In this document: piece by piece, positions 1 to 63,472 of the stretch
How positions within the stretch are numbered: the stretch's first letter is position 1
Layout of the letters: every line of letters starts with the position of its first letter
Assembly (NCBI GenBank): GCA_947649615.1
Contig: CANSSG010000014.1
Location: 1-63,472 of the forward strand
DNA from: an uncultured Clostridia bacterium
GTDB lineage: Bacteria > Bacillota > Clostridia > Oscillospirales > Oscillospiraceae
Length of the DNA stretch: 63,472 bases
Reading direction: 5' to 3'
The notes under the pieces: model-generated
What the model was told of the DNA's origin: nothing
Seen by the model: only the letters and a program-made list of their open reading frames with translations
Databases searched by the model: none
Translations under genes and position numbers: made by a program

Positions 1-498
1 TGACGGCGGTGCCGTGCTGGTCGTCGTGGAAGATGGGGATGTCGCACTTTTCCTTCAGCTTCCGCTCAATCTCAAAGCACCGGGGGGCGGCGATGTCCTC
101 CAGGTTGATGCCGCCGAAGCTGCCGGACATGAGATACACCGCGTTGACAAATTCGTCCACATCGTGGGTCTTGACGCAGAGAGGGAACGCGTCCACGCCG
201 CCGAAGGACTTGAACAGCACGCACTTGCCCTCCATTACCGGCATGCCCGCCTCCGGGCCGATGTCCCCAAGGCCAAGCACCGCACTGCCGTCGGTAATCA
301 CCGCGCAGAGGTTGTGGCGGCGGGTCAGCTCGTAGCTCTTGTTGATATCCTTCTGGATTTCCAGGCAGGGCTGGGCTACGCCGGGGGTGTAGGCCAGGGA
401 TAAGTCCTCCTTGCCCTCCACGGGGACGGTGGCAATAACTTCAATCTTGCCCTTCCACTGCTCATGAAGGCGCAGGGATTCTTTCGCGTAATCCATAA
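1..498 (-). CDS. Malic enzyme, N-terminal part (cut by window edge)
   Basis: The 166 visible residues are the N-terminal half of an NAD(P)-dependent malic enzyme, which oxidatively decarboxylates malate to pyruvate in the cytosol. Readable family motifs are [54 protein letters not shown] and FHDDQHGTA. Together these form the substrate and metal-binding core of the short bacterial malic enzymes. The Rossmann NAD(P) domain lies outside the window. The start is the ATG complement at 496-498, 13 bp after the stop of the LarA-family gene, so it is probably the last visible member of the minus-strand operon that begins with GAPDH. The coenzyme cannot be judged from this part. Confidence 0.93.
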
Positions 499-511
499 TG
501 AAATTTCTCCT

Positions 512-1765
512 TTATTTTACAATCCTGGGCAGCGTGGAGCCGCCGTAGGGCATGGCCAGCACGGTGGCGTCCGGCCCCAGCTTTTCAAAAGCCGCGTCCA
601 GCGCCGCCTGGGCGGTAGGCTGGGGCGTGAGGAAAATGGAGCGCACAAAATCAGGCGCCAGGTCGCTGACCAGGTACACGTCCGCCTTTTCCAACGTCAT
701 GGCGATGGCGGCGGCCTTGTGGCCTCCCAGCTGGAAATCCCGGCCAATGCGCTCGATCATGGCGGCGGGGGATTCGGACTGGGTCATCCACTCCTCAAAT
801 ACCCGCTCGCCTAAGCCTTCCTTACAGGAACCGATGAGGATAATCACACCGCCTGGGTTCACCGCGTGGCGGGCGTTGTCCAGGGCCTTCTGCGTCTGGT
901 AAAGGTTCAAATCCTTGGGTGCGCCGCCCTGGCTTACCAGGACGATGTCCGCCCCTTGGGGCAGTTCCTTGAGGTAGAGCCGGTCCAAGAATTTGCAGCC
1001 CTCCCGGTGGGCCTGAACCGGATGCCCCGCCACGGCGCGGATGATTTCCTTGTGCTCGCTGAGGACTACATTGACGATGAAGTCGATGCCGCAGAGACGG
1101 CCCGCTTCCTCAATGTCCATGCGCAGGGGGTTGGTATCCAGCGCCCCGGCGCAGGCTTCCGGGCGGACCATCATGGCGTGGTTGGACTGGATGGCGTCCC
1201 GGGTGGAGACGCCGGGCATAATGGCTTTCGCCCCGCCGGAGTAGCCCGCGAAATAGTGGTACTCAATGTTCCCCAGGCAGATGCGGCGGTCCGCCTCCGC
1301 TACGGCCCGGGTGATGTCTACCGGCGTCCCGGCGGCGGTGGTCCCTAAATGGACGCAGTCCGACGGGTCGCTGTCCATGCATTTGATCTCCCCCCAGGCC
1401 CGGTCTCCAGCCAGCTTTTTCTGTTCCTCCGGCGTATGCTTCCGGTGGCTTCCCAGGGCAAATACCAGGGTGACGTCCTCCGGCTTTACCCCCGCCCCCC
1501 ATAGCTCGTCCAGCAGGGCGGGCATAACTTTATAGGTGGGCATGGGGCGGGTGATGTCGCTGGTGATAACGGCAATTTTTTCACCGGGATGCACGACCTC
1601 CCCCAGGCGGGGCGTCCCAATGGGGTTTTCCAGGGCGCGGCGGACCTCCGCTTCGCCAGTGAGGTGTAACGCTACTTCGTTGGCGTGGAGCACCGACAGG
1701 AGGTTTTTTTCCGGGACTTCTGCCTCCTGGGTTCCTGCGCCAAATCCGAAACTCAACTTCATCAT
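512..1765 (-). CDS. larA: LarA-family nickel-pincer hydroxyacid racemase/epimerase (LarA1)
   Basis: A 417-residue member of the LarA (DUF2088) family. LarA enzymes racemise or epimerise 2-hydroxyacids using a nickel-pincer nucleotide bound to a lysine. Residues matching the Lactobacillus plantarum LarA site are visible: His107 (in GSHRKH), His170 (in EYHYFAGYSGGAK), Lys180 as the cofactor attachment lysine, and His196 (in SNH). The His-Lys-His spacings (10 and 16) equal those of H174, K184 and H200 in LarA. The family also contains racemases for malate, phenyllactate and hydroxyglutarate, and a gluconate epimerase, so lactate is not assured. A malic enzyme directly downstream makes malate a reasonable guess. 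The maturation genes larB and larC are at 57.3-59.3 kb. Confidence 0.9.
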   Translation of the reverse strand: MMKLSFGFGAGTQEAEVPEKNLLSVLHANEVALHLTGEAEVRRALENPIGTPRLGEVVHPGEKIAVITSDITRPMPTYKVMPALLDELWGAGVKPEDVTLVFALGSHRKHTPEEQKKLAGDRAWGEIKCMDSDPSDCVHLGTTAAGTPVDITRAVAEADRRICLGNIEYHYFAGYSGGAKAIMPGVSTRDAIQSNHAMMVRPEACAGALDTNPLRMDIEEAGRLCGIDFIVNVVLSEHKEIIRAVAGHPVQAHREGCKFLDRLYLKELPQGADIVLVSQGGAPKDLNLYQTQKALDNARHAVNPGGVIILIGSCKEGLGERVFEEWMTQSESPAAMIERIGRDFQLGGHKAAAIAMTLEKADVYLVSDLAPDFVRSIFLTPQPTAQAALDAAFEKLGPDATVLAMPYGGSTLPRIVK

Positions 1766-1780
1766 ATATTCTCCTAATAA

Positions 1781-1954
1781 ATGCCCATTCTCAATACCGT
1801 GCGGCGGATTGGGTTTTCCGGCGCAGAATAGAGCGAGGGTGGCCGTCCGCCTAGGACTTCCTACTTATAGATGTAGATGCCCGTTCCCGTTACCGTGCGG
1901 CGGATTTGGTTTTCCGGCGCAGGATAGGGCGAGGGTGGCCGTCCGCCTAGGACT
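1781..1954. repeat. Two tandem copies of a 78-bp intergenic sequence
   Basis: Copies at 1781-1858 and 1877-1954 match at 71 of 78 positions, counted by eye, with a period of 96 bp. Each begins ATGCCC and ends GCCTAGGACT. They fill the gap between the transketolase C-subunit gene and the LarA1 gene in the minus-strand operon. No start codon with a ribosome-binding site was seen in them. They may be a duplicated intergenic element or an RNA-stability or processing segment. No function is recognised. Confidence 0.85.
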
Positions 1955-1964
1955 GGCTGTCCGA

Positions 1965-2930
1965 CTAGGACTTTTTGGCGATGATGGATTTGGCCTGCTC
2001 TACGATGTGGGCGGCGGTCAGGCCGAAACGCTCCTGCAAATAGCCCTGGGGGCCGACTTCGCCAAATTCGTCCTCTACCGCTACATAGCCGGCGGGGACG
2101 GGACGCTTCTGGGCCAGGACTTCGCTGACGGCAGACCAGAGACCGCCGAATTTGTTGTGGTTCTCCGCCACCAGCACCGCGCCGCACTTCTTTGCCCAGG
2201 CCTCCACCGCTTCCACGTCTAAGGGCTTGATGGTGAACATGTCGATTACAGCCGCCTGGATGCCTTCGGCGGCAAGGGTCCCGGCGGCCTGCATGGCCTC
2301 GTGAACCATGATGCCGCAGGCGAAAATGGCGATGTCGCTCCCCTCGCGGAGGGTGACCGCCTTGCCGATGGGCAGGTCGCTGCCTTCCTCATAGACCTTG
2401 GCGTATTGCTTGCGGCCTACGCGGATGTATTTGACGCCGGGGCGGTTGACGCACTGGCCCAGTACGCTGATGAGCATGGTGGGGTCGGTGACGTCGATCA
2501 CCGTCGCGCCGGGGAGGGCGCGGTAAAGGGCTACATCCTCGAAGGGCATGTGGGTGCCGCCGTTCATGGTGGCCGTTACGCCGGGGTCTGTGCCGATGAT
2601 GGTGACGTCGTTTTTCGCGTAGCCCCCGCTGAGGAACGCCTGGTCATAGCACCGGCGGGAGGCGAAGGGTCCGAAGGTGTGGACGATGGGCTTGAACCCC
2701 GCCGAGGCAAGGCCGCAGGCTACGCCCACCATGTTCGCCTCCGCTATGCCGCAGTTGATGGCGCGGCCCGGGTTGGCCTTGGCCCACTTGGCGGTGCCAA
2801 TGCAGCTCATTAAATCCGCGTCTAGATAAATGACGTCCGCGTCCTTTTCCGCTAAGGCCGGGATCGTCTCGCCCAGTACGCTCTTGCACAGCCGGGGGTC
2901 CATTTCCCCTGTATAGACTACCTTCATCAT
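1965..2930 (-). CDS. Transketolase, C-terminal subunit (split type)
   Basis: A 321-residue protein matching the C-terminal half of transketolase: the Pyr domain (residues 5-170) and the transketolase C domain (about 190-310). Visible motifs are NCGIAEANMVGVACGLA, which carries the Glu that activates thiamine diphosphate, and FGPFASRRCYDQ. It would pair with the adjacent N-terminal subunit to move two-carbon ketol units between sugar phosphates. The upstream partner ends at 2934, 3 bp from this start, which indicates translational coupling and a 1:1 complex. Split transketolases are common in Clostridia. The substrate could be ordinary pentose phosphate or an analogue such as the sulfo-sugar used by sulfo-transketolases; sequence alone does not decide. 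Confidence 0.93.
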   Translation of the reverse strand: MMKVVYTGEMDPRLCKSVLGETIPALAEKDADVIYLDADLMSCIGTAKWAKANPGRAINCGIAEANMVGVACGLASAGFKPIVHTFGPFASRRCYDQAFLSGGYAKNDVTIIGTDPGVTATMNGGTHMPFEDVALYRALPGATVIDVTDPTMLISVLGQCVNRPGVKYIRVGRKQYAKVYEEGSDLPIGKAVTLREGSDIAIFACGIMVHEAMQAAGTLAAEGIQAAVIDMFTIKPLDVEAVEAWAKKCGAVLVAENHNKFGGLWSAVSEVLAQKRPVPAGYVAVEDEFGEVGPQGYLQERFGLTAAHIVEQAKSIIAKKS

Positions 2931-2933
2931 CTC

Positions 2934-3779
2934 TCAGCCCTCCAACGCCGCCAGCTCGCTCTTAAGCTGGGCAGTCCATCTCTCAAATTGTTCGTCGCTG
3001 ACCGGCAGGCTGTGGTTCATGGCCGTATCCGCTACCTCCTGGATGCCCGCGCCCTTTACCGTGTCCAAAATGACGGCGTGGGGCTTCCCGGCGGCTTGGC
3101 GGGTGCGCTCCAGGGCGTCCGCTACGGCTTCCACATCGTTGCCATTGACCTTTACTGTGTCAAAGCCGAAGGCTTCCAGCTTGGCCACATAGTCGCCCAT
3201 GGGATAGACGTCCTCCGTCCAGCCGTCCAGCTGCCGCTTGTTCCAGTCCAGAAGAACCACCAGGTTATCCAGCTTTTTGGCGGACGCGAAGGCTAACGCC
3301 TCCCAGACCTGGCCCTCGTTGCTCTCGCCGTCGCCTACTATCAGGAATACGCGGGCATCACGGCCGCGCAGCTTCTCGCCTAAAGCCATGCCGCAGGCGA
3401 GGGACGTACCCTGGCCCAGGGAACCGGTGGTCATGTCTACGCCGGGGGTCTTGTTCCGGTCGCAATGGCTGGGGAGACGGGTGCCGGGACGGTTCAGGGT
3501 TTTCAGCTCCTCATAGGGGAAGAAGCCCTTTACCGCCAGGGTGCCGTATACCGCCGGGCCGGCGTGGCCCTTGGAGCAGACCAGCTTGTCGCGCTCCGGC
3601 CACTTGGGGTCCGCCGCGTTGTATTTCATTTCCTTGCCGTACAACACCGCCAGTACGTCGGCGATGCTCATGGCTCCGCCCAGGTGGCCGGAACCCAGGG
3701 AGTGGATCGCTTCCAGCGCCGCCATCCGGATGCGGACGGCAAGCGCCTGCAATTCCTTTTTCTTTGCCGCTTCCATCAT
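2934..3779 (-). CDS. Transketolase, N-terminal (thiamine diphosphate-binding) subunit
   Basis: The N-terminal PP domain of a split transketolase, 281 residues from the chosen start. Motifs are LGSGHLGGAMSIADVLAVLYG, the GDGESNEGQVWEA thiamine-diphosphate/metal motif, and DWNKRQLDGWTEDV. The start at 3779 is preferred over an in-frame ATG at 3803 because GAGAGGTG lies just upstream of the Met-Met pair; the longer version would run back to the end of the PGK gene. It sits between PGK and the C-terminal subunit, with 11 bp to PGK, in a tight minus-strand operon. Confidence 0.93.
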   Translation of the reverse strand: MMEAAKKKELQALAVRIRMAALEAIHSLGSGHLGGAMSIADVLAVLYGKEMKYNAADPKWPERDKLVCSKGHAGPAVYGTLAVKGFFPYEELKTLNRPGTRLPSHCDRNKTPGVDMTTGSLGQGTSLACGMALGEKLRGRDARVFLIVGDGESNEGQVWEALAFASAKKLDNLVVLLDWNKRQLDGWTEDVYPMGDYVAKLEAFGFDTVKVNGNDVEAVADALERTRQAAGKPHAVILDTVKGAGIQEVADTAMNHSLPVSDEQFERWTAQLKSELAALEG

Positions 3780-3790
3780 GCTTTCACCTC

Positions 3791-5044
3791 TCAATTTTCG
3801 CACAGCCCCGCGCCGTGGCGGAGGGCCTTGACCACCGGCAGCTCCTCGCCGGTCAGGAACCGGATCAGCGCGCCGCCTCCGGTGCAGATATAGCCCATCT
3901 TGTCCGTTAAGCCGTATTTTTCCGTGGCCGTGATGCTGTCGCCGCCGCCCAGGACGGTGTGGGCCTCCGTGTCCGCCAAGGCCTGCCAGACGGCTTTTGT
4001 CCCGGCTTCGCTGGGGGCTTGCTCGAATACGCCCATGGGTCCGTTGACAAAGACGGTTTTGGCATTCAAAATGGCTTCCCGGTAGGTTTTCGCCGTATTG
4101 CCGCCAATGTCTACGGCGGCAATGTCCGCCGGGATTTCACCGATGGCGGCTTCGCGGCGCGCGCCGTTTTCTACCCATGCCAGGTCCTCCGGCAGGGTTA
4201 TTTTTTTGCCGTATTGGGCATACAGATCCTTGGCCTTTTCCAGATAATCGCCGTAGTTGGCGTTTATGATAAAGTCCAGGCTGCCCTGGCCGGTTTCTTT
4301 GCCCAGCGCTGCCAGGAAGATGTTGGACACCAGGCCGCCGGTGAGAATCTGGTCCGCTACGCCCCGCTCCAGAACTGTTTTCATCATCAGGAAGGCGTCG
4401 GAAATCTTCGCCCCGCCCAGGACGAACACGCAGGGGCGGGCAGGGGCCTCCATAACCTGGGAGACGGTGCAGAACTCCTTTTCAAACAGCCGCCCCATGT
4501 AGGAGGGGAGAACCTGCTCAAAGCCGCACAGGCTGGGCTGGTCCCGGTGGGCGGCGGCGAAGGCGTCGCATACATACAAGTCCGCCAGGGGCGCCAGCTT
4601 TTCTACCAGAAGGGTTTTGGCCTGCTGCCCATGGGTCAGGCGGAGCTTCATTTCAAAAAGGGTCTGCTCCTCCGCTACAAAGCGGACATTGTCCAAAAGC
4701 AGAATCCCGCCGTTTTGGAGCTTCTGGATTTCCTCCCGGGCGGCGGGTCCGCAGACGTCGTCAATCCATTTCACTTCCCGCCCCAGCAGCTCGCCGAGAA
4801 CCTTGGCGTGGGGACGGGTGGTATAGTAGTTTTTGTATTCAATGTCACTGCCCTGGTGGGCCAGAAGAACCACCTTCGCGCCCTTGTCCGCAAGCTCCCT
4901 GACGGTGGGGACGCAGGCGGTGAGACGGTTGATGCTCTTTAAAGTGCCTTTTTCCCGGTCTACGGGCTGGTTGATGTCTACCCGGCAGAGGACGGTTTTG
5001 CCCTCTACCTGGGCTTCATCCAGGGTTTTGATGCCAAAACGCAT
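3791..5044 (-). CDS. pgk: Phosphoglycerate kinase, archaeal-like
   Basis: A 417-residue phosphoglycerate kinase, which interconverts 1,3-bisphosphoglycerate plus ADP with 3-phosphoglycerate plus ATP. Visible landmarks are CRVDINQPVD with the substrate-binding Asp and Asn near the N-terminus, LLAHQGS (usual bacterial form HxGRP), LLDNVRF, FVLGGAKISDA, FVNGPMGVFE and GGGDSITATEKYG. The N-terminal form (DINQPVD, HQGS) and the length look closer to archaeal PGKs than to the roughly 395-residue bacterial type; this was judged by eye. The start at 5044 follows a clear ribosome-binding site, and upstream in-frame Met codons fall inside the GAPDH gene. It follows the type II GAPDH by 38 bp, giving a matched pair for the glyceraldehyde-phosphate to phosphoglycerate step. 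Confidence 0.92.
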   Translation of the reverse strand: MRFGIKTLDEAQVEGKTVLCRVDINQPVDREKGTLKSINRLTACVPTVRELADKGAKVVLLAHQGSDIEYKNYYTTRPHAKVLGELLGREVKWIDDVCGPAAREEIQKLQNGGILLLDNVRFVAEEQTLFEMKLRLTHGQQAKTLLVEKLAPLADLYVCDAFAAAHRDQPSLCGFEQVLPSYMGRLFEKEFCTVSQVMEAPARPCVFVLGGAKISDAFLMMKTVLERGVADQILTGGLVSNIFLAALGKETGQGSLDFIINANYGDYLEKAKDLYAQYGKKITLPEDLAWVENGARREAAIGEIPADIAAVDIGGNTAKTYREAILNAKTVFVNGPMGVFEQAPSEAGTKAVWQALADTEAHTVLGGGDSITATEKYGLTDKMGYICTGGGALIRFLTGEELPVVKALRHGAGLCEN

Positions 5045-5082
5045 AGTATTCTCCTTCCGCGCCAGGGGGCGCGGGCCTTTTT

Positions 5083-6135
5083 TTACTTGAAGCGGCCGAT
5101 GCGCAGGTACTTGTTGGTCTCGGCGGTACCCGCCTCGCGGGTGGGCTGCATCTCCATGGCCGCGCGGATGGCGTCCATGGTCTCGGGGATGGTGACGCTC
5201 TCCTGGGGGATGTTGATGGCGTACATGATGTCGTCGCCGCTCTCTACAATGCTGTCCTCCCACAGGCCGATTTCGTACATGTCGCCCCGGCGGTTGCCCA
5301 GGTCCCGGGCGTACTTGAAGAGGCTGGCGTTGCCCAGGAAGCCCTCGTCAATGGTCACCGTGCGGATGCGGGGATGGGCGCGGAAGGCTTCCAACGCCTG
5401 CTCCCGGGTGATCTTCTTCCCGTCCTTGCCGGACGCCAGGACGGTAATAATATGCCCATGGGTTACCGGCGTATGTACCAGGATGCCCGTGGCCTCGACG
5501 TGGGGCATGATGGTCATCAGATCCACCGCCTGATGGCTGGGGGCCTTGTCGATTTGCAGGGCGTTGGTCAGGCCCCGGTGATAGTCGCCCGGGTCCGCTA
5601 CCCGGCGGATGATGGTGATGGCGACCTTCTCCACGCCTACCGCGCGGTCCAGGCAGTCTACCGTGCGGATCAGGCCGGTGGTGTTGCAGCTTGTCAGCTT
5701 CAGGTACTTCTGGCCCAGGCCCTTTTCATAGTTTGCGTAGCCGTGGAAAAATACGTCGGCCACGGAGTTCTTCTCGCCGCCCTGGAAAATGGCCTTTACC
5801 CCCATCTTCTCATACAGCTCCTTGTTCTTCGCCCCTACGCCGCCGGGGGAAGAGTCCAGCATGATGTCTACCTTGCCGCACAAGTCCTCGAAGGAACCGG
5901 CGACGGGAATGTCCAGCGCGTCAAACTTCGCCTTGTCCGCGCCGCCTACCAGATACAGATTGTACTTGACATTGTTGGCGCCAACCATGCCGTTCTCCCG
6001 CAAGGCCCGGATTGCCAGGGTGGGCGCAAGGTCCGCAATGCCGACCAGCTCCATGTCCCCCTGCATCGCTACGCCGTCCGCCAAACGCTGGCCGATGGTG
6101 CCGTAGCCCGCTACGCCAACTCTTACCTTCGCCAT
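5083..6135 (-). CDS. gap: Type II (archaeal-like) glyceraldehyde-3-phosphate dehydrogenase
   Basis: A 350-residue GAPDH of the archaeal (type II) family, not the usual bacterial GapA. It shows the Rossmann motif GVAGYGTIGQRLAD at residues 7-20, a catalytic cysteine in TSCNTTGL (Cys150), and PHVEATGILVHTPVTHGH. Bacterial GapA would read NGFGRIGR and SCTTNC instead. The reaction is phosphorylating oxidation of glyceraldehyde-3-phosphate, or an analogue, with NAD(P). The start at 6135 has GGAGG upstream. It is the first gene of the minus-strand operon and lies behind a consensus promoter. A type II GAPDH in a bacterium points to lateral transfer or to specialisation on a related aldehyde phosphate. 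Confidence 0.92.
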   Translation of the reverse strand: MAKVRVGVAGYGTIGQRLADGVAMQGDMELVGIADLAPTLAIRALRENGMVGANNVKYNLYLVGGADKAKFDALDIPVAGSFEDLCGKVDIMLDSSPGGVGAKNKELYEKMGVKAIFQGGEKNSVADVFFHGYANYEKGLGQKYLKLTSCNTTGLIRTVDCLDRAVGVEKVAITIIRRVADPGDYHRGLTNALQIDKAPSHQAVDLMTIMPHVEATGILVHTPVTHGHIITVLASGKDGKKITREQALEAFRAHPRIRTVTIDEGFLGNASLFKYARDLGNRRGDMYEIGLWEDSIVESGDDIMYAINIPQESVTIPETMDAIRAAMEMQPTREAGTAETNKYLRIGRFK

Positions 6136-6218
6136 AATTTTTGTCCTCCAATTCAGAATTTTGCCGTCTGGAGAGAGTCCGTGTCCACAGGCTCCAACGC
6201 AAACGTTTTTACATGGTG

Positions 6219-6247
6219 ATTGTAGCATTTTTTCGCCCGCCTGTCAA
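6219..6247 (-). promoter_or_regulatory. Sigma-A-type promoter of the GAPDH-PGK-transketolase-LarA operon
   Basis: On the minus strand, TTGACA (complement of 6242-6247), a 17-bp spacer and TACAAT (complement of 6219-6224). It lies about 85 bp upstream of the GAPDH start and back to back with the deoR-like promoter. Confidence 0.8.
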
Positions 6248-6264
6248 TTTCAAATGTGAGGTCT

Positions 6265-6300
6265 TTGGTAATTTTATTTGTTTATACAATAACTTACCAA
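6265..6300. promoter_or_regulatory. Candidate operator between divergent promoters
   Basis: TTGGTAA at 6265-6271 and TTACCAA at 6294-6300 are perfect inverted 7-mers, 22 bp apart. They sit in AT-rich DNA exactly between the minus-strand operon promoter and the deoR-like promoter. This is the expected place for the DeoR-family repressor to bind and control both directions, which is inference from position and symmetry. Confidence 0.5.
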
Positions 6301-6314
6301 CTTTTTTAAAATAG

Positions 6315-6343
6315 TTGACAATTTCCTTTGGCTGCGGTATAGT
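6315..6343 (+). promoter_or_regulatory. Promoter of the deoR-like gene
   Basis: TTGACA at 6315-6320, a 17-bp spacer and TATAGT at 6338-6343, about 37 bp before the start codon. AAGGAGG at 6366-6372 is the ribosome-binding site. Confidence 0.8.
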
Positions 6344-6379
6344 ATATGCAGCAGATTTTTCCGGGAAGGAGGCGACCTT

Positions 6380-7138
6380 ATGCGGGATGGACGCATGAAG
6401 CAGATCGCGGCGCTGGTGGCCAGGCGGGAAACCGTCTCCATGGAGGAGCTGCGCCGCACCTTCGGCGTGTCGATGAACACCATCCGCGCCGATGTGGCCA
6501 AGCTGGCGGAGAGCGGCGCGGTGGAAAAGGTCTACGGCGGCGTCAGGGCCGTCCGGAAGCAGGAGGTCCCCCTTTTTACCCACCGTATGGAACTGCATGC
6601 CCAGGAGAAAAAACGCATCGCCCGCTATGCCCAAAAGCTGGTGCGTGACGGGGACATCCTCTACATCGACGCGGGGACGACGACCATGCACCTCATCGAC
6701 TGCCTGGACCCGGCGAAGCATGTGACCGTGGTGACCGGGAACCTCTACGTGGTGGGCAGGGCCTACGCTAAGCCCAATGTGGATTTGATCGTCCTGCCGG
6801 GCGGCATGAACCGGCGGACCAATTCCGTGGCCGACGGGGGGACTTTGGAGTTTTTGGCCCGCTACCGGTGCGGGAAGGCGTTTATGGGCGCATCCGGCGT
6901 GTCCCCCGACGGAAGGCTCAACGTCTCCACTTATATGGAATATGAACTGAAAAAACTGGCTGTGGAACAGAGCCAGCAGGCCTTCCTCCTGCTGGACGGC
7001 AGCAAGTTCGGCGGGAACAGCCTGCTTTCCTACGGTGCGCTGGCGGATATGGCGGAGGTGGTTACCGACGCTTACTGCCCGCAGGAGGCGCGGGAGCAGT
7101 GCGCCCGGGCGGGCGTTCCATTGACCGTAATCGAATAG
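6380..7138 (+). CDS. DeoR-family transcriptional regulator
   Basis: A 252-residue DeoR-type repressor. The N-terminal HTH (residues about 5-57) reads VSMEELRRTFGVSMNTIRADVAKLAESGAVEKVYGGV, with the family's R-D signature. The C-terminal sugar-phosphate sensor begins near residue 75 and contains DAGTTTMHL and GGMNRRTNS. DeoR-family regulators normally release DNA when they bind a phosphorylated sugar intermediate. The gene diverges from the GAPDH-PGK-transketolase-LarA1 operon across 244 bp holding both promoters and an inverted repeat, so it is the likely regulator of that operon and perhaps also of the aldolase-PFK-TPI operon at 24.6 kb. Confidence 0.92.
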   Translation: MRDGRMKQIAALVARRETVSMEELRRTFGVSMNTIRADVAKLAESGAVEKVYGGVRAVRKQEVPLFTHRMELHAQEKKRIARYAQKLVRDGDILYIDAGTTTMHLIDCLDPAKHVTVVTGNLYVVGRAYAKPNVDLIVLPGGMNRRTNSVADGGTLEFLARYRCGKAFMGASGVSPDGRLNVSTYMEYELKKLAVEQSQQAFLLLDGSKFGGNSLLSYGALADMAEVVTDAYCPQEAREQCARAGVPLTVIE

Positions 7139-7149
7139 GAGGATGACCC

Positions 7150-7827
7150 ATGTACCGGATTGAAACCCATTTGCATACGACCCATTCCAGTGAGTGCGGC
7201 TGGCTGGACGCCGCCGCGCTGGCGGAAGCCTATCAGAAGGCCGGCTATGCCGCGCTGGCCATTACCGACCACTACAACCGGGATACCTTTCAGTACCTTG
7301 GCGTCGATACCACCGCTCCGGGGGATAAGGTGGGGGCGTTCCTGAATGGGTACGATAAGCTGCGGGAGGCCTGCGGAAAACGGGGCATTACCGTCTATAA
7401 GGGCGCGGAACTGCGGTTCGATGAGTGCTGCAACGACTACCTGCTGTACAATTACCCCAACGAGTTGCTGGAAGACCCGGAAACGGTGTTCCGGATGGGC
7501 ATCGCCGCTTTCGCCCCCCTGGCACGGGAAGCGGGGGCGCTGCTGGTCCAGGCGCACCCCTACCGGAAAAAATGCACCCCCGCCTTCGCCTGCTACCTGG
7601 ACGGGGTGGAGGTCCTCAACCTGAACCCCAGGCACGACAGCCGCAACGACCGGGCGGAGGAATACGCCGCCCTCCATGGGCTGCTGCGCACCGGAGGCTC
7701 CGACTGCCACCGGAGCGAGGACGTCGCCGCAGGCGGCATCCTCGCGGAAGAGCTGCCGGAGGATGCGGCCGGGTTCGTACGGCTGCTCCGGTCCGGGAAA
7801 TATACGATCATTGGGAAAAATAGATAA
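7150..7827 (+). CDS. PHP-domain metal-dependent phosphoesterase
   Basis: A 225-residue PHP-domain protein. The metal-binding motif HLHTTHSSECG is at residues 7-17, ITDHYN near 40 and QAHPYR near 136, and GGSDCHRSED lies near 187. PHP proteins bind three divalent metals and hydrolyse phosphoesters such as nucleotides or histidinol phosphate. It starts 11 bp after the DeoR-family gene with GGAGG upstream, so the two are co-transcribed. Linkage to a sugar-phosphate regulon suggests hydrolysis of a sugar phosphate or a detoxifying role, but the substrate cannot be told. Confidence 0.85.
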   Translation: MYRIETHLHTTHSSECGWLDAAALAEAYQKAGYAALAITDHYNRDTFQYLGVDTTAPGDKVGAFLNGYDKLREACGKRGITVYKGAELRFDECCNDYLLYNYPNELLEDPETVFRMGIAAFAPLAREAGALLVQAHPYRKKCTPAFACYLDGVEVLNLNPRHDSRNDRAEEYAALHGLLRTGGSDCHRSEDVAAGGILAEELPEDAAGFVRLLRSGKYTIIGKNR

Positions 7828-7892
7828 AAGCCGCGCATAATAGGGCCGTCCCGCCGCATAGGATGTAGTAAAAACTGCGGAGGGACGGTTTT

Positions 7893-8015
7893 ATGATGAG
7901 AAAAGATCGGTTTATCGTGTTTTTGCTGCGCAGAAGGTATCTGCTGATGGCGCTGGCTATCGTGCTGGCGGCGGTGATGTTCGCGGCGGCATGCCTGCCG
8001 GATTTCCTGCTGTAG
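7893..8015 (+). CDS. Small single-span membrane protein (40 aa)
   Basis: A short frame starting Met-Met-Arg-Lys-Asp-Arg, preceded by GGAGGGA 8-14 bp upstream. It encodes basic residues near the N-terminus, an RRR cluster, then a hydrophobic segment of about 22 residues (YLLMALAIVLAAVMFAAACL) and the end PDFLL. The positive-inside pattern suggests the N-terminus faces the cytoplasm. It lies between the PHP gene and the pfkA promoter. No family is recognised, and it may also be chance coding, but the ribosome-binding site and topology support it. Confidence 0.5.
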   Translation: MMRKDRFIVFLLRRRYLLMALAIVLAAVMFAAACLPDFLL

Positions 8016-8046
8016 GGACCAGTCTGATATTTTTCCCGGGGGACGC

Positions 8047-8075
8047 TTGACAGGGAGGGGCGGGGCATATAAAAT
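8047..8075 (+). promoter_or_regulatory. pfkA promoter
   Basis: TTGACA at 8047-8052, a 17-bp spacer and TAAAAT at 8070-8075, about 60 bp upstream of the pfkA start. It gives pfkA its own strong promoter, independent of the deoR-PHP unit. Confidence 0.85.
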
Positions 8076-8136
8076 AGTGGAGGGTCTGCCTGCGCGTGGG
8101 GACAGGCCGCCTACTACATCTTTCGGGAGGAAGCAT

Positions 8137-9144
8137 ATGGAAAAACAGGTGAAACGGATCGGCGTACTGACCAGCGGCGGCGACGCCCCCGGTATGAACG
8201 CCGCCGTGCGCGGCGTCGTACGCGCCGCGCTCAGCCGCGGCATCGACTGCGTGGGCATCCGGAGAGGTTGGAACGGTCTGATCAACAGCGACTTTATCCG
8301 CATGGATACCTCTTCGGTCAGCCATATCATCAATAAGGGAGGCACCCTGCTCTATACCGCCCGCAGCGAGGAGTTCCGCCATGTGTCCGGCCAGGACAAG
8401 GCCTTGGCGACGTGCAGGCTGCTGGGGTTGGACGCCATCGTGGCAATCGGCGGCGACGGCACCTTCCGGGGCGCGCTGGCCCTGTCCCGCAGAGCCGCCG
8501 AGAAGGGCTATCAGCTCCAGGTGGCCGGAATCCCCGCCACCATCGACAACGATATCGGTTGTTCTTTTTACACCATCGGCTTTGACACCGCCTGCAACAC
8601 CGCCATCGAGTGCATTGACAAGCTGCGGGATACCATGCAGTCTCATGAGCGCTGCTCCGTGGTGGAGGTCATGGGCCGCCACGCGGGGTACCTGGCGCTG
8701 TATGTCGGCATCTCCGTGGGCGCGACCGCTGTGCTGATTCCTGAGCGGGAGCTGGACTTCGAGCGGGATGTGGTGGAGAAAATCCGCCGGGCGCGGCTGG
8801 CCGGTACGACCCATTACATGGTTGTGGTGGCCGAGGGCGCAGGCAATACGATGGAAATCAGCCAGCAAATCCGGGACGAAATCGGATTAGACCCCAGGGT
8901 GACGGTGCTGGGCCACATCCAGCGGGGCGGCGCACCGTCCGCCAGAGACCGGGAGACCGCCAGCCGGATGGGCTATACCGCCGTGGAAGCGATTGCTTCC
9001 AACAGCGGCAACTGCGTGGTCGCTACGCGGGAGGGGCATTTGGTCGTCCTGGATATGGAGGAAGCCCTGGCCATGACCAAGGAGTTTAATATGGAGCGGT
9101 ATGACATCCTGGAGGCATTGACCAACAATCCCGGGATTCATTGA
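8137..9144 (+). CDS. pfkA: ATP-dependent 6-phosphofructokinase
   Basis: A 335-residue bacterial PfkA, which phosphorylates fructose-6-phosphate with ATP in the committed step of glycolysis. Motifs are GVLTSGGDAPGMNAAVR (residues 9-25), GGDGTFRGA (about 105-113), IPATIDNDI, MGRHAGYLA and LGHIQRGGAPSARDR. Gly in GGDGT and Ala in PATIDND are the ATP-type residues, in contrast to the PPi-type paralogue at 25.8 kb. The start at 8137 follows CGGGAGGAAGC; an upstream in-frame ATG overlaps the promoter. This is the likely housekeeping enzyme. Confidence 0.97.
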   Translation: MEKQVKRIGVLTSGGDAPGMNAAVRGVVRAALSRGIDCVGIRRGWNGLINSDFIRMDTSSVSHIINKGGTLLYTARSEEFRHVSGQDKALATCRLLGLDAIVAIGGDGTFRGALALSRRAAEKGYQLQVAGIPATIDNDIGCSFYTIGFDTACNTAIECIDKLRDTMQSHERCSVVEVMGRHAGYLALYVGISVGATAVLIPERELDFERDVVEKIRRARLAGTTHYMVVVAEGAGNTMEISQQIRDEIGLDPRVTVLGHIQRGGAPSARDRETASRMGYTAVEAIASNSGNCVVATREGHLVVLDMEEALAMTKEFNMERYDILEALTNNPGIH

Positions 9145-9167
9145 GTTATTATTGCGTTATTGCAGAA

Positions 9168-9189
9168 GGGGAGCGGCTTGCCGCTCCCC
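9168..9189 (+). terminator. Hairpin after pfkA
   Basis: GGGGAGCGG, a four-base loop and CCGCTCCCC form a perfect 9-bp stem 23 bp after the pfkA stop. There is only a weak T-rich tail (CTAGTATATTT), so termination may be partial. A second imperfect hairpin follows at about 9200-9234, just before the next gene. Confidence 0.55.
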
Positions 9190-9245
9190 CCTAGTATATT
9201 TCTGCATCCGCCCAGGAGGCGGGTGCGGCAGAAGGAGGGAGTCCC

Positions 9246-10070
9246 TTGGATCAATGCTGTCATGTGATGCCGCTCGCGCGGGAACTGGGCCTGCCCGATG
9301 CGGTCTTGGAACCGCTGGAACGGGCGGCGTATGCCTTGCCGGAGTGGGGCTATGAGCGCTTGGCCGCGCCGGAAACGGCGGGGGAGCGGTGGGAAGCTGT
9401 CGCCGCTATGCTGCCGCCGCCGTCGGAGGACGGAGGCATGGGGCAGCTGGCTGCGGCGTTGGCCGGGGCTTGCTGTACAAGGCAGGCGTACCGGCGGCAG
9501 GGCATATCGGATGAGGTTTTTTTGGCAACCATGGGGTGCTTCCGGCGGTTTTTGCGGGAGACCTTCGCCATGACCGGGCGGTGGGCCTTCGACCGGGGGT
9601 TTTGGACCTGGCGGCAGGTGGGATGCAGGCTCTTCCGGCTGGGGACGCTGGAGTTTGAATACTGCGCCGGGGAGGATACGCCTGTACTCCATGTCCATAT
9701 CCCCTCTGACGCGGCGCTCTCCGGGAAGGAGCTGGAACAGTCCTACGCATGGGCGGAACGGTTCTTTGCCGGGGAAGGCAGGGCGGCCTGCTATGGCGGC
9801 GCGCCTGCCGCTATGCGGTGCGAAAGCTGGCTGCTGGCTCCCGCGCTGGAAATGCTGCTGCCGGAGCAGTCCGGCATACGCAGGTTCGCGGCGGATTACC
9901 AGCGGTACGCCGTGGACGAGGATGCTCCGGATTTTTACCAATGGCTGTTCCAATGCGGGGCGGATACGCCTGTGGAGCGTTTGCCGGAGCGGACTTCCTT
10001 GCAGAGAAACGCGAAGCGCTTCCTGCTCGGCGGCGGGAAAATCGGGGCGGCGTCGGGGGAACGAAAGTAA
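9246..10070 (+). CDS. Acyltransferase-domain protein (NAT_N/GNAT_C type)
   Basis: A 274-residue protein with a helical N-terminal half and a C-terminal GNAT-like fold. Resemblance to the NAT_N plus GNAT_C acyltransferases rests on the stretch around residues 100-160: FLRETF, WAFDRGFWTWRQ, GCRLFRLGTLEFEY and LHVHIPSDAALS. Such proteins are presumed acyl-CoA-dependent transferases, and their substrates are generally unknown. The start is TTG at 9246 with AAGGAGGGAG upstream; no nearby ATG fits better. The gene stands between pfkA and an AAA ATPase, each with its own promoter, so the context gives no job. Confidence 0.65.
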   Translation: MDQCCHVMPLARELGLPDAVLEPLERAAYALPEWGYERLAAPETAGERWEAVAAMLPPPSEDGGMGQLAAALAGACCTRQAYRRQGISDEVFLATMGCFRRFLRETFAMTGRWAFDRGFWTWRQVGCRLFRLGTLEFEYCAGEDTPVLHVHIPSDAALSGKELEQSYAWAERFFAGEGRAACYGGAPAAMRCESWLLAPALEMLLPEQSGIRRFAADYQRYAVDEDAPDFYQWLFQCGADTPVERLPERTSLQRNAKRFLLGGGKIGAASGERK

Positions 10071-10099
10071 TTTACTTCCAGGCCCAGTTGTGCTATACT
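10071..10099 (+). promoter_or_regulatory. Promoter of the AAA ATPase gene
   Basis: TTTACT at 10071-10076 directly after the upstream stop, a 17-bp spacer and TATACT at 10094-10099, followed by AAAGGAG at 10113-10119. Confidence 0.7.
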
Positions 10100-10125
10100 G
10101 AGGAAAAATGGCAAAGGAGCGGCCT

Positions 10126-11757
10126 ATGAGCAAGAATTTTCATCGTGACTACGCCGAGAGCGTGGGGCATTTCTGTCAGAGCATCCCAGGGGGCTTGGGG
10201 ATTTCCGCCCAGGAAATCGACACCTATTTCCGCGCCTGCACCCTCTGCCTCTGGGCGGTGGGCGGCGAAGCCGGCGGGGGCCGGGGAGGCGATGTGATCG
10301 GGATCAACCAGATCTATACCGACCGGCAGGTGAAGTTTTCGCCCGCGCAGTTTGACAAGGCCATCGCCTATTATCAGGCAAACCCCCATTATACCGTGGG
10401 CGTACCGGAGTTTTTCCAAAAGCTGGCGGATGCGGACGCCGCCAGCGGTACTGCTTACAGCCGCACTTTTGCGGAGGTGCAGAAAAATTTGCTCATGCTT
10501 TGCGCCGCCTATGACGGGGCGTTCTCCTTCGCGGAAAGCCGGAGGATTACCCTGCTCTATGACCAGCTCGTCCAGTGCGCCGACAAGGCCGGGGTCTCCG
10601 CCGGGAACGCTACGCCGGGTCCGGACGACTATCTGGGAAGCGCACCCAGCCTGTCCGCCGCCCCGCCCCGGGACGCGGGGAAGGAACTCAATGATTTGAT
10701 GGACGATTTGGGCAAGGTCCTTAGCCGGGACAAAAAGCGGAACCTCTTCGACGATTTCTACGGCGCGCCCCCACGGCCGGAAAAACCGGCGCCAGGCGAC
10801 CCGATGTCCCCCCTGCCTGTGGCGGGCGGGCCGGAACCGGCTAAGCCGGACGCAGCGTCCAGCGGCTCCGCCGCGCCGGAGGAAGAACCGGCGGCGCCAA
10901 AGCCTACGCTGGAGGAAGCGATGGCGGAATTGGACGGGTTGATCGGGCTGGACGTGGTGAAAAAAGACGTGGACAGCTTGGTCAACCTGGTGAAGGTCCG
11001 CCGCCTGCGGCAGGAACGGGGGATGAAAACCCCCGACATGTCCTTCCACCTGGTGTTCTCCGGCAATCCGGGTACCGGCAAGACTACCGTGGCGCGGATC
11101 GTGGGGAAGGTCTACAGCGCGCTAGGGATACTCTCTAAAGGGCATCTGGTGGAGGTGGACCGCTCCGGGCTGGTGGCCGGGTATGTGGGACAGACCGCCA
11201 TCAAAACCCAGGAGGTAATCGCCAAGGCCCTGGGCGGGGTGCTGTTTATTGATGAAGCGTACACCTTGGCACCAGAAAACGCGGACAAGGACTTCGGCCA
11301 GGAAGCTATCGACACCATCCTGAAGGCGATGGAAGACCACCGGGATGATTTCGTGGTTATCGTGGCGGGGTATGCGACGCTGATGCCCAGGTTTATTGAC
11401 TCGAACCCGGGGCTGAAATCCAGGTTCAACAAGTACTTGTTCTTCGAGGATTACAACGGGGACCAGCTTTTCGAGATTTTCCAGGGCCGGGTAAAACGCA
11501 ACGACTACCGGCTGGATGACGCCGCCGAAGCGGCGGTAAAAGACCATTTGCAGGAGCTTTACGAGGACCGGGACGGGAACTTCGGCAACGCCCGGGATGT
11601 GCGCAACCTCTTCGAGAAAATTGTCGCCGCGCAGGCCGACCGGGTGGCAGGGTTGGAAAATCCTTCCGATGAGGATATCTCTACGATTACTGTGGAGGAT
11701 TTGAAGGAGTTGATGGATGTTCCCCTGCGGCCTGCTGCGGATGAGGGGGTGGAATGA
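10126..11757 (+). CDS. SpoVK/CbbX-like AAA ATPase
   Basis: A 543-residue protein. The N-terminal third is a helical region, followed by a Pro/Ala/Glu-rich linker (residues about 205-265) and a C-terminal AAA+ module. Visible are Walker A GNPGTGKTTVAR, Walker B VLFIDEAYTL, sensor-1 region VVIVAGYATLM and arginine-finger region NPGLKSRFNKY. This arrangement matches SpoVK/CbbX-type ATPases, which remodel protein partners as hexamers; CbbX works on Rubisco and SpoVK acts in sporulation. The start at 10126 is chosen over ATG 10108 because AAAGGAG lies between them. Role here unknown; sporulation is plausible. Confidence 0.88.
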   Translation: MSKNFHRDYAESVGHFCQSIPGGLGISAQEIDTYFRACTLCLWAVGGEAGGGRGGDVIGINQIYTDRQVKFSPAQFDKAIAYYQANPHYTVGVPEFFQKLADADAASGTAYSRTFAEVQKNLLMLCAAYDGAFSFAESRRITLLYDQLVQCADKAGVSAGNATPGPDDYLGSAPSLSAAPPRDAGKELNDLMDDLGKVLSRDKKRNLFDDFYGAPPRPEKPAPGDPMSPLPVAGGPEPAKPDAASSGSAAPEEEPAAPKPTLEEAMAELDGLIGLDVVKKDVDSLVNLVKVRRLRQERGMKTPDMSFHLVFSGNPGTGKTTVARIVGKVYSALGILSKGHLVEVDRSGLVAGYVGQTAIKTQEVIAKALGGVLFIDEAYTLAPENADKDFGQEAIDTILKAMEDHRDDFVVIVAGYATLMPRFIDSNPGLKSRFNKYLFFEDYNGDQLFEIFQGRVKRNDYRLDDAAEAAVKDHLQELYEDRDGNFGNARDVRNLFEKIVAAQADRVAGLENPSDEDISTITVEDLKELMDVPLRPAADEGVE

Positions 11758-11769
11758 GGGTGGGGTTCT

Positions 11770-11808
11770 GCGTGTTAAAAAAGATGCGAAGTATCTTTTT
11801 TGACACGC
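11770..11808 (+). terminator. Palindromic terminator after the AAA ATPase gene
   Basis: GCGTG, AAAAAAGAT, a 7-nt loop, ATCTTTTTT and CACGC form a near-perfect hairpin with an A/T-rich stem starting 13 bp after the stop. The T-run inside the 3' arm makes it a likely intrinsic terminator in both directions. Confidence 0.65.
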
Positions 11809-11928
11809 ACTGGAATGGTACATCCGCATACAACCTGCGGCATCTATCCCGCTTCCACGCCGCGCACGGAAACGTTAACCCCAGGGCCTATAGCGTGTTC
11901 GTGAAATTTTCTGGCATCGAGCTTTTTA

Positions 11929-12086
11929 GGGCATGTTTGAAAAAGGCAAGACGGCCATATGGCGGCTCTTTTTCCTTCGGGCGGCGTCAAAAATCGCAGA
12001 AATACACCAAGTATTCCTGCGATTTTTGCCTTGCACGAAGAAAAATAGCTTGCCACTGGTCGTTTTGCTATTTATCAAACATGCCC
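11929..12086. mobile_element. 158-bp palindromic MITE with TA flanks
   Basis: The ends are GGGCATGTTTGA and its perfect complement TCAAACATGCCC. Similarity between arms continues inwards, so the whole element folds as one long imperfect hairpin whose tip is AATAC, 5 nt, GTATT near 12010-12025. TA dinucleotides flank both ends (11927-11928 and 12087-12088), as expected for a TA target duplication of the Tc1/mariner-IS630 type. It has no coding capacity and fills most of the 344-bp gap between the AAA ATPase and bactofilin genes. Confidence 0.75.
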
Positions 12087-12101
12087 TATGTGTATAAGTC
12101 C

Positions 12102-12518
12102 TTAATTTTTCTTTTTTGGCATGGTGCAGCGTCCGTTAAGCCGGCCGCCGTCCATCACTTCCAGCGACGGCGTAGACGCGTCCCCTTCCACGCTGCCGGT
12201 TTTCTCCAGCAGCAGGCGCTCCCTGGCAGAGACGGTACCCTCTACACAGCCCGCAACACGAATCACATCCGCCGTGACCGGACCCTTGACCAGTCCCGTA
12301 GGGGCCACAATCACCGCGCCCTTCAGGTTCAGTTCGCCCTCTACGGTGCCTTCCACCTGAATCACGCCCTCGCCCTGTAAATTGCCGGTAACGGTAGCGC
12401 CGGCGGCAATCACGGTGCTGCTAGGCGGTTCGGGCAGCGTAGGAAGGTCCTCATACTGCTCCTGGACCAGAGCATCCTCATCCTCGGCAATCCGCGCCGG
12501 CTTCCCAAAGAAACCCAT
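12102..12518 (-). CDS. Bactofilin (polymer-forming cytoskeletal protein)
   Basis: A 138-residue bactofilin. Its central part is a right-handed beta-helix of short hydrophobic repeats: SSTVIAAGATVTGNLQGEGVI, VEGTVEGELNLKG, VIVAPTGLVKGPV and IRVAGCVEGTVSARE. Acidic and proline-rich tails flank it. Bactofilins polymerise without nucleotide and organise cell-wall enzymes or polar structures at the membrane. The start at 12518 has AGAGGATC upstream; a longer in-frame version would begin inside the upstream region and lacks a ribosome-binding site. It follows a lipoprotein gene on the same strand after 122 bp. Confidence 0.9.
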   Translation of the reverse strand: MGFFGKPARIAEDEDALVQEQYEDLPTLPEPPSSTVIAAGATVTGNLQGEGVIQVEGTVEGELNLKGAVIVAPTGLVKGPVTADVIRVAGCVEGTVSARERLLLEKTGSVEGDASTPSLEVMDGGRLNGRCTMPKKKN

Positions 12519-12640
12519 AGTGATCCTCTCCTTTATGTAAAAGTTTCCCAATCCGGACCAAATGCCGGAAGTCAGGCCTATTTTACCACAACTTCCCCCT
12601 CTTGGCAAGGGCGGAAAAGGGGGGAGTGTGCGGACAAAGG

Positions 12641-14074
12641 TCACATCTGCTCGCTGAGGTACAGCCCCACCCGGTTGTCCAGCAGCCGGAGCATATCGTC
12701 CATGGATTTATCCCCCGCGAAATAAGGCCCGACCGTCTCCCAGACAATGTCGGACAGCGCATCGTCCGGCCAATAAATTTCGTCCGTACTGTTGATCATC
12801 GCTTCAAACCGCGCAAGGTGTTCCTCGCCAGGCGCTTCCACCTTGAAGAGCCTTTCCCCCAGCGGGCCGGCCCCAACCTCAGTTATGCCGCGCTCATACG
12901 TCAAATCAATTTCTGTGCCTAAATCGTAATTTGCCTGATTAACGCATGTCTTGATCGTAACATGCTTGCGCATCTCCAGCATTTCGCTATACTTATATTC
13001 TTTCGTCAGCACTTTCCGCATAAATGCCCATGCCGTCTCTTTATTCCGGCAGGTGGAGGACATGGCCAGCTTACTGCCATGCAGGTTAAAAAAGCTTCCC
13101 AGGCTGCCGTCCGCCGTAGGATACCCGACATAAGCGGCAGGCTCTCCCCAAAAGACATCCAAAGAGGCGAGGTACCACATTGCGGCAACCGTCACAGTCT
13201 CCAACATCTGCTCCCCGCTCAAAATCCGGTCCAGCAGCTCCGCCCTGATTTCATCCTGGGAAAGCGTGGTTTTGAACTCTTCCGGGAAGGCCTCTAAAAA
13301 CGCCACCATATCCCGGAACCCCTGGCTGTCAAAGGAGGTTTCTCCGGTCTCCATATCGACATACTGGTCCAGCAGGGGGGCGCAGAGCATGGAAAACACA
13401 TCCCGCCTTGTGGCGTTATACCGCAGCAGCGTAGCCCCCTCCGGCATGGTGGAATACGCTTCCATCAGCTCTCCCAGCGTCCAGCCCGACCGGCCGCCTA
13501 CGACCCGCTTCGGGGCGATCATCGTCGTGATGGAGAAATCCGGGAAAATCATATATAGGCCCCCGTTCACCTCCGCCGCCTTCAGCGGCGGCATAAGGAC
13601 GCCGTCCAACCCCAAATTCGGGTCGTTTTCGATATAAGGCCACAGGTCTTCCAGATAGCCCTTCTGGACCAGCTGCCGGTAAGGCATCCAATATTCGCCC
13701 TCCGGCCGCTTCCGGTAGGGCAGATCCGACCATGCAGCGTCAATGTTTGCCCCGCTGCCCATCCGGTGCAATTCCATAATATCCGGAACCTGGCCCAGCG
13801 CAAGCTCCGTAAAGAGCCGTTCCACGCCGTTTTCATCGGAATAATCCCGTACCTCAATCTTGGAATCCTCATGGGCCAAATTGAATTTTCTCACGGATAT
13901 CATAAAATCTTCCGTCACCGGGTTCAGCGCGGCATAGACCAGCGCGCCCTCGTCCCGTTCCAATTCCGGCGCAGGCGTCTCTAATGAAACCTGGTCCTCT
14001 CCGCCTGCGGCGCATGCGGTCAAAACCATCACCGCTAAAAATAGAATGCAACGCCATATTTGCCGCCTTTTCAT
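12641..14074 (-). CDS. Orphan extracellular solute-binding lipoprotein (family 1)
   Basis: A 477-residue lipoprotein. The signal segment has basic residues, a hydrophobic core and lipobox VLTAC with Cys21. The rest resembles family 1 (sugar-type) ABC solute-binding proteins, with an N-terminal alpha/beta lobe (residues about 45-160), the LGSFFNLHGSKLAMSSTCRNKETAWAFMRKVL segment typical of that fold, and a helical C-terminus. No permease or ATPase gene is adjacent, so it either shares a transporter encoded elsewhere or acts as a sensor or wall-associated binding protein. Ligand unknown. Confidence 0.8.
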   Translation of the reverse strand: MKRRQIWRCILFLAVMVLTACAAGGEDQVSLETPAPELERDEGALVYAALNPVTEDFMISVRKFNLAHEDSKIEVRDYSDENGVERLFTELALGQVPDIMELHRMGSGANIDAAWSDLPYRKRPEGEYWMPYRQLVQKGYLEDLWPYIENDPNLGLDGVLMPPLKAAEVNGGLYMIFPDFSITTMIAPKRVVGGRSGWTLGELMEAYSTMPEGATLLRYNATRRDVFSMLCAPLLDQYVDMETGETSFDSQGFRDMVAFLEAFPEEFKTTLSQDEIRAELLDRILSGEQMLETVTVAAMWYLASLDVFWGEPAAYVGYPTADGSLGSFFNLHGSKLAMSSTCRNKETAWAFMRKVLTKEYKYSEMLEMRKHVTIKTCVNQANYDLGTEIDLTYERGITEVGAGPLGERLFKVEAPGEEHLARFEAMINSTDEIYWPDDALSDIVWETVGPYFAGDKSMDDMLRLLDNRVGLYLSEQM

Positions 14075-14202
14075 AATCGTCCCCCTCCCAGCGTGATGCT
14101 ATGCCAATATTTTACCACGCCCGCCCGCAGGACGCAACCAGGAAATTTTCGCGGCGGCTGCCGCTATAAAAATCCGGCGGCCCGCCCCTGGTAAAAATCC
14201 AC

Positions 14203-14231
14203 TTGCGGTAACGGAGAAAATCAGCTATAAT
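14203..14231 (+). promoter_or_regulatory. Promoter of the zinc-ribbon protein gene
   Basis: TTGCGG at 14203-14208, a 17-bp spacer and a perfect TATAAT at 14226-14231, 45 bp before the ATG. GAAAGGAG precedes the start. Confidence 0.8.
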
Positions 14232-14276
14232 GAGCCTATCGAACGGCCCGTACGCCAAAAACGAAAGGAGCGCAAC

Positions 14277-14651
14277 ATGAGTTATTTTGAGGAAGTGACC
14301 CAAAAAGCGAAAGCCGCCGTCTCCACCGCCGCTGTAAAGGCCCGGGAGGTAGCCGATTCTGCGAAGATTTCCGCCGCAATCATCGCGGAGAAGCGCGAAT
14401 TGGACAAGAACTACCGTACATTAGGCCAATGGTACGCCTGTGAGCATGGGGATGGCGAGACGCCGGAGGCGGTGGCGGACGTCATGGCGGCCATTCGCGC
14501 TTCCCAGCAGAAGATTGCCGAACTGCAAGCCAGCCGGGACGCCGCCGAAAATGCGGAATGCAGCCAGGCGGAGGAAGGCGCGGTATGCCCCGTCTGCGGC
14601 AAGATCAGCGACAGCAAATTCTGCCCCCACTGCGGCGCGCCAATGGCGTAA
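14277..14651 (+). CDS. Small helical protein with C-terminal zinc ribbon
   Basis: A 124-residue protein. The first 95 residues are predicted helical and alanine-rich, with heptad-like segments (VTQKAKAAVSTAAVKAREVADSAK, then EKRELDKNYRTLGQWYACEH). The C-terminus is a rubredoxin-like zinc ribbon with CPVCGKISDSKFCPHCG at about 102-118. Such proteins are widespread in Clostridia and of unknown role, perhaps oligomeric scaffolds. A hairpin terminator follows closely, and an AraC regulator lies downstream. Confidence 0.75.
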   Translation: MSYFEEVTQKAKAAVSTAAVKAREVADSAKISAAIIAEKRELDKNYRTLGQWYACEHGDGETPEAVADVMAAIRASQQKIAELQASRDAAENAECSQAEEGAVCPVCGKISDSKFCPHCGAPMA

Positions 14652-14677
14652 GCCGCCGGAACCGGAGGAACAAACCC

Positions 14678-14711
14678 AAAAATGAGGAGCCGGACCCGGC
14701 TCCTCATTTTC
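14678..14711 (+). terminator. Intrinsic terminator after the zinc-ribbon gene
   Basis: AAAAATGAGGAGCCGG and its complement CCGGCTCCTCATTTT form a strong GC-rich hairpin with A and T tracts on the two sides, so it may work in both directions. It separates the zinc-ribbon gene from the araC-like gene. Confidence 0.8.
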
Positions 14712-14729
14712 ATACACACGGAGGCTGCT

Positions 14730-15575
14730 ATGTTGGACAGAAGCGAAATTGGCAAGCGCGGGTACCTCAACGACCCTTACCGGCTGTTCCACCTGCGGGA
14801 CGACCGTGCGCTGAAGCTGGACTACCACTACCACGAGTTTGACAAGCTGGTCCTGCTGCTGGGCGGCAGGGTGACCTATCATATTGAAGGGAAATGCTAC
14901 CCGCTCCAGCCTATGGACATCCTGTTGGTCAGCCGCAACCTGATCCACCTGCCGGTAGTGGAGGACGGCCAGGGCTACGAACGGATGGTCCTATGGCTAG
15001 GCCGGGACTTCATGTCCCGCTACAGCACCCCGGATGCGGATCTATCGGACTGCTTCCGCCTGACAGCCCAGCGGGGCGTCCACCTCCACCGCCCCCGGGG
15101 CGAGGAGCGGGAACGCTGGCGCGGCCTGTTCGAGCGGGTGGAAGCGGCGGGACGCGAGGAGGGCTTTGCCGCCGGCCTGCTGGCGGACACCTATGTTTTG
15201 CAGCTTTTGATCTCCCTCAACCGGGCGGTGGCGGGCGCCTGGGAGGAAGCCGATACCGCCGCCTACCGCTTCGACCCGAAGATGGAGGAGGTCACCCGCT
15301 ACATTATGGCCCATCTGGTGGAGGAACTGAGCATCGACCATTTATCCAGCATCTTTTTCCTCAGCCGCTATTACCTCATGCACCGTTTTAAGGAGGTCTA
15401 CGGCTGTTCCGTCCACCAATACATCCGCCAGAAGCGCCTCCAGCAGGCCGCCGAAGCCATCCGGCGCGACGTTCCGGTATTGAAGGCCGCCGAGGACGCG
15501 GGGTTTGGCGATTATTCCGTATTCCTGCGGGCCTTCCGCGCCGCGTATGGGAAAAGCCCCCGGGAGTGGAAGTGA
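14730..15575 (+). CDS. AraC-family regulator with cupin sensor
   Basis: A 281-residue AraC regulator. The N-terminal cupin domain (residues about 15-100) reads YHYHEFDKLVLLLGG, TYHIEGKCYPLQPMDILLVS. The C-terminal double HTH (about 180-281) includes LSIDHLSSIFFLSRYYLMHRFK and VLKAAEDAGFGDYSVFLRAFRAAYGKSPREW. The start at 14730 has ACGGAGG upstream; an in-frame ATG at 14682 lies in the terminator hairpin. It points at the convergent response-regulator gene 4 bp away, so the two operons end against each other. Target genes unknown. Confidence 0.92.
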   Translation: MLDRSEIGKRGYLNDPYRLFHLRDDRALKLDYHYHEFDKLVLLLGGRVTYHIEGKCYPLQPMDILLVSRNLIHLPVVEDGQGYERMVLWLGRDFMSRYSTPDADLSDCFRLTAQRGVHLHRPRGEERERWRGLFERVEAAGREEGFAAGLLADTYVLQLLISLNRAVAGAWEEADTAAYRFDPKMEEVTRYIMAHLVEELSIDHLSSIFFLSRYYLMHRFKEVYGCSVHQYIRQKRLQQAAEAIRRDVPVLKAAEDAGFGDYSVFLRAFRAAYGKSPREWK

Positions 15576-15579
15576 GAAG

Positions 15580-16326
15580 CTACCGGCACCTGTCCTGGTA
15601 TTCCGAAGGGGTGACGCCCACCAATTTTTTGAAGGTGCTCCCGAAGTAGGCTACATCCCGGTACCCTACCATTTCAGCCACCTCATAGACCTTATACCGG
15701 CAGTCTTGCAGCAGCTTCATGGCGGTATGTACGCGGTATTGCGTAAGGTAGCCGATGACGGTATAGCTGGTCTCCTTTTTAAAGACGTGGCTGAGGTGTC
15801 CCTCGCTGACCCCCAGATGCGCGGCGATGGCCGTAATGGAGATATCCTGGTCCCCGTAGTGCCTGCCGATATATTCCAGGGCTTGCAGGACATATTTGCT
15901 CTTATCGCCCTTAGCCAGGGGCAGCGCGTCCTGGGGCGTCATCGCGGTTAATTCCTGCTCCTTCCGGCGCACCTTGTCGATGGCGGCAGTCAATTCCTGG
16001 TCCCGGAAGGGCTTAAGCAGATAATCGTCCGCCCCAAGCTGCAAGGCGCTGCGGGCGTAAGAAAAGTCGCTGTGGGCGGTGAGGATGATGACGTGGGCGC
16101 GGCACCCCTGCCCCCGGAGCTGGTTGATCATCTCAATCCCGTCCATCCGCGGCATCCGGACGTCGGTGATAATCAAATTGGGCTTGTACCGCTGGACGGC
16201 GGCGATCCCCTCTTCGCCGTTTGCGGCTTCGCCCACTACCACGCATCCCCGGGACGCCCAATCCACCCCCAGCACGATACCCCGCCGGACCAATTCCTCG
16301 TCGTCAACAATCAAAACCTTCAGCAT
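15580..16326 (-). CDS. AraC-type response regulator (HptR/YesN-like)
   Basis: A 248-residue two-component response regulator. The receiver domain (1-120) has the acidic pair DDE at 8-10, phosphorylation site Asp55 in IITDVRMP, and Lys in LLKPF. A linker leads to an AraC double HTH (about 150-248) containing ISITAIAAHLGVSEGHLSHVFKKE and VYEVAEMVGYRDVAYFGSTFKKLVGVTPSEY. Its start overlaps the end of the histidine kinase gene by 23 bp, which indicates translational coupling. It is the third gene of the binding protein-kinase-regulator unit and probably activates an uptake gene outside the window. Confidence 0.94.
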   Translation of the reverse strand: MLKVLIVDDEELVRRGIVLGVDWASRGCVVVGEAANGEEGIAAVQRYKPNLIITDVRMPRMDGIEMINQLRGQGCRAHVIILTAHSDFSYARSALQLGADDYLLKPFRDQELTAAIDKVRRKEQELTAMTPQDALPLAKGDKSKYVLQALEYIGRHYGDQDISITAIAAHLGVSEGHLSHVFKKETSYTVIGYLTQYRVHTAMKLLQDCRYKVYEVAEMVGYRDVAYFGSTFKKLVGVTPSEYQDRCR

Positions 16327-18001
16327 AGGCGTCCCGCTCCTTCCTCCGCACCGGGAGCCGCAGCCAGACGCGGCTCCCTTCCCCCGCCGAACTCTCAGCG
16401 GACAAACCGTACCCTTCCCCGTACCGCAGCCTTAGGATGCTGTCCACGTTGAACAGCCCCAAATGCCCGCTGGGAAGCCGCTTATCCGCGCTGTTCAGCC
16501 GTTCCAGCACCTCCGGCGCGATTCCCTGCCCGTTATCGGACACATACAGCAGCAAATCGCCATTTTCCTCCGCCGCCCAGACTTTGATGTAGCCATCCTC
16601 CCGGCCGCCGACGCCGTGGAGGATGGCGTTTTCCACCAAAGGCTGCAAGGACAGCTTGGGAATCAAACACCCCTGAAACCGGTCAGAAACATCCAGCTCA
16701 CAAGTAAACCGGTCTCCAAACCGGATGGTCTGGATGTTGACGTACCGTTCCACCAATTCCAGCTCCTCCTCCAGCGTGACGGTCTCGTCCCCGGAAATGC
16801 TGGAACGCAGGATCGCCGCCAAATCCGTGGCGAGCGCCGCCACCTCCGGGGCTTGATGCGCCATCCCCAACCATTTCACCGCGTCCAGGGTGTTATATAG
16901 GAAATGGGGGTTAAGCTGCGCCTGCATCATCCGCAGGCGGGCTTCGTTCAACTCCCGTTCCCTTTGGACGGAGCGGTCCAGGTTCAGCCGGTATTCCTCC
17001 GCCATATGGTTAAACCGGCCCGCCAGCCGTCCCAGCTCGTCCGCCCGGCCGGTTTCCAGGCGCACGTCCAGCCGCCCCCGTTCCACCTGCCCCATAGCCT
17101 CGTCCAACTGATGGACGGGCTTTGACAGGTACCGGCTGAGAATCCACGCGCTCAAAAGCCCCAGGGCGAGACACAGCACCCCCATGGACGCCCCGGTCAG
17201 GTAGATGGCTCCCATTACCGGGGGCGCAAAGGCCCTGGGCTGCTGCAAAATGAGGACGAACCCGGTGGACTCATGCTTCCGGGCAAAGAAGCGGTAAGCC
17301 CCCTGCTCCGGCGTCTGGCCGGAAAGGAGCTGCCGCCGCAGCCCGTCCGCCGTTTCCGCCGCCTGGGCGGGCCGGGAGTAATAGACCGGCCGCCACCGCC
17401 CATCCAGCAGCAGCACTTCGCTGGCCGCTGCGTACTGCCCGCCGAACAGGCTGTCAAATCCGCCCTGCCCGATCACGGCGATAACGTAGCCGAGAATCCG
17501 CTCCCCGCTGCGGACCGCCAGGCCCGCCTGAAGCGTACCATCCCCGCCGGGCCGCAGGACGACTTCTTCAGACTCCCCGGCGGCGCGCAGCAGTCCCCAA
17601 TTGGTATCCAGCGCCCCGCCGGGAACGCCGGAGGTCGTGTACCGGCGCACACCCGCCCCATCGCAGACATCCAGCCTTACCGCCTCCCGCATAGGAACGG
17701 CGGCGCGGTAGAGCACCTGATACAGCGTCCTGGAATCTCCGCCGCCCCGCCGGAGGGCGGAGCGCACCACCGTACTGCCGGCCGGCGCTTCCAGCGTCTC
17801 CCGGCAGGTGTCGGACAGCCCGCCCAGCGTCAGGGACAGCCCGGCAAGCTGCTCCTGGGCCTGCTGGGCCAGGTTCCGCTCGCTGCGGACCACCTGCAAG
17901 CGCAGCAGCAGCGCGCCGCACAGAAGCACGGGCAGCATAATCGACAGCAGCATGGTCACAAAAATCCGGTTGCGGAAGGATTTCCCAATCCAACCCTTCA
18001 T
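16304..18001 (-). CDS. LytS/YesM-type sensor histidine kinase (HptS-like)
   Basis: A 565-residue membrane kinase. It has TM1 near residues 13-34, an extracytoplasmic sensor of about 220 residues, TM2 near 262-285, a HAMP linker containing LSKPVHQLDEAMGQVERGRLDVR, the phospho-acceptor motif NPHFLYNTLDAVKWL, the N-box LVENAILHG and the G-box SDNGQGIAPE. The start at 18001 overlaps the stop of the upstream binding-protein gene as ATGA. The order binding protein, kinase, AraC-type regulator matches the staphylococcal hexose-phosphate sensing system HptA-HptS-HptR. Confidence 0.93.
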   Translation of the reverse strand: MKGWIGKSFRNRIFVTMLLSIMLPVLLCGALLLRLQVVRSERNLAQQAQEQLAGLSLTLGGLSDTCRETLEAPAGSTVVRSALRRGGGDSRTLYQVLYRAAVPMREAVRLDVCDGAGVRRYTTSGVPGGALDTNWGLLRAAGESEEVVLRPGGDGTLQAGLAVRSGERILGYVIAVIGQGGFDSLFGGQYAAASEVLLLDGRWRPVYYSRPAQAAETADGLRRQLLSGQTPEQGAYRFFARKHESTGFVLILQQPRAFAPPVMGAIYLTGASMGVLCLALGLLSAWILSRYLSKPVHQLDEAMGQVERGRLDVRLETGRADELGRLAGRFNHMAEEYRLNLDRSVQRERELNEARLRMMQAQLNPHFLYNTLDAVKWLGMAHQAPEVAALATDLAAILRSSISGDETVTLEEELELVERYVNIQTIRFGDRFTCELDVSDRFQGCLIPKLSLQPLVENAILHGVGGREDGYIKVWAAEENGDLLLYVSDNGQGIAPEVLERLNSADKRLPSGHLGLFNVDSILRLRYGEGYGLSAESSAGEGSRVWLRLPVRRKERDAYAEGFDC

Positions 18002-18996
18002 GGCGCTTCCTCCCTCAGCCGCCTCCAGCGGTCCAGAATGGCCTCCCTCTCCCGGGCGGCGCGGTCCAGGTCGTAATCCAGCAGCCGCAGGCCTTCCGTC
18101 TCCGCAGGAAACCAATCCACGTCCACCCTTGCCGGCCTGCGGCGGCAGGTGTTGACCAGATAATTCTGGACGTCCTCCCCCAGGCAGAAGTCGATAAACA
18201 GCCGCGCGTTATCCCCATGGGGCGCGTTTTTGACAACCGCCATCCCATCCGGCAGGCGTACCGTCCCCTCCTCCGGATAGAGCAGCGCGATATCGCTGCG
18301 GCCCTCGGCGGCGAGCAGAGCCACCTCTTCCAGGGCGACGCCGATCGTATACCGCCCCTCCGCCACCTCCACGGCCACATCGCCTTCATAATCCACCACA
18401 AGCCCGTTCAAGTTCTGGTAAAAAGCGTCCAGCGTCTCCAATGGCTCCCCCGGCAGCGTTTGCAGCAGCGCCGCCAAGGCGGTATAACTGGCCCCGGAAG
18501 CCAGGGGGTCTTTAAACGCGATTCTTCCCCGCCACGCTGGGTCCAGCAGGCTGCCCCACCCCTCCGGCGGGTTCATCCGCACCAGCATGGGGTTGTAAAT
18601 CAGGACCACCGGCAGCAGGGAAAAGCCGGTCCAGCTCCCGTCCGGACACCGGCAGGCAGGGTCCAGCGCATCCGCCATCGGGCTGACGTAAGGCGCAAAT
18701 AAGTCCCGTCCGGCCTGCAAGCTGTCCACGCCTCCGCCGAACATCAGGTCGCAGACCGGCGCGCCGCTCTCTTTCTCCAACCGCTCCAGCAGCGCGGCGG
18801 TCCCTCCGGCCTCCACCTGGACCCACAGGCCGGTCCGCTCCTCGAATTCCTGGATAATGGGGGCATAAACGGATTCCTCGTGAGATGTATAGATGACCAG
18901 CCGCGCATCCTGCGCAGGCGCAAAACCGTCCCAATCCGTCCCGCCCCCGCATCCGGACAGCAGCAGGCAGATTACGACCGCCCATAAGCGTTTCAT
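17998..18996 (-). CDS. Iron/phosphonate-type substrate-binding lipoprotein (HptA/PgtC-like sensor)
   Basis: A 332-residue lipoprotein with lipobox LLLSGC (Cys16). The mature part resembles periplasmic binding proteins of the AfuA/PgtC/HptA class: LVIYTSHEESVYAPIIQEFEERTG near 32-55, LLVPVVLIYNP-like strand, and WGSLLDPAWRGRIAFKDP. In HptA and PgtC such proteins sense phosphorylated compounds and pass the signal to the kinase. Here no permease or ATPase is adjacent and the kinase overlaps by 4 bp, so a signalling rather than a transport role is likely. Ligand candidates are hexose phosphate or phosphoglycerate, by analogy only. Confidence 0.85.
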   Translation of the reverse strand: MKRLWAVVICLLLSGCGGGTDWDGFAPAQDARLVIYTSHEESVYAPIIQEFEERTGLWVQVEAGGTAALLERLEKESGAPVCDLMFGGGVDSLQAGRDLFAPYVSPMADALDPACRCPDGSWTGFSLLPVVLIYNPMLVRMNPPEGWGSLLDPAWRGRIAFKDPLASGASYTALAALLQTLPGEPLETLDAFYQNLNGLVVDYEGDVAVEVAEGRYTIGVALEEVALLAAEGRSDIALLYPEEGTVRLPDGMAVVKNAPHGDNARLFIDFCLGEDVQNYLVNTCRRRPARVDVDWFPAETEGLRLLDYDLDRAAREREAILDRWRRLREEAP

Positions 18997-19103
18997 CCGC
19001 GCCCCTCCATTCCCTTGATTTCCTCTATTTTAGCACATGCGCCCGATGGTGACAAGAGATTTCCCGCTTCCCCGCCGCTATGAAAAAGACGCCAAACTGC
19101 AAA

Positions 19104-19132
19104 TTGCATTCTCCAGCCCCGCCCTATATACT
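19104..19132 (+). promoter_or_regulatory. Promoter of the MerR-like gene
   Basis: TTGCAT at 19104-19109, a 17-bp spacer and TATACT at 19127-19132, about 40 bp before the ATG; AAAGGAG at 19158-19164 is the ribosome-binding site. Confidence 0.75.
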
Positions 19133-19171
19133 ATAAGCAAGTCCGGACCACATCATAAAAGGAGAATCGCA

Positions 19172-19597
19172 ATGAACGGATATTTTACCATTGAAGACCT
19201 GGCGGGCATGAGCGGATTGAGCACCCGCACCATCCGCAATTACATCACCAGCGGTCAACTGGAAGGCGAAAAGAACGACGGCATCTGGCGCTTCACGCCA
19301 GAGCAGTTTGGGCGCTTCCTTCAGCAGGACATGGTCCGCCAGAGCGTCCAAGCCAAAGCGAACGGCATCGTCTACGACTTCCTCCTGGCGGAGCGCAGGA
19401 AGGAAGCGGAGGGGTGCTTCATCTGGGATATCCCCGTATCTGGAGATGAAGCGGAACAAGTGCTGCGCGAAAAACTCATGGAGCGCGTTAACGCGTCCGG
19501 CGTGAAATGCGCCTACCGGTTTGAGAACGGCACAGCCCGCGCGATTCTCACCGGCAGCCCGTCCGCCTTGGCCGGCGTCATCTCATCCATGCAGTAA
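19172..19597 (+). CDS. MerR-type HTH protein with small C-terminal domain
   Basis: A 141-residue protein. The N-terminal winged HTH (residues 1-55) reads YFTIEDLAGMSGLSTRTIRNYITSGQLEG and FTPEQFGRFL, as in MerR-family proteins. Residues about 60-141 form a second small alpha/beta domain with no recognised ligand motif. There is no metal-binding Cys pattern. The start at 19172 is set by AAAGGAG; upstream in-frame Met codons precede the promoter. Role unknown; probably a local transcription regulator. Confidence 0.75.
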   Translation: MNGYFTIEDLAGMSGLSTRTIRNYITSGQLEGEKNDGIWRFTPEQFGRFLQQDMVRQSVQAKANGIVYDFLLAERRKEAEGCFIWDIPVSGDEAEQVLREKLMERVNASGVKCAYRFENGTARAILTGSPSALAGVISSMQ

Positions 19598-19677
19598 AAA
19601 AATTCCGCCGTTTACAGCCGGAGCGGCTTCCGCTAAAGGCGCATAGGCAGCGCGGCAGGATTTTGTCACAGAAACGG

Positions 19678-19706
19678 TTTACAGAAGTTCCCGAATGTGG
19701 TAAACT
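19678..19706 (+). promoter_or_regulatory. Promoter of the FtsW/RodA gene
   Basis: TTTACA at 19678-19683, a 17-bp spacer and TAAACT at 19701-19706, then TGGAGG before the GTG start. Confidence 0.65.
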
Positions 19707-19736
19707 AGCAGAGACTTTTTCACTGGAGGCAAGCTT

Positions 19737-20909
19737 GTGACCACATTAAAGAGAATGCTGCAATCCATACAGGACATCGTCCGCCGCGCGGATATGAAGC
19801 TGCTGGGGCTGTGCATCGTCTGTACGGCCTTTGGCCTGATACTGATTACCAGCGCGACGAACTACCTGCCCCCCTCCACCCAACTGCGGCGGATCATCAT
19901 CCAAGGCGGCGGCGCGGTCATAGGCATCGGGGCCTATTTCATATTTTCCAACATCGACATGGAGCATTTTTCGGAAAAGTGGTCTCTCTTTTTCCTGTTC
20001 GGCCTGGGCTTCATTGCCCTGCTCCGCTTTTTTGGAACAGACGACGGCACCGGCAACCGCGCGTGGCTGAAATTCCCCGGCGTTCCCTTCAGCATCCAGC
20101 CGTCAGAGGTCGTGAAGCTGACTTACACGGTCTTGCTGGCGAAGCAGCTGGCGTGGTTCCGGGAAAACCGCAAAATGAAAGGCCTCAGCTCCCTGGTTTT
20201 TCCTGCGGCCCACGCCGGCCTGATGTTCGTCTGGATTTACTTTTTCTCCAAGGACGCGGGCAGCGGGCTGGTATACCTGGTGATGTATGCCGGGATGGCG
20301 CTGGCGGCGGGGCTGGCATGGTATTGGTTCGCACTAGGCATCGGGACCCTCGGCGCAGGCATCGGCCTGCTGGCGGTGTTTGAGAAGCTTCCCCAGTACT
20401 GGGTGGACCGTTTCCATGTAGTCTTTGACCACAGCTATATGAACCCCGGCGGCGATGTTGGCTGGCAGCAGCGGAAAGGGCTGCTGGCCCTGGGCAGCGG
20501 CGGCCTATTTGGCCAAGGCCTCTTCCAGGGCATCCAGACCCAGGGAGAAAAGGGCAGCTTGCCCGCCCGTCAAACGGACTTCATTTTCTGCGTCTGCGGG
20601 GAAGAACTGGGCTTTATAGGCTGCCTGTTTATCATAATTCTGGAATTTCTCCTCGTCTACCGCTGCTTCCAGACGGCCCGCCAGGCAAAAAGCAGTATGG
20701 ATGCGCTGATTTGCGTGGGGTTCGGCTCGATGCTGATTTTCCAGACGGTAGAGAACATCGGGATGTGCCTGTTTGTCATGCCGGTGATTGGCTTGACGCT
20801 TCCCTTTTTCAGCTACGGCGGCAGTTCCATCGTCTCCCTCTACGCAGCCATGGGCATCGTCTCCGGGGTCCGGAGCCGGACGCTCCCGGACTGGCTGCGA
20901 AAAACCTAA
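19737..20909 (+). CDS. FtsW/RodA/SpoVE-family peptidoglycan glycosyltransferase
   Basis: A 390-residue SEDS-family membrane protein with about 10 hydrophobic segments. SEDS proteins polymerise lipid II into glycan strands and act with a class B penicillin-binding protein. Recognisable stretches are GNRAWLKFPGVPFSIQPSEVVKLTYTVLLA, KDAGSGLVYLVMY, the PARQTDFIFCVCGEELGFIG region with the conserved Asp, and the C-terminal GLTLPFFSYGGSSIV. It starts at GTG 19737. No cell-division cluster is nearby, so it is a stand-alone elongation or sporulation homologue; which of FtsW, RodA or SpoVE cannot be told. Confidence 0.93.
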   Translation: MTTLKRMLQSIQDIVRRADMKLLGLCIVCTAFGLILITSATNYLPPSTQLRRIIIQGGGAVIGIGAYFIFSNIDMEHFSEKWSLFFLFGLGFIALLRFFGTDDGTGNRAWLKFPGVPFSIQPSEVVKLTYTVLLAKQLAWFRENRKMKGLSSLVFPAAHAGLMFVWIYFFSKDAGSGLVYLVMYAGMALAAGLAWYWFALGIGTLGAGIGLLAVFEKLPQYWVDRFHVVFDHSYMNPGGDVGWQQRKGLLALGSGGLFGQGLFQGIQTQGEKGSLPARQTDFIFCVCGEELGFIGCLFIIILEFLLVYRCFQTARQAKSSMDALICVGFGSMLIFQTVENIGMCLFVMPVIGLTLPFFSYGGSSIVSLYAAMGIVSGVRSRTLPDWLRKT

Positions 20910-20926
20910 AACCGCCGCGATGACCA

Positions 20927-20961
20927 GAGGAGCCGGAAAACAGTACGTTTTCCGGCTCCTC
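20927..20961 (+). terminator. Hairpin after the FtsW/RodA gene
   Basis: A 14-bp perfect stem (GAGGAGCCGGAAAA with its complement) lies 17 bp after the stop. There is no strong T tract, so it may be a Rho-independent terminator of reduced strength or an mRNA-end stabiliser. Confidence 0.55.
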
Positions 20962-21033
20962 CGCCTGTGTGCGCCTCTGAAGGCTTCAGAGGGGGTGACT
21001 GTATCAAGCAAGCCCTATTCACAAAAAGTTCAC

Positions 21034-21062
21034 TTGACAAAAGGGCAGAACTGTAGTATATT
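21034..21062 (+). promoter_or_regulatory. Promoter of the Fur-family regulator gene
   Basis: TTGACA at 21034-21039, a 17-bp spacer and TATATT at 21057-21062. Confidence 0.8.
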
Positions 21063-21068
21063 CCTTTT

Positions 21069-21083
21069 TAGGATTTAGTCCTA
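21069..21083. promoter_or_regulatory. Candidate Fur/PerR operator
   Basis: TAGGA, five bases, TCCTA is a perfect inverted repeat starting 6 bp after the -10 box, at the expected transcription start. The position suits autorepression by the Fur-family protein encoded immediately downstream. It differs from the Bacillus PerR box, so assignment is by position and symmetry. Confidence 0.5.
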
Positions 21084-21099
21084 GTAAGGAGCAAGACCG

Positions 21100-21486
21100 A
21101 TGGCGGATAGAAATACGATGCAAAAGGAGATTATTTGCCAAACGCTGCGGGAGATGCACTGCCACCCCTCAGCCGCAATGGTATACGACCAGGTGCATCA
21201 GAGCCATCCTACCATCAGCCGCTCCACGGTCTATCGTGTGTTATCCCGAATGGCGGAGGAAGGCAAAATCCTCCGGTTGGATCTGGCTGGGGGCGACAGC
21301 CGCTACGACGGCGAAGTGGAACCCCACAGCCACGTCCGCTGCCGCGTATGCGGCGTAATGGCGGACCTTCCAGCCGCGCCGGTGGGACAGCCCGCCGATG
21401 ACCAGGGGTTTCTGCTGGAGGAGTGCGCGGTAATGTACCGGGGCCTATGCCCTTGCTGCCGGCGCAAGGCGGAAGCGCAATGTTAG
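21100..21486 (+). CDS. Fur-family regulator, PerR-like
   Basis: A 128-residue Fur-family protein. The winged HTH occupies residues about 15-75 (HPSAAMVYDQVHQSHPTISRSTVYRVLSRMAEEGKILRL). The dimerisation part includes PHSHVRCRVCG and CPCC, two CxxC-type pairs for structural zinc. Fur-family members sense iron, zinc or peroxide. The neighbour 60 bp downstream is a rubrerythrin, a peroxide-reducing enzyme, so a PerR-like peroxide sensor is the best guess. A palindrome in its own leader suggests autoregulation. Confidence 0.88.
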   Translation: MADRNTMQKEIICQTLREMHCHPSAAMVYDQVHQSHPTISRSTVYRVLSRMAEEGKILRLDLAGGDSRYDGEVEPHSHVRCRVCGVMADLPAAPVGQPADDQGFLLEECAVMYRGLCPCCRRKAEAQC

Positions 21487-21546
21487 TTACGCCGCGAGGC
21501 GTCTATAATAATGATTCAATCAAAAATTGAAAAGGAGATTTTTACT

Positions 21547-22089
21547 ATGAAGAAGTGGGTTTGCCCCGTATGTGGTTATGTTCATGAGGGAGATGTCCCC
21601 CCCGAGAAGTGTCCCCAGTGCGGCGTTCCCGGCGCGAAGTTTACCGAGCAGAAGGGTGAGATGAGCTGGGCTGCCGAGCATGTAGTGGGTGTTGCCAAGG
21701 GCGTTGACGAGCGCATCCTGGAAGGTCTCCATGCCAACTTTACCGGTGAGTGTACCGAAGTCGGCATGTATCTCGCCATGGCCCGTGTAGCCCACCGCGA
21801 GGGCTATCCCGAGATCGGCCTGTACTGGGAGAAGGCCGCCTACGAGGAGGCCGAGCATGCCGCTAAGTTCGCCGAGCTGCTGGGCGAGGTGGTGACTGAC
21901 TCCACCAAGAAGAACCTGGAGATGCGCGTCGAGGCCGAGAACGGCGCCACCGCCGGCAAGATGGAGATCGCCAAGCTGGCTAAGGAGCTGGGGCTGGACG
22001 CCATCCATGACACCGTCCACGAGATGGCCCGCGACGAGGCCCGGCATGGTAAGGCGTTTAAGGGGCTGCTGGAGCGGTATTTCAAGTAA
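21547..22089 (+). CDS. rbr: Reverse-type rubrerythrin (rubredoxin domain first)
   Basis: A 180-residue rubrerythrin with a swapped domain order. The rubredoxin-like iron centre is N-terminal ([10 protein letters not shown] and CPQCG, residues 6-26), and the ferritin-like diiron domain follows (residues about 45-180), with [15 protein letters not shown] and [13 protein letters not shown] supplying Glu and His ligands. It reduces hydrogen peroxide in strict anaerobes. The start at 21547 has AAAGGAG upstream. It lies 60 bp behind the PerR-like gene and is probably part of its regulon, as in Clostridium acetobutylicum. Confidence 0.95.
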
Positions 22090-22117
22090 GATTTTTGCCA
22101 CAATTTCAGCACTTTTT

Positions 22118-22151
22118 GAGGGGAACGGGGAAACCTGTTCCCCTCTTTTTA
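22118..22151 (+). terminator. Terminator after rubrerythrin
   Basis: GAGGGGAAC and GTTCCCCTC form a stem followed by a run of five T residues, 29 bp after the rubrerythrin stop. Confidence 0.85.
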
Positions 22152-22259
22152 GATGTGATGTGCGAGTTAGCGTGTGGTTCCTATCTGGCATTCGCTTTTT
22201 CAGCTTTCACAGGCGCGGCTTGTCGGGGGACCGGTCTTGCCGCTTTTTCTAAAAAAATT

Positions 22260-22288
22260 TTGCCATTCTAACCGAAAACCTCTATACA
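22260..22288 (+). promoter_or_regulatory. acsB promoter
   Basis: TTGCCA at 22260-22265, a 17-bp spacer and TATACA at 22283-22288, 63 bp before the acsB ATG. ACAGGAGG at 22334-22341 is a near-perfect ribosome-binding site. Confidence 0.7.
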
Positions 22289-22350
22289 AAAACGAGATTT
22301 TTTGGTATATTAAAGAAAGTGATTCTATTTTTACAGGAGGTTGCTTTCCT

Positions 22351-24480
22351 ATGAGCGCATTAACTGATCTTATTTATTCCGGTTCCAATGCCGTGGCTGG
22401 CCTGACGGAGGGCGCGGTTAACGACGCGATCGCCAAGCATGGCGCGGATACGCCGGTGGTTTTCCCTGACACAGCCTACTTCTTCCCCACGATCTATGCC
22501 GCTACCGGCGTAAAAGTCAAGACGCTGGGCGATCTGCCCGCCTGCGTGGGCGTCCTTAAAAGCTTGATTACCAACCAGGACGATCTCGGCGCGGCGCTGA
22601 ATGCAGGTCTCGCTACCGCTGTGGGCGCGGAGATTATAGAAGGTTTGAAATATGTGGGCGGCGCGGACCCCTACGCCGAAGATTCCGGCATCGGTTTTGT
22701 GCCTGACCCCATTATCCGCTCCCTGGGCGTTCCGCTGGTAACCGGCGATATTCCCGGTGTTGCCGTGGTGCTGGGCAAGGCGGACGATGGCGCCGATGTG
22801 GCGAAGGTGGTCAAGGACTACCAGTCCAAGGGCATCCTTACCTTCCTGATTGGCGAGTGCATTGAGCAGGCGCTTGCCGCTGGTGTGAAAATGGGCTTGG
22901 AGCTGCGGGTGGTACCCTTGGGACACGATGTAACCAGCGTGATTCATGTTGTCACCGTCGCGATTCGCGCCGCCTTGATTTTCGGCAACGTGAAGCCCGG
23001 CGATTTGGCCGGCCTGCTGGCTTATACCAAGGAGCGCGTTCCCGCTTTTGTCAATACCTTCGGCGCGCTGGATCCCGTGGTGGTTTCCGCAGGCGCGGGG
23101 GCTATTGCTTTAGGCTTCCCGGTGGTTGTGGATCAGGATATTGGCGGTTTGCAGGTTCCCGGCGCGCTGGAAGCCGTTACCAGCCATGATGAAACCGCAA
23201 AACACTCCCTGTCCCTGCGGGGCATCCATATCAAGGTCAAGGAATTGCCCATTCCGGTGGCTTTCGCCGCCGCCTTTGAGGGTGAGATTATCCGTAAGGC
23301 CGATATGAAGGTGGAGTTCTGGTCCAGTAAGAATACTACCTGCGAACTTGTCACTATGCGGGACGCGGACGCGGTGGAGGACCATAAAATTGTTATTGAC
23401 GGTCCTGATATCGACAACGGTGAGACGGAGTATGCCCTGGCGACCTATATCGAGGTCTATGGCGCGAAGATGCAGAAGGATTTTGAATCCGTTATCGAAC
23501 GGAAAATCCATGCCTGGTTCAACTACATGGAGGGCGTGATGCACACCGGACAACGGAACCAGTTCCGTATCCGGATTTCTAACGACGCCTTCCATAAGGG
23601 CCTGCGGATGAAGCACTTCGGCGAAGTCCTCTACTATATGATTATGGACGAGTTCGCCGCTGTGGTGGATAAGTGCCAGGTCACCCTGGTTACCGACCCG
23701 GTGAAGGCGAAGAAGGTCCTGGACGAGGAGGCGATGCCCGCCTACAACGCCCGTGACGACCGGCTCAGCTCCATGACCGACGAAAGCGTAGACAAATTCT
23801 ATACCTGCATCCTCTGCCAGTCCTTCGCCCCCAGCCATTGCTGCGTGGTGACGCCGGAACGCCTTGGGCTTTGCGGCGCGGTGAGTTGGCTGGACGCCAA
23901 GGCCACCAAGGAACTGAATGATGCAGGACCCTGCCAGCCTATCAGCAAGGAAGGCTGCACCGACGAGGTGAAGGGCTACTACCCCGACGTGGACCGGATG
24001 GTTCATGCCGCTACCCAGGGCGCGGTGGAGCATGTGAGCCTGTATTCGATTATGGAAGACCCCATGACCTCCTGCGGCTGCTTCGAGTGTATCTGCGGCA
24101 TCGAGCCTATTTCTAACGGCCTTGTCATCTGCAACCGGGAGTTCAAGGGCATGACGCCTACCGGCATGACCTTCGGCGAGCTGGCCTCCATGACCGGCGG
24201 CGGGGTGCAGACGCCTGGCTTTATGGGCCATGGACGGCATTTTATCGCTTCCAAAAAGTTCGCCGCCGCTGAGGGCGGCATTGCCAGAATTGTCTGGATG
24301 CCCAAGGAGCTGAAGGACGATGTGGCGTCCAGGCTCAACGCTACCGCGAAAGAATTGCTGGGGATTGATCATTTCTGCGACATGGTGGGGGATGAGACCA
24401 TTACCTCTGATCCGGAGGAGCTGCTCAACTTCCTGACGGAAAAGGGCCATCCTGTGATGAACCTGGCTCCGCTGATGTAA
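22351..24480 (+). CDS. acsB: Acetyl-CoA synthase subunit (CODH/ACS beta)
   Basis: A 709-residue acetyl-CoA synthase, which joins CO, a methyl group from the corrinoid protein and CoA in the Wood-Ljungdahl pathway. All six A-cluster cysteines are present: Cys486, Cys489, Cys498 and Cys508, then the Cys575-Gly-Cys577 nickel chelate. Their spacings (3, 12, 22, 89, 91) equal those of the Moorella enzyme (C506, 509, 518, 528, 595, 597). The start at 22351 is fixed by AGGAGG; an upstream in-frame ATG precedes the promoter. It is monocistronic, with its own promoter and terminator, and other Wood-Ljungdahl genes are not in the window. Confidence 0.97.
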   Translation: MSALTDLIYSGSNAVAGLTEGAVNDAIAKHGADTPVVFPDTAYFFPTIYAATGVKVKTLGDLPACVGVLKSLITNQDDLGAALNAGLATAVGAEIIEGLKYVGGADPYAEDSGIGFVPDPIIRSLGVPLVTGDIPGVAVVLGKADDGADVAKVVKDYQSKGILTFLIGECIEQALAAGVKMGLELRVVPLGHDVTSVIHVVTVAIRAALIFGNVKPGDLAGLLAYTKERVPAFVNTFGALDPVVVSAGAGAIALGFPVVVDQDIGGLQVPGALEAVTSHDETAKHSLSLRGIHIKVKELPIPVAFAAAFEGEIIRKADMKVEFWSSKNTTCELVTMRDADAVEDHKIVIDGPDIDNGETEYALATYIEVYGAKMQKDFESVIERKIHAWFNYMEGVMHTGQRNQFRIRISNDAFHKGLRMKHFGEVLYYMIMDEFAAVVDKCQVTLVTDPVKAKKVLDEEAMPAYNARDDRLSSMTDESVDKFYTCILCQSFAPSHCCVVTPERLGLCGAVSWLDAKATKELNDAGPCQPISKEGCTDEVKGYYPDVDRMVHAATQGAVEHVSLYSIMEDPMTSCGCFECICGIEPISNGLVICNREFKGMTPTGMTFGELASMTGGGVQTPGFMGHGRHFIASKKFAAAEGGIARIVWMPKELKDDVASRLNATAKELLGIDHFCDMVGDETITSDPEELLNFLTEKGHPVMNLAPLM

Positions 24481-24487
24481 CATGTCT

Positions 24488-24521
24488 GCCCGGGGACGGC
24501 TGCGTCCCCGGGCGTTTTTTT
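24488..24521 (+). terminator. acsB terminator
   Basis: GCCCGGGGAC, a 6-nt loop and GTCCCCGGGC, followed by a run of seven T residues: a textbook intrinsic terminator just after acsB. Confidence 0.95.
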
Positions 24522-24589
24522 CGGCAAATATCGGGGCTTCTTGTGATTCTTGCTGAAAAGCCGCACGGATATTTAGCACATTTCCCATC

Positions 24590-24618
24590 TTGCCAGATGG
24601 GGTCGGGCGGTGTATCAT
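24590..24618 (+). promoter_or_regulatory. Promoter of the aldolase-PFK-TPI-LarA2-transporter operon
   Basis: TTGCCA at 24590-24595, a 17-bp spacer and TATCAT at 24613-24618, followed by the very AT-rich stretch 24619-24645. GGAGG precedes the ATG at 24683. Confidence 0.65.
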
Positions 24619-24682
24619 AAAATTAATTAAATTAAATAAGTAATTCAGCGGCGCGACCCTGCCGCTTATGGAGGTAAATGCT

Positions 24683-25840
24683 ATGCCATTGGTTCCTATG
24701 AGAGCTATCCTGGATGCTACCGAGAAGTACAACTACGCCCAGGGCGCGTTCAATGTCAACGCCGTCTGCCAGGCCAAGGCCGTCATCGAGGTCCATGAGA
24801 TGTTCCGTTCCGCCGCGATCTTGCAGGGGGCGGATTTGGCCAACGCTTTCATGGGCGGGCGCACCGATTTCGCCAACGGCACCCTGGAGGATAAGAAAAA
24901 AGGCGCGCTGAATATTGCCAACGCCGTCAAAAAGTATGCCGAGACCAGCCCGGTTCCCGTGGCGCTGCATTTGGACCACGGGAAGAATCTGGATTCCTGC
25001 ATCGCCGCTATTGCGGGGGGATATACCTCCGTCATGATCGACGGTTCCTCCCTGCCCTTTGACCAGAATGTGGAGCTGACCCGTGAGGTGGTCAAATACG
25101 CCCATGAGCGGGGCGTCACCGTGGAGGGGGAACTGGGCGTCCTGGCCGGGGTGGAAGACCACGTCTTCGCCGCTAATTCGACCTACACCAACCCTATGGA
25201 CGCGGTGAAGTTCTTCCGCCAGACCGGCGTGGACGCGCTGGCTATCAGCTACGGCACCAAGCATGGGGCCAACAAGGGGAAGGATACCATCATCCGCAAG
25301 GAAATTGCTATTGCGACCAAGGAGTGCATGATGCACGAGGGGATCGAGGGGACACTTGTCAGCCACGGGTCTTCTACCGTACCCCAGTACATCGTCTCTG
25401 AGATCAATGCCTTGGGCGGCGATATTCATGATGCTTACGGCATTAAGAAGGAGCAGCTTAAGGAGGTCTCCAAGCTGGGCATCCGCAAGATCAATGTGGA
25501 TACCGACATCCGGCTGGCGGTGACCCGCAACCTGCGGGAGCTGTTCAAAAATGAGCCAGAACTGCGGGAAAAGACCTCCATCAGCGCGATTTACCAATTG
25601 CTGCTGGCAAATCCTTCCGCCTTCGACCCCAGGGTGTTCCTGCCGCCTGTTATGGATACCGTTATGTATGGCAATGTACCTGATGAGGACATCGGCTGCA
25701 TCGTGGACTGTATTGAGCGGGGCGTGAAGGAAGTGGTCGGAACCCTCATTGTGGAGTTCGACAGCGTGGGGAAGGCTCCGCTGATTGAAGCCGTCAGCCT
25801 GGACGAGATGGCGGAGCGGTACAGAAAGAAGGGCATCTGA
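24683..25840 (+). CDS. Class II fructose-bisphosphate aldolase family protein
   Basis: A 385-residue metal-dependent aldolase. Zinc and substrate motifs are VALHLDHGKNLDSC, TVEGELGVLAGVEDHV, ISYGTKHGANKG, LVSHGSSTVP and IRKINVDTDIR. It is longer than the usual form of about 285-310 residues, mainly through a C-terminal extension. Family members cleave fructose-1,6-bisphosphate, tagatose-1,6-bisphosphate or sedoheptulose-1,7-bisphosphate to DHAP plus an aldehyde. The start at 24683 follows GGAGG; the ATG at 24668 overlaps that site. It heads an operon with PPi-type PFK and TPI, which would make and process its substrate and product. Confidence 0.9.
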   Translation: MPLVPMRAILDATEKYNYAQGAFNVNAVCQAKAVIEVHEMFRSAAILQGADLANAFMGGRTDFANGTLEDKKKGALNIANAVKKYAETSPVPVALHLDHGKNLDSCIAAIAGGYTSVMIDGSSLPFDQNVELTREVVKYAHERGVTVEGELGVLAGVEDHVFAANSTYTNPMDAVKFFRQTGVDALAISYGTKHGANKGKDTIIRKEIAIATKECMMHEGIEGTLVSHGSSTVPQYIVSEINALGGDIHDAYGIKKEQLKEVSKLGIRKINVDTDIRLAVTRNLRELFKNEPELREKTSISAIYQLLLANPSAFDPRVFLPPVMDTVMYGNVPDEDIGCIVDCIERGVKEVVGTLIVEFDSVGKAPLIEAVSLDEMAERYRKKGI

Positions 25841-27003
25841 TGGGTAAAAAAATTCTCGTCGCCCACGGCGGCGGGCCTACAGCGGTGATCAACTGCTCTT
25901 TGCAGGGGGTGGTGGAGGCCGCGAGGGCTTCTGGGAAGGTGGATAAAATCTATGCCGCCCGGTTCGGCGCAGAGGGGATCTTGAAGGGCGACCTGCTGGA
26001 TTTGACCAACGTCCCTGCGGAGACGATTGCCAAACTGCGCCATACGCCCGCTTCCGCCATCGGGTCCTGCCGGCGGAAGCTCTCGGAGGCGGATTATCCC
26101 ACCGTGCTGGAGACGCTGAAACGGTTTGAGATTGACTGCTTCTTCTACAACGGCGGCAACGATTCTATGGATACCTGCCATAAGGTCAACGAACTGGCGA
26201 AAAAGGAAGGGCTGGATTTGCGGGTTATCGGAATCCCAAAGACGATGGACAATGATTTGGATATTACCGACCACTGCCCCGGGTTTGGCTCCGCCGCGCG
26301 GTACGCGGCCCTCAGCGCCGCAGAACTGGCGCTGGACGCGTCGGGACTGCCCATCCATGTGGTGGTTCTGGAACTGATGGGCCGCAACGCCGGGTGGGTT
26401 ACCGCCGCCGCCGCCATGGCCGCTAGGCTTACGGACTGCGAGGTGCTGACATATCTGCCGGAAACGCCGGTGGACGAGGATAAGATGCTGGCCGGCATTG
26501 AGCGGCATTATGCGAAAGGCAGGGGCCTGCTGGTGGCGGTCAGCGAGGGGGTTCGCGGGCTGGATGGCAAGCCGCTGGCGGATACGGGCATGGTGGACGG
26601 CTTCGGCCATACGATCCCCGGAGGCGCCGCGCAGCATGTGGCGGATCAAATCATCCAAAAGCTGGGGATTAAGTCCCGGGCGGAAAAGCCGGGGCTGCTG
26701 GGACGGGCCAGCATTCCCTATGTCTCCATCCCGGACCGGGAGGAGGCGTACGCGGTGGGGAAATTTGCGCTGGAAGCCGCGCTGCGGGATGAGAGCGGTT
26801 ATATGGCGGCAATTGCCGCAGAGCGGTCCCCCGTGTACCGGAGCAGCCTGTTTTTGGCTCCCCTGGCGGATGTGGCGAACGTAGAGAAAAAATTCCCGGT
26901 GGAGTGGATCGTGGACGGCAACCAAATTGCAGAACCGTTTTTCCAGTACGCCCTGCCTCTGATGGGCGGGGATTTCCCGGAATACGCCCTGCTGAGAAAG
27001 TGA
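25840..27003 (+). CDS. Pyrophosphate-type phosphofructokinase
   Basis: A 387-residue PFK of the PPi-dependent group. Two diagnostic spots are GGNDSMDT (residues 105-112), with Asp in place of the ATP-type Gly, and IPKTMDND (132-139), with Lys in place of the ATP-type Ala/Gly. Further motifs are GFGSAARYA and VVVLELMGRNAGWVTAA. It reversibly phosphorylates fructose-6-phosphate; some clostridial enzymes also phosphorylate sedoheptulose-7-phosphate. Its ATG overlaps the aldolase stop as TGATG, so translation is coupled. The ATP-type paralogue is at 8.1 kb. Assignment of the phosphate donor is inferred from residues, not measured. Confidence 0.9.
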   Translation: MGKKILVAHGGGPTAVINCSLQGVVEAARASGKVDKIYAARFGAEGILKGDLLDLTNVPAETIAKLRHTPASAIGSCRRKLSEADYPTVLETLKRFEIDCFFYNGGNDSMDTCHKVNELAKKEGLDLRVIGIPKTMDNDLDITDHCPGFGSAARYAALSAAELALDASGLPIHVVVLELMGRNAGWVTAAAAMAARLTDCEVLTYLPETPVDEDKMLAGIERHYAKGRGLLVAVSEGVRGLDGKPLADTGMVDGFGHTIPGGAAQHVADQIIQKLGIKSRAEKPGLLGRASIPYVSIPDREEAYAVGKFALEAALRDESGYMAAIAAERSPVYRSSLFLAPLADVANVEKKFPVEWIVDGNQIAEPFFQYALPLMGGDFPEYALLRK

Positions 27004-27009
27004 GACGCT

Positions 27010-27846
27010 ATGAAACATATTTACTTGAACCTCAAACGCTTTGACGTGCCTGTGGAATTGGGCGGCGTGAACCGGCTGGCCCCTGTGAAGGACTGGGGGG
27101 CGGCGGTGGTGGGCGGCACCCAGGACGCGCTGAAAAAATACGACCCCGCTAAGGTGGAGTTCGTCCAGTACTTACCGGAAGCCCACCTTCTGGGCGCGGC
27201 TGCCGCGAAATCAGAGGGCAGCCCGGTGCAGCTTGGCAGCCAGGGGGTCTACCGGATGAATACCGCCGTGGGCGGGAATTTTGGGGCCTTTACAACCAAC
27301 CGGCCCGCTTCTATCGTGAAGGCTATGGGCTGCTCCTCGGCCTTGATCGGACACTGTGAGGAGAGGAACGATAAGAAGGGGATTCTGGCGGAAGCCGGGG
27401 CGGCGGATATGTCCGCCGTGAACCGTTTGCTCAATCAGGAGATCAAATGCGCCCAGGACGCAGGGCTGGCGGTTCTGTACTGCATCGGCGAGACCAGCGA
27501 GGAACAGCCGGAATGGGAGAAGGTGCTGGGCGAGCAGCTGGATGTGGGGCTGGACGGCGTGGATAAAAGCCGGGTGGTCATCGGCTATGAGCCGGTCTGG
27601 TCCATTGGACCCGGCAAGACGCCGGCGGGGAAGGACTACATTACGAAGATCGCCCGGTTTGTCAAGGAACGCACCGGCGGGATGGACGTGGTCTACGGCG
27701 GCGGACTGAAGGCTGATAACGCGGCGATGCTGGCGTCTATTGACGAGATTGACGGCGGGCTGATCGCGCTGACGCGCTTCCAGGGGGAGATCGGGTTCTA
27801 TCCCGATGAGTATCTGGAAATCATCCGGTTGTATTTAGGAGAATAA
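27010..27846 (+). CDS. tpiA: Triosephosphate isomerase homologue
   Basis: A 278-residue TIM-barrel protein. The catalytic set is kept: Asn7 and Lys9 (LNLKRF in place of the usual NWK), His115 in LIGHCEERN (usual GHSERR) and Glu194 in YEPVWSIGPG, with phosphate-binding YGGGLKADNAA. It is longer than common TPIs (about 250) and diverged around the first loops. It may interconvert DHAP and glyceraldehyde-3-phosphate, or an analogue, as the erythrulose-phosphate isomerases of this superfamily do. It starts 6 bp after PFK and ends directly against the LarA2 start. Confidence 0.85.
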   Translation: MKHIYLNLKRFDVPVELGGVNRLAPVKDWGAAVVGGTQDALKKYDPAKVEFVQYLPEAHLLGAAAAKSEGSPVQLGSQGVYRMNTAVGGNFGAFTTNRPASIVKAMGCSSALIGHCEERNDKKGILAEAGAADMSAVNRLLNQEIKCAQDAGLAVLYCIGETSEEQPEWEKVLGEQLDVGLDGVDKSRVVIGYEPVWSIGPGKTPAGKDYITKIARFVKERTGGMDVVYGGGLKADNAAMLASIDEIDGGLIALTRFQGEIGFYPDEYLEIIRLYLGE

Positions 27847-29334
27847 ATGATGAAGCTTGATTTTGAATACGGCCACGGCCTGATGAGCGCCGTGCTGCCG
27901 GACAGTACCGACGTGTTTATCCCGGGCGAGACCGTGGCGGACCCGCCCTGCCTGCCCCAGGATTGGGACAGCCTTTACAGCGCGACGCTGGACAGCATCC
28001 GCCATCCCACCGGCATGAAGCCCCTGAAGGAACTGGCCGGACCCGGCAAGAGCGTGGTTTTCGTCATCCCTGACATCGTTAAGGGCGGCTGTCAGGCAAC
28101 CAGCCACCGGAAGGTGGCCATCCGGGCCTGCCTGGATGAGCTGTATGCCGCGGGCGTGGAGAAGAAAGACATTTTGATGATGATATCCAACGGCCTGCAC
28201 CCCAGGGCTACCGTGCCGGAGATGAAGCAGATTCTAGGCGAAGAGCTGTTCGGCGAGTTCTATTATTCCGGCCAGCTTACCAGCCATGACAGCGAGGACC
28301 AGGCCCATATGGTGGACTTGGGCGTTACGCGGCGGGGGGACCCCGTGCTGATGAACAAGTATGTCTTTGACTGCGACATCCCCATCCTGATCGGACATAC
28401 CCAGGGGAATCCCTACGGCGGGTACTCCGGCGGCTATAAGCACTGCGCTACCGGCATCACCCATTGGCGCTCCATCGCCAGCCACCATGTACCCCAGGTG
28501 ATGCACCGGGCCGATTTTACCCCCGTGTCCGGGAAGAACCTGATGCGGACCAAGTTCGATGAGATCGGCATGTGGATGGAGGAGAAGATGGGACACCCCT
28601 TCTTCTGCTGCGACGCGGTGCTGGATACCTACTCCCGGCAGATCGCGGTTTTCTCCGGCTGCGCGGCGGAGATGATGCCCAAGAGCTGGGAGGTGGCCGA
28701 CAAGCGGACCTATGTGCCTTTTGCGGAGAAGAAATATGACGTGATGGTCTTTGGGATGCCCCAGGCCTTTCACTACGGCGACGGCATGGGAACCAACCCC
28801 ATCCAGATGATGCAGGCCCTCTCCGCGCAGGTCATCCGCCACAAGCGGGTGATGAAGGATAACTGCGTGATTATCTGTTCCTCTGCCTGCAACGGCTACT
28901 TCCACGATGAACGCTGGCCCTACCTGCGGGAGCTGTATGAACTGTTTCAGCACGATTACATGAATATCCTGCCGGATATGAACCGGTATGGCGAGTATTT
29001 TGCCACCAATGAGGAGTATATTCGGAAGTACCGCTTTGCCAACGCGTTTCATCCCTTCCACGGCTTTTCCATGATGAGTTGCGCCCACATCGCGGAGATG
29101 AACACATCCGCCATCTACATCGTGGGCGCCCAGGAGCCGGGCATTGCCCGGGGCATGGGGCTGAAGACCCGGGCCACCTTCGAGGAGGCCTTGGCCGATG
29201 CTATGAAGAAGTACGTAGGGCCAAACCCCAGCATCCTGGCCCTGCCCAAGACCTTCAAGGTGGGCGCGGTACACCTGTGCATGAAGGACGAGCCTTACGA
29301 CGGCACCAGCGGACACGGCGGCTGCGGCTGCTGA
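27847..29334 (+). CDS. Divergent LarA-family (DUF2088) protein (LarA2)
   Basis: A 495-residue LarA-family protein, about 80 residues longer than LarA1. It has GLHPRAT (His118, matching LarA His108), GYSGGYK (Lys198, matching the pincer-binding Lys184) and His214, 16 residues later (matching the nickel ligand His200). At the place of the second catalytic histidine (His174) it has Asn188; the nearest His is 4 residues further upstream (His184). The C-terminus ends GHGGCGC, a possible metal-binding tail. It may racemise, epimerise or perform other hydride chemistry on a hydroxyacid or sugar acid. Its ATG directly follows the TPI stop, and a transporter follows, so its substrate is probably what the transporter brings in or a product of it. 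Confidence 0.8.
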   Translation: MMKLDFEYGHGLMSAVLPDSTDVFIPGETVADPPCLPQDWDSLYSATLDSIRHPTGMKPLKELAGPGKSVVFVIPDIVKGGCQATSHRKVAIRACLDELYAAGVEKKDILMMISNGLHPRATVPEMKQILGEELFGEFYYSGQLTSHDSEDQAHMVDLGVTRRGDPVLMNKYVFDCDIPILIGHTQGNPYGGYSGGYKHCATGITHWRSIASHHVPQVMHRADFTPVSGKNLMRTKFDEIGMWMEEKMGHPFFCCDAVLDTYSRQIAVFSGCAAEMMPKSWEVADKRTYVPFAEKKYDVMVFGMPQAFHYGDGMGTNPIQMMQALSAQVIRHKRVMKDNCVIICSSACNGYFHDERWPYLRELYELFQHDYMNILPDMNRYGEYFATNEEYIRKYRFANAFHPFHGFSMMSCAHIAEMNTSAIYIVGAQEPGIARGMGLKTRATFEEALADAMKKYVGPNPSILALPKTFKVGAVHLCMKDEPYDGTSGHGGCGC

Positions 29335-29378
29335 GCGGCAGAAATCGGAGAAGAAATGAGAGTAAAGGATGGTGTCCA

Positions 29379-30185
29379 ATGAGCAGAAAACACAGGAGAG
29401 ATTTGACCCATGCGGAGAAAATGGCCGTGGCGTCCAACTGGATGTGGCTGGCGGTTTCCCTGGCGGTGGCGCTGCTGGTGTGGTTCGGCCTTTCCAAGGG
29501 GCAGAAAACGGGCCGCAGCTTTCCGTTTATCTATGCCGTGGCCGACGGCATGAAGACCATGATCGAGCGGGACGCGCTGTGGAGCGACTTCGCCAGCAGC
29601 ATGATCTCTGTGGCCATGGGCTTCGGCCTGGGCTTCGTCACTGCGCTGCCAATGGCGTTCCTTATGGCGTGGTACGCCCCGGTACGCCGGATCATTGAGC
29701 CGTGGATCAACTTTATCCGCAACATCCCCGCCCTGGCCTACGCGCCCCTGATTGTCATCATGCTGGGCGTGGGCCGCGCCCCCTCGGTGGTGCTGATTTG
29801 GATTTGTACGTTTATGACCATGTGCATTACCATTTTCCACGGCATCCGGAATATCGACAATACGCTGGTCAAGGCCGCCCGGGTCCTGGGGGCTAACGAC
29901 ATGGATATCTTTTTCCGGATCACCCTGCCCGCTACGGTGCCGTTTATTCTGACCGCCGTGCGGCTGGGGCTGAGCGCGGGCCTGACGACCCTGCTGGCGG
30001 CGGAGTCTACCGGCGCACAGGCGGGCCTGGGGATGCGGATCCGTACGCTCCAGACGACCTTCGAGACCAACGCGATGCTGGGGTACATCATTCTGATCGG
30101 AATCATCGGCACACTGCTCAACACCCTTGTGGACTTTATCGAAAGGAGGCTGACGTCATGGCAGGAGAAACGGGAAGAAGCGTGA
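29379..30185 (+). CDS. ABC permease, nitrate/sulfonate/taurine type
   Basis: A 268-residue permease with about six membrane segments and the cytoplasmic EAA loop LGANDMDIFFRITLPATVPFILTAVRLGLS, characteristic of the SsuC/TauC/NrtB class. It would carry a small anionic or amine compound across the membrane. AAAGGAT precedes the ATG at 29379; longer in-frame starts lie within the LarA2 gene. Its 3' end overlaps the ATPase gene by 28 bp. Confidence 0.9.
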   Translation: MSRKHRRDLTHAEKMAVASNWMWLAVSLAVALLVWFGLSKGQKTGRSFPFIYAVADGMKTMIERDALWSDFASSMISVAMGFGLGFVTALPMAFLMAWYAPVRRIIEPWINFIRNIPALAYAPLIVIMLGVGRAPSVVLIWICTFMTMCITIFHGIRNIDNTLVKAARVLGANDMDIFFRITLPATVPFILTAVRLGLSAGLTTLLAAESTGAQAGLGMRIRTLQTTFETNAMLGYIILIGIIGTLLNTLVDFIERRLTSWQEKREEA

Positions 30186-30970
30186 CCCCGGGCGAAAATG
30201 TGAAGATACAGATCAAGGACGTCAAAAAGGAATACCATGGCGACCATGGGACGACCGTAGCCTTGAACGGGGTCAACCTGGATATCATGGAAAACGAGTT
30301 CATCTGCGTGGTCGGCCCCTCCGGCTGCGGGAAGTCTACGCTGCTGAATGTGCTGGCCGGTCTCCATGAGGCCAGCAGCGGCGATTGCTATCTGGACGGC
30401 GAGCGCATCGTGGGTACGGATGTAAAGCGTGGCGTCGTTTTCCAGCAGTACGCCCTGTTCCCCTGGCAGACGGTGATCCAGAACGTGATGTTCGGGCCGC
30501 AGATGAGACGCCTGCCTAAGGCGGAGTGTGAAGCCATCGCCCGGAAATACATTAAAATGGTGGGGCTTGAGGATTTTGAAAATTCCTATCCGAAGGAGCT
30601 GTCCGGCGGTATGAAGCAGCGGGTGGCCATTGCCCGCGCCTACGCCAACAACCCGGAAGTCCTGCTGATGGACGAACCCTTCGGCGCGTTGGACGCCCAG
30701 ACCCGCGCCCAGCTTCAGACGGAGCTTCTCAAGACCTGGGAGGAGGAGCGGAAGACCTGCTTCTTCATCACCCATGACGTGGATGAGGCGGTGCTTTTGG
30801 CCCAGCGGGTGGTGATTATGTCCGCACGGCCGGGCCGGATCAAGCGGATCGTTGACATCGACATCCCCTACCCCCGGGACCAAGGCACCAAGAGCCAGCC
30901 GCGTTTTATGGAATTAAAGGCCGAGATTTGGAACGAAGTGTACCAGGAGTACTTGGAGGTACGGAAGTAG
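30158..30970 (+). CDS. ABC transporter ATPase, nitrate/sulfonate/taurine type
   Basis: A 270-residue ATPase. Walker A is GPSGCGKST, the Q-loop FQQYALFPW, the signature LSGGMKQRVAIARA, Walker B LLMDEPFGALD and the switch His in ITHDVDEA. FQQYALFPW and the C-terminal extension are typical of SsuB/TauB. It energises the overlapping permease. Confidence 0.94.
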   Translation: MAGETGRSVTPGENVKIQIKDVKKEYHGDHGTTVALNGVNLDIMENEFICVVGPSGCGKSTLLNVLAGLHEASSGDCYLDGERIVGTDVKRGVVFQQYALFPWQTVIQNVMFGPQMRRLPKAECEAIARKYIKMVGLEDFENSYPKELSGGMKQRVAIARAYANNPEVLLMDEPFGALDAQTRAQLQTELLKTWEEERKTCFFITHDVDEAVLLAQRVVIMSARPGRIKRIVDIDIPYPRDQGTKSQPRFMELKAEIWNEVYQEYLEVRK

Positions 30971-31055
30971 GCCGCAGCAATTTTTGGTTCAGGAGGGCGG
31001 TTCCGCTCTTTTGATACAGCGTACAAATTATTTGGAAATTATGGAGGAAAATGAA

Positions 31056-32132
31056 ATGAAGAAACTGACAGCCCTGTTGCTGGCGCTCGTCATGACCCTG
31101 GCCCTGGCGGCCTGCGGCGGCGATAACAAAGCCGGCGGCAATCCCCCCGCCGATCCCCCGAAGACCGACGCTCCTACTGAGCAGGAGAAGAAGGACGAAG
31201 AGCCTGCCGAGCCTGCCGGTCCCGAACCCATTACCCTGCGCATCGGCTATATGCCCAACTACGCTTCCCTGTGGGGCGTACTGTCCGCTATTGAGCAGGG
31301 CTGCTTCGCCGAGGAGGGCATTACCATTGAACTGACGGAGTTCCCTGACGGACCCTCTGAGATCGCCGCTATGGAAGGCGGCTCCATCGACCTGGCCTAC
31401 ATCGGCAAGGGCGCGCACCGCCTTTGCATCCTGGGCAGCGCCGTGATCTTTGCGCCCAGCTCCGTCCATACCGTTGATAAGGTCGTCGTTATGCCGGAGA
31501 GCGGCATTCAGTCTGTTGAAGACCTGGCCGGGAAGACCATTGCCTTTAACTCCGGGTCTTCCTCCGAATCCACCTTTAACAACGCGCTTGCCGTGGCCGG
31601 CATCACCCGGGACGATGTGACGGCTATGGATTTGGGCATCGACAATATCGTAGCGGCCGCCGTGTCCGGCTCCATTGACGCTGCTGTGTGCTGGAATCCC
31701 TATTCCGGCCAGATTCTCCAGCAGGTGGAAGGCTCCTATGAGATCGAGTTTGCCGACGGCTCCACGAACATCTCCAGTTGGATTTGCCTGCCTGGGTACG
31801 CCGAGGAGAACCATGACGTTCTGGTCCGGTTCAGCCGCGCGCTCTACAAGGGCATGGATTGGGGTTCCCAGACCGGCAACTACGAAGCGGTGGCCCAGTA
31901 CTGTGCGACCCAGACCAAGACTGGCCTGGACGCCAACCTGCTTCAGGTGGGTGACGCCCATTGGTTCAACATTGCCGATTTGAAGGCCGGCGTGGCGGAT
32001 GGCACCCTTAAGGGCTATTATGAGGGAATGCAGAACGATATGGTGAAGACCGAGAACATTAAGCCCGAGGAAGCCAAGGAAGATGTGGGCGAGTTCGTTC
32101 TGTTCGACGTGATTGAGGAAGCTCTGAAGTAA
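31056..32132 (+). CDS. Substrate-binding lipoprotein, SsuA/TauA type
   Basis: A 358-residue lipoprotein with signal sequence and lipobox ALAAC (Cys20), followed by a Pro/Asp/Glu-rich tether (residues 25-60). The binding fold has LRIGYMPNYASLWGVLSAIEQGCFAEEG, EIAAMEGGSIDLAYIGKGAH and LAGKTIAFNSGSSSE, the layout of sulfonate, taurine, nitrate and thiamine-precursor binding proteins. The start at 31056 has GGAGGAAA upstream. Last gene of the operon, closed by a terminator at 32168-32205. The ligand is not readable. Confidence 0.9.
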   Translation: MKKLTALLLALVMTLALAACGGDNKAGGNPPADPPKTDAPTEQEKKDEEPAEPAGPEPITLRIGYMPNYASLWGVLSAIEQGCFAEEGITIELTEFPDGPSEIAAMEGGSIDLAYIGKGAHRLCILGSAVIFAPSSVHTVDKVVVMPESGIQSVEDLAGKTIAFNSGSSSESTFNNALAVAGITRDDVTAMDLGIDNIVAAAVSGSIDAAVCWNPYSGQILQQVEGSYEIEFADGSTNISSWICLPGYAEENHDVLVRFSRALYKGMDWGSQTGNYEAVAQYCATQTKTGLDANLLQVGDAHWFNIADLKAGVADGTLKGYYEGMQNDMVKTENIKPEEAKEDVGEFVLFDVIEEALK

Positions 32133-32167
32133 GAAACGTCTCCGCTCCCGTGGAAAAGGAGTGGAAT

Positions 32168-32205
32168 GGGTCCGGTGGAGCATGGTTCCATCGGACCCGC
32201 TTTTT
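32168..32205 (+). terminator. Terminator closing the aldolase-transporter operon
   Basis: GGGTCCGGTGGA pairs with TCCATCGGACCC (one wobble), followed by GC and five T residues. It overlaps any upstream start of the DUF4838 gene, which argues for the start at 32218. Confidence 0.85.
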
Positions 32206-32217
32206 AAGAGGAGGGGA

Positions 32218-34068
32218 ATGGCTTTGCACGTCAACTGCGGCGGGCCGCATGATGAGACGCTGTCGTTTGCGGGAAGTGAATTGGAACGCTATATGGAGCG
32301 GATGCTGCCGGATGGCACGGAGGACGTTTCCATTCGCCTCTTGGCGGGCCGGGAGAAGGAAGAGGCGGAAAGGTTTTCTGTTTCTATGACGCCTGCGGGC
32401 GGTTCTATAACCGGAAATTGTCCGCGGGCGGTCCTTTTGGGCGTGTACGACTACCTGCGGCGGCTGGGGTGCCGGTTCCTCGGGCCTGGAAAACATTGCG
32501 AGATGATTCCAAGCATCCGCCGGGAACAGTTGGCGGCGGTCTATGAGAAGCGGGCGTCCTTCCGCCACCGGGGTGTGTGCATCGAGGGGGCCGACAGCCG
32601 GGAAAATGTGCTGCATTTTATCGACTGGCTGCCGAAGGCAGGGTATAATGCCTTCTTTTTGCAGTTCAAGACCCCCTATGCCTTCTTAAAGCGGTGGTAC
32701 CGGCATGAGAATAACCCCCTGCGGGAACCGGAACCATATACCGAGGCGGACGCGGAGCGGGATATGGCTGCCTTCGAAGCTGCCGTCAAGCGGCGGGGCC
32801 TGCTCCTGCACAAGGCGGGCCACGGATGGACGGGGGAGGTGCTGGGCTTCCACGCGCTGTCCTGGGATGCGGAGCGGGCGCCGCTGGCGGAGGAGAAGCG
32901 GGGCTTGGCCGCTGAGATCGACGGGCGGCGGGCGCTGTGGCACGGCGTTCCGGCCAATACCAATCTGTGCTTTTCTAACAGGCAGGCCGTGGATGCTTTT
33001 GCGGAGCGGGTGGTGGAATATGCGGCGGGGAACCCTGCGGCGGACTATGTCCATGTGTGGCTGGCGGACGCTTTCAACAATGTGTGTGCGTGTGATGCAT
33101 GTCGTGAGACAACCTTGTCCGACCAGTACATAGCCCTGCTCAACGAAATCGACCGGCGGCTGGCCGCTTCGGGGCTGGGGACGCGGATCGTATTCCTGCT
33201 GTATCAGGAGCTTCTGTGGCCCCCGGTCCGGGAACGGCTGGCGAATCCAGACCGGTTCGTCCTCATGTTCGCGCCCATCAGCCGGACCTTTGAAGCGTCC
33301 TACGCCCTGGATGGGCCGGAAAAGGAAATACCGCCTTATATCCGAAACCAGATTACCCTGCCTACGGATCTGGGGGAAAACCTGGCGTTCCTGCGGGGGT
33401 GGCAGAAGACGTTCGATGGAGACGGCTTTGTGTATGACTACCCGCTGGGCCGCGCCCACTACGGCGACCTGGGCTATGTCCATATGGCCCGTATCACCGG
33501 CGGCGATGTGAAGAAGCTGCGGCAGATGGGGCTGGACGGCTATATTAGCTGCCAGGAGCTTCGCGCGGCGCTGCCGAACGCACTGCCAAACTATGTGATG
33601 GGCTATACGCTTTTTGACGAGACGGCGGATACCGGGGACTTAATCAATGAGTACTTCCAGGCCGCTTACGGCGAAGACTGGGAGCGGGTGAAGGCGTATC
33701 TGACCACGCTGTCCCGCCTGAGCAGCCGGGATTATGTCAATGGGAAGGGCGGGCGCGTATCGGCGGGTATGGCCCGCCGGATGGTGGCTTTGCAGGCGGC
33801 CTGCCGGGAAGCTGCGCCCTGGGTGGACGCCCGCAGGGACCAGGGGTTGTACTGGCGGCTGCTGGCGTACCACAGGGAATATGCGATGCAGCTTGCCCGG
33901 GCGCTGGAACTGCTGGCCGCAGACAGGCCGGAGGAGGGCCGGGAGGCGTGGCTGGCGCTGGGGAAGCTGATACAAGAAAACGAGCCGGAATTCCAGCCCT
34001 ACCTGGACGTATACCGGGTGCTGGAGGTTACGGCAAATTATACCGGCTTCCGTGGGTTGGGAGCCTGA
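32218..34068 (+). CDS. DUF4838-domain protein, glycoside-hydrolase-like
   Basis: A 616-residue protein without a signal peptide, therefore probably cytoplasmic. Residues 1-100 resemble the N-terminal domain of alpha-glucuronidase/GH20-type enzymes (AVLLGVYDYLRRLGCRFLGPGKHCEMIP). Residues 110-450 match the DUF4838 TIM-barrel-like domain (FRHRGVCIEG, YNAFFLQFKTPY, VHVWLADAFNNVCACDACR). DUF4838 proteins cluster with amino-sugar and uronate utilisation genes, and their activity is generally undefined. The start at 32218 follows AGGAGGGG and lies outside the terminator hairpin; GTG 32161 and ATG 32182 fall in or before that hairpin. It heads the NagB-NagA-ROK unit. Confidence 0.75.
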   Translation: MALHVNCGGPHDETLSFAGSELERYMERMLPDGTEDVSIRLLAGREKEEAERFSVSMTPAGGSITGNCPRAVLLGVYDYLRRLGCRFLGPGKHCEMIPSIRREQLAAVYEKRASFRHRGVCIEGADSRENVLHFIDWLPKAGYNAFFLQFKTPYAFLKRWYRHENNPLREPEPYTEADAERDMAAFEAAVKRRGLLLHKAGHGWTGEVLGFHALSWDAERAPLAEEKRGLAAEIDGRRALWHGVPANTNLCFSNRQAVDAFAERVVEYAAGNPAADYVHVWLADAFNNVCACDACRETTLSDQYIALLNEIDRRLAASGLGTRIVFLLYQELLWPPVRERLANPDRFVLMFAPISRTFEASYALDGPEKEIPPYIRNQITLPTDLGENLAFLRGWQKTFDGDGFVYDYPLGRAHYGDLGYVHMARITGGDVKKLRQMGLDGYISCQELRAALPNALPNYVMGYTLFDETADTGDLINEYFQAAYGEDWERVKAYLTTLSRLSSRDYVNGKGGRVSAGMARRMVALQAACREAAPWVDARRDQGLYWRLLAYHREYAMQLARALELLAADRPEEGREAWLALGKLIQENEPEFQPYLDVYRVLEVTANYTGFRGLGA

Positions 34069-34081
34069 AGGAGGGTATATT

Positions 34082-34903
34082 ATGCGCCATGAATATTATT
34101 ATTACGACAAAGCCCAGCTTTTGGCGTCGCCGAAGCTGCCCGTTGCCGTTATGGCGGACAACGCCGCCGTGTTTCAGACGATGGCCGGGGAAATGGCGGA
34201 GGAGATCAAGCGGAAAAATGCACTGGGGGAGAAAACAGTGTTTATCTGCCCTGTTGGCCCGGTGGGACAGTATCCTTACTTCGTTGAAATGGTCAACAAG
34301 GAAAAAATCAGCCTGAAAAACGTTTGGTTCCTTAACATGGATGAGTATCTTACCGATGATAAGGAGTGGATTGATAAGAACCACCGGCTCAGCTTTCGGG
34401 GCTTCATGGACCGGACGGTGTATACCAAAATCGACCCCGCCCTGGTCATGCCGGAAAACCAGCGGGTGTTTCCCGACCCGAAGGACCCGGAAAATATGTG
34501 GCGGACGATCCAAGCGCTGGGCGGGGTGGATATCTGCTTCGGCGGCATCGGCATCAACGGACACGTCGCTTTTAATGAAGCCCAGGACGAGTTGACGCCG
34601 GACCAGTTCCGCGCCCTGCCGGCCCGGGTGCTGGAAATCTCGCGGGAGACGCGTACCGCTAACGCCATCGGGGACTTGAACGGCGCGGTGGACGATATGC
34701 CCCGTTGGTGCGTCACCATCGGCATGAAGGAAATTTACAGCGCCAGGAAAATCCGGCTGGGATGCTTCCGGGATTGGCACCGCGCGGTAGCCCGCCACGC
34801 GGCCTATGGCGAGGTTTCCGCACACTTCCCTGTGACGCTGCTGCAAGAGCATCCTGACGCGCTGCTGCGGATCACGGAATTTGTGGCAAATCTGCCGGAA
34901 TGA
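34082..34903 (+). CDS. nagB: Glucosamine-6-phosphate deaminase family protein
   Basis: A 273-residue NagB-type enzyme, which converts glucosamine-6-phosphate to fructose-6-phosphate and ammonia. Motifs are FLNMDEYL with the catalytic Asp and Glu, and FGGIGINGHVAFNEA with the active-site His. It diverges from typical NagB in the C-terminal third (CVTIGMKEIYSARKIRLGCF for the usual TMGVGTL region), so a related isomerase on another amino sugar is possible. AGGAGG precedes the start at 34082. It is followed 11 bp later by NagA. Confidence 0.88.
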   Translation: MRHEYYYYDKAQLLASPKLPVAVMADNAAVFQTMAGEMAEEIKRKNALGEKTVFICPVGPVGQYPYFVEMVNKEKISLKNVWFLNMDEYLTDDKEWIDKNHRLSFRGFMDRTVYTKIDPALVMPENQRVFPDPKDPENMWRTIQALGGVDICFGGIGINGHVAFNEAQDELTPDQFRALPARVLEISRETRTANAIGDLNGAVDDMPRWCVTIGMKEIYSARKIRLGCFRDWHRAVARHAAYGEVSAHFPVTLLQEHPDALLRITEFVANLPE

Positions 34904-34914
34904 GGAGGCGGGGT

Positions 34915-36060
34915 ATGAGCGTACGCTGCATGATTAACGGCCAGGTGTATGTGGGCCGCCGCTTCCAGGCGAAAACCGTCTGCATAGAGGATGGGAAGAT
35001 CCGGCTGCTGCCCCCGGATGCGCCCGTGCCGGAGGGGGAGGCCTATGACGCTGCGGGGGAAAAGATCGTCCCCGGGTTCATCGACGTCCATACCCACGGC
35101 GCCGTCGGCGTAGATGTGAACAGCGCGCCGCCGGAGGGTTTGGAGAAGATCGCACGGTTTTTTGCCGGGAATGGCACCACCTCCTGGCTGGCGTCCGTGC
35201 TGACGGACACCGAGGAACAGACCCGCTGGTGTATTACGCAATACAAGGCGCACCGGCAGAACGGGACTGCTGGGGCGGAGCTGCTGGGCATCCATTTGGA
35301 AGGGCCGTTTTTGGCGGCGGCTTACAAGGGCGCTATGCCGGAGCATCTGCTGCGGAAAGGGGACGCCGGTTTGCTGCGGGCCTACCAGGAACTTGCAGAG
35401 GGCGGCGTCCGGTATCTGACCATTTCCCCGGAGGTGGAGGGGGCTGTTGAACTGATTCCCACCACTAGGGAACTGGGGATTGTTGCCGCGATCGGCCACT
35501 CCGGCGCGGATTATGAGACCGCTATGGCGGCAATCGCTTCCGGGGCGCAGGCGGCGACGCATACCTTCAACGCCATGCAACTCCTCCATCAGCACCGGCC
35601 TGCCATCTGCGGCGCGGTGCTGGAAAGCGACGTCTACTGCGAAGCGATCTGCGATGGGCGGCACCTTCACCCCGCTGTCGTGCGCTTGCTGCTGAAGGTC
35701 AAGGGCATCGAACGGGTGGTTGCCATTACAGATTCCATCATGGCGGCGGGATTGCCGGATGGAAAGTACCACTTGGGCGTCAATGAAGTGGTGGTGGAGG
35801 ACGGCGATGCGAAGCTGGCGTCCGACGGCACCCGGGCGGGCAGCACCTTGACCCAGGATGCGGCGTTGAAAAACCTGTTGGCTTTCACCGGACGGACCCT
35901 GGAGGACGTGCTGCCGCTGCTGACGGAGAATCCTGCAAGGCTGATTGGCGTGTTTGACCGGAAAGGCTCGGTTGCCGATGGGAAGGACGCGGATTTGGTG
36001 GCGCTGGATGATAAAAACAATATCTCCGCCGTGTTTGTGCGGGGAGAGAAGATCCGGTAA
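34915..36060 (+). CDS. nagA: N-acetylglucosamine-6-phosphate deacetylase
   Basis: A 381-residue amidohydrolase. Metal and catalytic motifs are PGFIDVHTHGAVGVD, GIHLEGPFL (Glu ligand), AAIGHSGADYETA, HTFNAMQLLHQ, CDGRHLHP and AITDSIMAAG with the catalytic Asp. It removes acetate from GlcNAc-6-phosphate ahead of NagB. The start at 34915 follows GAGGAGGCG; an earlier in-frame ATG at 34900 lies on that ribosome-binding site and overlaps the NagB end. Confidence 0.93.
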   Translation: MSVRCMINGQVYVGRRFQAKTVCIEDGKIRLLPPDAPVPEGEAYDAAGEKIVPGFIDVHTHGAVGVDVNSAPPEGLEKIARFFAGNGTTSWLASVLTDTEEQTRWCITQYKAHRQNGTAGAELLGIHLEGPFLAAAYKGAMPEHLLRKGDAGLLRAYQELAEGGVRYLTISPEVEGAVELIPTTRELGIVAAIGHSGADYETAMAAIASGAQAATHTFNAMQLLHQHRPAICGAVLESDVYCEAICDGRHLHPAVVRLLLKVKGIERVVAITDSIMAAGLPDGKYHLGVNEVVVEDGDAKLASDGTRAGSTLTQDAALKNLLAFTGRTLEDVLPLLTENPARLIGVFDRKGSVADGKDADLVALDDKNNISAVFVRGEKIR

Positions 36061-36091
36061 TTAAGTTTTAAAGCGAAGGGAGGGCGGCGCC

Positions 36092-37315
36092 ATGCAGTTT
36101 GAACAGGGGGCTAACCCGGCGCGGGTCAAGGCGCTCAATCAGGCCGCAATTTTAAAGGCAATTTACCACCACGGGCCAATCAAGCGGGCGGAAATTGCCA
36201 AGCGGCTGGGGCTGACGCTGCCTACCATTACGACCAACGTCAGTGCTATGATCAGGCGGGGGGTGGTCCGGGAGGCTGGCTCCGCCCAGCCCGGGGAGGG
36301 CTATCTGGGGCGGAAGGCGCACCCGGTAGACATCGTGCCGGAGTCCAGGCGCTTTATCGGCGTGGAAATCCAGGGCGCACGGCGGACGCTGTGCCTGCTG
36401 GACTACCGGGGCCGCGCCCTGTATACCCGGGCGGATGGGGAGGATTGCCCGGACTATGGGCGGAATATGGAAATGGCCCGGGACATGATTCGGGACGCGC
36501 TGGAAGCCTGCGGCCTGACGCTGGCGGACATTGCCGGGATCGGCGTCTGCATGCCCGGGCTGGTGGACAACCGGCAGGGGACGCTGGTGGTGCGGCCCAG
36601 CCTAAACTGGTCGGGAAAGCATGTGCGGGGCGATATGGCCGCGCTGGTTGGCTATAATGGGCCGATCAGCGTGGAAAACAATGCCTGCGCCCGGGCTTAT
36701 GGGGCGCAGCTTTTCCGGCGGGAGGCCCTGGGGGATGTGCAGACCTTTGCCTATCTATTTATCAACGTGGGCATTGCCTGCCCGCTGGTGCTCAATACCG
36801 CCAGCGTGTTCGGCTCCGTAGTGGGGGCCGGGGAGGTGGGCCATATGGTCATGGAGCGCGGCGGCCTTCGCTGCAACTGCGGCAACCGCGGGTGCCTGGA
36901 AGCCTACGCCAGCGATTGGGCGGTGCTGGGCCGGTGCAGGGATGCGCTGGCGGCCGGCCGGGCGCCGGTGCTGCGGCAAATCTGCGGCGGCCGCCCGGCG
37001 ACGATGGAACTGCTCCTGGAAGCCCAGGGCGCGGGCGACCCGGATGCGGCGGAAATTGTAGAGAAGGCGGTTCATACCCTGGGGGTGGCTGTGGCGAATA
37101 TTCATAATTTCGCCTGCCCCAGCCGGATGCTTATTGAGGGGAAGCTTTTTTGCCGCCAGGAAAACCGGGAACGGCTGCTGGAGGTGGTGCGGCGAAACCT
37201 TTGCAGCGTAATCCGCACGGGAGAGTTTATCTTCGTGGAGCCGGACCCGTTCAGCGGGGCTGTAGGCGCTGCCGCAGTGTCGATTTGCAAAGACTTGGAA
37301 ACCTATGTGGAGTGA
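36092..37315 (+). CDS. ROK-family repressor/kinase
   Basis: A 407-residue ROK protein with an N-terminal winged HTH (residues about 15-75: IKRAEIAKRLGLTLPTITTNVSAMIRRGVV), so it is the NagC/Mlc-type regulator branch. The ROK sugar-kinase fold follows, with SVENNACARA, GEVGHMV and the zinc motif CNCGNRGCLEAY. It probably represses the DUF4838-NagB-NagA unit and is relieved by an amino-sugar phosphate. Confidence 0.93.
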   Translation: MQFEQGANPARVKALNQAAILKAIYHHGPIKRAEIAKRLGLTLPTITTNVSAMIRRGVVREAGSAQPGEGYLGRKAHPVDIVPESRRFIGVEIQGARRTLCLLDYRGRALYTRADGEDCPDYGRNMEMARDMIRDALEACGLTLADIAGIGVCMPGLVDNRQGTLVVRPSLNWSGKHVRGDMAALVGYNGPISVENNACARAYGAQLFRREALGDVQTFAYLFINVGIACPLVLNTASVFGSVVGAGEVGHMVMERGGLRCNCGNRGCLEAYASDWAVLGRCRDALAAGRAPVLRQICGGRPATMELLLEAQGAGDPDAAEIVEKAVHTLGVAVANIHNFACPSRMLIEGKLFCRQENRERLLEVVRRNLCSVIRTGEFIFVEPDPFSGAVGAAAVSICKDLETYVE

Positions 37316-37326
37316 GGGGGAGCGCT

Positions 37327-38112
37327 ATGGCGGTTTTCTTTCTGGTGAGCCTGCTGGCCAGCGCGGTGGGCGCGGTCTGCGGCATCGGCGGAGGCGTGAT
37401 TATTAAGCCTGTGCTGGATTTGCTGCACTTGGAATCGGTCCAGGCGGTCAGCTTCCTGTCTGGCTGTACGGTGCTGTCTATGAGCTGCTACTCCGTGGGC
37501 CGCGCGATGCTGGCGGGGGAGAAACGGGTCTCCCTGGCGGCCGGGACGCCGCTGGCGGTGGGCGCGGCGGCAGGCGGGCTGCTGGGCAGCCAGGTATTCG
37601 CCGCCGTGAAGGGCTTGTTCGCGAACCCTAACGGCGTGGGGGCTGTCCAGGCGGGCTGCCTGGCGGTGGTGACGGCCGGGACGCTGGCTTACACCGTTTG
37701 CAAAAGCCGGATCAAAACCCGGCGGGTGGAAAGCAAATGGGCCTGTGTGGGCATTGGGCTGGCGCTGGGATGTGTGTCCAGCTTTTTGGGCATTGGCGGC
37801 GGGCCGATTAACCTGGTAGTGCTGTATTTCTTTTTCAGCATGGAGACCAAGACGGCGGCGGCGAACAGCCTGTATATCATCTTTTTCAGCCAGCTTGCCA
37901 ATTTGCTGGCGACGGTCGTTTCCGGCGCGGTGCCGGCGTTCCAGCCGGTTACGCTGGTACTGATGGCTGCGGGCGGCATCGGCGGCGGGATCCTGGGCAG
38001 GAGCCTGAATAAGCGCATGGACAATCATGCGGTGGATGTGCTGTTTATTGGGCTGATGGCTGTCATTATCGGCATCAGCATCCTGAACAGCGTACGGTAC
38101 GCCGTGGGGTGA
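37327..38112 (+). CDS. TauE/SafE (TSUP) family membrane exporter
   Basis: A 261-residue polytopic membrane protein with two homologous halves, each marked by a glycine signature: CGIGGGVIIKPVL at residues about 20-32 and SSFLGIGGGPINLVVLYF near 153-170. TSUP proteins move sulfite, sulfoacetate and other organosulfur anions, usually out of the cell. The gene starts 11 bp after the ROK gene and ends the operon, before a strong terminator. Its presence behind a sugar operon is the main hint that the substrate carries a sulfur group; TSUPs are broad, so this is weak. Confidence 0.88.
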   Translation: MAVFFLVSLLASAVGAVCGIGGGVIIKPVLDLLHLESVQAVSFLSGCTVLSMSCYSVGRAMLAGEKRVSLAAGTPLAVGAAAGGLLGSQVFAAVKGLFANPNGVGAVQAGCLAVVTAGTLAYTVCKSRIKTRRVESKWACVGIGLALGCVSSFLGIGGGPINLVVLYFFFSMETKTAAANSLYIIFFSQLANLLATVVSGAVPAFQPVTLVLMAAGGIGGGILGRSLNKRMDNHAVDVLFIGLMAVIIGISILNSVRYAVG

Positions 38113-38128
38113 CTGGCTGTGCCGGGAT

Positions 38129-38173
38129 AAAAACGTACGGAACAATTTGCCGGGAATTGTTCCGTACGTTTTT
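38129..38173 (+). terminator. Terminator of the NagBA-ROK-TSUP operon
   Basis: An 18-bp perfect stem (from AAAAACGTACGGAACAAT to its complement) with a 9-nt loop and a terminal T run. It can act on both strands. Confidence 0.95.
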
Positions 38174-38289
38174 CTTTTATGGGATGAACTGGGCGGGGGA
38201 TTTTGGAGGAAAAATTTGACGGATTTGGCGTTTGGCGGCAGCGCCAGCACTTGGCATGGCGCTGCCCCGCGTATTTTCCACTTTTCGCG

Positions 38290-38310
38290 GCATACTAGTG
38301 AAAAGTATGC
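38290..38310. promoter_or_regulatory. Inverted repeat before the polysaccharide deacetylase gene
   Basis: GCATACT and AGTATGC are perfect inverted 7-mers, 7 bp apart, ending 17 bp before the deacetylase start. It may be an operator or an mRNA hairpin at the translation start. A TTGACG at 38217-38222 could be a -35 box, but no good -10 box follows it. Confidence 0.4.
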
Positions 38311-38327
38311 GGGAAAAGAGGGGAAAT

Positions 38328-39125
38328 ATGAAAAAAACAAAAAAATTGGCGTCCTTGATTCTGGCGGTAATGCTGCTTCTGCCGGCTGCGGCCTGCGCAA
38401 GGCCGGTGGAACCGGACCTTACGGGCTATGCCGCCGGGCCGGCGGAAATCCCCAAAGAAATTCTCGGGGAACTGGACCCTGACACCTTGGAGAACCTGGT
38501 AGAGGAGCCGAAATATGTGGCGCTGACCTTTGACGACGGGCCTAGGGCGGATACTACCGGCCGGCTGCTGGACGGGCTGCTGGAACGGGGGGTGGCGGCA
38601 ACCTTTTTTGTCATCGGGGAGCAGATTCCGTGCAATGAAGGGCTTTTGCAGCGGATGAAGGCCGAGGGACATCAGATTGGCAACCACACCTACTCCCATG
38701 TGCGCCTGCTGAAAGCGGATAAAGACGATGTGGTGGAGGAAGTCCATAAGTCGGAGACCCTTTTGCAGGAAGCTGTGGGGGAGGGGTGCTTTTGGCTGCG
38801 GCCCCCCTACGGACTGATTGGCAGCGAGAGGGCGAAGCTAATTCACACGCCCATGATCTATTGGTCCGTGGACCCGCAGGACTGGAAGCTGCTGGACAAG
38901 GATAAGGTGGCTGCCGCTGTGCTGGACGCGGTGCAGCCGGGCGACATCATCCTGCTGCATGACTTCTACTCTACCAGCGTGGATGCGGCGTTGGAGATTA
39001 TTGACAAGCTACAGGCGGAGGGGTATGCTTTTGTCACGGTAGAGGAGCTGTTCCGCATCCAGGGGGTGGCCCCTCAGCCGGGGACCTTGTACGCAAGGCC
39101 CGACCGGGTCAAGCCGCTACATTGA
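38328..39125 (+). CDS. Polysaccharide deacetylase (NodB domain) lipoprotein
   Basis: A 265-residue exported protein with a signal sequence and probable lipobox PAAAC (Cys23). The NodB domain has TFDDGPRADTT (residues about 68-78), GNHTYSH, RPPYG and LLHDFYST, the full set of metal-binding and catalytic motifs of carbohydrate esterase family 4. It deacetylates peptidoglycan or another N-acetyl polymer at the outer membrane face. The start at 38328 follows GAGGGGAAA. Monocistronic. Confidence 0.93.
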   Translation: MKKTKKLASLILAVMLLLPAAACARPVEPDLTGYAAGPAEIPKEILGELDPDTLENLVEEPKYVALTFDDGPRADTTGRLLDGLLERGVAATFFVIGEQIPCNEGLLQRMKAEGHQIGNHTYSHVRLLKADKDDVVEEVHKSETLLQEAVGEGCFWLRPPYGLIGSERAKLIHTPMIYWSVDPQDWKLLDKDKVAAAVLDAVQPGDIILLHDFYSTSVDAALEIIDKLQAEGYAFVTVEELFRIQGVAPQPGTLYARPDRVKPLH

Positions 39126-39180
39126 TTGGCCGGTTGAACTGCGGTTGAGCGATGGACGGAGCCGCTTAACCGCGCTTCCA

Positions 39181-39209
39181 TTGCGGAAGCGGCGGGGGTG
39201 TGGTATTAT
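39181..39209 (+). promoter_or_regulatory. Promoter of the XRE regulator gene
   Basis: TTGCGG at 39181-39186, a 17-bp spacer and TATTAT at 39204-39209. Confidence 0.65.
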
Positions 39210-39259
39210 AAGGGTGGGCCTGAAATAGGGAGGACGCTTCCGGAAATGAGGAACGCTCT

Positions 39260-40342
39260 ATGGAGATCGGAAAACGGATTCAACAGCTCCGGCGGGAGAA
39301 AAACCTAACCCAGGAGCAGATGGCGGCGGCGCTGGGCGTCACCAGCGCGGCGGTCAGCAAGTGGGAGACCGGCGCGGCGATTCCGGATGTAGGGATGCTA
39401 TGCCCTTTGGCCCGGATGCTGGGCATTACCGTGGATGCGCTGCTGGATTTCCGCCCGGCATTGACGCAGGAGGAGATCAACGTGCTGCTGGAGGACCGCA
39501 GGAAGCTTTTTGAGGAGAAAAAGGCTGGGGAAGCGGTTCAGTCCTGCGAGGCGCTGCTGCGGGAATACCCAAATGATTTGCACTTGAAATGCGCAGCGGC
39601 GGGGCTGTATATTATGTATATCGCCGCCGTTTTGGATGAGAAGTGGGTGGAGGGGCAGATAGAACGGGCCGTCTGCCTGCTGGAACAGTGCCGGAACAAT
39701 GGCGGCGCGGACCTGGCGGCCTGTTCCCGCAGCATGCTGGTGAATCTATACGTGATGCGGGAGGACTTGGATAAGGCGCTGGAGATTCTGGACGAGCAGC
39801 CTCAGCCGGAAATCAACGTGCGGTTCATGCGGGGCAATATCCTTTTGCGAAAGAACGAACTAGACGAAGCAGAAAAAATGTTTCAGACCGAGCTGTGGAC
39901 TGTGGGGCGGAACGCGGTGTTGGGGCTGGTGGGGCTTTACAATGCGGCGCGGCTGCGGAAAGATTGGAAACGGGCGGGGGAGTGCGTGGAGATTGCTGCC
40001 GCCGTGGAGAGAGACCTGCGCATGGATGAAATCGGCGGCTTGACCAGTACCCTACAGTTTTTGCGGGCTGAAGTCCTTTGCCGGGAAGGGAAGCTGGATG
40101 ATGCTGTGGCTTGCTTGAGAGAGTATGTGAACGGGGGACTGGAGCAGTGGGCGCGGGTCAACAGCGAGGAACTGGTCAAGAGCAGCTTTTATGACAAGCT
40201 GAACGCCGGCGCCTCTGGCATGTCGGCGGCGTATTTGGCGCGGAATATCAGCGCTGTGTTGGAGGGAATGGAGAATTTTGACGCGTTGAAGGAACGGGAG
40301 GATTTCAAGGCGCTGCTGCGGAAGCTGGCGGATGTGGAATGA
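39260..40342 (+). CDS. XRE-family regulator with TPR-like sensor
   Basis: A 360-residue protein. The Cro/C1-type HTH occupies residues 1-62 (RIQQLRREKNLTQEQMAAALGVTSAAVSKWETGAAIPDVGML). The rest is helical and resembles TPR repeats (residues about 75-350). Such HTH-TPR proteins often respond to peptides or protein partners. It precedes the giant SLH gene on the same strand, separated by 409 bp with a separate promoter, so control of the S-layer gene is possible but unproven. Confidence 0.88.
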   Translation: MEIGKRIQQLRREKNLTQEQMAAALGVTSAAVSKWETGAAIPDVGMLCPLARMLGITVDALLDFRPALTQEEINVLLEDRRKLFEEKKAGEAVQSCEALLREYPNDLHLKCAAAGLYIMYIAAVLDEKWVEGQIERAVCLLEQCRNNGGADLAACSRSMLVNLYVMREDLDKALEILDEQPQPEINVRFMRGNILLRKNELDEAEKMFQTELWTVGRNAVLGLVGLYNAARLRKDWKRAGECVEIAAAVERDLRMDEIGGLTSTLQFLRAEVLCREGKLDDAVACLREYVNGGLEQWARVNSEELVKSSFYDKLNAGASGMSAAYLARNISAVLEGMENFDALKEREDFKALLRKLADVE

Positions 40343-40495
40343 TGGGCGGCAAGGTTTGCGGAGGGGCAGATGGGAATGCTCCTCCGCGAAATGAATCCGA
40401 TATCCTACATTATAATATACATATTTGCAGGCCAGAGACAGAAACGGCAGGATTGGCTGCAATGTTACGCTTCTGTTACAAGGCGGGCAATCCCA

Positions 40496-40524
40496 TTGAC
40501 AAAACGACAACCCCATGTTAAACT
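40496..40524 (+). promoter_or_regulatory. Promoter of the giant SLH protein gene, with a long leader
   Basis: TTGACA at 40496-40501, a 17-bp spacer and TAAACT at 40519-40524. Transcription would start near 40531 and give a leader of about 220 nt before the ATG at 40752. The rest of the 409-bp gap holds the 55-bp repeat and AGAAGGAGG at 40732-40740. Confidence 0.75.
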
Positions 40525-40650
40525 CCCAACTGTAAACCTCGAAACGCCCTGCCCGGCTGTTCTCCCCGGAACAGATACGGGACCGGCTAGCCACGGTATG
40601 TGCTCCGGTGCGGACAAAAGGGTGGTACTTTCCGAGGATTACAAACTGAG

Positions 40651-40705
40651 GTAAGGGGCTTGATAATGGCCGTCTAGTACAAGAAAACGTGCAAAAACGG
40701 CAGAA
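40651..40705 (+). repeat. 55-bp exact repeat, copy 1 (leader of the giant SLH gene)
   Basis: This 55-bp stretch, beginning GTAAGGGGCTTGATAATGG and ending AAAACGGCAGAA, is identical to 63418-63472 at the right window edge, in the same orientation. It lies in the untranslated leader, 46 bp upstream of the SLH start codon. Flanking sequence to its left differs completely between the copies. It contains a minimal frame ATG-GCC-GTC-TAG. Confidence 0.95.
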
Positions 40706-40751
40706 AGTCAGGCAAACCGCCTCGAAAAATTAGAAGGAGGAAAAATCCACT

Positions 40752-43700
40752 ATGAGAAATCTGAAGAAGATTCTCGCACTGGTGCTGGCCCTCGTAATGA
40801 GCCTTTCGCTCATGGCAACGGCTGGCGCCGCGGACGCCGCGGCCGGTGGTGAGCAGATTACCCCTGCTTACAAGACCGCCATCGACGTCCTCAAGGGCGT
40901 GGAGGTTTTCCGGGGCTATGAAGATGGTTCTATCAAGCCCCAGAACACCATCACCCGTGCCGAGGTCGCTACGATCCTGTATCGTATCGCCACCGGCGAT
41001 GTGAAAGATGCGCAGAGCAGCATCTACACCGACATGAACGCCAGCTTCAGCGACCTGAACCAGGCCAACTGGGCGCGCGGCTATGTCAACTACTGCCAGA
41101 ACGCCGAACTGATCGTCGGCGTGGGCGGCGGCAAGTTCAACCCCAACGACAAAATCACCGGCTATGCTACCCTGGCCATGATCCTGCGCGCGCTGGGCTA
41201 TGACAAGAACGGCGAGTTCCGCGGCTCCGGCTGGGAAATCCGCACCGCTGCCAAGGCGCACGAGCTGGGCATCACCAAGAACATCACCGAAGCCCAGCTG
41301 GGCGGCGCCGCCACCCGTGAGATGGTCGCTGAGATCCTCTTCCGCGCCATCCTCAACGAGACCGTGACCTACAGCCCCCTCACCTCCGGCGGCTACACCA
41401 AGACCGGCAAGACCCTGGCGCATGAGAAGCTGGGCCTGGACGAGGTCGAAGGCGTCGTCATGGGTAACGAGTACGCCAACCTGGAGGATACCGACGTCCT
41501 GCCTGAGGGCAAGACCAAGCTGGACGGCAACCTCATCGACTACACCACCAATTTTGACGATATCGGCGAGCGCAAGCTGGCTTATCTCCAGAATGGTAAG
41601 AAGGTCCTGTCCATTGCCGACAGCTCCAAGAACACCCGCGAGTTCACCCTCGACGAGGGCAAGCTCTCCGACCTGCTGAAGAAGGCCGGCCTGAGCGCTG
41701 GCGATGCTGAGCACTTCATCAACTTTGATGAGTTCATTCAGTACACCACCCCCTACCGCATCCGCTACGTCCTGGAAGTCAGAGACGGCTACCTGGTGGG
41801 TACCGACCTGGTTGCCGCTGATGTCGCGGAGGCCATTAAGGATGCCAACGGCGACGCCGTTGTGACGGTTAACGCTACCGCCATCAGTGTCGTCCTCAAG
41901 CCCAAGTCCGGGGTCAGCAGCGTTGACCTCGACTGGATGGAGTACATCTTTGCGGACGGCGATCTGGAGAACAACGACGGCGACTACAAGGTTGGCGAAA
42001 TCTACGTCAACACCCAGTCCACCAAGGATATCTCCGATGATCCCGACTACTACTTCGAGAAGTTCGTGGAGACCTTCATGGAGTACACCGACAATGTGGA
42101 TCTGATCTCCAACAACGAGAACGGCAACTGGCTGAAGGTCATCGACAACGATGCCGACGGCGTGGCCGAGTACGTTCTGAAGGTCATCTACACCGGCGCC
42201 CAGGTGGAGCGTATCAAGAACGATACCATCACCCTGGATGTCAAGAACCATGCGCTGACCAACGGCCATGACCGCATCGGCGCAGGCAGCATCGAGACCA
42301 TGGTCAACACCCTCACCAAGCAGGATGTCGTCAATATGAGCGACGAGGCACTGGAAGAGGGCGACGTGGTGTACTACGCCATCATCGACGGCGTGGCCCG
42401 CGCTTACAAGGCCGAGATGGTTTCCGCTACCATCGACAAGATCAACCGCAACACCAAGTCCACCACCACCACTGACGAGGGCGAGTATACCGAGTCCGGC
42501 GTGTGCAACCACATCCTGGATCCCGAGTATGCCGATCAGGTCACCGATCTGGTGGGCAAGGTTCAGTTCGACCTGTTCCTTGACCGCGGCGGTTATCTGC
42601 TGGCTTTCGTCAAGAGCAACCGCTCCGGCGACTTCAAGCTCATCACCGACGGCTGGTTCAACAGCACCAAGAACGGTCATGAGTACGCTGTCAAGGTCTA
42701 CAACGAGGACGAGGACAAGCAGGAAATCGTTGACCTGACCGCAGGCGGCAACATGTTCATCGGCCGCGATGTCGAGTACTTCGACGGCAAGGGCAACCTG
42801 CGCCAGACCGATAACAACGACTGGATCGCCCTGAAGTACCTGGGCGGCACCGACGAGGACAACGGCGCTCTGAACAATCTGCCCCGCCACACCCACGCCA
42901 CAGCCGACAACACCGAAGTATATTTCAACGGTGCTGAGCTGAACGGCAACGTCTGGGCTTGCAAGTACGAGAATGGCAAGAATGTCCATTACAGCGCCAA
43001 CTACATCAAGACCACCGTGGCTTCTGTTAGCGAGGACGGCGAGATTCTCCCCGTTGAGGATTACGCTGTTGCCGGCCGCTATCAGCGCGCGATGATCGAC
43101 ATCCCCTCCGACAAGATTCCCACTTCCGCTTACACCGCTGGTACGGTTTATGTCACCAGCAATGGCAGCGACACCGCTTATGACGAGGCCGATGGCAACG
43201 TCGAGCTGCGCGCCCTGAGCACTACCAAGTACTACGTGGTATGGCCCGACGGCGAGGGCGGCGTTGGCGGCGTGAAGGCCTTCACCGGCTATTCCAGCGT
43301 CGGCGCGATTACCTCCCTGGTTTCCGAGCGCGGCAGCAAGGGCCTTGAGCTTGTCGAGGACGTTTACGCTGTCGGCACCCTGACCAGAAAAGACAACGAG
43401 CACAGCGATGCTGACTACTACACCGCTGACATCGTGGTCATCGAACTCAATGACGTTCCCTCCAACTCCCGCAGCATCGTCCTGCTGGTTGATGACGAGG
43501 GCCAGGTGGACCGCACCGGCCTGCGCCACGTCCAGATCATCGACGCCAAGGGTTCCAGCAAGTGGATCGACGTCAACAGCTACAGCAGCGTCCAGCTTTT
43601 GGCCAACAACTATGACAAGAAGCTTGCCCCCGGCCTGTACTGGTGCTCCGAGAACGGCGACGAGCTGTATAAGCTCGAAGCGCTGAGCCACGAAGAGATT

Positions 43701-46700
43701 CGCGACGCCGGCTGCTTCCTCACCGGCCAGGTTCAGTACTACAGAGGTACTACCAACAGCGACTACGTGGTCGTCAATCCCGCTGCATGGGTTGACAGTG
43801 CGCCAGTCGTTGACACTGCCAACACTTCCACCGCGCAGCCCATCATTGTGGAAGGCAGCAAGTTCTACACCCTGGGCTATGGCTACAGCTACGGCAGTAT
43901 TGATGATTACCGCGAGTATCCCGCCAACCTGTCCGACGAGGACGAAATGAGCTACCGCGACGTCCTGGTTGGCCGCGTGGAAGGCGTTGACGGCGGCAGC
44001 AAGGACGATCCCGCCAAGAACCGCGAGTATTTCGATACCACCGACCGCCAGAGCTACTTCTACAACGACGTCCTGGTCCGTTACAACAGCGATAACGAGA
44101 TCGTGTACGCCGTCTCCTTCCAGAATGCCTACGATGACGCCGGCCACGCCGACTTCGCGCAGCGCGTTTGGGAGAACGTGGTTCCCGCTCCCGCCCATGT
44201 GGACTACATCACCTTCAGCACGGAGGGTGCGCCTGAGGGCTTCGTCGTACCCGCCACGAAGGTTGTCGATTCCGGCAAGGACTACAGCTTCACCATTGCT
44301 GGGGAGTGGCTGGCTAACTACGAGGTTACCGTGACCGCCAGCCCCGCTGGCAGCTACGATGAACTCATCGAAGCCAAGCCTGATGCCGCTGGTAACGTGA
44401 CCTGGACCCTGAGAAACGTCACCGGCAGCGTGCATGTCACCATCTCCTTCGTTGAGAAGGTTGATCCCGCTCTGGAAGCCGCTAAGGCGGAAGCCAAGAA
44501 CGTTCTGGACACCTACCGGAGCGGGGATATCGCTGGTTTGACCGGCGATGACAAGGTTGCCGCCGATGCCGCCAAGAAGGCCCTTCAGGATGCCATTGAT
44601 GCCGAAAACGCTACCGTTGAAAGCATCAAGGCCGCTGTGGACGCCTACAAGGCCGCTATCGACGAAATCCTCGCCGGGGAAGTGCCTGTCGAAATCACTG
44701 CCGTTGACGTCACCCTGGGCGTCGATGAAATCAAGGTCGGCGGCGAGATGCCCGCCATCACCGTTACCGCTACCCCCGCCAACAGCGTGGACTTCACTGC
44801 CGAGTGGGCCGACGCTGAGGGCAATCCGGTGGAAGACCCCGCCGCTGTTGCTGGCGAGTACACCGGCAAGGTGACTGTCACTGCCAAGACCGGCTTTGTG
44901 CTGGCCGATGGCGTTGACGCCACCTACTACGTGACCCTGACCGTCTCCGAGGAGGGCAAGGAGCCTTTCGAGGGTACTGTCACCGTTACCGCTGAACTGT
45001 GGGCCAAGGATGAATACGGCGCAGGACCCTACCTGGATGGCGATACCGCCCTGGCCCTGACCGCTATCGCGGACAAGGAAGCTGTTGACGGCAAAATCAC
45101 CATCAATGAGTCTGAGTTTGCTTCCGATAAGGTCACCTTCACTGTCGAGGGCGTCGAGACTGCCAGCGCGAAGGCCGTTAAGGAAGGCACCGCTTGGGTT
45201 GTCCCCGTTGACGGCGAGACCGTTACCCTGCGCGTAGTCGCCCCCTTCAATTCCATTGCGGATATCGGCGGCGGCGCTGAGGATGAGGATGAACCCGGCA
45301 TCGGCGGCGGCGACGGCTCCGGCGACTGGGAGTGGAATCCCGACGCCGCCGGCCAGACCAAGGCCGTGGGCGATACCGGCACCGTTTCCTTCACCCTGAA
45401 GGCTGGCTACAAGCTGGAGAGCATTGGCTGCTTCCACTGCAAGATGATTACCGAGCCTGTGGGCGAGCCTCTGGAAAACGGCAACACCAAGTACACTTTC
45501 CGGGTTCAGATGACTGACGGCGCTCCCATGCCCAAGTTCATCGCCCACACCTCCAAGCTGGCCCCCGAGGGCATCACTGTCACCGTGAAGGGTGAGAACG
45601 TCACCGTTGACCCCGTGCGGGATATCTATAAGACTGGGGACGTTATCACCATCACCCCCGCTGAGAACTTCGCAATCGAGACCGCTACCGCTGCCGTTGG
45701 CAGCGGAGCGGCCACCAATCTGGTCCTTGAGGCGAACGGCACCGTGAAGTACACCGTTCCCGAGACCACCGAGGCCATCGTGATTACGGTGACCACCAAG
45801 TCCACCCTGACCATCAACGACCAGGTAAACGCCGCTAAGGAGCAGGTCAAGAAGATGGCCGAGGACGCCAAGAAGAATAACCCCGACCTGAACGGTGCGC
45901 AGCTTGATAAGATCGACACCGCTCTCGACGAGGCCCTCGACGCGCTGAACGCGGCGTTCACCGAAGAGGCCATCAAGGCCGCCGTGGAAGCTTTCGAGAA
46001 GAAGCTTGCCGACGCTGTCGCCGGCAAGAACTCCGAGTTCGACGAGGAAACCGCTACCATCACCCTGAACTGGTGGCTGGACCCCGCCTGGGGCCTGACG
46101 GACATTGACGCGGAGCATCTGGTGGCCCTTCTGACCGCCGAGAATCCCGACAAGACCTTCACTTCCGCGAAGATCAACCAGGCGACCAATGCCAGTGGTG
46201 TAGCCAAGGCCACCCTCCTCTGCGACGGCGAAATCTATACCGTTAACCTCCAGCGTTTTGTTAAGGTGTCCGTAGACGGCAAGGAAGTCGGCGTTGCGAA
46301 CCTGGGCGCCACGACTTTGAACTGCCTGGCCAAGGGTGCATATGTTGAGGATACCAAGGCTGGCGCTGCTGCGGAGGCTAATCTCTACGCTAAGGTTGAT
46401 ACCGATGGTGAAACCAAGTCTGGTCTCACCGCCTTCGCCGGCGACGTGAAGCTTGTCACTGCTATCCCTGTGACGGTTGAGAGCGCCAGCAGAGGTAGTG
46501 GTAAGGTAGCTAAGGTTATTCTTACTTACGCTGGCTGCACCAATGTGGAAGTGACGGATTTTACTAACGCCGCTTACGCCCGCAAGGGTGCCACCCTGGA
46601 AATTCCCTCCATCACTGCTACTGCTGACGCTGGTTCTTACTACCAGCTGAAGCTGACCCAGGATGTTGGACTGGAAACCGTGAAGGTGCTCAACACCTTT

Positions 46701-47723
46701 GAGCGTCAGTTCATTGACGGCGAGGGCGGTAGCAAGGTTACTCCCGCGTTCAAGCTGCCTGTTGAGGCTGAGTGGACTAATGTGGAAATCAGCTACCTCC
46801 AGGGCTACATGATTAAGTACGGCGCTAAGGAACTGGGCGTGGTTGCCAAGGCCGCGAGTGCGACTCTGGTCGTTACCGGCAAGGGCCTGGACGATGGGAA
46901 CTATGTGCCTGTGGGTACGACTGCCGCCCACATTGCGGAGGATAAACTCATTACGGTCGCGACTGCGGCTGGTGTTGCTACCCTTACGCTCGCGGCTGAG
47001 ACTTCCTTTGTTGAGAACACCGATGGCGATGTGAGCATCGTTCCCGCTGTTAAGGTGACTGCCAGCGGTGCGATTGGAACTTCTGCGGCCTACACCTATG
47101 GTGATATCACTGAGGGCGTTACGATTAGCGAAGCTACCTATGTTGCCGCTGGCGCGGTTGTGACGTTCACTGAGGGCGATGATCCCTGGACTGAGGGTAG
47201 CGTCATTGTCCAGACCGCCACTGACGGAGATGGCGAAGAGGTTGTTACCACGCTGGAAGGCGTTGAGAACGCAGAGGGCAAGATGACCTTCGAGACCACG
47301 CTGGAGTATGGCTATGATTATACCTACGCGGTGGCCGACGCGGCGGATATCGAGGGGCTGGAACTGAAGGTTGGCACGGATTTGAAGAGCGGCAGTGAGA
47401 ACGAGTTCGTAGCTGTTGACTTTAAGACCCAGAACACTGACATTGACCTTAAGGATATCTATGCGTTCGAAGGTGAGAGTGGCGTAATTCGTGTCCCTGA
47501 CTTCACAAAGTTCAAGGCCGCTTGTGGCGATGAACTGGAGGCTGGCAGTGTTGTTAGCATCACCCTGACTCTGACTGCGGCGGAAGGCAAATACTTTGCC
47601 GAGCGTCCCGTTGTGAAGTACAGTGCAGAGGTATGCAAGAATTGGACTGAGGTTTGGGAGAACGAAACCCTGACCATCACCTTTGACATTACCCTGACCG
47701 ACACCACTAGCGCCAATACCTGA
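40752..47723 (+). CDS. Giant SLH-domain surface protein, probable main S-layer protein (2323 aa)
   Basis: The signal peptide is at residues 1-27 (cut near AGA-AD). Three SLH motifs follow: about 38-80 (GYEDGSIKPQNTITRAEVATILYR), 103-150 and 158-205. They anchor the protein to secondary wall polymers. The remaining 2100 residues are acidic and rich in Val, Thr, Ala, Asp and Gly, with beta-sandwich-like repeats and two helical FIVAR-like segments (about 1239-1309 and 1689-1759) containing the A-A-K-A-Y pattern. Codon use is strongly biased (AAG, GGC, ACC, GAC), as in highly expressed genes. No enzymatic motif is seen. It has a strong promoter, a long leader, AGAAGGAGG and a strong terminator, which all suggest very high expression. 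Confidence 0.93.
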   Translation: MRNLKKILALVLALVMSLSLMATAGAADAAAGGEQITPAYKTAIDVLKGVEVFRGYEDGSIKPQNTITRAEVATILYRIATGDVKDAQSSIYTDMNASFSDLNQANWARGYVNYCQNAELIVGVGGGKFNPNDKITGYATLAMILRALGYDKNGEFRGSGWEIRTAAKAHELGITKNITEAQLGGAATREMVAEILFRAILNETVTYSPLTSGGYTKTGKTLAHEKLGLDEVEGVVMGNEYANLEDTDVLPEGKTKLDGNLIDYTTNFDDIGERKLAYLQNGKKVLSIADSSKNTREFTLDEGKLSDLLKKAGLSAGDAEHFINFDEFIQYTTPYRIRYVLEVRDGYLVGTDLVAADVAEAIKDANGDAVVTVNATAISVVLKPKSGVSSVDLDWMEYIFADGDLENNDGDYKVGEIYVNTQSTKDISDDPDYYFEKFVETFMEYTDNVDLISNNENGNWLKVIDNDADGVAEYVLKVIYTGAQVERIKNDTITLDVKNHALTNGHDRIGAGSIETMVNTLTKQDVVNMSDEALEEGDVVYYAIIDGVARAYKAEMVSATIDKINRNTKSTTTTDEGEYTESGVCNHILDPEYADQVTDLVGKVQFDLFLDRGGYLLAFVKSNRSGDFKLITDGWFNSTKNGHEYAVKVYNEDEDKQEIVDLTAGGNMFIGRDVEYFDGKGNLRQTDNNDWIALKYLGGTDEDNGALNNLPRHTHATADNTEVYFNGAELNGNVWACKYENGKNVHYSANYIKTTVASVSEDGEILPVEDYAVAGRYQRAMIDIPSDKIPTSAYTAGTVYVTSNGSDTAYDEADGNVELRALSTTKYYVVWPDGEGGVGGVKAFTGYSSVGAITSLVSERGSKGLELVEDVYAVGTLTRKDNEHSDADYYTADIVVIELNDVPSNSRSIVLLVDDEGQVDRTGLRHVQIIDAKGSSKWIDVNSYSSVQLLANNYDKKLAPGLYWCSENGDELYKLEALSHEEIRDAGCFLTGQVQYYRGTTNSDYVVVNPAAWVDSAPVVDTANTSTAQPIIVEGSKFYTLGYGYSYGSIDDYREYPANLSDEDEMSYRDVLVGRVEGVDGGSKDDPAKNREYFDTTDRQSYFYNDVLVRYNSDNEIVYAVSFQNAYDDAGHADFAQRVWENVVPAPAHVDYITFSTEGAPEGFVVPATKVVDSGKDYSFTIAGEWLANYEVTVTASPAGSYDELIEAKPDAAGNVTWTLRNVTGSVHVTISFVEKVDPALEAAKAEAKNVLDTYRSGDIAGLTGDDKVAADAAKKALQDAIDAENATVESIKAAVDAYKAAIDEILAGEVPVEITAVDVTLGVDEIKVGGEMPAITVTATPANSVDFTAEWADAEGNPVEDPAAVAGEYTGKVTVTAKTGFVLADGVDATYYVTLTVSEEGKEPFEGTVTVTAELWAKDEYGAGPYLDGDTALALTAIADKEAVDGKITINESEFASDKVTFTVEGVETASAKAVKEGTAWVVPVDGETVTLRVVAPFNSIADIGGGAEDEDEPGIGGGDGSGDWEWNPDAAGQTKAVGDTGTVSFTLKAGYKLESIGCFHCKMITEPVGEPLENGNTKYTFRVQMTDGAPMPKFIAHTSKLAPEGITVTVKGENVTVDPVRDIYKTGDVITITPAENFAIETATAAVGSGAATNLVLEANGTVKYTVPETTEAIVITVTTKSTLTINDQVNAAKEQVKKMAEDAKKNNPDLNGAQLDKIDTALDEALDALNAAFTEEAIKAAVEAFEKKLADAVAGKNSEFDEETATITLNWWLDPAWGLTDIDAEHLVALLTAENPDKTFTSAKINQATNASGVAKATLLCDGEIYTVNLQRFVKVSVDGKEVGVANLGATTLNCLAKGAYVEDTKAGAAAEANLYAKVDTDGETKSGLTAFAGDVKLVTAIPVTVESASRGSGKVAKVILTYAGCTNVEVTDFTNAAYARKGATLEIPSITATADAGSYYQLKLTQDVGLETVKVLNTFERQFIDGEGGSKVTPAFKLPVEAEWTNVEISYLQGYMIKYGAKELGVVAKAASATLVVTGKGLDDGNYVPVGTTAAHIAEDKLITVATAAGVATLTLAAETSFVENTDGDVSIVPAVKVTASGAIGTSAAYTYGDITEGVTISEATYVAAGAVVTFTEGDDPWTEGSVIVQTATDGDGEEVVTTLEGVENAEGKMTFETTLEYGYDYTYAVADAADIEGLELKVGTDLKSGSENEFVAVDFKTQNTDIDLKDIYAFEGESGVIRVPDFTKFKAACGDELEAGSVVSITLTLTAAEGKYFAERPVVKYSAEVCKNWTEVWENETLTITFDITLTDTTSANT

Positions 47724-47732
47724 TTAACCCCT

Positions 47733-47769
47733 GCCCCCCAAGGACTTCGGCCCTTGGGGGGCGCTTTTT
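47733..47769 (+). terminator. Terminator of the giant SLH gene
   Basis: GCCCCCCAAGG and CCTTGGGGGGC form an 11-bp GC-rich stem followed by GCTTTTT, 10 bp after the stop. Confidence 0.95.
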
Positions 47770-47773
47770 GCAG

Positions 47774-47813
47774 AAAAAAGCCCCCCAGGCTTGACAAAAC
47801 AAGCCTGAGGGGC
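47774..47813 (-). terminator. Second hairpin, oriented for the minus strand
   Basis: Six A residues, then AGCCCCCCAGGCTTG and CAAGCCTGAGGGGCT form a stem with two mismatches. Read on the minus strand it is a hairpin followed by a T run. There is no minus-strand gene close by; it may block antisense transcription into the SLH gene. Confidence 0.6.
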
Positions 47814-47863
47814 TATAATAAAGTAATCTTGTGCCTTTTCCAGTAAATCGTAATCAGAACAGA

Positions 47864-47950
47864 CGGATGGCGGCACCTTCTTTCGGAAAGTGTCGCCATC
47901 CGCCTACCGTTATCCAGCGCCCAGCCCCATCCGGGGCTGGGTTTATTTTA
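47864..47950 (+). terminator. Two further hairpins in the gap before yqeC
   Basis: An imperfect 16-bp hairpin (CGGATGGCG to CGCCATCCG, 47864-47902) is followed by a perfect CCCAGCCCC/GGGGCTGGG hairpin with TTTATTTTA (47920-47950), which looks like an intrinsic terminator. The 316-bp gap between the SLH gene and yqeC otherwise holds only the yqeC promoter. Confidence 0.6.
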
Positions 47951-47980
47951 TCAGATTCGACAGGTTATGTCAATTTGTTC

Positions 47981-48009
47981 TTGCCAAATACTTTTCGATG
48001 TGTTATATT
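47981..48009 (+). promoter_or_regulatory. yqeC-yqeB promoter
   Basis: TTGCCA at 47981-47986, a 17-bp spacer and TATATT at 48004-48009, then TGGAGGAGA before the GTG start. Confidence 0.7.
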
Positions 48010-48039
48010 TTATTGAGAATAACGCATGGAGGAGACTTT

Positions 48040-48711
48040 GTGGAATTCAGCAGGCTTCTGAACCTCCGCCCCGGCGTGGCCGCGCTGGCCGGAGGCGGGG
48101 GGAAAACGACGGCGATGTACGCCCTCGCCCGGGAACTGGTGCGGCGCGGCACGGTGGTTTGCACAACCACGACCCACATCCTGCCGTCCGGCCACCTGCC
48201 CGTCCTGGACGGCGCGGATGCGGGGGAGCTGGCGCGGGCGGTCAGGAATTATGGCTGTGTCTGCGCGGGCGCGCCTGCGCGGGAAGGAAAGCTATCCGCC
48301 CCGGCGCTGGCCGTGGGGGAGCTGGCGCGGCTTGCGGACTATGTGCTGGTGGAAGCGGACGGCTCCAAGGGCCTGCCGGTCAAGGCGCATCTGGCCCATG
48401 AACCGGTGATCCCGTCGGAGGCGGGGGTGACGCTGCTGCTGGCAGGCGCGTCCGGGTTTGGGCGGCCAGTCCGGGACGCTGTCCACCGCTGGGAGCAGTT
48501 CTGCGCCCTGACCGGCGCCGGGCCGGATGAGCCGGTTACGCCGGAAAACCTGGCGCGGCTCATTGCGGCGGAGGGATTGGGGGATATTATCATCGTCAAT
48601 CAGGCGGAAACGCCGGCGGCCATGGCTTGCGCCGGGCGGCTCGCCGGGTTATTGCCCCAGCCCGTTTTCGCCGGAGCGTTGAGAGGAGGAGTTTTGACAT
48701 GCTTGTCGTAA
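48040..48711 (+). CDS. yqeC: YqeC, selenium-dependent molybdenum hydroxylase accessory protein
   Basis: A 223-residue P-loop protein with GVAALAGGGGKTTAMYALA at residues about 12-30, TTTTHIL, and VEADGSKGLPVKAHLAHEPVIP, which are diagnostic of the YqeC family. YqeC genes co-occur with selD and selenium-dependent xanthine dehydrogenase or purine hydroxylase genes and are thought to help insert selenium into the molybdenum cofactor. The start is GTG 48040 after GGAGGAGA. It overlaps yqeB by 13 bp. Confidence 0.92.
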   Translation: MEFSRLLNLRPGVAALAGGGGKTTAMYALARELVRRGTVVCTTTTHILPSGHLPVLDGADAGELARAVRNYGCVCAGAPAREGKLSAPALAVGELARLADYVLVEADGSKGLPVKAHLAHEPVIPSEAGVTLLLAGASGFGRPVRDAVHRWEQFCALTGAGPDEPVTPENLARLIAAEGLGDIIIVNQAETPAAMACAGRLAGLLPQPVFAGALRGGVLTCLS

Positions 48712-49493
48712 TTCGCGGCGGCGGCGACTTAGCCACCGGGATTGCGCTGCGGCTGTACCGCAGCGGGATGGCGGTTGTGGTCTGCGAGACGGCCGCGCCT
48801 ACGTCCATCCGCCGGACGGTCTGCTTTTCGGAAGCCGTCCGCCTGGGGGAAACGGTGGTGGAAGGCATTTCCGCCCGCCGTGCGGCGGTTGAAGATGTGC
48901 CGGATTTGCTGGAAAAAGGCATAGTCCCCGTGCTGGTTGACCCGGAAGCGGCCTGTATTTCCCGGTTAAAGCCGGACGCGGTGGTGGACGGGATTCTCGC
49001 CAAACGCAACCTTGGCACTACGATGGACATGGCGCCCATTGTGGTGGCGGCAGGACCCGGCTTCACCGCCGGAACAGACTGCCATGCGGTAGTGGAGACC
49101 ATGCGCGGGCATTATCTGGGGCGTGTGATTTATCAAGGCGCCGCCCTGCCGAACACCAACATTCCCGGTTTGATTGGCGGCTTTGCAGGCGAACGGGTCC
49201 TCCGCGCCCCTGCGGACGGCCGTTTTCAAGGCGCAAAGCAAATCGGAGACTATGTGGAAGCGGGAGAGGCCGCCGGGTACGTGTCCGGCGTACCGATGGT
49301 TTGCACGATATCCGGTACGCTTCGCGGATTACTTGCCGACAACGTTTTAGTTACCAAAGGGATGAAAAGCGGCGACGTGGACCCCCGCTGCGAACCGGAG
49401 CACTGCGGCTGCGCTTCCGATAAGGCGCTGGCAGTGGGCGGTGGCGTATTGGAAGCGATCCTGCATCTACACCAGAAGTTGGAAAAGGAATGA
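48699..49493 (+). CDS. yqeB: YqeB, selenium-dependent molybdenum hydroxylase accessory protein
   Basis: A 264-residue protein of the YqeB/EF2563 family, starting LVVIRGGGDLATGIALRLYRSG with a Rossmann-like glycine motif. Further stretches are IRRTVCFSEAV, DAVVDGILAKRN, APIVVAAGPGFTAGTDCHAVVET and CEPEHCGCASDKALAVGGGVLEAIL. The clustered Cys and Asp near the C-terminus may bind metal. AGAGGAGG precedes the ATG. It forms a two-gene unit with yqeC; the hydroxylase itself is outside the window. Confidence 0.93.
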   Translation: MLVVIRGGGDLATGIALRLYRSGMAVVVCETAAPTSIRRTVCFSEAVRLGETVVEGISARRAAVEDVPDLLEKGIVPVLVDPEAACISRLKPDAVVDGILAKRNLGTTMDMAPIVVAAGPGFTAGTDCHAVVETMRGHYLGRVIYQGAALPNTNIPGLIGGFAGERVLRAPADGRFQGAKQIGDYVEAGEAAGYVSGVPMVCTISGTLRGLLADNVLVTKGMKSGDVDPRCEPEHCGCASDKALAVGGGVLEAILHLHQKLEKE

Positions 49494-49526
49494 TAGGGAA
49501 CGAACGTTCCTGCCGGCAAATACTGG

Positions 49527-49557
49527 AAAAAACCACGGAAATTTTCCGTGGTTTTTT
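49527..49557 (+). terminator. yqeB terminator
   Basis: AAAAAACCACGGAAA and TTTTCCGTGGTTTTTT form a perfect hairpin with a T tail, 34 bp after yqeB. Confidence 0.93.
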
Positions 49558-49566
49558 GATTATGTC

Positions 49567-49596
49567 TTGACAGATGAATCGGTTAGGCCTTATCGT
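49567..49596 (+). promoter_or_regulatory. Promoter of the recombinase gene
   Basis: TTGACA at 49567-49572 and TATCGT at 49591-49596 with an 18-bp spacer, about 54 bp before the ATG. GAAAGGGAGG is the ribosome-binding site. Confidence 0.6.
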
Positions 49597-49649
49597 ATTT
49601 TAAAGGCAAAAATTACCAATTTTGTCGAATACGAAAGGGAGGTACTTCC

Positions 49650-50828
49650 ATGTCCAGAAAGACAATTCTGCCAAACATTGCCTACGACACCCAGCGCCGC
49701 AGCTTCTATGTTACCATCCGCCGTCCCATGCCGGACGGAACGATGAAGCGGGCCGTCCAATGCTACCCCTCTTTGGAACTGGCCATACAGGCGTTGGACC
49801 GCCGGGGCGGGGAGAAAATCCTAACCCACGGCGAGGGGCTGGACAAGCTGACCCTGGGGCAATGGCTGACCTATTGGCTGGAACAGATTATCAAGCCCAG
49901 CCGTTCCGCCAGCACGGCCCATGGGTACTGTATGATTATCCGCAACCATCTCTCCCCCGCGCTGGGCAGCGAGCTGCTCTCCAAGCTGACGCCGGCCCAG
50001 GTGCAGTTGTATCTGAACCGGATGCAGTCCGAGGGGTTATGCGCCAACACCGTGCGCAAGCATTACATGCTGCTCCACAACGCCCTGGAGCATGCCCGGA
50101 AGCAGGAGTTAGTATCCCGTAACGTGACAGAGTACGTGACGCCGCCCTCTGCCAGCGACCCGACCCATCATTTTTATGATTCCGAGACGATGGCGAAGCT
50201 TTTTGAAATCCTGGCCGGTACGTCTATGGAGCCGGTTGTAAAGATGGCGGGGTACTTAGGCCTGCGGCGGGCGGAAATCTGCGGCTTGAAGTGGAACCAT
50301 GTGGACCGGGAGCAGAAGGTAATCACTATTGCGGATACGCGGACGACGGTCAACGGCCGTCCGGTGAACAAATCCACCAAGAACCGTTCTTCCATCCGGC
50401 GCTTAGGCTACGCGGGCCTGACGGACATGGAGGAATTGATTGAGCGGCTTTGGAACCAGCGGCAGATGGAAATGGAATTGCTGGGGGACCGCTATGAGGA
50501 CAAGGGGTATGTAATCTGCCACGACGGCGGGAAGCCCTATCAGGCGGATTATCTCAGCAACCGCCTCCAGCGGGTATTGAGCAAGACGGAGCTTCCTTAT
50601 GTTACGCTGCATGGCCTGCGGCATAGCTTTGCCAGTATTGCCAACAGCGCGAACATCCCGCTTTTCGGCATCAGCCGCGCATTGGGGCATAGTACCACCA
50701 ATACCACCAGCCGGATTTATATGCACCTTTTCGACGACACCCATCTGGCGGTTGTGCAGGCAGTCGGCCAAGCGGTCGGCAGCACCCAGTCCCCCCAAAT
50801 CCCGCCAGGCGCGCAGGTGGATTCCTAG
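49650..50828 (+). CDS. Solitary tyrosine recombinase (phage-integrase family)
   Basis: A 392-residue integrase with an N-terminal arm-binding region (1-60), an SAM-like core-binding domain (about 65-160) and a catalytic domain (175-370). Catalytic residues are Arg206 in GYLGLRRAEICGL, His321 and Arg324 in HGLRHSFAS, His347 in GHSTTNTTS and nucleophile Tyr357. All are present, so it should be active. No excisionase, phage or conjugation genes lie near, and no attachment-site repeat was seen around it. It may be a domesticated or stranded integrase. Confidence 0.93.
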   Translation: MSRKTILPNIAYDTQRRSFYVTIRRPMPDGTMKRAVQCYPSLELAIQALDRRGGEKILTHGEGLDKLTLGQWLTYWLEQIIKPSRSASTAHGYCMIIRNHLSPALGSELLSKLTPAQVQLYLNRMQSEGLCANTVRKHYMLLHNALEHARKQELVSRNVTEYVTPPSASDPTHHFYDSETMAKLFEILAGTSMEPVVKMAGYLGLRRAEICGLKWNHVDREQKVITIADTRTTVNGRPVNKSTKNRSSIRRLGYAGLTDMEELIERLWNQRQMEMELLGDRYEDKGYVICHDGGKPYQADYLSNRLQRVLSKTELPYVTLHGLRHSFASIANSANIPLFGISRALGHSTTNTTSRIYMHLFDDTHLAVVQAVGQAVGSTQSPQIPPGAQVDS

Positions 50829-50887
50829 CGCAGCTTCGCCCCTACCCCCGCCAAAAGCGCCCCCATGGCCTGGGCGGCAGAAAATAT

Positions 50888-50914
50888 GAGACCCCGGCCA
50901 GAAGCCGGGGTCTC
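50888..50914 (-). terminator. Terminator of rubredoxin (possibly bidirectional)
   Basis: GAGACCCCGGC and GCCGGGGTCTC form a perfect 11-bp stem with a 5-nt loop between the convergent recombinase and rubredoxin genes. The minus-strand side is followed by ATATTTTC. Confidence 0.8.
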
Positions 50915-50925
50915 GCTGCGTAGCC

Positions 50926-51081
50926 TTACTGCTCGGAGAACATATCCTTCCCCACGCCGCAGAGGGGGCATTCAAAATCCTCGGGAACATCCGCCCATTT
51001 GGTGCCGGGGGCAATGCCGTGCTCAGGATCACCGGCGGCCTCATCATAGACGTAGCCGCAAACATCGCAAACATATTTCAT
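50926..51081 (-). CDS. Rubredoxin
   Basis: A 51-residue rubredoxin reading [19 protein letters not shown] at the start and [11 protein letters not shown] near the end. The two CxxCG pairs bind one iron. The length and the aromatic and proline pattern ([14 protein letters not shown]) are those of classical clostridial rubredoxins. It transfers electrons to rubrerythrin, flavodiiron proteins or similar. GGAGAAATC precedes the start. The rubrerythrin gene at 21.5 kb is a natural partner. Confidence 0.96.
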
Positions 51082-51163
51082 GGTTTGATTTCTCCTTTTC
51101 AGTTGATGGTATCCCTAGTATACCCAATTTTTATGCAATTTGTCTGTTGCAAATACAACGATG

Positions 51164-53029
51164 CTAACTAAGTTCCGCCTGCCCGGTATAAAGCTGGTAA
51201 TATTTGCCGTTCTGGGCAATCAAGTCATCGTGGTCCCCACGTTCAATAATCTCACCCTGCTCCAATACCATAATCGCTTTTGCGTTGCGTACGGTGGACA
51301 GCCGGTGGGCAATCACAAACACCGTGCGGTCCGACATAAGGCCGTCCATGCCCTTCTCAATCAGCTTTTCCGTCCGGGTGTCGATGGAACTGGTGGCTTC
51401 GTCCAGGATCAGCACCGGCGGGTCCGCTACGGCGACCCGGGCAATGGCCAAGAGCTGGCGCTCCCCCTGGCTGAGACTGCCGCCATCATCGGTAATCCAG
51501 GTGTTGTAGCCGTCCGGCAGATGGCTGATGAAGGTATCCGCGTTGGCCAGGCGGGCGGCGGCGCGGACCTCCTCGTCGGTGGCGTCCAGCTTGCCGTAGC
51601 GGATGTTGTCGGCAATGGTGCCGGTGAACAGGTGGGTGTCCTGGAGGACGATGCCCAGGGAGCGGCGGAGACTTTCCTTGCTGATGTCCCGGACGTTGAT
51701 GCCATCGTAGGTAATCAGCCCGTTTTCAATTTCATAGAACCGGTTGATTAAGTTGGTAATGGTCGTCTTCCCCGCGCCGGTAGAGCCGACAAAGGCAATC
51801 TTCTGCCCCGGCTTGGCGTAGAGGGAAATGCCGTGGAGAATGGTTTTCTCCGGCACATAACGGAATACTACATCCTGGAAGCGCACGTCGCCCCGCAGGG
51901 GAACCAGCCCGCCGTCAGGCTTCTTCCAGGCCCAGCCGTCGCTGCGGCCCGCCGCTTCGGTAATGGTTCCATCAGCGGCGCAGGAGACGTGAACCAGCGT
52001 GACCTTGCCTTCGTCTGTCTCGGGAGCGGTCTCCATGACTTCAAACACCCGCTCCGCGCCTGCGATGGCGGCGAGGATGCTGTTCACCTGCTGGCTGACC
52101 TGGCTGATGGGCTGGCTGACCTGCCGGGTGTACTGGAGATAGAGCAGCAGGGAGCCTAAATCCAGGCCAAACGCGATGGAAAGCAGTGCGCCGGCACAGC
52201 AGGTCAGCGCGTAGTTAATATGGCTGATATTGCCCATAGCGGGCATCATAGCCCCGGCGAAGGATTGCGCATTGGTGGCGCTGCGGCGGTAACGCTCGTT
52301 GCGCTGGTTAAAGCCCTCCTTGGCCTTGGCCTCGTGGTTGAAGACCTTGATGACTTTCTGCCCCTCAATCATCTCCTCAATGTAGCTGTTGACCTCGCCC
52401 AGGTCTTTCTGCTGGGCCATGAAGTAGCGGCGGGAACGCTTGCCTACCGTCATGATTACAACCAGCATCAGCCCTAAGGAAAACACCGTTACCAAAAACA
52501 GAACGGGGCTGAGGTACAGCATTACCGCAACCACCCCTACAAAGGTCAGTGTGCCGGAAACCAGGGAAATCATACCGTTTTGCAGAATTTCGGTGAGGGT
52601 GTCGATATCGTTGGTGTAGCGGCTCATCAGCTCGCCGTGGGTGTGGGTGTCGAAGTAGCTGAGGGGCAAGCGCTGCATCTTGGCAAACAGATCCCTGCGG
52701 ATGGCGTGGGTGGCCTTCTGGGAGACGTGAACCATGATGCGGGAGTACGTGTAGCTCAGCAGCGCCGCGGCAATGTAGAGGCAGGCCATCCATACCAGCG
52801 TCTTTGCCAGACGGGCATAGTCGCCGGGGACAATGCACTCGTCGATTAATGGCCGGAGCATATACATCCCGCCGATGGAGCAGGCGGTATTGAGCACCAG
52901 GCAGAGGGCTACTACCAGCAGCAGCCATTTTGACCTGCCGATATACCCCATCAGCGTACCAATGGTTTTGCCCGTATTTTTCGGCTTCTGGAAGCCGCCG
53001 TGGGGGCCTCCGTGTCCATGTCTAGGCAT
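51164..53029 (-). CDS. ABC exporter half, ATPase fused to membrane domain (catalytically complete)
   Basis: A 621-residue ABC exporter subunit. The N-terminus is His/Gly-rich (residues 1-12), six membrane helices follow (about 30-330), then the ATPase with Walker A GSTGAGKTT, signature LSQGERQLLAIARV, Walker B LILDEATSSID with the catalytic Glu, and switch His in IAHRLSTV. An extra loop of about 35 residues before the ATPase is unusual. It starts 8 bp inside the upstream ABC gene, so the two form a heterodimer; a multidrug or peptide exporter is likely. Confidence 0.93.
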   Translation of the reverse strand: MPRHGHGGPHGGFQKPKNTGKTIGTLMGYIGRSKWLLLVVALCLVLNTACSIGGMYMLRPLIDECIVPGDYARLAKTLVWMACLYIAAALLSYTYSRIMVHVSQKATHAIRRDLFAKMQRLPLSYFDTHTHGELMSRYTNDIDTLTEILQNGMISLVSGTLTFVGVVAVMLYLSPVLFLVTVFSLGLMLVVIMTVGKRSRRYFMAQQKDLGEVNSYIEEMIEGQKVIKVFNHEAKAKEGFNQRNERYRRSATNAQSFAGAMMPAMGNISHINYALTCCAGALLSIAFGLDLGSLLLYLQYTRQVSQPISQVSQQVNSILAAIAGAERVFEVMETAPETDEGKVTLVHVSCAADGTITEAAGRSDGWAWKKPDGGLVPLRGDVRFQDVVFRYVPEKTILHGISLYAKPGQKIAFVGSTGAGKTTITNLINRFYEIENGLITYDGINVRDISKESLRRSLGIVLQDTHLFTGTIADNIRYGKLDATDEEVRAAARLANADTFISHLPDGYNTWITDDGGSLSQGERQLLAIARVAVADPPVLILDEATSSIDTRTEKLIEKGMDGLMSDRTVFVIAHRLSTVRNAKAIMVLEQGEIIERGDHDDLIAQNGKYYQLYTGQAELS

Positions 53030-54752
53030 CTGCGCTCACCCCCTCTTGCTGGGACAGATATACGTCGCGGTAGATTTCGCTGGATTCCATCAATTCGTCA
53101 TGGGTTCCGGTTCCGGCGATCCTGCCGTCGTCCATCACAACGATGATGTCCGCGTCCATAATGGAAATGATCCGCTGGGCAATGATAATTTTTGTCGTGT
53201 TGGGAAGCTGGGTACGGAAGGCGGCGCGTATTTTCGCGTCCGTAGCCGTATCCACCGCGCTGGTGCTGTCGTCCAGGATCAGGACTTTAGGCTTCTTCAA
53301 AATCGCCCGGGCGATGCAAAGGCGCTGCTTCTGGCCGCCGGAGACGTTGACACCGCCCTGGCCCAGGTCGGTGTTGTAGCCATCTGGCATGCGGCGGATA
53401 AATTCGGCGGCGCAGGCCGCTTCGCAGGCGGCTTCGATTTCCCCGTCCGTGGCGTTGGCGTCGCCCCACAGGAGGTTGTCCCGGATGGTGCCGGAGAACA
53501 GGGTGTTCTTTTGCAGGACCACGCTTACCGCGTCCCGGAGATGCTCCATGCTGTAGTCCTGCACGGGCCTGCCGCCCACCCGTACGGCGCCCTCCTGGGC
53601 TTCGTAAAGCCGGGGAATAAGCTGAACCAGGGTGGATTTGGCGGAGCCGGTGGCGCCAATGATGCCGGCTGTGGCGCCACTGGGGATGTGGAGGCTGATG
53701 TCATGCAGGTTCCACTTTTCCGCACCCTCGTTGTACTTGAAAAAGACATGGTCGAAATCCACGGAGCCGTCGGATACTGTCAGGGAGCCGCCGCCGTCCA
53801 CGATCTCCGGAGTCTCGTCCAGCACTTCCACGATACGCTTAGCGCAGGCCACGGAGCGGGTCAGCATCATCATAATCATAGATACCATCATCAGGCTCAT
53901 GAGCACCTGGGTGATATAGGTGAAGAAGGTGGACAGCAGGCCCACCTCCAGTTCTCCGGACTGAACCAGGGGTGCGCCGTACCACATAACGGCGATGATG
54001 GTGCCGTAGGTAATGAGCATCATGATGGGCATGTTGACCACCACAAAGCCGAAGGCTTTTTCGGAGATGTTCCGGAGCTGGTGGTTGCGCTTCTGGAACT
54101 TCTCTTCCTCATAATCCTCCCGGACGAAGGATTTGACCACGCGGATGGCGGACAGGTTTTCCTGCACAGCCAGATTGACGCCGTCGGTGGCTTCCTGGAG
54201 CTGGCTGAACATGGGGCTGATGAATTTGACCACCAGGGCGATCATCACCAGCAGCAGCGGCAAAGCCACCAGGAACACGCCGGACAGCTTGGCGCTGATG
54301 GCGACAGCCAGCACCAGGGCGGACACCAGCATCACCGGGGCGCGAACCAGCAGGCGCATCCCCATGGTTACCGTCATCTGCATCATATTGCAGTCGTTGG
54401 TCAGGCGGGTCACCAGGGACGCGGTGGAGAATTTCTCAATGTTCCGGAAGGAGAACTCCTGGATATGGCTGTACTGGGCCTGCCGCAGGTTCGCGCCGAA
54501 GCCCTGTCCCGCCCGGGAGGATAAGAACGCCGCCCCTACGCCCAGGCTCATGGACACCAGGGCCATGAGAACCATCAGCGCACCCCTCTGCAAAATATAG
54601 CTTGTGTCCCCGGCAGGGATGCCGGTGTCCACGATGCCGGCCATGACCAGGGGGAGCAGCAACTCAAACACCGCCTCGGCGGCGGAGCAGAGTACGCCGA
54701 AGAGCATCCATTTCCGGTATCCCCTGGTATACGGCCAGAGTTTTTTGATCAT
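53022..54752 (-). CDS. ABC exporter half with degenerate catalytic site
   Basis: A 576-residue ABC exporter subunit with six membrane helices and an ATPase domain. Walker A reads GATGSAKST (Ala for the usual Gly) and the signature is VSGGQKQRLCIARA. Walker B ends LILDDSTSAVD: Asp takes the place of the catalytic Glu, as in the non-hydrolysing half of heterodimeric exporters such as TM287/288 and BmrCD. It lies between the MarR gene (4-bp overlap) and the catalytically complete partner (8-bp overlap). Confidence 0.93.
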   Translation of the reverse strand: MIKKLWPYTRGYRKWMLFGVLCSAAEAVFELLLPLVMAGIVDTGIPAGDTSYILQRGALMVLMALVSMSLGVGAAFLSSRAGQGFGANLRQAQYSHIQEFSFRNIEKFSTASLVTRLTNDCNMMQMTVTMGMRLLVRAPVMLVSALVLAVAISAKLSGVFLVALPLLLVMIALVVKFISPMFSQLQEATDGVNLAVQENLSAIRVVKSFVREDYEEEKFQKRNHQLRNISEKAFGFVVVNMPIMMLITYGTIIAVMWYGAPLVQSGELEVGLLSTFFTYITQVLMSLMMVSMIMMMLTRSVACAKRIVEVLDETPEIVDGGGSLTVSDGSVDFDHVFFKYNEGAEKWNLHDISLHIPSGATAGIIGATGSAKSTLVQLIPRLYEAQEGAVRVGGRPVQDYSMEHLRDAVSVVLQKNTLFSGTIRDNLLWGDANATDGEIEAACEAACAAEFIRRMPDGYNTDLGQGGVNVSGGQKQRLCIARAILKKPKVLILDDSTSAVDTATDAKIRAAFRTQLPNTTKIIIAQRIISIMDADIIVVMDDGRIAGTGTHDELMESSEIYRDVYLSQQEGVSADA

Positions 54753-55198
54753 GCCTTGTTTACCTCGTTTTCCAAGTTTTCGATGATGCGGGGCAGCAGC
54801 TCCCGCAGGATGTTTTCTTCCTCCTCCGACAGGCAGCTTGCAAACCGCCGCCCCGTGCCTTTCAAAATGGATTGGAAGGCTTCCGTTTTACGCCTCCCGT
54901 CCTCCGTCAGGCTCAGCAGGCGGACGCGGCCGTCGGCGGGGCTGGTCCGCCGGGTGATGCAGCCCTTTTCTTCCAGGCGGCTGACAATGCCGTTGATGGT
55001 GGAGGGCTTCAGGTGCAGTTCTTGCTCCAAATCCCGCTGGTTCACGGGCTGCCCGCTCCGGCAGAACAGGTACATCAGCACATGAGACTGTACCGGCGTT
55101 ACGTCATATCCGGACTGGCGCAGCAGCTTTTCGTTATACAGCATTCCCAGGTGGGCGCAGTAGCCGATCAATAGCCCTATATCCGGCGTTTCGCTCAT
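54749..55198 (-). CDS. MarR-family regulator of the ABC exporter
   Basis: A 149-residue MarR protein with a central winged HTH (residues about 45-110: PVNQRDLEQELHLKPSTINGIVSRLEEKGCITRRTSPADGRVRLLSLTEDG). It represses its own operon and is relieved by a small toxic compound. The start at 55198 (ATG) is favoured over GTG 55207 because the GTG overlaps the AAGGGAG ribosome-binding site. It is first in a three-gene operon with the two ABC halves; a palindrome over its promoter is the probable operator. Confidence 0.93.
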   Translation of the reverse strand: MSETPDIGLLIGYCAHLGMLYNEKLLRQSGYDVTPVQSHVLMYLFCRSGQPVNQRDLEQELHLKPSTINGIVSRLEEKGCITRRTSPADGRVRLLSLTEDGRRKTEAFQSILKGTGRRFASCLSEEEENILRELLPRIIENLENEVNKA

Positions 55199-55223
55199 GG
55201 TTTTCACTCCCTTCTTTTGCTGG

Positions 55224-55256
55224 TAGTTAGCACGCTTACTTTTAGCTTGCTAACTA
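55224..55256. promoter_or_regulatory. MarR operator
   Basis: TAGTTAGCA at 55224-55232 and TGCTAACTA at 55248-55256 are perfect inverted 9-mers, 15 bp apart. The palindrome overlaps the -10 box of the marR promoter, as expected for a MarR repressor site. Confidence 0.75.
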
Positions 55257-55281
55257 TACACCTTATTTTTCCCTTCGTCAA
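55253..55281 (-). promoter_or_regulatory. Promoter of the MarR-ABC exporter operon
   Basis: On the minus strand, TTGACG (complement of 55276-55281), a 17-bp spacer and TATAGT (complement of 55253-55258). Confidence 0.75.
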
Positions 55282-55422
55282 GCAGGGATTTTGAATGGTT
55301 TTTGAACCTCCTGTGAACATTTCGTGAATTGTCATGGAGACCGGTTGACTTTTGACAGGCGCTATATTATGATGGCATTGTTCAGAAATGAATTCTCTCT
55401 TTTCTCCCTCTCTCTTTTCTAC

Positions 55423-55456
55423 AAAAAGCCCCCGGCCATCCGGCCGGGGGCTTTTT
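55423..55456 (-). terminator. Terminator of the LysM/GH18 gene
   Basis: AAAAAGCCCCCGGCC and GGCCGGGGGCTTTTT form a perfect 15-bp hairpin with a 4-nt loop, 17 bp after the minus-strand stop. The stretch between it and the marR promoter (55282-55422) has no gene. Confidence 0.93.
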
Positions 55457-55472
55457 GCGGCCTCAGCCGCCT

Positions 55473-56753
55473 TTATCCGTCCCATACCTCATACAGCGCG
55501 TTCAGCACCGCCCAGCCTTGGGGATAGGGGCGCATCAGGTTCCAGTAGCCCGCGCCGTGGAGGCCGTATTCCCCAATCAGGCGGAGCTTGGCGGACATGC
55601 TGCGGGCGTCCTCGAACCAAACCACATGGGAGACGCCGTCAGGGGCCGTGTAGGTGAACCAGGGGGACTGGGCGGCTTCGTCAAACTGAATCTCCGCCCG
55701 GTACCGGACCGCCAGTTCCACCGCCGCCTGGTTGGACAGGGAGCGGGCCATGGTCTCGCCCTGGACGAAGGGCAGGGGCCAGTCATAGCCGTAGTTGGGA
55801 ATGCCCAAATATATCTTTTCCCGGGGAATTTCCGTGACGGCGTAGTCCAAAACCTGGCGTACGTTGGGCAGTGGGGCTACCGCCATGGGCGGGCCGGCGG
55901 TGTAGCCCCACTCATACGTCATCAACAGCACATAATCCGCCGCCCCGCCCAGCAAGGCGTAATCATGGGCTTCATACAGCAGGCCCGGCTGGCGGGCGTA
56001 GGTCTTGGGCGCCAGCGCCACAATGACGGGCAGCCCCAGCGGAGCCAGGCGCGCCCGCAGCGCGGCAATAAACCCGGCGTAAGCTTCCCGCTGGGCGGCG
56101 GGGATGTACTCAAAATCTACGTCCAGGCCTTGGTAGCCCTTGGCGGCAATATTTTCCAAAATCTGGGAGATTAACGCTTCCTGGCGGGTGGGGCTGGTGA
56201 GGAGCGCAACCGCCCGTTCACTGGAAAAATTATCCGTCTCCGTCAAGGTGGATAAGTGCATCAGCGGTGCGCTCCCCAGCCGCCGGGCCTGGGCCAGCAG
56301 CATTTCATCCGCCAGCGGCAGCAGGCCGCCCTCCGCCGTGATGCCGTAGGTGAAGGGGGTCAGATAGCTCATGTACGGCAGCTCCGCGCTGAGGAGCGGG
56401 GCAGGGATGAAGGGATAGGCGTAGCCGTTCGTATACGTTCCGGCGTCAGGCGGGTCCCGGTAGGCGATGACCAACGGCTGCCCCGGCCGGATAGCGGGCT
56501 GCCCGCCCAGGGGGTAATTGTTCCGGTATAGCTGCCGCAGGGACATGCCGTAGCGCCGCGCAATGCCGGAAAGGGTCTCCCCAGGCTGGACGGCGTGGAA
56601 GGTATCCGCCCAGCGGATGACCAGCGTTTGCCCCACCGCCAGCGCATCGTCCGGCGGCGTACCGTTCAGCGCCCGCAGCAGCGACAGGTCGGCGCGGTGT
56701 TGTGCGGCAATGCTGTAGAGCGTTTCGCCGGGGCGTACTACGTGTATTTCCAT
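55473..56753 (-). CDS. LysM-GH18 peptidoglycan hydrolase, SleL/YaaH-like
   Basis: A 426-residue protein with two LysM domains (residues 2-46 and 50-95, VRPGETLYSIA and VQPGETLSGIARRYG) and a GH18 domain (about 105-426). The catalytic motif DxDxE is visible in GLDVDFEYIP. This layout is that of spore proteins SleL and YaaH, N-acetylglucosaminidases that cleave cortex during germination. No signal peptide is present, as usual for spore-coat-targeted members. It supports a spore-forming host. Monocistronic, closed by a strong terminator. Confidence 0.92.
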   Translation of the reverse strand: MEIHVVRPGETLYSIAAQHRADLSLLRALNGTPPDDALAVGQTLVIRWADTFHAVQPGETLSGIARRYGMSLRQLYRNNYPLGGQPAIRPGQPLVIAYRDPPDAGTYTNGYAYPFIPAPLLSAELPYMSYLTPFTYGITAEGGLLPLADEMLLAQARRLGSAPLMHLSTLTETDNFSSERAVALLTSPTRQEALISQILENIAAKGYQGLDVDFEYIPAAQREAYAGFIAALRARLAPLGLPVIVALAPKTYARQPGLLYEAHDYALLGGAADYVLLMTYEWGYTAGPPMAVAPLPNVRQVLDYAVTEIPREKIYLGIPNYGYDWPLPFVQGETMARSLSNQAAVELAVRYRAEIQFDEAAQSPWFTYTAPDGVSHVVWFEDARSMSAKLRLIGEYGLHGAGYWNLMRPYPQGWAVLNALYEVWDG

Positions 56754-56848
56754 GCCAATCCCTCCCTGGTTGTTCTACTGGCAGTTTATGCAGGAAGGTC
56801 CGGCGCGGGAACGGGAAAAGGACTGAAATTCCGGAAATTGTAAGTTTG

Positions 56849-57102
56849 TCAAACAAATAGGCCAAGGAAGTCAATAGGAGAAACCCAACGGAGGGGCCGC
56901 ATCGGCAAGTTGTTGGAGCGGCGGTTATGAACAGCGAGCTGCTTCTGAAAGTCATCCAGAGAGAAGAAAGAGCGGACAGAATAAAAGCGTTTCTGGTCTT
57001 CCTGGTGGCTGCGTTCCACCTGGCTCGGGTGACGCCGTATTTTTCCGCGTAGTTCATTAGGGATTGCCTGTAGGTTATGTCCTGTGTTATACTCTTACTC
57101 AT
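56849..57102 (-). pseudogene. Transposase remnant, IS481-like, internally deleted
   Basis: The minus strand opens with SKSITQDITYRQSLMNYAEK and YGVTRA, the N-terminal start of an IS481-type transposase. After VTRA the frame shifts, and the next frame reads VERSHQEDQKRFYSV, FSLDDFQKQL, HNRRSNNLPMRPL and PIDFL up to a stop at 56849-56851, which is the C-terminal end of the same protein. The middle, with the DDE catalytic core, is missing, so the element is dead. No terminal repeats were found. Confidence 0.75.
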
Positions 57103-57181
57103 GTTTAACCGATGAGACTGCATCCTTCTACCTGTTTCTTCCCCTGCTGTCCAATATGCATTGTACGACTACATATGCGCA

Positions 57182-57225
57182 AACCGGAGCGGTCCTAGCT
57201 ACTTGACAACTTTTTGCCGCTCCGG
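57182..57225. promoter_or_regulatory. Inverted repeat around the larBC promoter
   Basis: ACCGGAGCGG at 57182-57191 and CCGCTCCGGT at 57216-57225 are perfect inverted 10-mers, 24 bp apart. They bracket the -35 box, and the right arm touches the first base of the -10 box. A regulator binding both arms could occlude RNA polymerase; the regulator is unknown. Confidence 0.55.
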
Positions 57226-57230
57226 TATAA
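57202..57230 (+). promoter_or_regulatory. larBC promoter (perfect consensus)
   Basis: TTGACA at 57202-57207, a 17-bp spacer and TATAAT at 57225-57230. This is an exact match to the housekeeping consensus, followed by a leader of about 97 nt. The rest of the 580-bp gap from 56754 holds the transposase remnant. Confidence 0.9.
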
Positions 57231-57333
57231 TATTAAAAAAGGACGCTGCTTTCGTTTTGCTTTCTACTGACTGCTCATGCCCACCGAGCGGTCATATTTT
57301 TTCTGGAAAAAGCGCCAAAAGGGAGATGTTTTT

Positions 57334-58092
57334 ATGGATAATCAGCAGCTTTTACAACTGCTTAACGCGGTCCGCGATGGCAGAACTGCGCCGGAGGATG
57401 CCGCCGGTTTGCTCTGCCGCAGCGGGTATGAGGACTTGGGTTATGCTAAGGTGGATCACCACCGGGCCACGCGGCAGGGGGCGGCGGAGGTTATCTTCGG
57501 GCAGGGGAAGTCCCCGGAGCAGATCGTGGGTATCGTCAACTCCTTAATCGGGCGGGGTGTGGGAAATATTATCATTACCCGGCTGCCGGAGGAAAAAGAA
57601 GAAGCTATACGTGGGAAAATCCCTTACCGCTATGACGCCGCCGCCAGGCTGGCTGTGGCAAACCCTGTGGAACAGACGCTAACAGGCGCGGTGGCTGTGG
57701 TCAGCGCGGGGACGAGCGACCTGGCGGTCTGCGAGGAAGCGGCGCTGACGGCGGAAGCCCTGGGCAGCAAGGTGTTCCGGGTCTATGACGCCGGTGTGGC
57801 GGGGCTGCACAGGCTGCTGGGATCGCTGGAAACACTGGAGAAAGCCCGGTGCATCATCGCTGTGGCGGGAATGGAGGGCGCACTGCCCAGCGTGGTGGGC
57901 GGATTGGTGGGCTGCCCGGTGATCGCGGTGCCTACCAGCGTGGGATACGGCGCAAATCTGGGCGGGCTGGCCGCGCTGCTGGCTATGCTGAACTCCTGCG
58001 CCAGCGGGGTCAGCGTGGTCAATATTGACAACGGCTTCGGCGCGGGGTTCCTGGCCCACAGGATCAATCAAATGAAAGGAATCGGCCAATGA
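57334..58092 (+). CDS. larB: LarB, nickel-pincer cofactor synthesis carboxylase
   Basis: A 252-residue LarB. Its C-terminal part is PurE-like (AVVSAGTSDLAVCEEAALTAEALG, then VAGMEGALPSVVGGLVGCPVIAVPTSVGYG). LarB carboxylates the pyridinium ring of nicotinic acid adenine dinucleotide and hydrolyses it, the first step to the nickel-pincer nucleotide of LarA enzymes. The start at 57334 follows GGGAGATG. It overlaps larC by 4 bp. larE, which inserts sulfur between these steps, is not in the window. Confidence 0.95.
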   Translation: MDNQQLLQLLNAVRDGRTAPEDAAGLLCRSGYEDLGYAKVDHHRATRQGAAEVIFGQGKSPEQIVGIVNSLIGRGVGNIIITRLPEEKEEAIRGKIPYRYDAAARLAVANPVEQTLTGAVAVVSAGTSDLAVCEEAALTAEALGSKVFRVYDAGVAGLHRLLGSLETLEKARCIIAVAGMEGALPSVVGGLVGCPVIAVPTSVGYGANLGGLAALLAMLNSCASGVSVVNIDNGFGAGFLAHRINQMKGIGQ

Positions 58093-59303
58093 AAACGCTG
58101 TACTTGGAGTGCGCTATGGGCGCGGCGGGAGATATGCTCATGGGGGCGCTGTTTGAGTTGTACCCGGACAAGGAAAAGTTTTTAAAGGATATGAACGCCC
58201 TGCTGCCCGGGGTATCCCTGGAAGCGGAAGCCGTCCGGCGGCAGGGAATCGCCGGCACCCATATGCGGGTGTCCGTCCATGGACATGAGGAGGGGCATGA
58301 CGGCCATGTCCACCACCACGGCCAGGGACACCATCACCATCATGCCCACCGCTCGCTGGCGGACATTGAAACGGTGATCGGCGGATTCAACCTGCCGGAA
58401 GCGGTGCGGCAAAAGGCAAAGGAGACGTATGCTCTGATTGCGGAAGCGGAATCCGCCGCCCATGGCGTGGCGGTGGGCGAGGTCCACTTCCATGAGGTAG
58501 GCGCGTTGGACGCGGTGATGGATGTGACTGGGGTCTGCTACCTGATGGAGCTTCTGGGGCCGGATACGGTCTGGGCGTCCGCAGTCACCGTGGGCAGCGG
58601 AACCGTGGATACTGCCCATGGGGTGCTTCCGGTGCCTGCCCCAGCTACGGCGCGGCTTTTGGAGGGGATGCCTGTCGCGGCGGGAGACATCGCTGCGGAA
58701 ATGTGTACGCCTACCGGGGCGGCGCTGCTGCGGGTTTTTGCGGAGAAGTTCGGGCCTATGCCGGACGGGGTAATGCTGGGGTGCGGGTTTGGATGCGGCA
58801 CCAAGGATTTCCCCAGGGCGAACTGCCTGCGGGCTTTTATGCTGGATACGGCGGAAGCCGCCGGCGGGCCAAACGACCAGGTGGTGGAACTGAAGGCCAA
58901 TATTGACGACATGACCGGGGAAGCCCTGGGGTTCGCTATGGACCGGCTGATGGACGCCGGGGCGTTGGATGTGTCCTATACGCCTGTATTTATGAAGAAA
59001 AACAGGCCCGGGGTGATGCTGTCCTGCCTGTGCCGCCCCGGAGACGCGGACAGGCTGGCGCGGGAAATGCTGCGGCATACGTCCACCTTTGGCGTGAGAC
59101 GGACGGACTGCGCCAGGTATGCCATGGCGGTGTCCGTGGAGCGGCTGTCGGGCGAAGGCGGGACGTTCCTCCGCAAAACCGGAACCGGGTATGGCCTGAC
59201 CAAAAGCAAGCCGGAGTATGCGCCCCTGGCGGCGTTGGCGCAGGCAGAGCATGTGCCGCTGGAGCATGTGCGGGAAATGTACTTCCGGGCGGATTCTGAT
59301 TAG
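58089..59303 (+). CDS. larC: LarC, nickel insertion protein of the LarA cofactor
   Basis: A 404-residue LarC, a CTP-dependent nickel cyclometallase that inserts nickel into the pincer cofactor. The N-terminus reads LECAMGAAGDMLMGAL; residues about 60-85 are a His-rich nickel-binding stretch (HHHGQGHHHHHAH); later motifs are VHFHEVGALDAVMDV, CTPTGAALLR and ELKANIDDMTGEALGFAMD. In Lactobacillus plantarum larC needs a programmed frameshift, but here it is one continuous frame. It serves the two LarA-family genes at 0.5 and 27.8 kb. Confidence 0.95.
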   Translation: MKTLYLECAMGAAGDMLMGALFELYPDKEKFLKDMNALLPGVSLEAEAVRRQGIAGTHMRVSVHGHEEGHDGHVHHHGQGHHHHHAHRSLADIETVIGGFNLPEAVRQKAKETYALIAEAESAAHGVAVGEVHFHEVGALDAVMDVTGVCYLMELLGPDTVWASAVTVGSGTVDTAHGVLPVPAPATARLLEGMPVAAGDIAAEMCTPTGAALLRVFAEKFGPMPDGVMLGCGFGCGTKDFPRANCLRAFMLDTAEAAGGPNDQVVELKANIDDMTGEALGFAMDRLMDAGALDVSYTPVFMKKNRPGVMLSCLCRPGDADRLAREMLRHTSTFGVRRTDCARYAMAVSVERLSGEGGTFLRKTGTGYGLTKSKPEYAPLAALAQAEHVPLEHVREMYFRADSD

Positions 59304-59314
59304 ATGGCAATAGA

Positions 59315-59356
59315 AAAACCGTCCCCCCGCGCCTTTCGGCGCGGGGGGACGGTTTT
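59315..59356. terminator. Bidirectional terminator between larC and the SLH/CAP gene
   Basis: AAAACCGTCCCCCCGCGCC and its exact complement form a 19-bp stem with a 4-nt loop between two convergent genes, with A and T tracts on the two sides. Confidence 0.93.
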
Positions 59357-59368
59357 ATATTTGCGCGG

Positions 59369-62272
59369 TTATTGCGCGGTGCTGTAATGGATGTAGTTCA
59401 TCAAAATCTGCGCGGCCTGCGCCCTGGTGGTCTCGCTCTTGGGGTTCAGGACATCGCCGCTGCCCTGGAGGATTCCCTGCGCTACCGCCCAGGCCATGGC
59501 CTGCTGGGCGTAGCCGCTGATCTGCTGGGCGTCGCGGAAGGACAGCGGGGCGCTGTTTGCCGCCGGGCTGCCGGAGAAGCGCCAGAGGATCGCAGCCACC
59601 TGCTCCCTGGTGACAGGCGCGTCCGGGGCGAAGCGGTTGTCTTCATAGCCGGTAACATACCCCTGCGCCGCCGCCCAGTTGACTGCGCTGGCGTACCAGC
59701 TTCCGGCAGGTACGTCCGTAAAGCCGCCGTTGGCGCTGGCGGCGGGACGGCCCGCGTGGTTATAGAGGACCTGCGCCAGCATTGCCCGGGACAGGGACAG
59801 GCTCGGGCCAAATTGGGCGGCGCTGACGCCCTGCATCTTGCCGTTCATGCTGACGAATTTTACCGCGTTGTAGTACCATGCGCTACCGGACACATCCGTA
59901 AAGGGATTGGCCCAGGGCGTTTCCTCTTCGCTGGGCGTCTCCGTCCCGGTGGAGGGGACGGGCTGGAATACGGCGGTTACGGTAACGCCCTCATCCGGCA
60001 TGGTGAATGTGTATTTGCCGCCGCCCTGTTCGGTCAGCTCAATGGTTTTACCAGATTTTGAGACGGCGGTCAGGCTGGACAACTCGTAGCCCTCGTTGGG
60101 GGTGGCCGTGACGGTGACACGGCTTCCCTTCGCGGCTTTGGCGGGGCTGACCGTTACTTTCCCGCCGGAGACGCTGGGCGCTGTGATGCTATAGTAAGTC
60201 TTGGTACTGCCGCCCTGGCCGCCGGGGTTAGGAGCGGGGTTAGGATTCGGGTCAGGGTCAGGCGTGGGATCAGGATCGGGATCGGGGTCGGGATCGGGGT
60301 CGGGGGTTTCAGTGCTCCAGTGGGCGTACACTGTGGTGTCATCAGAAAAGATGGTATCTGTGCCAATCTTTTCCCCACCGGTGGGGCTGGTATACCAGCC
60401 GTCAAAAATGTAGCCCGTACGGGTGGGAACGGGCAGCTCAGAGAGAACGCCGTCCGCGTTTGTATTCAGTGTGGAGGGGCGCACCGTTCCTCCGTTGGCG
60501 TCAAAGGTGATGATATAAGTGTGCTCCTGGACGTTGGAGGGTTCATCCGCTTCGGACGCGGGGGGAATATCCAGCCGCAGCATGGGGGACATACCCCCGC
60601 CGGAGCGGGACATGGCGCCGGCCATATTGATGGTGTAGTCCAGCCATCCATACGCGCCGGGGGCGTCCGGTGTTTCGTCCACCGGAGGAACGTACTCGCT
60701 GACCTCAATGGAGGGGGTATAGCCGGACAGGCCCATCTCGTCCAGACGCTCCTGGGCCAGATCCTCCGCGTAGGCGGCGGCTTCGTCCTCGGTCAGCCCG
60801 GCGGGGGCGCGGTTGGTCTCCAAGCCGTCGCCCACAGCGTCCCCAATCCCTGTTCCGCATTCCGTGCAGGCGGCGCTTCCGGTGGGGAAGCTGTGTCCCG
60901 CCGCCGGGATGGACGCTGTTTTGGACACGTCACAGCCGGGGTCGGTACAGGTGTAGGTCATGACGCCGGGGCCGGTACAGGTAGGTGCTTCGGTGATTTC
61001 GCCATCGTCCCAGGTGTGGCGGACGGCAATCAGAAGGTCCGCCGTCTGTCCGCCGTAAGTAACGGTGACGGTCTGGTCATCCTCCGCGTAAGCGTCATAA
61101 CCGGTACACATGGCGGCGATTACGGGAAGCATGCAGCTCCCGTGGCGGTAGCAGGAGACGTATACGGCCAGGTCTGCGTCCGCCAGCAGGGCTTCCAGAT
61201 CCGCGCCCTGCCGGGCGTAAATCGCTTCCGCAGAAAGCGACATGCCGGTGAAACGGCAGTTATCCGCTGCGGCAAAGTCCTGCGTCCAGTTGTGTGCGCC
61301 GGCGGAGGGATTGCGTCCGTAGTAGTGGCCCGCACCCATGTGGACCGAACGGGCGCTTTCCAGGTTCCGGCGGTGTCCGGGGCTGTGGAGCCAACTGCTC
61401 ATCACGCTGGCGGCGGTTGTCTGGCCGGAGGCAATGTTCTCCGCGCTGTAGTGGTAGAGTACGCCGCACTCCTGGTAGGCAGTCCAGCATATGCGGCCGT
61501 CCGGGCGGGTGTGGTCAGCGCGGTAATCGGCATAAATTTCCTCCGCGCGAAGGGCCGCTACGTCTTGCAGCTCGTCAAAAACGGAAAGCGGCTCGCGGCC
61601 AACGGACATCCGGTGCTGGTTTGCCAGCCGCAGAACCTCCCAGGCCATTTCATCCATGCCGTCGGGAAGATCGGGGGCCGGAGGGGCGGGAATGTCCGGC
61701 TTGGGATCGGGGTCAGGATCAGGGTCAGGATCGGGGTCAGGATCAGGATCGGGGTCAGGGTCCTCGCCTGCGGAGCCGCTGGCTACGCCGTTTTCACGCA
61801 TAAGGTCCAGCAGGCCGTTTACGCCGGGAACGCCCATAAGCGTGGCTACATATTCCCGGCAAAGGGCATTTTTGGTGGAGGAATTATAGGTAACCGCAAT
61901 GGGCCAGTCGGGCCAGGAATCGGAGACCTCCTCAAACAACTCCGCCAATTCCCCGTCTATCCGGGAAGGGTCTCCGGCGCCGCCGGAGAAGGCGTAGTAG
62001 TAGAGTTTGATCTGCCGGTCGTTGGCGTACTTTGCAAACATCGTAATCGCCGTCGGGACGGGATCCGCGCCGTCCGAGGGGTAGCAGAGCAGTACGACAT
62101 CCCTCGTCTCGGTCTGCTGGCTAATCCGGTTGATCATATCGGTTACCTGCTCACGGGACAGGCCTACCCAGAAGTCTGTGTCCGGCGGCTGCGCGAAAGC
62201 CAGCGCCGTTCCGGGCAGCAGCGCCAGCGCCATAGCCAGCGCCAGCAGAATGGAAAGCATTCGCTTTTTCAT
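59369..62272 (-). CDS. SLH-anchored surface protein with CAP domain and Asp-Pro linkers
   Basis: A 967-residue exported protein. Domains in order are: signal peptide (1-24), an unidentified N-terminal domain (about 27-165), an Asp-Pro repeat linker (170-190), a CAP/SCP domain (about 205-335: AWEVLRLANQHRM, AENIASGQTTAASVMSSWLHSPGHRRNL), a middle region with Cys pairs, a Listeria-Bacteroides beta repeat (about 590-650: TFDANGG, GYIFDGWYTSPTGG), a second Asp-Pro linker (656-681), a Gly/Val-rich beta domain, and three SLH motifs (785-967). Unlike the giant SLH protein, its SLH motifs are C-terminal. CAP proteins bind or cut peptides, lipids or wall parts. The start at 62272 is the MKKR before the signal peptide. 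Confidence 0.9.
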   Translation of the reverse strand: MKKRMLSILLALAMALALLPGTALAFAQPPDTDFWVGLSREQVTDMINRISQQTETRDVVLLCYPSDGADPVPTAITMFAKYANDRQIKLYYYAFSGGAGDPSRIDGELAELFEEVSDSWPDWPIAVTYNSSTKNALCREYVATLMGVPGVNGLLDLMRENGVASGSAGEDPDPDPDPDPDPDPDPDPDPKPDIPAPPAPDLPDGMDEMAWEVLRLANQHRMSVGREPLSVFDELQDVAALRAEEIYADYRADHTRPDGRICWTAYQECGVLYHYSAENIASGQTTAASVMSSWLHSPGHRRNLESARSVHMGAGHYYGRNPSAGAHNWTQDFAAADNCRFTGMSLSAEAIYARQGADLEALLADADLAVYVSCYRHGSCMLPVIAAMCTGYDAYAEDDQTVTVTYGGQTADLLIAVRHTWDDGEITEAPTCTGPGVMTYTCTDPGCDVSKTASIPAAGHSFPTGSAACTECGTGIGDAVGDGLETNRAPAGLTEDEAAAYAEDLAQERLDEMGLSGYTPSIEVSEYVPPVDETPDAPGAYGWLDYTINMAGAMSRSGGGMSPMLRLDIPPASEADEPSNVQEHTYIITFDANGGTVRPSTLNTNADGVLSELPVPTRTGYIFDGWYTSPTGGEKIGTDTIFSDDTTVYAHWSTETPDPDPDPDPDPDPTPDPDPNPNPAPNPGGQGGSTKTYYSITAPSVSGGKVTVSPAKAAKGSRVTVTATPNEGYELSSLTAVSKSGKTIELTEQGGGKYTFTMPDEGVTVTAVFQPVPSTGTETPSEEETPWANPFTDVSGSAWYYNAVKFVSMNGKMQGVSAAQFGPSLSLSRAMLAQVLYNHAGRPAASANGGFTDVPAGSWYASAVNWAAAQGYVTGYEDNRFAPDAPVTREQVAAILWRFSGSPAANSAPLSFRDAQQISGYAQQAMAWAVAQGILQGSGDVLNPKSETTRAQAAQILMNYIHYSTAQ

Positions 62273-62323
62273 AAAAATAGTTTCCTCCCAAATTTCGCAA
62301 TGTCTATGGTATGTACGATTCGT

Positions 62324-62352
62324 ATTGTACCCTATTTCCATGGAAAATGCAA
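62324..62352 (-). promoter_or_regulatory. Promoter of the SLH/CAP gene
   Basis: On the minus strand, TTGCAT (complement of 62347-62352), a 17-bp spacer and TACAAT (complement of 62324-62329). Confidence 0.75.
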
Positions 62353-62416
62353 GATGAACCGGCAAAGCTTTCCTGCCGTTTCTTTCCATTCCGGCCAAGG
62401 CGGCCCGGATGCGCCC

Positions 62417-62451
62417 ATATTATTTCCGAATTTTTCATCCGGAAATAATAT
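62417..62451. promoter_or_regulatory. Palindrome between divergent SLH/CAP and unknown genes
   Basis: ATATTATTTCCG and CGGAAATAATAT are perfect inverted 12-mers with 11 bp between them. The site is 65 bp upstream of the minus-strand promoter and 45 bp before the plus-strand ATG. It may be an operator for both genes; no cognate regulator is next to it. Confidence 0.5.
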
Positions 62452-62495
62452 ATCCGCCCTCTCCGCCATATACTCCACCGGAAGGCGGTGTAAAA

Positions 62496-63236
62496 ATGCT
62501 AGGATATATCATCTATGGAGACGGCGCGGCCAAGCGTCCGGCCCTGTGGGACCGGCAAATCTCCGGTGGGACTTTTGTTGCGTTGGAAATGGGGCGGCAC
62601 CCCCGCCCAAATGGGCTGGTGGCCCTCTACCGTGCGCGGCAGGGCGCACGGATGCTCCGGGAAGCCGGTGTGCGCTCTGCCGTTTTCCCCGTGGACTTCC
62701 CCTATACGGCGCTGTTCATCCGGCAGGGTATTCTGCCCATCGACACCCTGCCGCTGCGGCGGACCTTAGCCGCACCTTTGGCGCGGCGGCGGCTGGAAAG
62801 CGGCGGCTACCAGCCTACGCAGGCTGTGGTGGCTGTCTCCGGTGAGCGGCCCGTCAGAGAAGTTACCGAGTGCGCCAAGGCCCTGGCGCTGAACTACCGC
62901 TATGTGCTGCTGAGCGTGAAGGGCGGCGCCGAGCTGTTTTCCAGAAACCTGCGGCGGGAATACGGCATCTCCCTGGTGCTGGAACCGTCGCCGGATCAGT
63001 TGAACCGGGCCGACGCACTCATTTTATTTTCCCCACGCACCGACTTAACGCTGGATAACCCCATCCTATACACCCTCTACCCCGGTGGGGAAGCGGGCCG
63101 TGGACGGCTTGCGTTGTGCCTGCCCGCAGCTTTGGCGGAACAGACCGAAACCAACTGCGACCGGGAACAGCTGGCCGCCGCGCTATACGCGATGGGAGCG
63201 CTGACGGCGGAGAACTTGCTGTCGGAAATGCTGTAG
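62496..63236 (+). CDS. Conserved-looking protein of unknown function
   Basis: A 246-residue soluble protein that I do not recognise. There is no signal peptide or membrane segment. Residues about 45-125 are Arg/Ala-rich with LARRRLESGGY. Residues 125-220 alternate hydrophobic strands and helices (AVVAVSGERPV, LNYRYVLLSVKGG, ISLVLEP, ADALILFSPR), a Rossmann-like alternation without a nucleotide motif. GGAAGGCGGTG precedes the start at 62496. It diverges from the SLH/CAP gene across a perfect 12-mer palindrome, and a terminator follows. Confidence 0.7.
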   Translation: MLGYIIYGDGAAKRPALWDRQISGGTFVALEMGRHPRPNGLVALYRARQGARMLREAGVRSAVFPVDFPYTALFIRQGILPIDTLPLRRTLAAPLARRRLESGGYQPTQAVVAVSGERPVREVTECAKALALNYRYVLLSVKGGAELFSRNLRREYGISLVLEPSPDQLNRADALILFSPRTDLTLDNPILYTLYPGGEAGRGRLALCLPAALAEQTETNCDREQLAAALYAMGALTAENLLSEML

Positions 63237-63280
63237 GTTTGTCAAATATCATTTAGTGTGCTTTAATAACTCATATTGTT

Positions 63281-63317
63281 CAAGAACCCATGCAGATGTA
63301 TTCTGCATGGGTTCTTG
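63281..63317 (+). terminator. Terminator after the unknown gene
   Basis: CAAGAACCCATGCAG and CTGCATGGGTTCTTG form a perfect 15-bp stem with a 7-nt loop, 44 bp after the stop. Confidence 0.8.
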
Positions 63318-63364
63318 TTGTAATAGCCCTCCCTACTGGGAACAAAAAATGTCGGCTACCAGAC

Positions 63365-63407
63365 AAAACCCGTGAAACCGTTGGGCCGCAACGGTTTCGC
63401 GAGTTTT
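63365..63407. terminator. Second hairpin near the right edge
   Basis: AAAACCCGTGAAACCGTTG pairs with CAACGGTTTCGCGAGTTTT, 19 bp with two mismatches, and ends in TTTT. It ends 10 bp before the 55-bp repeat copy. Confidence 0.6.
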
Positions 63408-63417
63408 ACGCCGTCAA

Positions 63418-63472
63418 GTAAGGGGCTTGATAATGGCCGTCTAGTACAAGAAAACGTGCAAAAACGGCAGAA
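63418..63472 (+). repeat. 55-bp exact repeat, copy 2 (cut by window edge)
   Basis: Identical to 40651-40705 through all 55 visible bases, in the same orientation, and it may continue past the edge. By analogy it should lie in the leader of another gene, perhaps a second SLH protein, about 50 bp or more to the right. Confidence 0.95.

Follow-up and report, generated by a model that had tools for sequence, protein, structure and literature searches.

Two separate gene modules, each with a nickel-pincer enzyme, in a Clostridia genome: a possible inositol-to-malate branch and a candidate route for an acidic amino sugar

The window, a stretch of 63,472 nucleotides that makes up all of contig C14 of the source genome (G000), carries two operons, A and B, which comparison with relatives suggests to be separate modules. 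Operon A may encode a transketolase branch of myo-inositol breakdown that leads to malate, and we give this reading, together with the separateness of the two modules, nearly an even chance of being correct. Operon B perhaps encodes a route resembling glycolysis by which an amino sugar bearing a non-phosphate acid at C6 is degraded. In both modules glycolytic enzymes would have been re-purposed for compounds in which another acid group stands in place of the usual phosphate, and each would employ one nickel-pincer enzyme. The functions of both operons were predicted from sequence and gene order (Table 1).

Table 1. Features of operons A and B and lar accessory genes in the window
Feature	Position	Strand	Evidence
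Malic enzyme, N-terminal 165 aa (cut by contig end)	2..496	-	NCBIfam PRK12861 6e-54, fragment
LarA1, LarAH6-type malate racemase (by sequence)	512..1765	-	NCBIfam NF052593 569.9 bits, cut-off 500
TktB, split transketolase C-terminal half	1965..2930	-	NCBIfam transketolase models, C-terminal part
TktA, split transketolase N-terminal half	2934..3803	-	NCBIfam transketolase models, N-terminal part
PGK2, phosphoglycerate-kinase-like; Ser at phosphate-patch Arg65	3791..5038	-	residue alignment
GAPDH-II, archaeal-type GAPDH, changed motifs	5083..6228	-	NCBIfam PRK04207 389.7 bits, cut-off 185
TTGGTAA inverted pair, putative operator, between GAPDH-II and DeoR	6265..6300	.	motif search
DeoR-family regulator	6380..7138	+	profile match
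FBA, class II aldolase	24683..25840	+	PF01116 238 bits; GGAGG just upstream of start
PFP, PPi-type phosphofructokinase-like kinase, His at Arg162 position	25840..27003	+	NCBIfam PRK14072 428.9 bits, cut-off 273
TPI2, TIM-fold isomerase; TPI catalytic residues, altered phosphate site	27010..27846	+	Pfam TIM family
LarA2, single-histidine LarA (His174 -> Asn)	27847..29334	+	profile and residue alignment
SsuC/TauC-type ABC permease, start approximate	29337..30185	+	below curated cut-offs
SsuB/TauB-type ABC ATPase	30158..30970	+	below curated cut-offs
SsuA-like binding lipoprotein	30984..32132	+	profile and structure-database matches
DUF4838 (GH163-like) protein, signal peptide absent by eye	32161..34068	+	domain match
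NagB-like protein, two canonical phosphate-loop residues missing	34052..34903	+	alignment
NagA-like deacetylase, His at phosphate-binding Arg position	34900..36060	+	TIGR00221 304.3 bits, cut-off 225.65
NagC-like ROK protein, probably regulator	36092..37315	+	below curated cut-off
TauE/SafE-family membrane protein, true start probably after 37315	37150..38112	+	PF01925 91 bits, cut-off 32.6
larB	57277..58092	+	PF00731 AIRC domain; adjoins larC
larC	58089..59303	+	PF01969 434 bits

The original prediction had joined both operons in one inducible pathway, under the DeoR-family regulator, that starts with the phosphate of a hexose or heptulose and ends in phosphoglycerate. The genes on which it was built, larB and larC included, lie where it placed them, and its start for the aldolase agrees with ours; larE was found on contig C3. 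A single pathway would fit with the location of both operons on one contig, with the transketolase halves present in 8 of the 90 LarA2 loci and with a LarA1-type gene in one of them (L100). However, none of the 90 LarA2 loci gave a match to GAPDH-II, PGK2 or the malic enzyme fragment, and none of the 12 GAPDH-II loci to TPI2, PFP, LarA2, SsuA, SsuC, NagA, the NagB-like protein or TauE. Since the flanks in both neighbourhood sets (the 90 LarA2 loci and all 12 GAPDH-II matches outside the source genome) reached at most about 10 kb and the operons lie about 18 kb apart, co-occurrence in genomes was counted too. LarA2 was present in 9 and GAPDH-II in 11 of the 291 genomes of the class, both together only in the source genome and in G179, which is a weak association (p 0.04 with the source genome, 0.25 without it). 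The shared TTGGTAA operator expected near 24.6 kb was not found just upstream of operon B, the nearest sites (22568 and 25591) being inside genes, and operon B has a ROK gene of its own. Taken with these observations, one common pathway appears extremely unlikely. Control by the DeoR-family regulator may still hold for operon A, because an inverted pair (copies starting at 6265 and 6294) lies in the gap between this gene and GAPDH-II, but no such pair precedes operon B. The proposal of a substrate akin to a sugar acid, for which a racemase is required, was a good guess for operon A.

Since the same neighbours recur in relatives, the gene sets of both operons cannot be ascribed to chance. Around GAPDH-II, PGK2 recurs in 11 of the 12 loci, LarA1 in nine, TktA and TktB in seven each and malic enzyme in five; as judged by gene neighbourhood, they form a conserved module. 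An iolD gene lies in six of these loci, iolE and iolG in four each, and an iolB-like gene in five by match or seven by clustering (at L135 the score of the IolB-like protein, 95.6, is below the cut-off of 205). The absences (iolD from six loci, LarA1 from three, transketolase from five, malic enzyme from seven) mean that module A holds only on the assumption of further feeders or of loci that are truncated. Operon A itself is cut by the contig end and may continue past it into iolB-iolD. The source genome carries iolD (905 bits, cut-off 715) beside an IolB-family gene on contig C68 (3143 bases), which is separate from the window in the assembly, and the order iolB-iolD is that found 3' of malic enzyme in the relative locus L140.

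Further copies of PGK, TPI and a class II aldolase on contig C3 bear out the supposition that these enzymes of the operons are not sole copies; the statement that almost no step except LarA is duplicated fails, however, on a second PFK inside the window (8047-9144). GAPDH-II might instead be the housekeeping GAPDH of the organism, in agreement with the lack of a type I GAPDH motif in the region C3:100000-118000 around PGK and TPI. We regard this as unlikely in view of the second PGK and TPI, the conserved neighbourhood with LarA1 and the restriction of GAPDH-II to so few genomes of the class. The sequence motif of GAPDH-II reads (S/N)HQA-D in 13/13 rows, whereas three archaeal enzymes of solved structure have SHHGPD or SHHAKD. 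In PGK2, Arg65 of the phosphate patch is absent in 12/12 rows (Asp in nine, Ser in two, Gly in one), while Arg39, His62, Arg122 and Arg170 are all retained in the same alignment; these residues, Arg65 included, make up the basic patch. The retained residues speak against module A, as does a PGK from Pyrococcus that carries Lys in place of Arg65 and is named as a normal PGK. The motif changes of GAPDH-II and PGK2 appear to fall at the expected substrate sites.

In the proposed module A, IolB would make 2-deoxy-5-keto-D-gluconate (DKG), the C3/C4 of which has the D-threo arrangement needed by transketolase. With glyceraldehyde-3-phosphate as acceptor for the ketol end of DKG, TktA/TktB would form xylulose-5-phosphate and leave D-malate semialdehyde; GAPDH-II would oxidise and phosphorylate the latter to D-malyl-phosphate, from which PGK2 would form D-malate and ATP. 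Since the leftover aldehyde would have the D configuration, a malate racemase would be required, and the L-malate formed by LarA1 would be converted by malic enzyme to pyruvate, CO2 and NAD(P)H. A mutant transketolase has been described that moves the ketol group of 5-keto-gluconate and leaves tartaric semialdehyde (PMC12016104, in excerpt).

The predicted pathway resembles classical myo-inositol catabolism in the iolB-like, iolD, iolE and iolG genes of relatives, which would account for the steps up to 2-deoxy-5-keto-gluconate, and in the DeoR-family regulator; IolR of Bacillus subtilis is of the DeoR type. It differs in that the six iolD-bearing loci gave no match to a class II aldolase of the IolJ type within the fetched stretches, and in that the iolC score of 160.6 bits in the source genome falls short of the cut-off of 300. 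Neither of the two class II aldolases of this genome lies on the iolD contig. Against the proposal, no iolE above cut-off was found in it (best 116.7 bits, cut-off 290; genome 95.8% complete). Whereas the classical pathway yields DHAP and malonate semialdehyde, module A would constitute a transketolase-malate branch.

LarA1 exceeds the NCBIfam equivalog cut-off, aligns in both catalytic histidines, the lysine and the nickel-binding histidine (H, H, K, H) and adjoins malic enzyme. Biochemical work has established LarAH6 as a malate racemase, and a link with malic enzyme has been described for it (PMC7583248, in excerpt). The same link would suit an operon for growth on D-malate or a tartrate-type acid, in which LarA1 and malic enzyme do the work while GAPDH, PGK and transketolase assist as ordinary enzymes of central metabolism; the six GAPDH-II loci without iolD agree with this as well. 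We consider such an operon doubtful, since the motifs of GAPDH-II and PGK2 are altered at the expected substrate sites, iol neighbours recur, and PGK and transketolase have no obvious role in malate use. Compared with the LarAH6/Mar2 system, operon A adds GAPDH-II, PGK, a split transketolase, iol genes and a proposed source of D-malate, a combination not found for LarAH6 in the excerpts of PMC7583248 covered or in the literature listings searched.

Past position 32132 the strand of operon B continues with the DUF4838 protein, the NagB-like protein, NagA, the ROK protein and the TauE-family protein. At the 90 LarA2 loci we found TPI2 in 75, PFP in 58, FBA in 54, SsuC in 46, SsuA, NagA and the NagB-like protein in 34 each and TauE in 32; the 15 loci that lack TPI2 include some short ones. 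By its residues, LarA2 belongs to the single-histidine LarA subfamily. Asn replaces the catalytic His174 in 90/91 rows, the lone His row being the LarA1-like paralogue in L100, and His118, Lys198 (the NPN lysine) and His214 (nickel-binding) are present in all 91. The motif PD-VKGG, with Lys for Arg75, occurs in 89/92 rows and is missed in two LarA1-type rows and a broken piece in L047. The LarA2 profile (A1) matches LarA_Bw (9q3j, 2.8e-262) and LarA_Sp (9q2u, 1.3e-257), structures published without an assigned function and with glycolysis-type neighbours noted (PMC12611868, in excerpt). LarA2 shares their signature residues and such neighbours; beyond what is given in that excerpt, the 90 neighbourhoods, the phosphate-site changes and the sulfo-type transporters narrow the substrate of the route.

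Judged from alignments, the partner enzymes of operon B keep their catalytic residues and lose some phosphate-binding ones. TPI2 retains the catalytic His (73/73) and Glu (72/73) and an N7-x-K9 motif invariant in 40 rows, but Ser211 is replaced by Gly (YGGG, 72/73) and GGL-ALT follows strand 8 (72/73), versus YGGS and GG in the organism's own housekeeping TPI. Its predicted structure (pLDDT 95.2) has the TIM fold and the 50 PDB matches listed were all TPI; it lies below the cut-off of every NCBIfam TPI model and above that of the Pfam TIM family (111.6 bits, cut-off 20.1). The phosphate-loop residues of the NagB-like protein are absent in 31/31 rows, and the phosphate-binding Arg of NagA is His in 32/34. 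In PFP, His replaces Arg162 in 52 of 54 readable rows (58 in all), and FBA has Ala for Ser50 in 47/56 rows. Against this reading of operon B, PFP retains two Arg of the C6 site in readable rows, and FBA keeps Lys182 in 52/56 as well as other C6-site residues.

A candidate importer of Ssu/Tau type and a candidate exporter of TauE type point to an amino sugar that is sulfonated or sulfated. In addition, no Pfam family is commoner than TauE (5/91) among the LarA2 neighbours remaining after removal of the main TauE cluster. Against sulfur stand the importer genes, which score below curated cut-offs. Among solved chains, those closest to the SsuA protein bear the labels nitrate transport, aliphatic sulfonates and pyrimidine binding, and the TauE-family protein matches a broad Pfam family and no NCBIfam model. 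A sulfate or sulfonate is a possibility that we hold at clearly less than an even chance. The importer would bring in the amino sugar with its C6 acid, most likely sulfate or sulfonate; NagA-like deacetylation, NagB-like deamination and phosphorylation by PFP would follow, and the aldolase would cleave the product to DHAP and a C3 acid aldehyde. TPI2 and LarA2 would act next, and the TauE-type exporter would take the sulfur product out. LarA2 would shuttle a hydride on one face of a hydroxy-carbonyl compound, for which one histidine would be enough, since the hydride would move within one molecule and on one face without inverting a stereocentre; this particular step we regard as quite unlikely to be right as drawn.

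Functionally, operon B would resemble sulfo-EMP and sulfo-TK sulfoglycolysis (PMC12890257 and PMC11659671, in excerpt) in its isomerase or deaminase, kinase, class II aldolase or split transketolase, sulfonate-type transport and TauE-type exporter, and would differ in its amino-sugar front end and the additional TPI2-LarA2 pair. A 6-carboxylate amino sugar (hexosaminuronate) would also provide a non-phosphate acid at C6; the aldolase would then release tartronate semialdehyde, which TPI2 and LarA2 would convert via hydroxypyruvate. In its favour, the reductase of TPI2-less LarA2 loci scores higher as 2-hydroxy-3-oxopropionate reductase (159.9 bits) than as sulfolactaldehyde reductase (146.3), both below cut-off; since it would not explain the importer of Ssu/Tau type or the repeated occurrence of TauE-family proteins, we judge this substrate unlikely. 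Plain N-acetylglucosamine glycolysis with paralogous enzymes is suggested by the names NagA, NagB-like, PFK, aldolase and TPI, and the ROK protein might act as a kinase instead of a regulator. No PTS was seen in the operon B stretch, however, the phosphate-site residues are altered, another NagA (C13) and NagB (C32) exist, and LarA2 would have no role, all of which makes this very unlikely. An FGGY kinase and an aminotransferase were found in loci L083 and L089, and AraD/RPE-type genes in transketolase-bearing variants, so that the substrate may differ between LarA2 loci.

An inositol-fermenting transketolase-malate branch in gut Clostridia, with D-malate semialdehyde and D-malyl-phosphate as intermediates, and alongside it a single-histidine LarA serving a sulfated or sulfonated amino-sugar route in which one histidine suffices, is as a whole a tentative and rather doubtful proposal. 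If true, the nickel-pincer malate racemase would gain a role in vivo, a GAPDH/PGK pair would make ATP from a carboxylate analogue, and the orphan single-histidine LarA subfamily would receive a testable function in the utilization of sulfated or sulfonated amino sugars.

Domain and family searches of the window bear out the gene assignments made for operons A and B in the original prediction, and larB and larC are likewise present. Since larE was found on another contig of this genome (C3), the nickel-pincer cofactor can probably be synthesized here. The genome holds two clear LarA genes, both in the window, the LarAH6-type LarA1 and the single-histidine LarA2; a third match lies below the cut-off. 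On the strand of operon B and past its end follow genes for a DUF4838 protein, a NagB-like protein, NagA, a ROK protein and a TauE-family protein.

Features of the window and of two related LarA2 loci
Feature	Location	Strand	Content
Operon A	~6.2 kb to contig end	minus	GAPDH-II, PGK, TktA, TktB, LarA1, malic enzyme start
Operon B	from 24.68 kb	plus	aldolase, PPi-type PFK, TIM-family isomerase (TPI2), LarA2, Ssu/Tau-type importer
Second PFK	window 8047-9144		GGDG motif of ATP type; lies downstream of the genes for DeoR and a PHP-domain protein
Genes immediately preceding operon B	window 21100-24480		Fur-type regulator, rubrerythrin, acetyl-CoA synthase/CODH beta subunit (nickel enzyme)
S-layer-domain gene	window 40752-47723		2323-aa protein with S-layer homology domains
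Long ORF opposite the S-layer-domain gene	window 40674-46931	antisense	probably a high-GC shadow
Phage-type integrase	window 49650-50828		between a YqeC-like gene and ABC transporter genes
LarA2 locus L083	L083:3345-6355		FGGY kinase and class III aminotransferase beside NagA
LarA2 locus L089	L089:3321-6262		genes of the same clusters as the L083 stretch (assigned by clustering; only L083 scanned)

The operons might simply carry the housekeeping enzymes of the cell. For PGK, TPI and aldolase this reading was set aside because second copies are present, as had been expected of a non-housekeeping set: C3 carries PGK and TPI side by side, scoring better than the operon copies, and a further class II aldolase. 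A further NagA lies on contig C13 and a NagB on C32. For GAPDH the stretch covered was C3:100000-118000, where no type I GAPDH motif was found.

Judged from gene neighbourhoods in relatives, operons A and B are two modules, and the central claim of the original prediction, that they form one inducible sugar-phosphate pathway, was wrong. Besides this genome, 8 others carry LarA2 orthologues (48-78% identity), which makes 9 of the 291 in the class; the 11 genomes sampled from its own family or order contain none. We compared 90 LarA2 loci: 10 from the 8 class genomes and, of at least 563 confirmed in the named genome collection, the 80 best. Of these 90, 69 are at least 12 kb long. The collection includes isolates with a LarA2 cluster, namely Flavonifractor sp. 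An10 (L116) and An82 (L080) and Pseudoflavonifractor sp. An184 (L075). Gene presence was scored by tblastn with the window proteins. Open reading frames of relatives were called with our own script and an amino-acid composition filter, which small or odd genes can escape (in L069, LarA2 is uncalled and is found by tblastn). The genes of operon B and its surroundings recur in these loci: TPI2 in 75, PFP in 58, FBA in 54, SsuB in 52, SsuC in 46, SsuA, NagA and NagB-like in 34 each, ROK in 21 and DUF4838 in 15. TktA and TktB were each detected in 8, LarB in 2, LarC in 1 and LarA1 in 1 (L100), and GAPDH-II, PGK2 and malic enzyme, the last queried with a 165-aa fragment only, in none of the 90.

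The reciprocal comparison points the same way. Of the 291 class genomes, 11 have GAPDH-II, and the 12 loci (every match outside this genome, 8.9-19 kb each) contain PGK2 in 11, LarA1 in 9, TktA and TktB in 7 each, malic enzyme in 5 and DeoR in 2 cases; TPI2, PFP, LarA2, NagA, NagB-like, SsuA, SsuC and DUF4838 are absent from all 12. An FBA-family match in one locus (L141) and generic SsuB-type ATPase matches in three (L134, L138, L141) count against the separation proposed, as does the LarA1-type gene in L100. LarA2 and GAPDH-II occur together only in this genome and in G179 (p 0.04 counting this genome, 0.25 without it), and a joint pathway was rejected on the 0/90 and 0/12 counts and this weak co-occurrence. 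G179, with a contamination estimate of 11%, holds three LarA2 clusters of differing make-up (L044, L045, L046) and the GAPDH-II/PGK/LarA1 locus L141. The shared TTGGTAA operator expected at 24.6 kb was not borne out either: the window has 9 such sites against 3.9 expected, and the inverted pair occurs only between GAPDH-II and DeoR. The two-module reading is more specific and testable than the one it replaces.

Inositol catabolism genes accompany module A. Among the 12 GAPDH-II loci, 6 contain iolD and 4 each contain iolE and iolG; for an iolB-like gene the count is 5 when scored by similarity and 7 when scored by clustering. In L135, IolD, IolE and IolG score above curated cut-offs and the IolB-like protein below (95.6 of 205 bits), and L140 has the order GAPDH-II, PGK, TktA, TktB, LarA1, malic enzyme, IolB-like, IolD. 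This genome carries iolD above cut-off and an IolB-family gene on the 3143-base contig C68, in an orientation matching L140. An IolJ-type aldolase gave no match in the fetched stretches of the iolD-bearing loci; in this genome iolC above cut-off was not found and iolE lies below cut-off, which speaks against a complete classical iol set. In the other 6 loci, which are free of iolD, some neighbours are TRAP or sugar-kinase genes, so other substrates may feed this branch. iol queries against the LarA2 loci gave only three weak matches (IolD in L050, 27% identity; IolG in L123 and L043, 26-32%).

From established reactions we infer a chemistry that would tie operon A together. Viewed from its ketol end, 2-deoxy-5-keto-D-gluconate (DKG) has the D-threo C3/C4 of xylulose, so that transketolase (TktA/TktB) could take a C2 unit from it, leaving D-malate semialdehyde. 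Because this semialdehyde is D-glyceraldehyde-3-phosphate with a carboxylate replacing the phosphate ester, enzymes of GAPDH and PGK type would fit, and GAPDH-II and PGK2 would convert it to D-malate with formation of ATP. LarA1 would then racemise D-malate for the malic enzyme, whose need for L-malate would explain a racemase in the operon. For 5-keto-gluconate, the 2-hydroxy analogue, transfer of the ketol group by a mutant transketolase, with formation of tartaric semialdehyde, has been reported (PMC12016104). GAPDH-II has the motif (S/N)HQA-D in 13/13 rows versus SHHGPD or SHHAKD in three solved archaeal enzymes. At the Arg65 position, PGK2 carries Asp in 9, Ser in 2 and Gly in 1 of 12 rows, with the four other patch residues kept; the position is not strictly invariant, since a Pyrococcus PGK has Lys there. 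Both changes are in agreement with a carboxylate-analogue substrate.

The partner enzymes of module B appear to keep their catalytic residues and to lose some phosphate-binding ones, at positions (in TPI, NagA, NagB, PfkA and FBA, as in PGK) whose roles and numbering we take to be the standard ones. TPI2 has Gly for Ser211 and GGL-ALT in place of the GG motif, each in 72/73 rows; this genome's own TPI has both YGGS and GG. Its N- and C-terminal positions were taken from motifs and strands, since the MAFFT columns K13, G232 and G233 look misaligned owing to a long N-terminal extension of the housekeeping row. The TPI2 structure model is a confident TIM barrel (pLDDT 95.2), and the 50 listed PDB matches are all TPIs. 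The NagB-like protein lacks two loop residues in 31/31 rows, NagA has His for Arg in 32/34 (the C13 copy keeps Arg), and FBA has Ala for Ser50 in 47/56 with Lys182 retained in 52/56. For PFP, 54 of the 58 rows could be read at the Arg162 position, and 52 of these have His there; the window's ATP-type PFK is one of the two that differ. An ordinary GlcNAc route was rejected because of these changed phosphate-site residues.

The only candidates for a sugar kinase seen in operon B are PFP and the ROK protein, whose best score is to the regulator NagC, so C6 of the sugar may arrive already bearing an acid. Because release of 6-sulfo-GlcNAc from mucin by a bifidobacterial sulfoglycosidase is described (PMC10245121), GlcNAc-6-sulfate counts as a realistic substrate; a hexosaminuronate or an amino sugar sulfonated at C6 is possible. 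The nearest solved relatives of the importer are labelled, in order, nitrate transport, aliphatic sulfonates-binding and pyrimidine-binding proteins. TauE-family genes occur by tblastn similarity in 32/90 LarA2 loci versus 0/12 module A loci, and TauE was the commonest family (5/91) among further LarA2-locus neighbour proteins picked from 156 candidates. For one sulfoglycolysis cluster in the literature, TauE has been put forward as a probable 3-sulfopropionate exporter (PMC11489063). The c28 dehydrogenase found no support as an NAD-dependent sulfoquinovosidase, the PDB matches shown being general Gfo/Idh/MocA proteins.

The LarA2 step is the weakest point of this reading. Asn replaces His174 in 90 of 91 aligned rows, the exception being a LarA1-like paralogue (L100), and the other cofactor residues are intact. 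Profile comparison groups LarA2 with LarA_Bw and LarA_Sp, single-histidine proteins whose structures are reported without known substrate; LarA_Sp is described as showing no lactate racemisation and as carrying an unidentified ligand of 316.5 Da (PMC12611868). Where LarA1 has a stretch with Gln and Lys, LarA2 has FHY, suggesting that its substrate is a hydroxy-carbonyl compound, not a hydroxy acid, and that the hydride leaves and returns on one face. A LarA2 tree with neighbourhood labels showed patchy clustering only, the window row being labelled TK since the whole contig was used for labelling.

Five LarA2 loci (L098, L099, L107, L110, L122) lack TPI2 and carry a LacI regulator and a beta-hydroxyacid dehydrogenase, four of them with a type I phosphodiesterase; they appear to represent a different use of LarA2. 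In four others (L046, L100, L102, L103), LarA2-TPI2 stands beside split transketolase, a zinc alcohol dehydrogenase and a doubled Ssu-type importer, without aldolase or PFP; three of these have ribulose-phosphate-3-epimerase, AraD-type and SDR genes.

LarA1 and LarA2 both belong to known families, in roles that are unexplained. What LarA-type racemases, including malate racemase, do in vivo is described as an important remaining question (PMC7583248). Titles and abstract openings of the top-ranked open-licence literature name neither a transketolase-malate inositol route nor a sulfo role for LarA, and the terms malate semialdehyde and malate racemase are absent from those of the top matches listed in the respective searches. 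Module A gives a stereochemically forced, stepwise prediction for the role of malate racemase in vivo, with five separately assayable enzymes, and module B narrows the substrate of single-histidine LarA to sugars bearing an acid other than the usual phosphate and singles out its partner enzymes. If true, Clostridia would ferment inositol, and possibly mucin-type sulfated amino sugars, via routes annotated as duplicate glycolysis.
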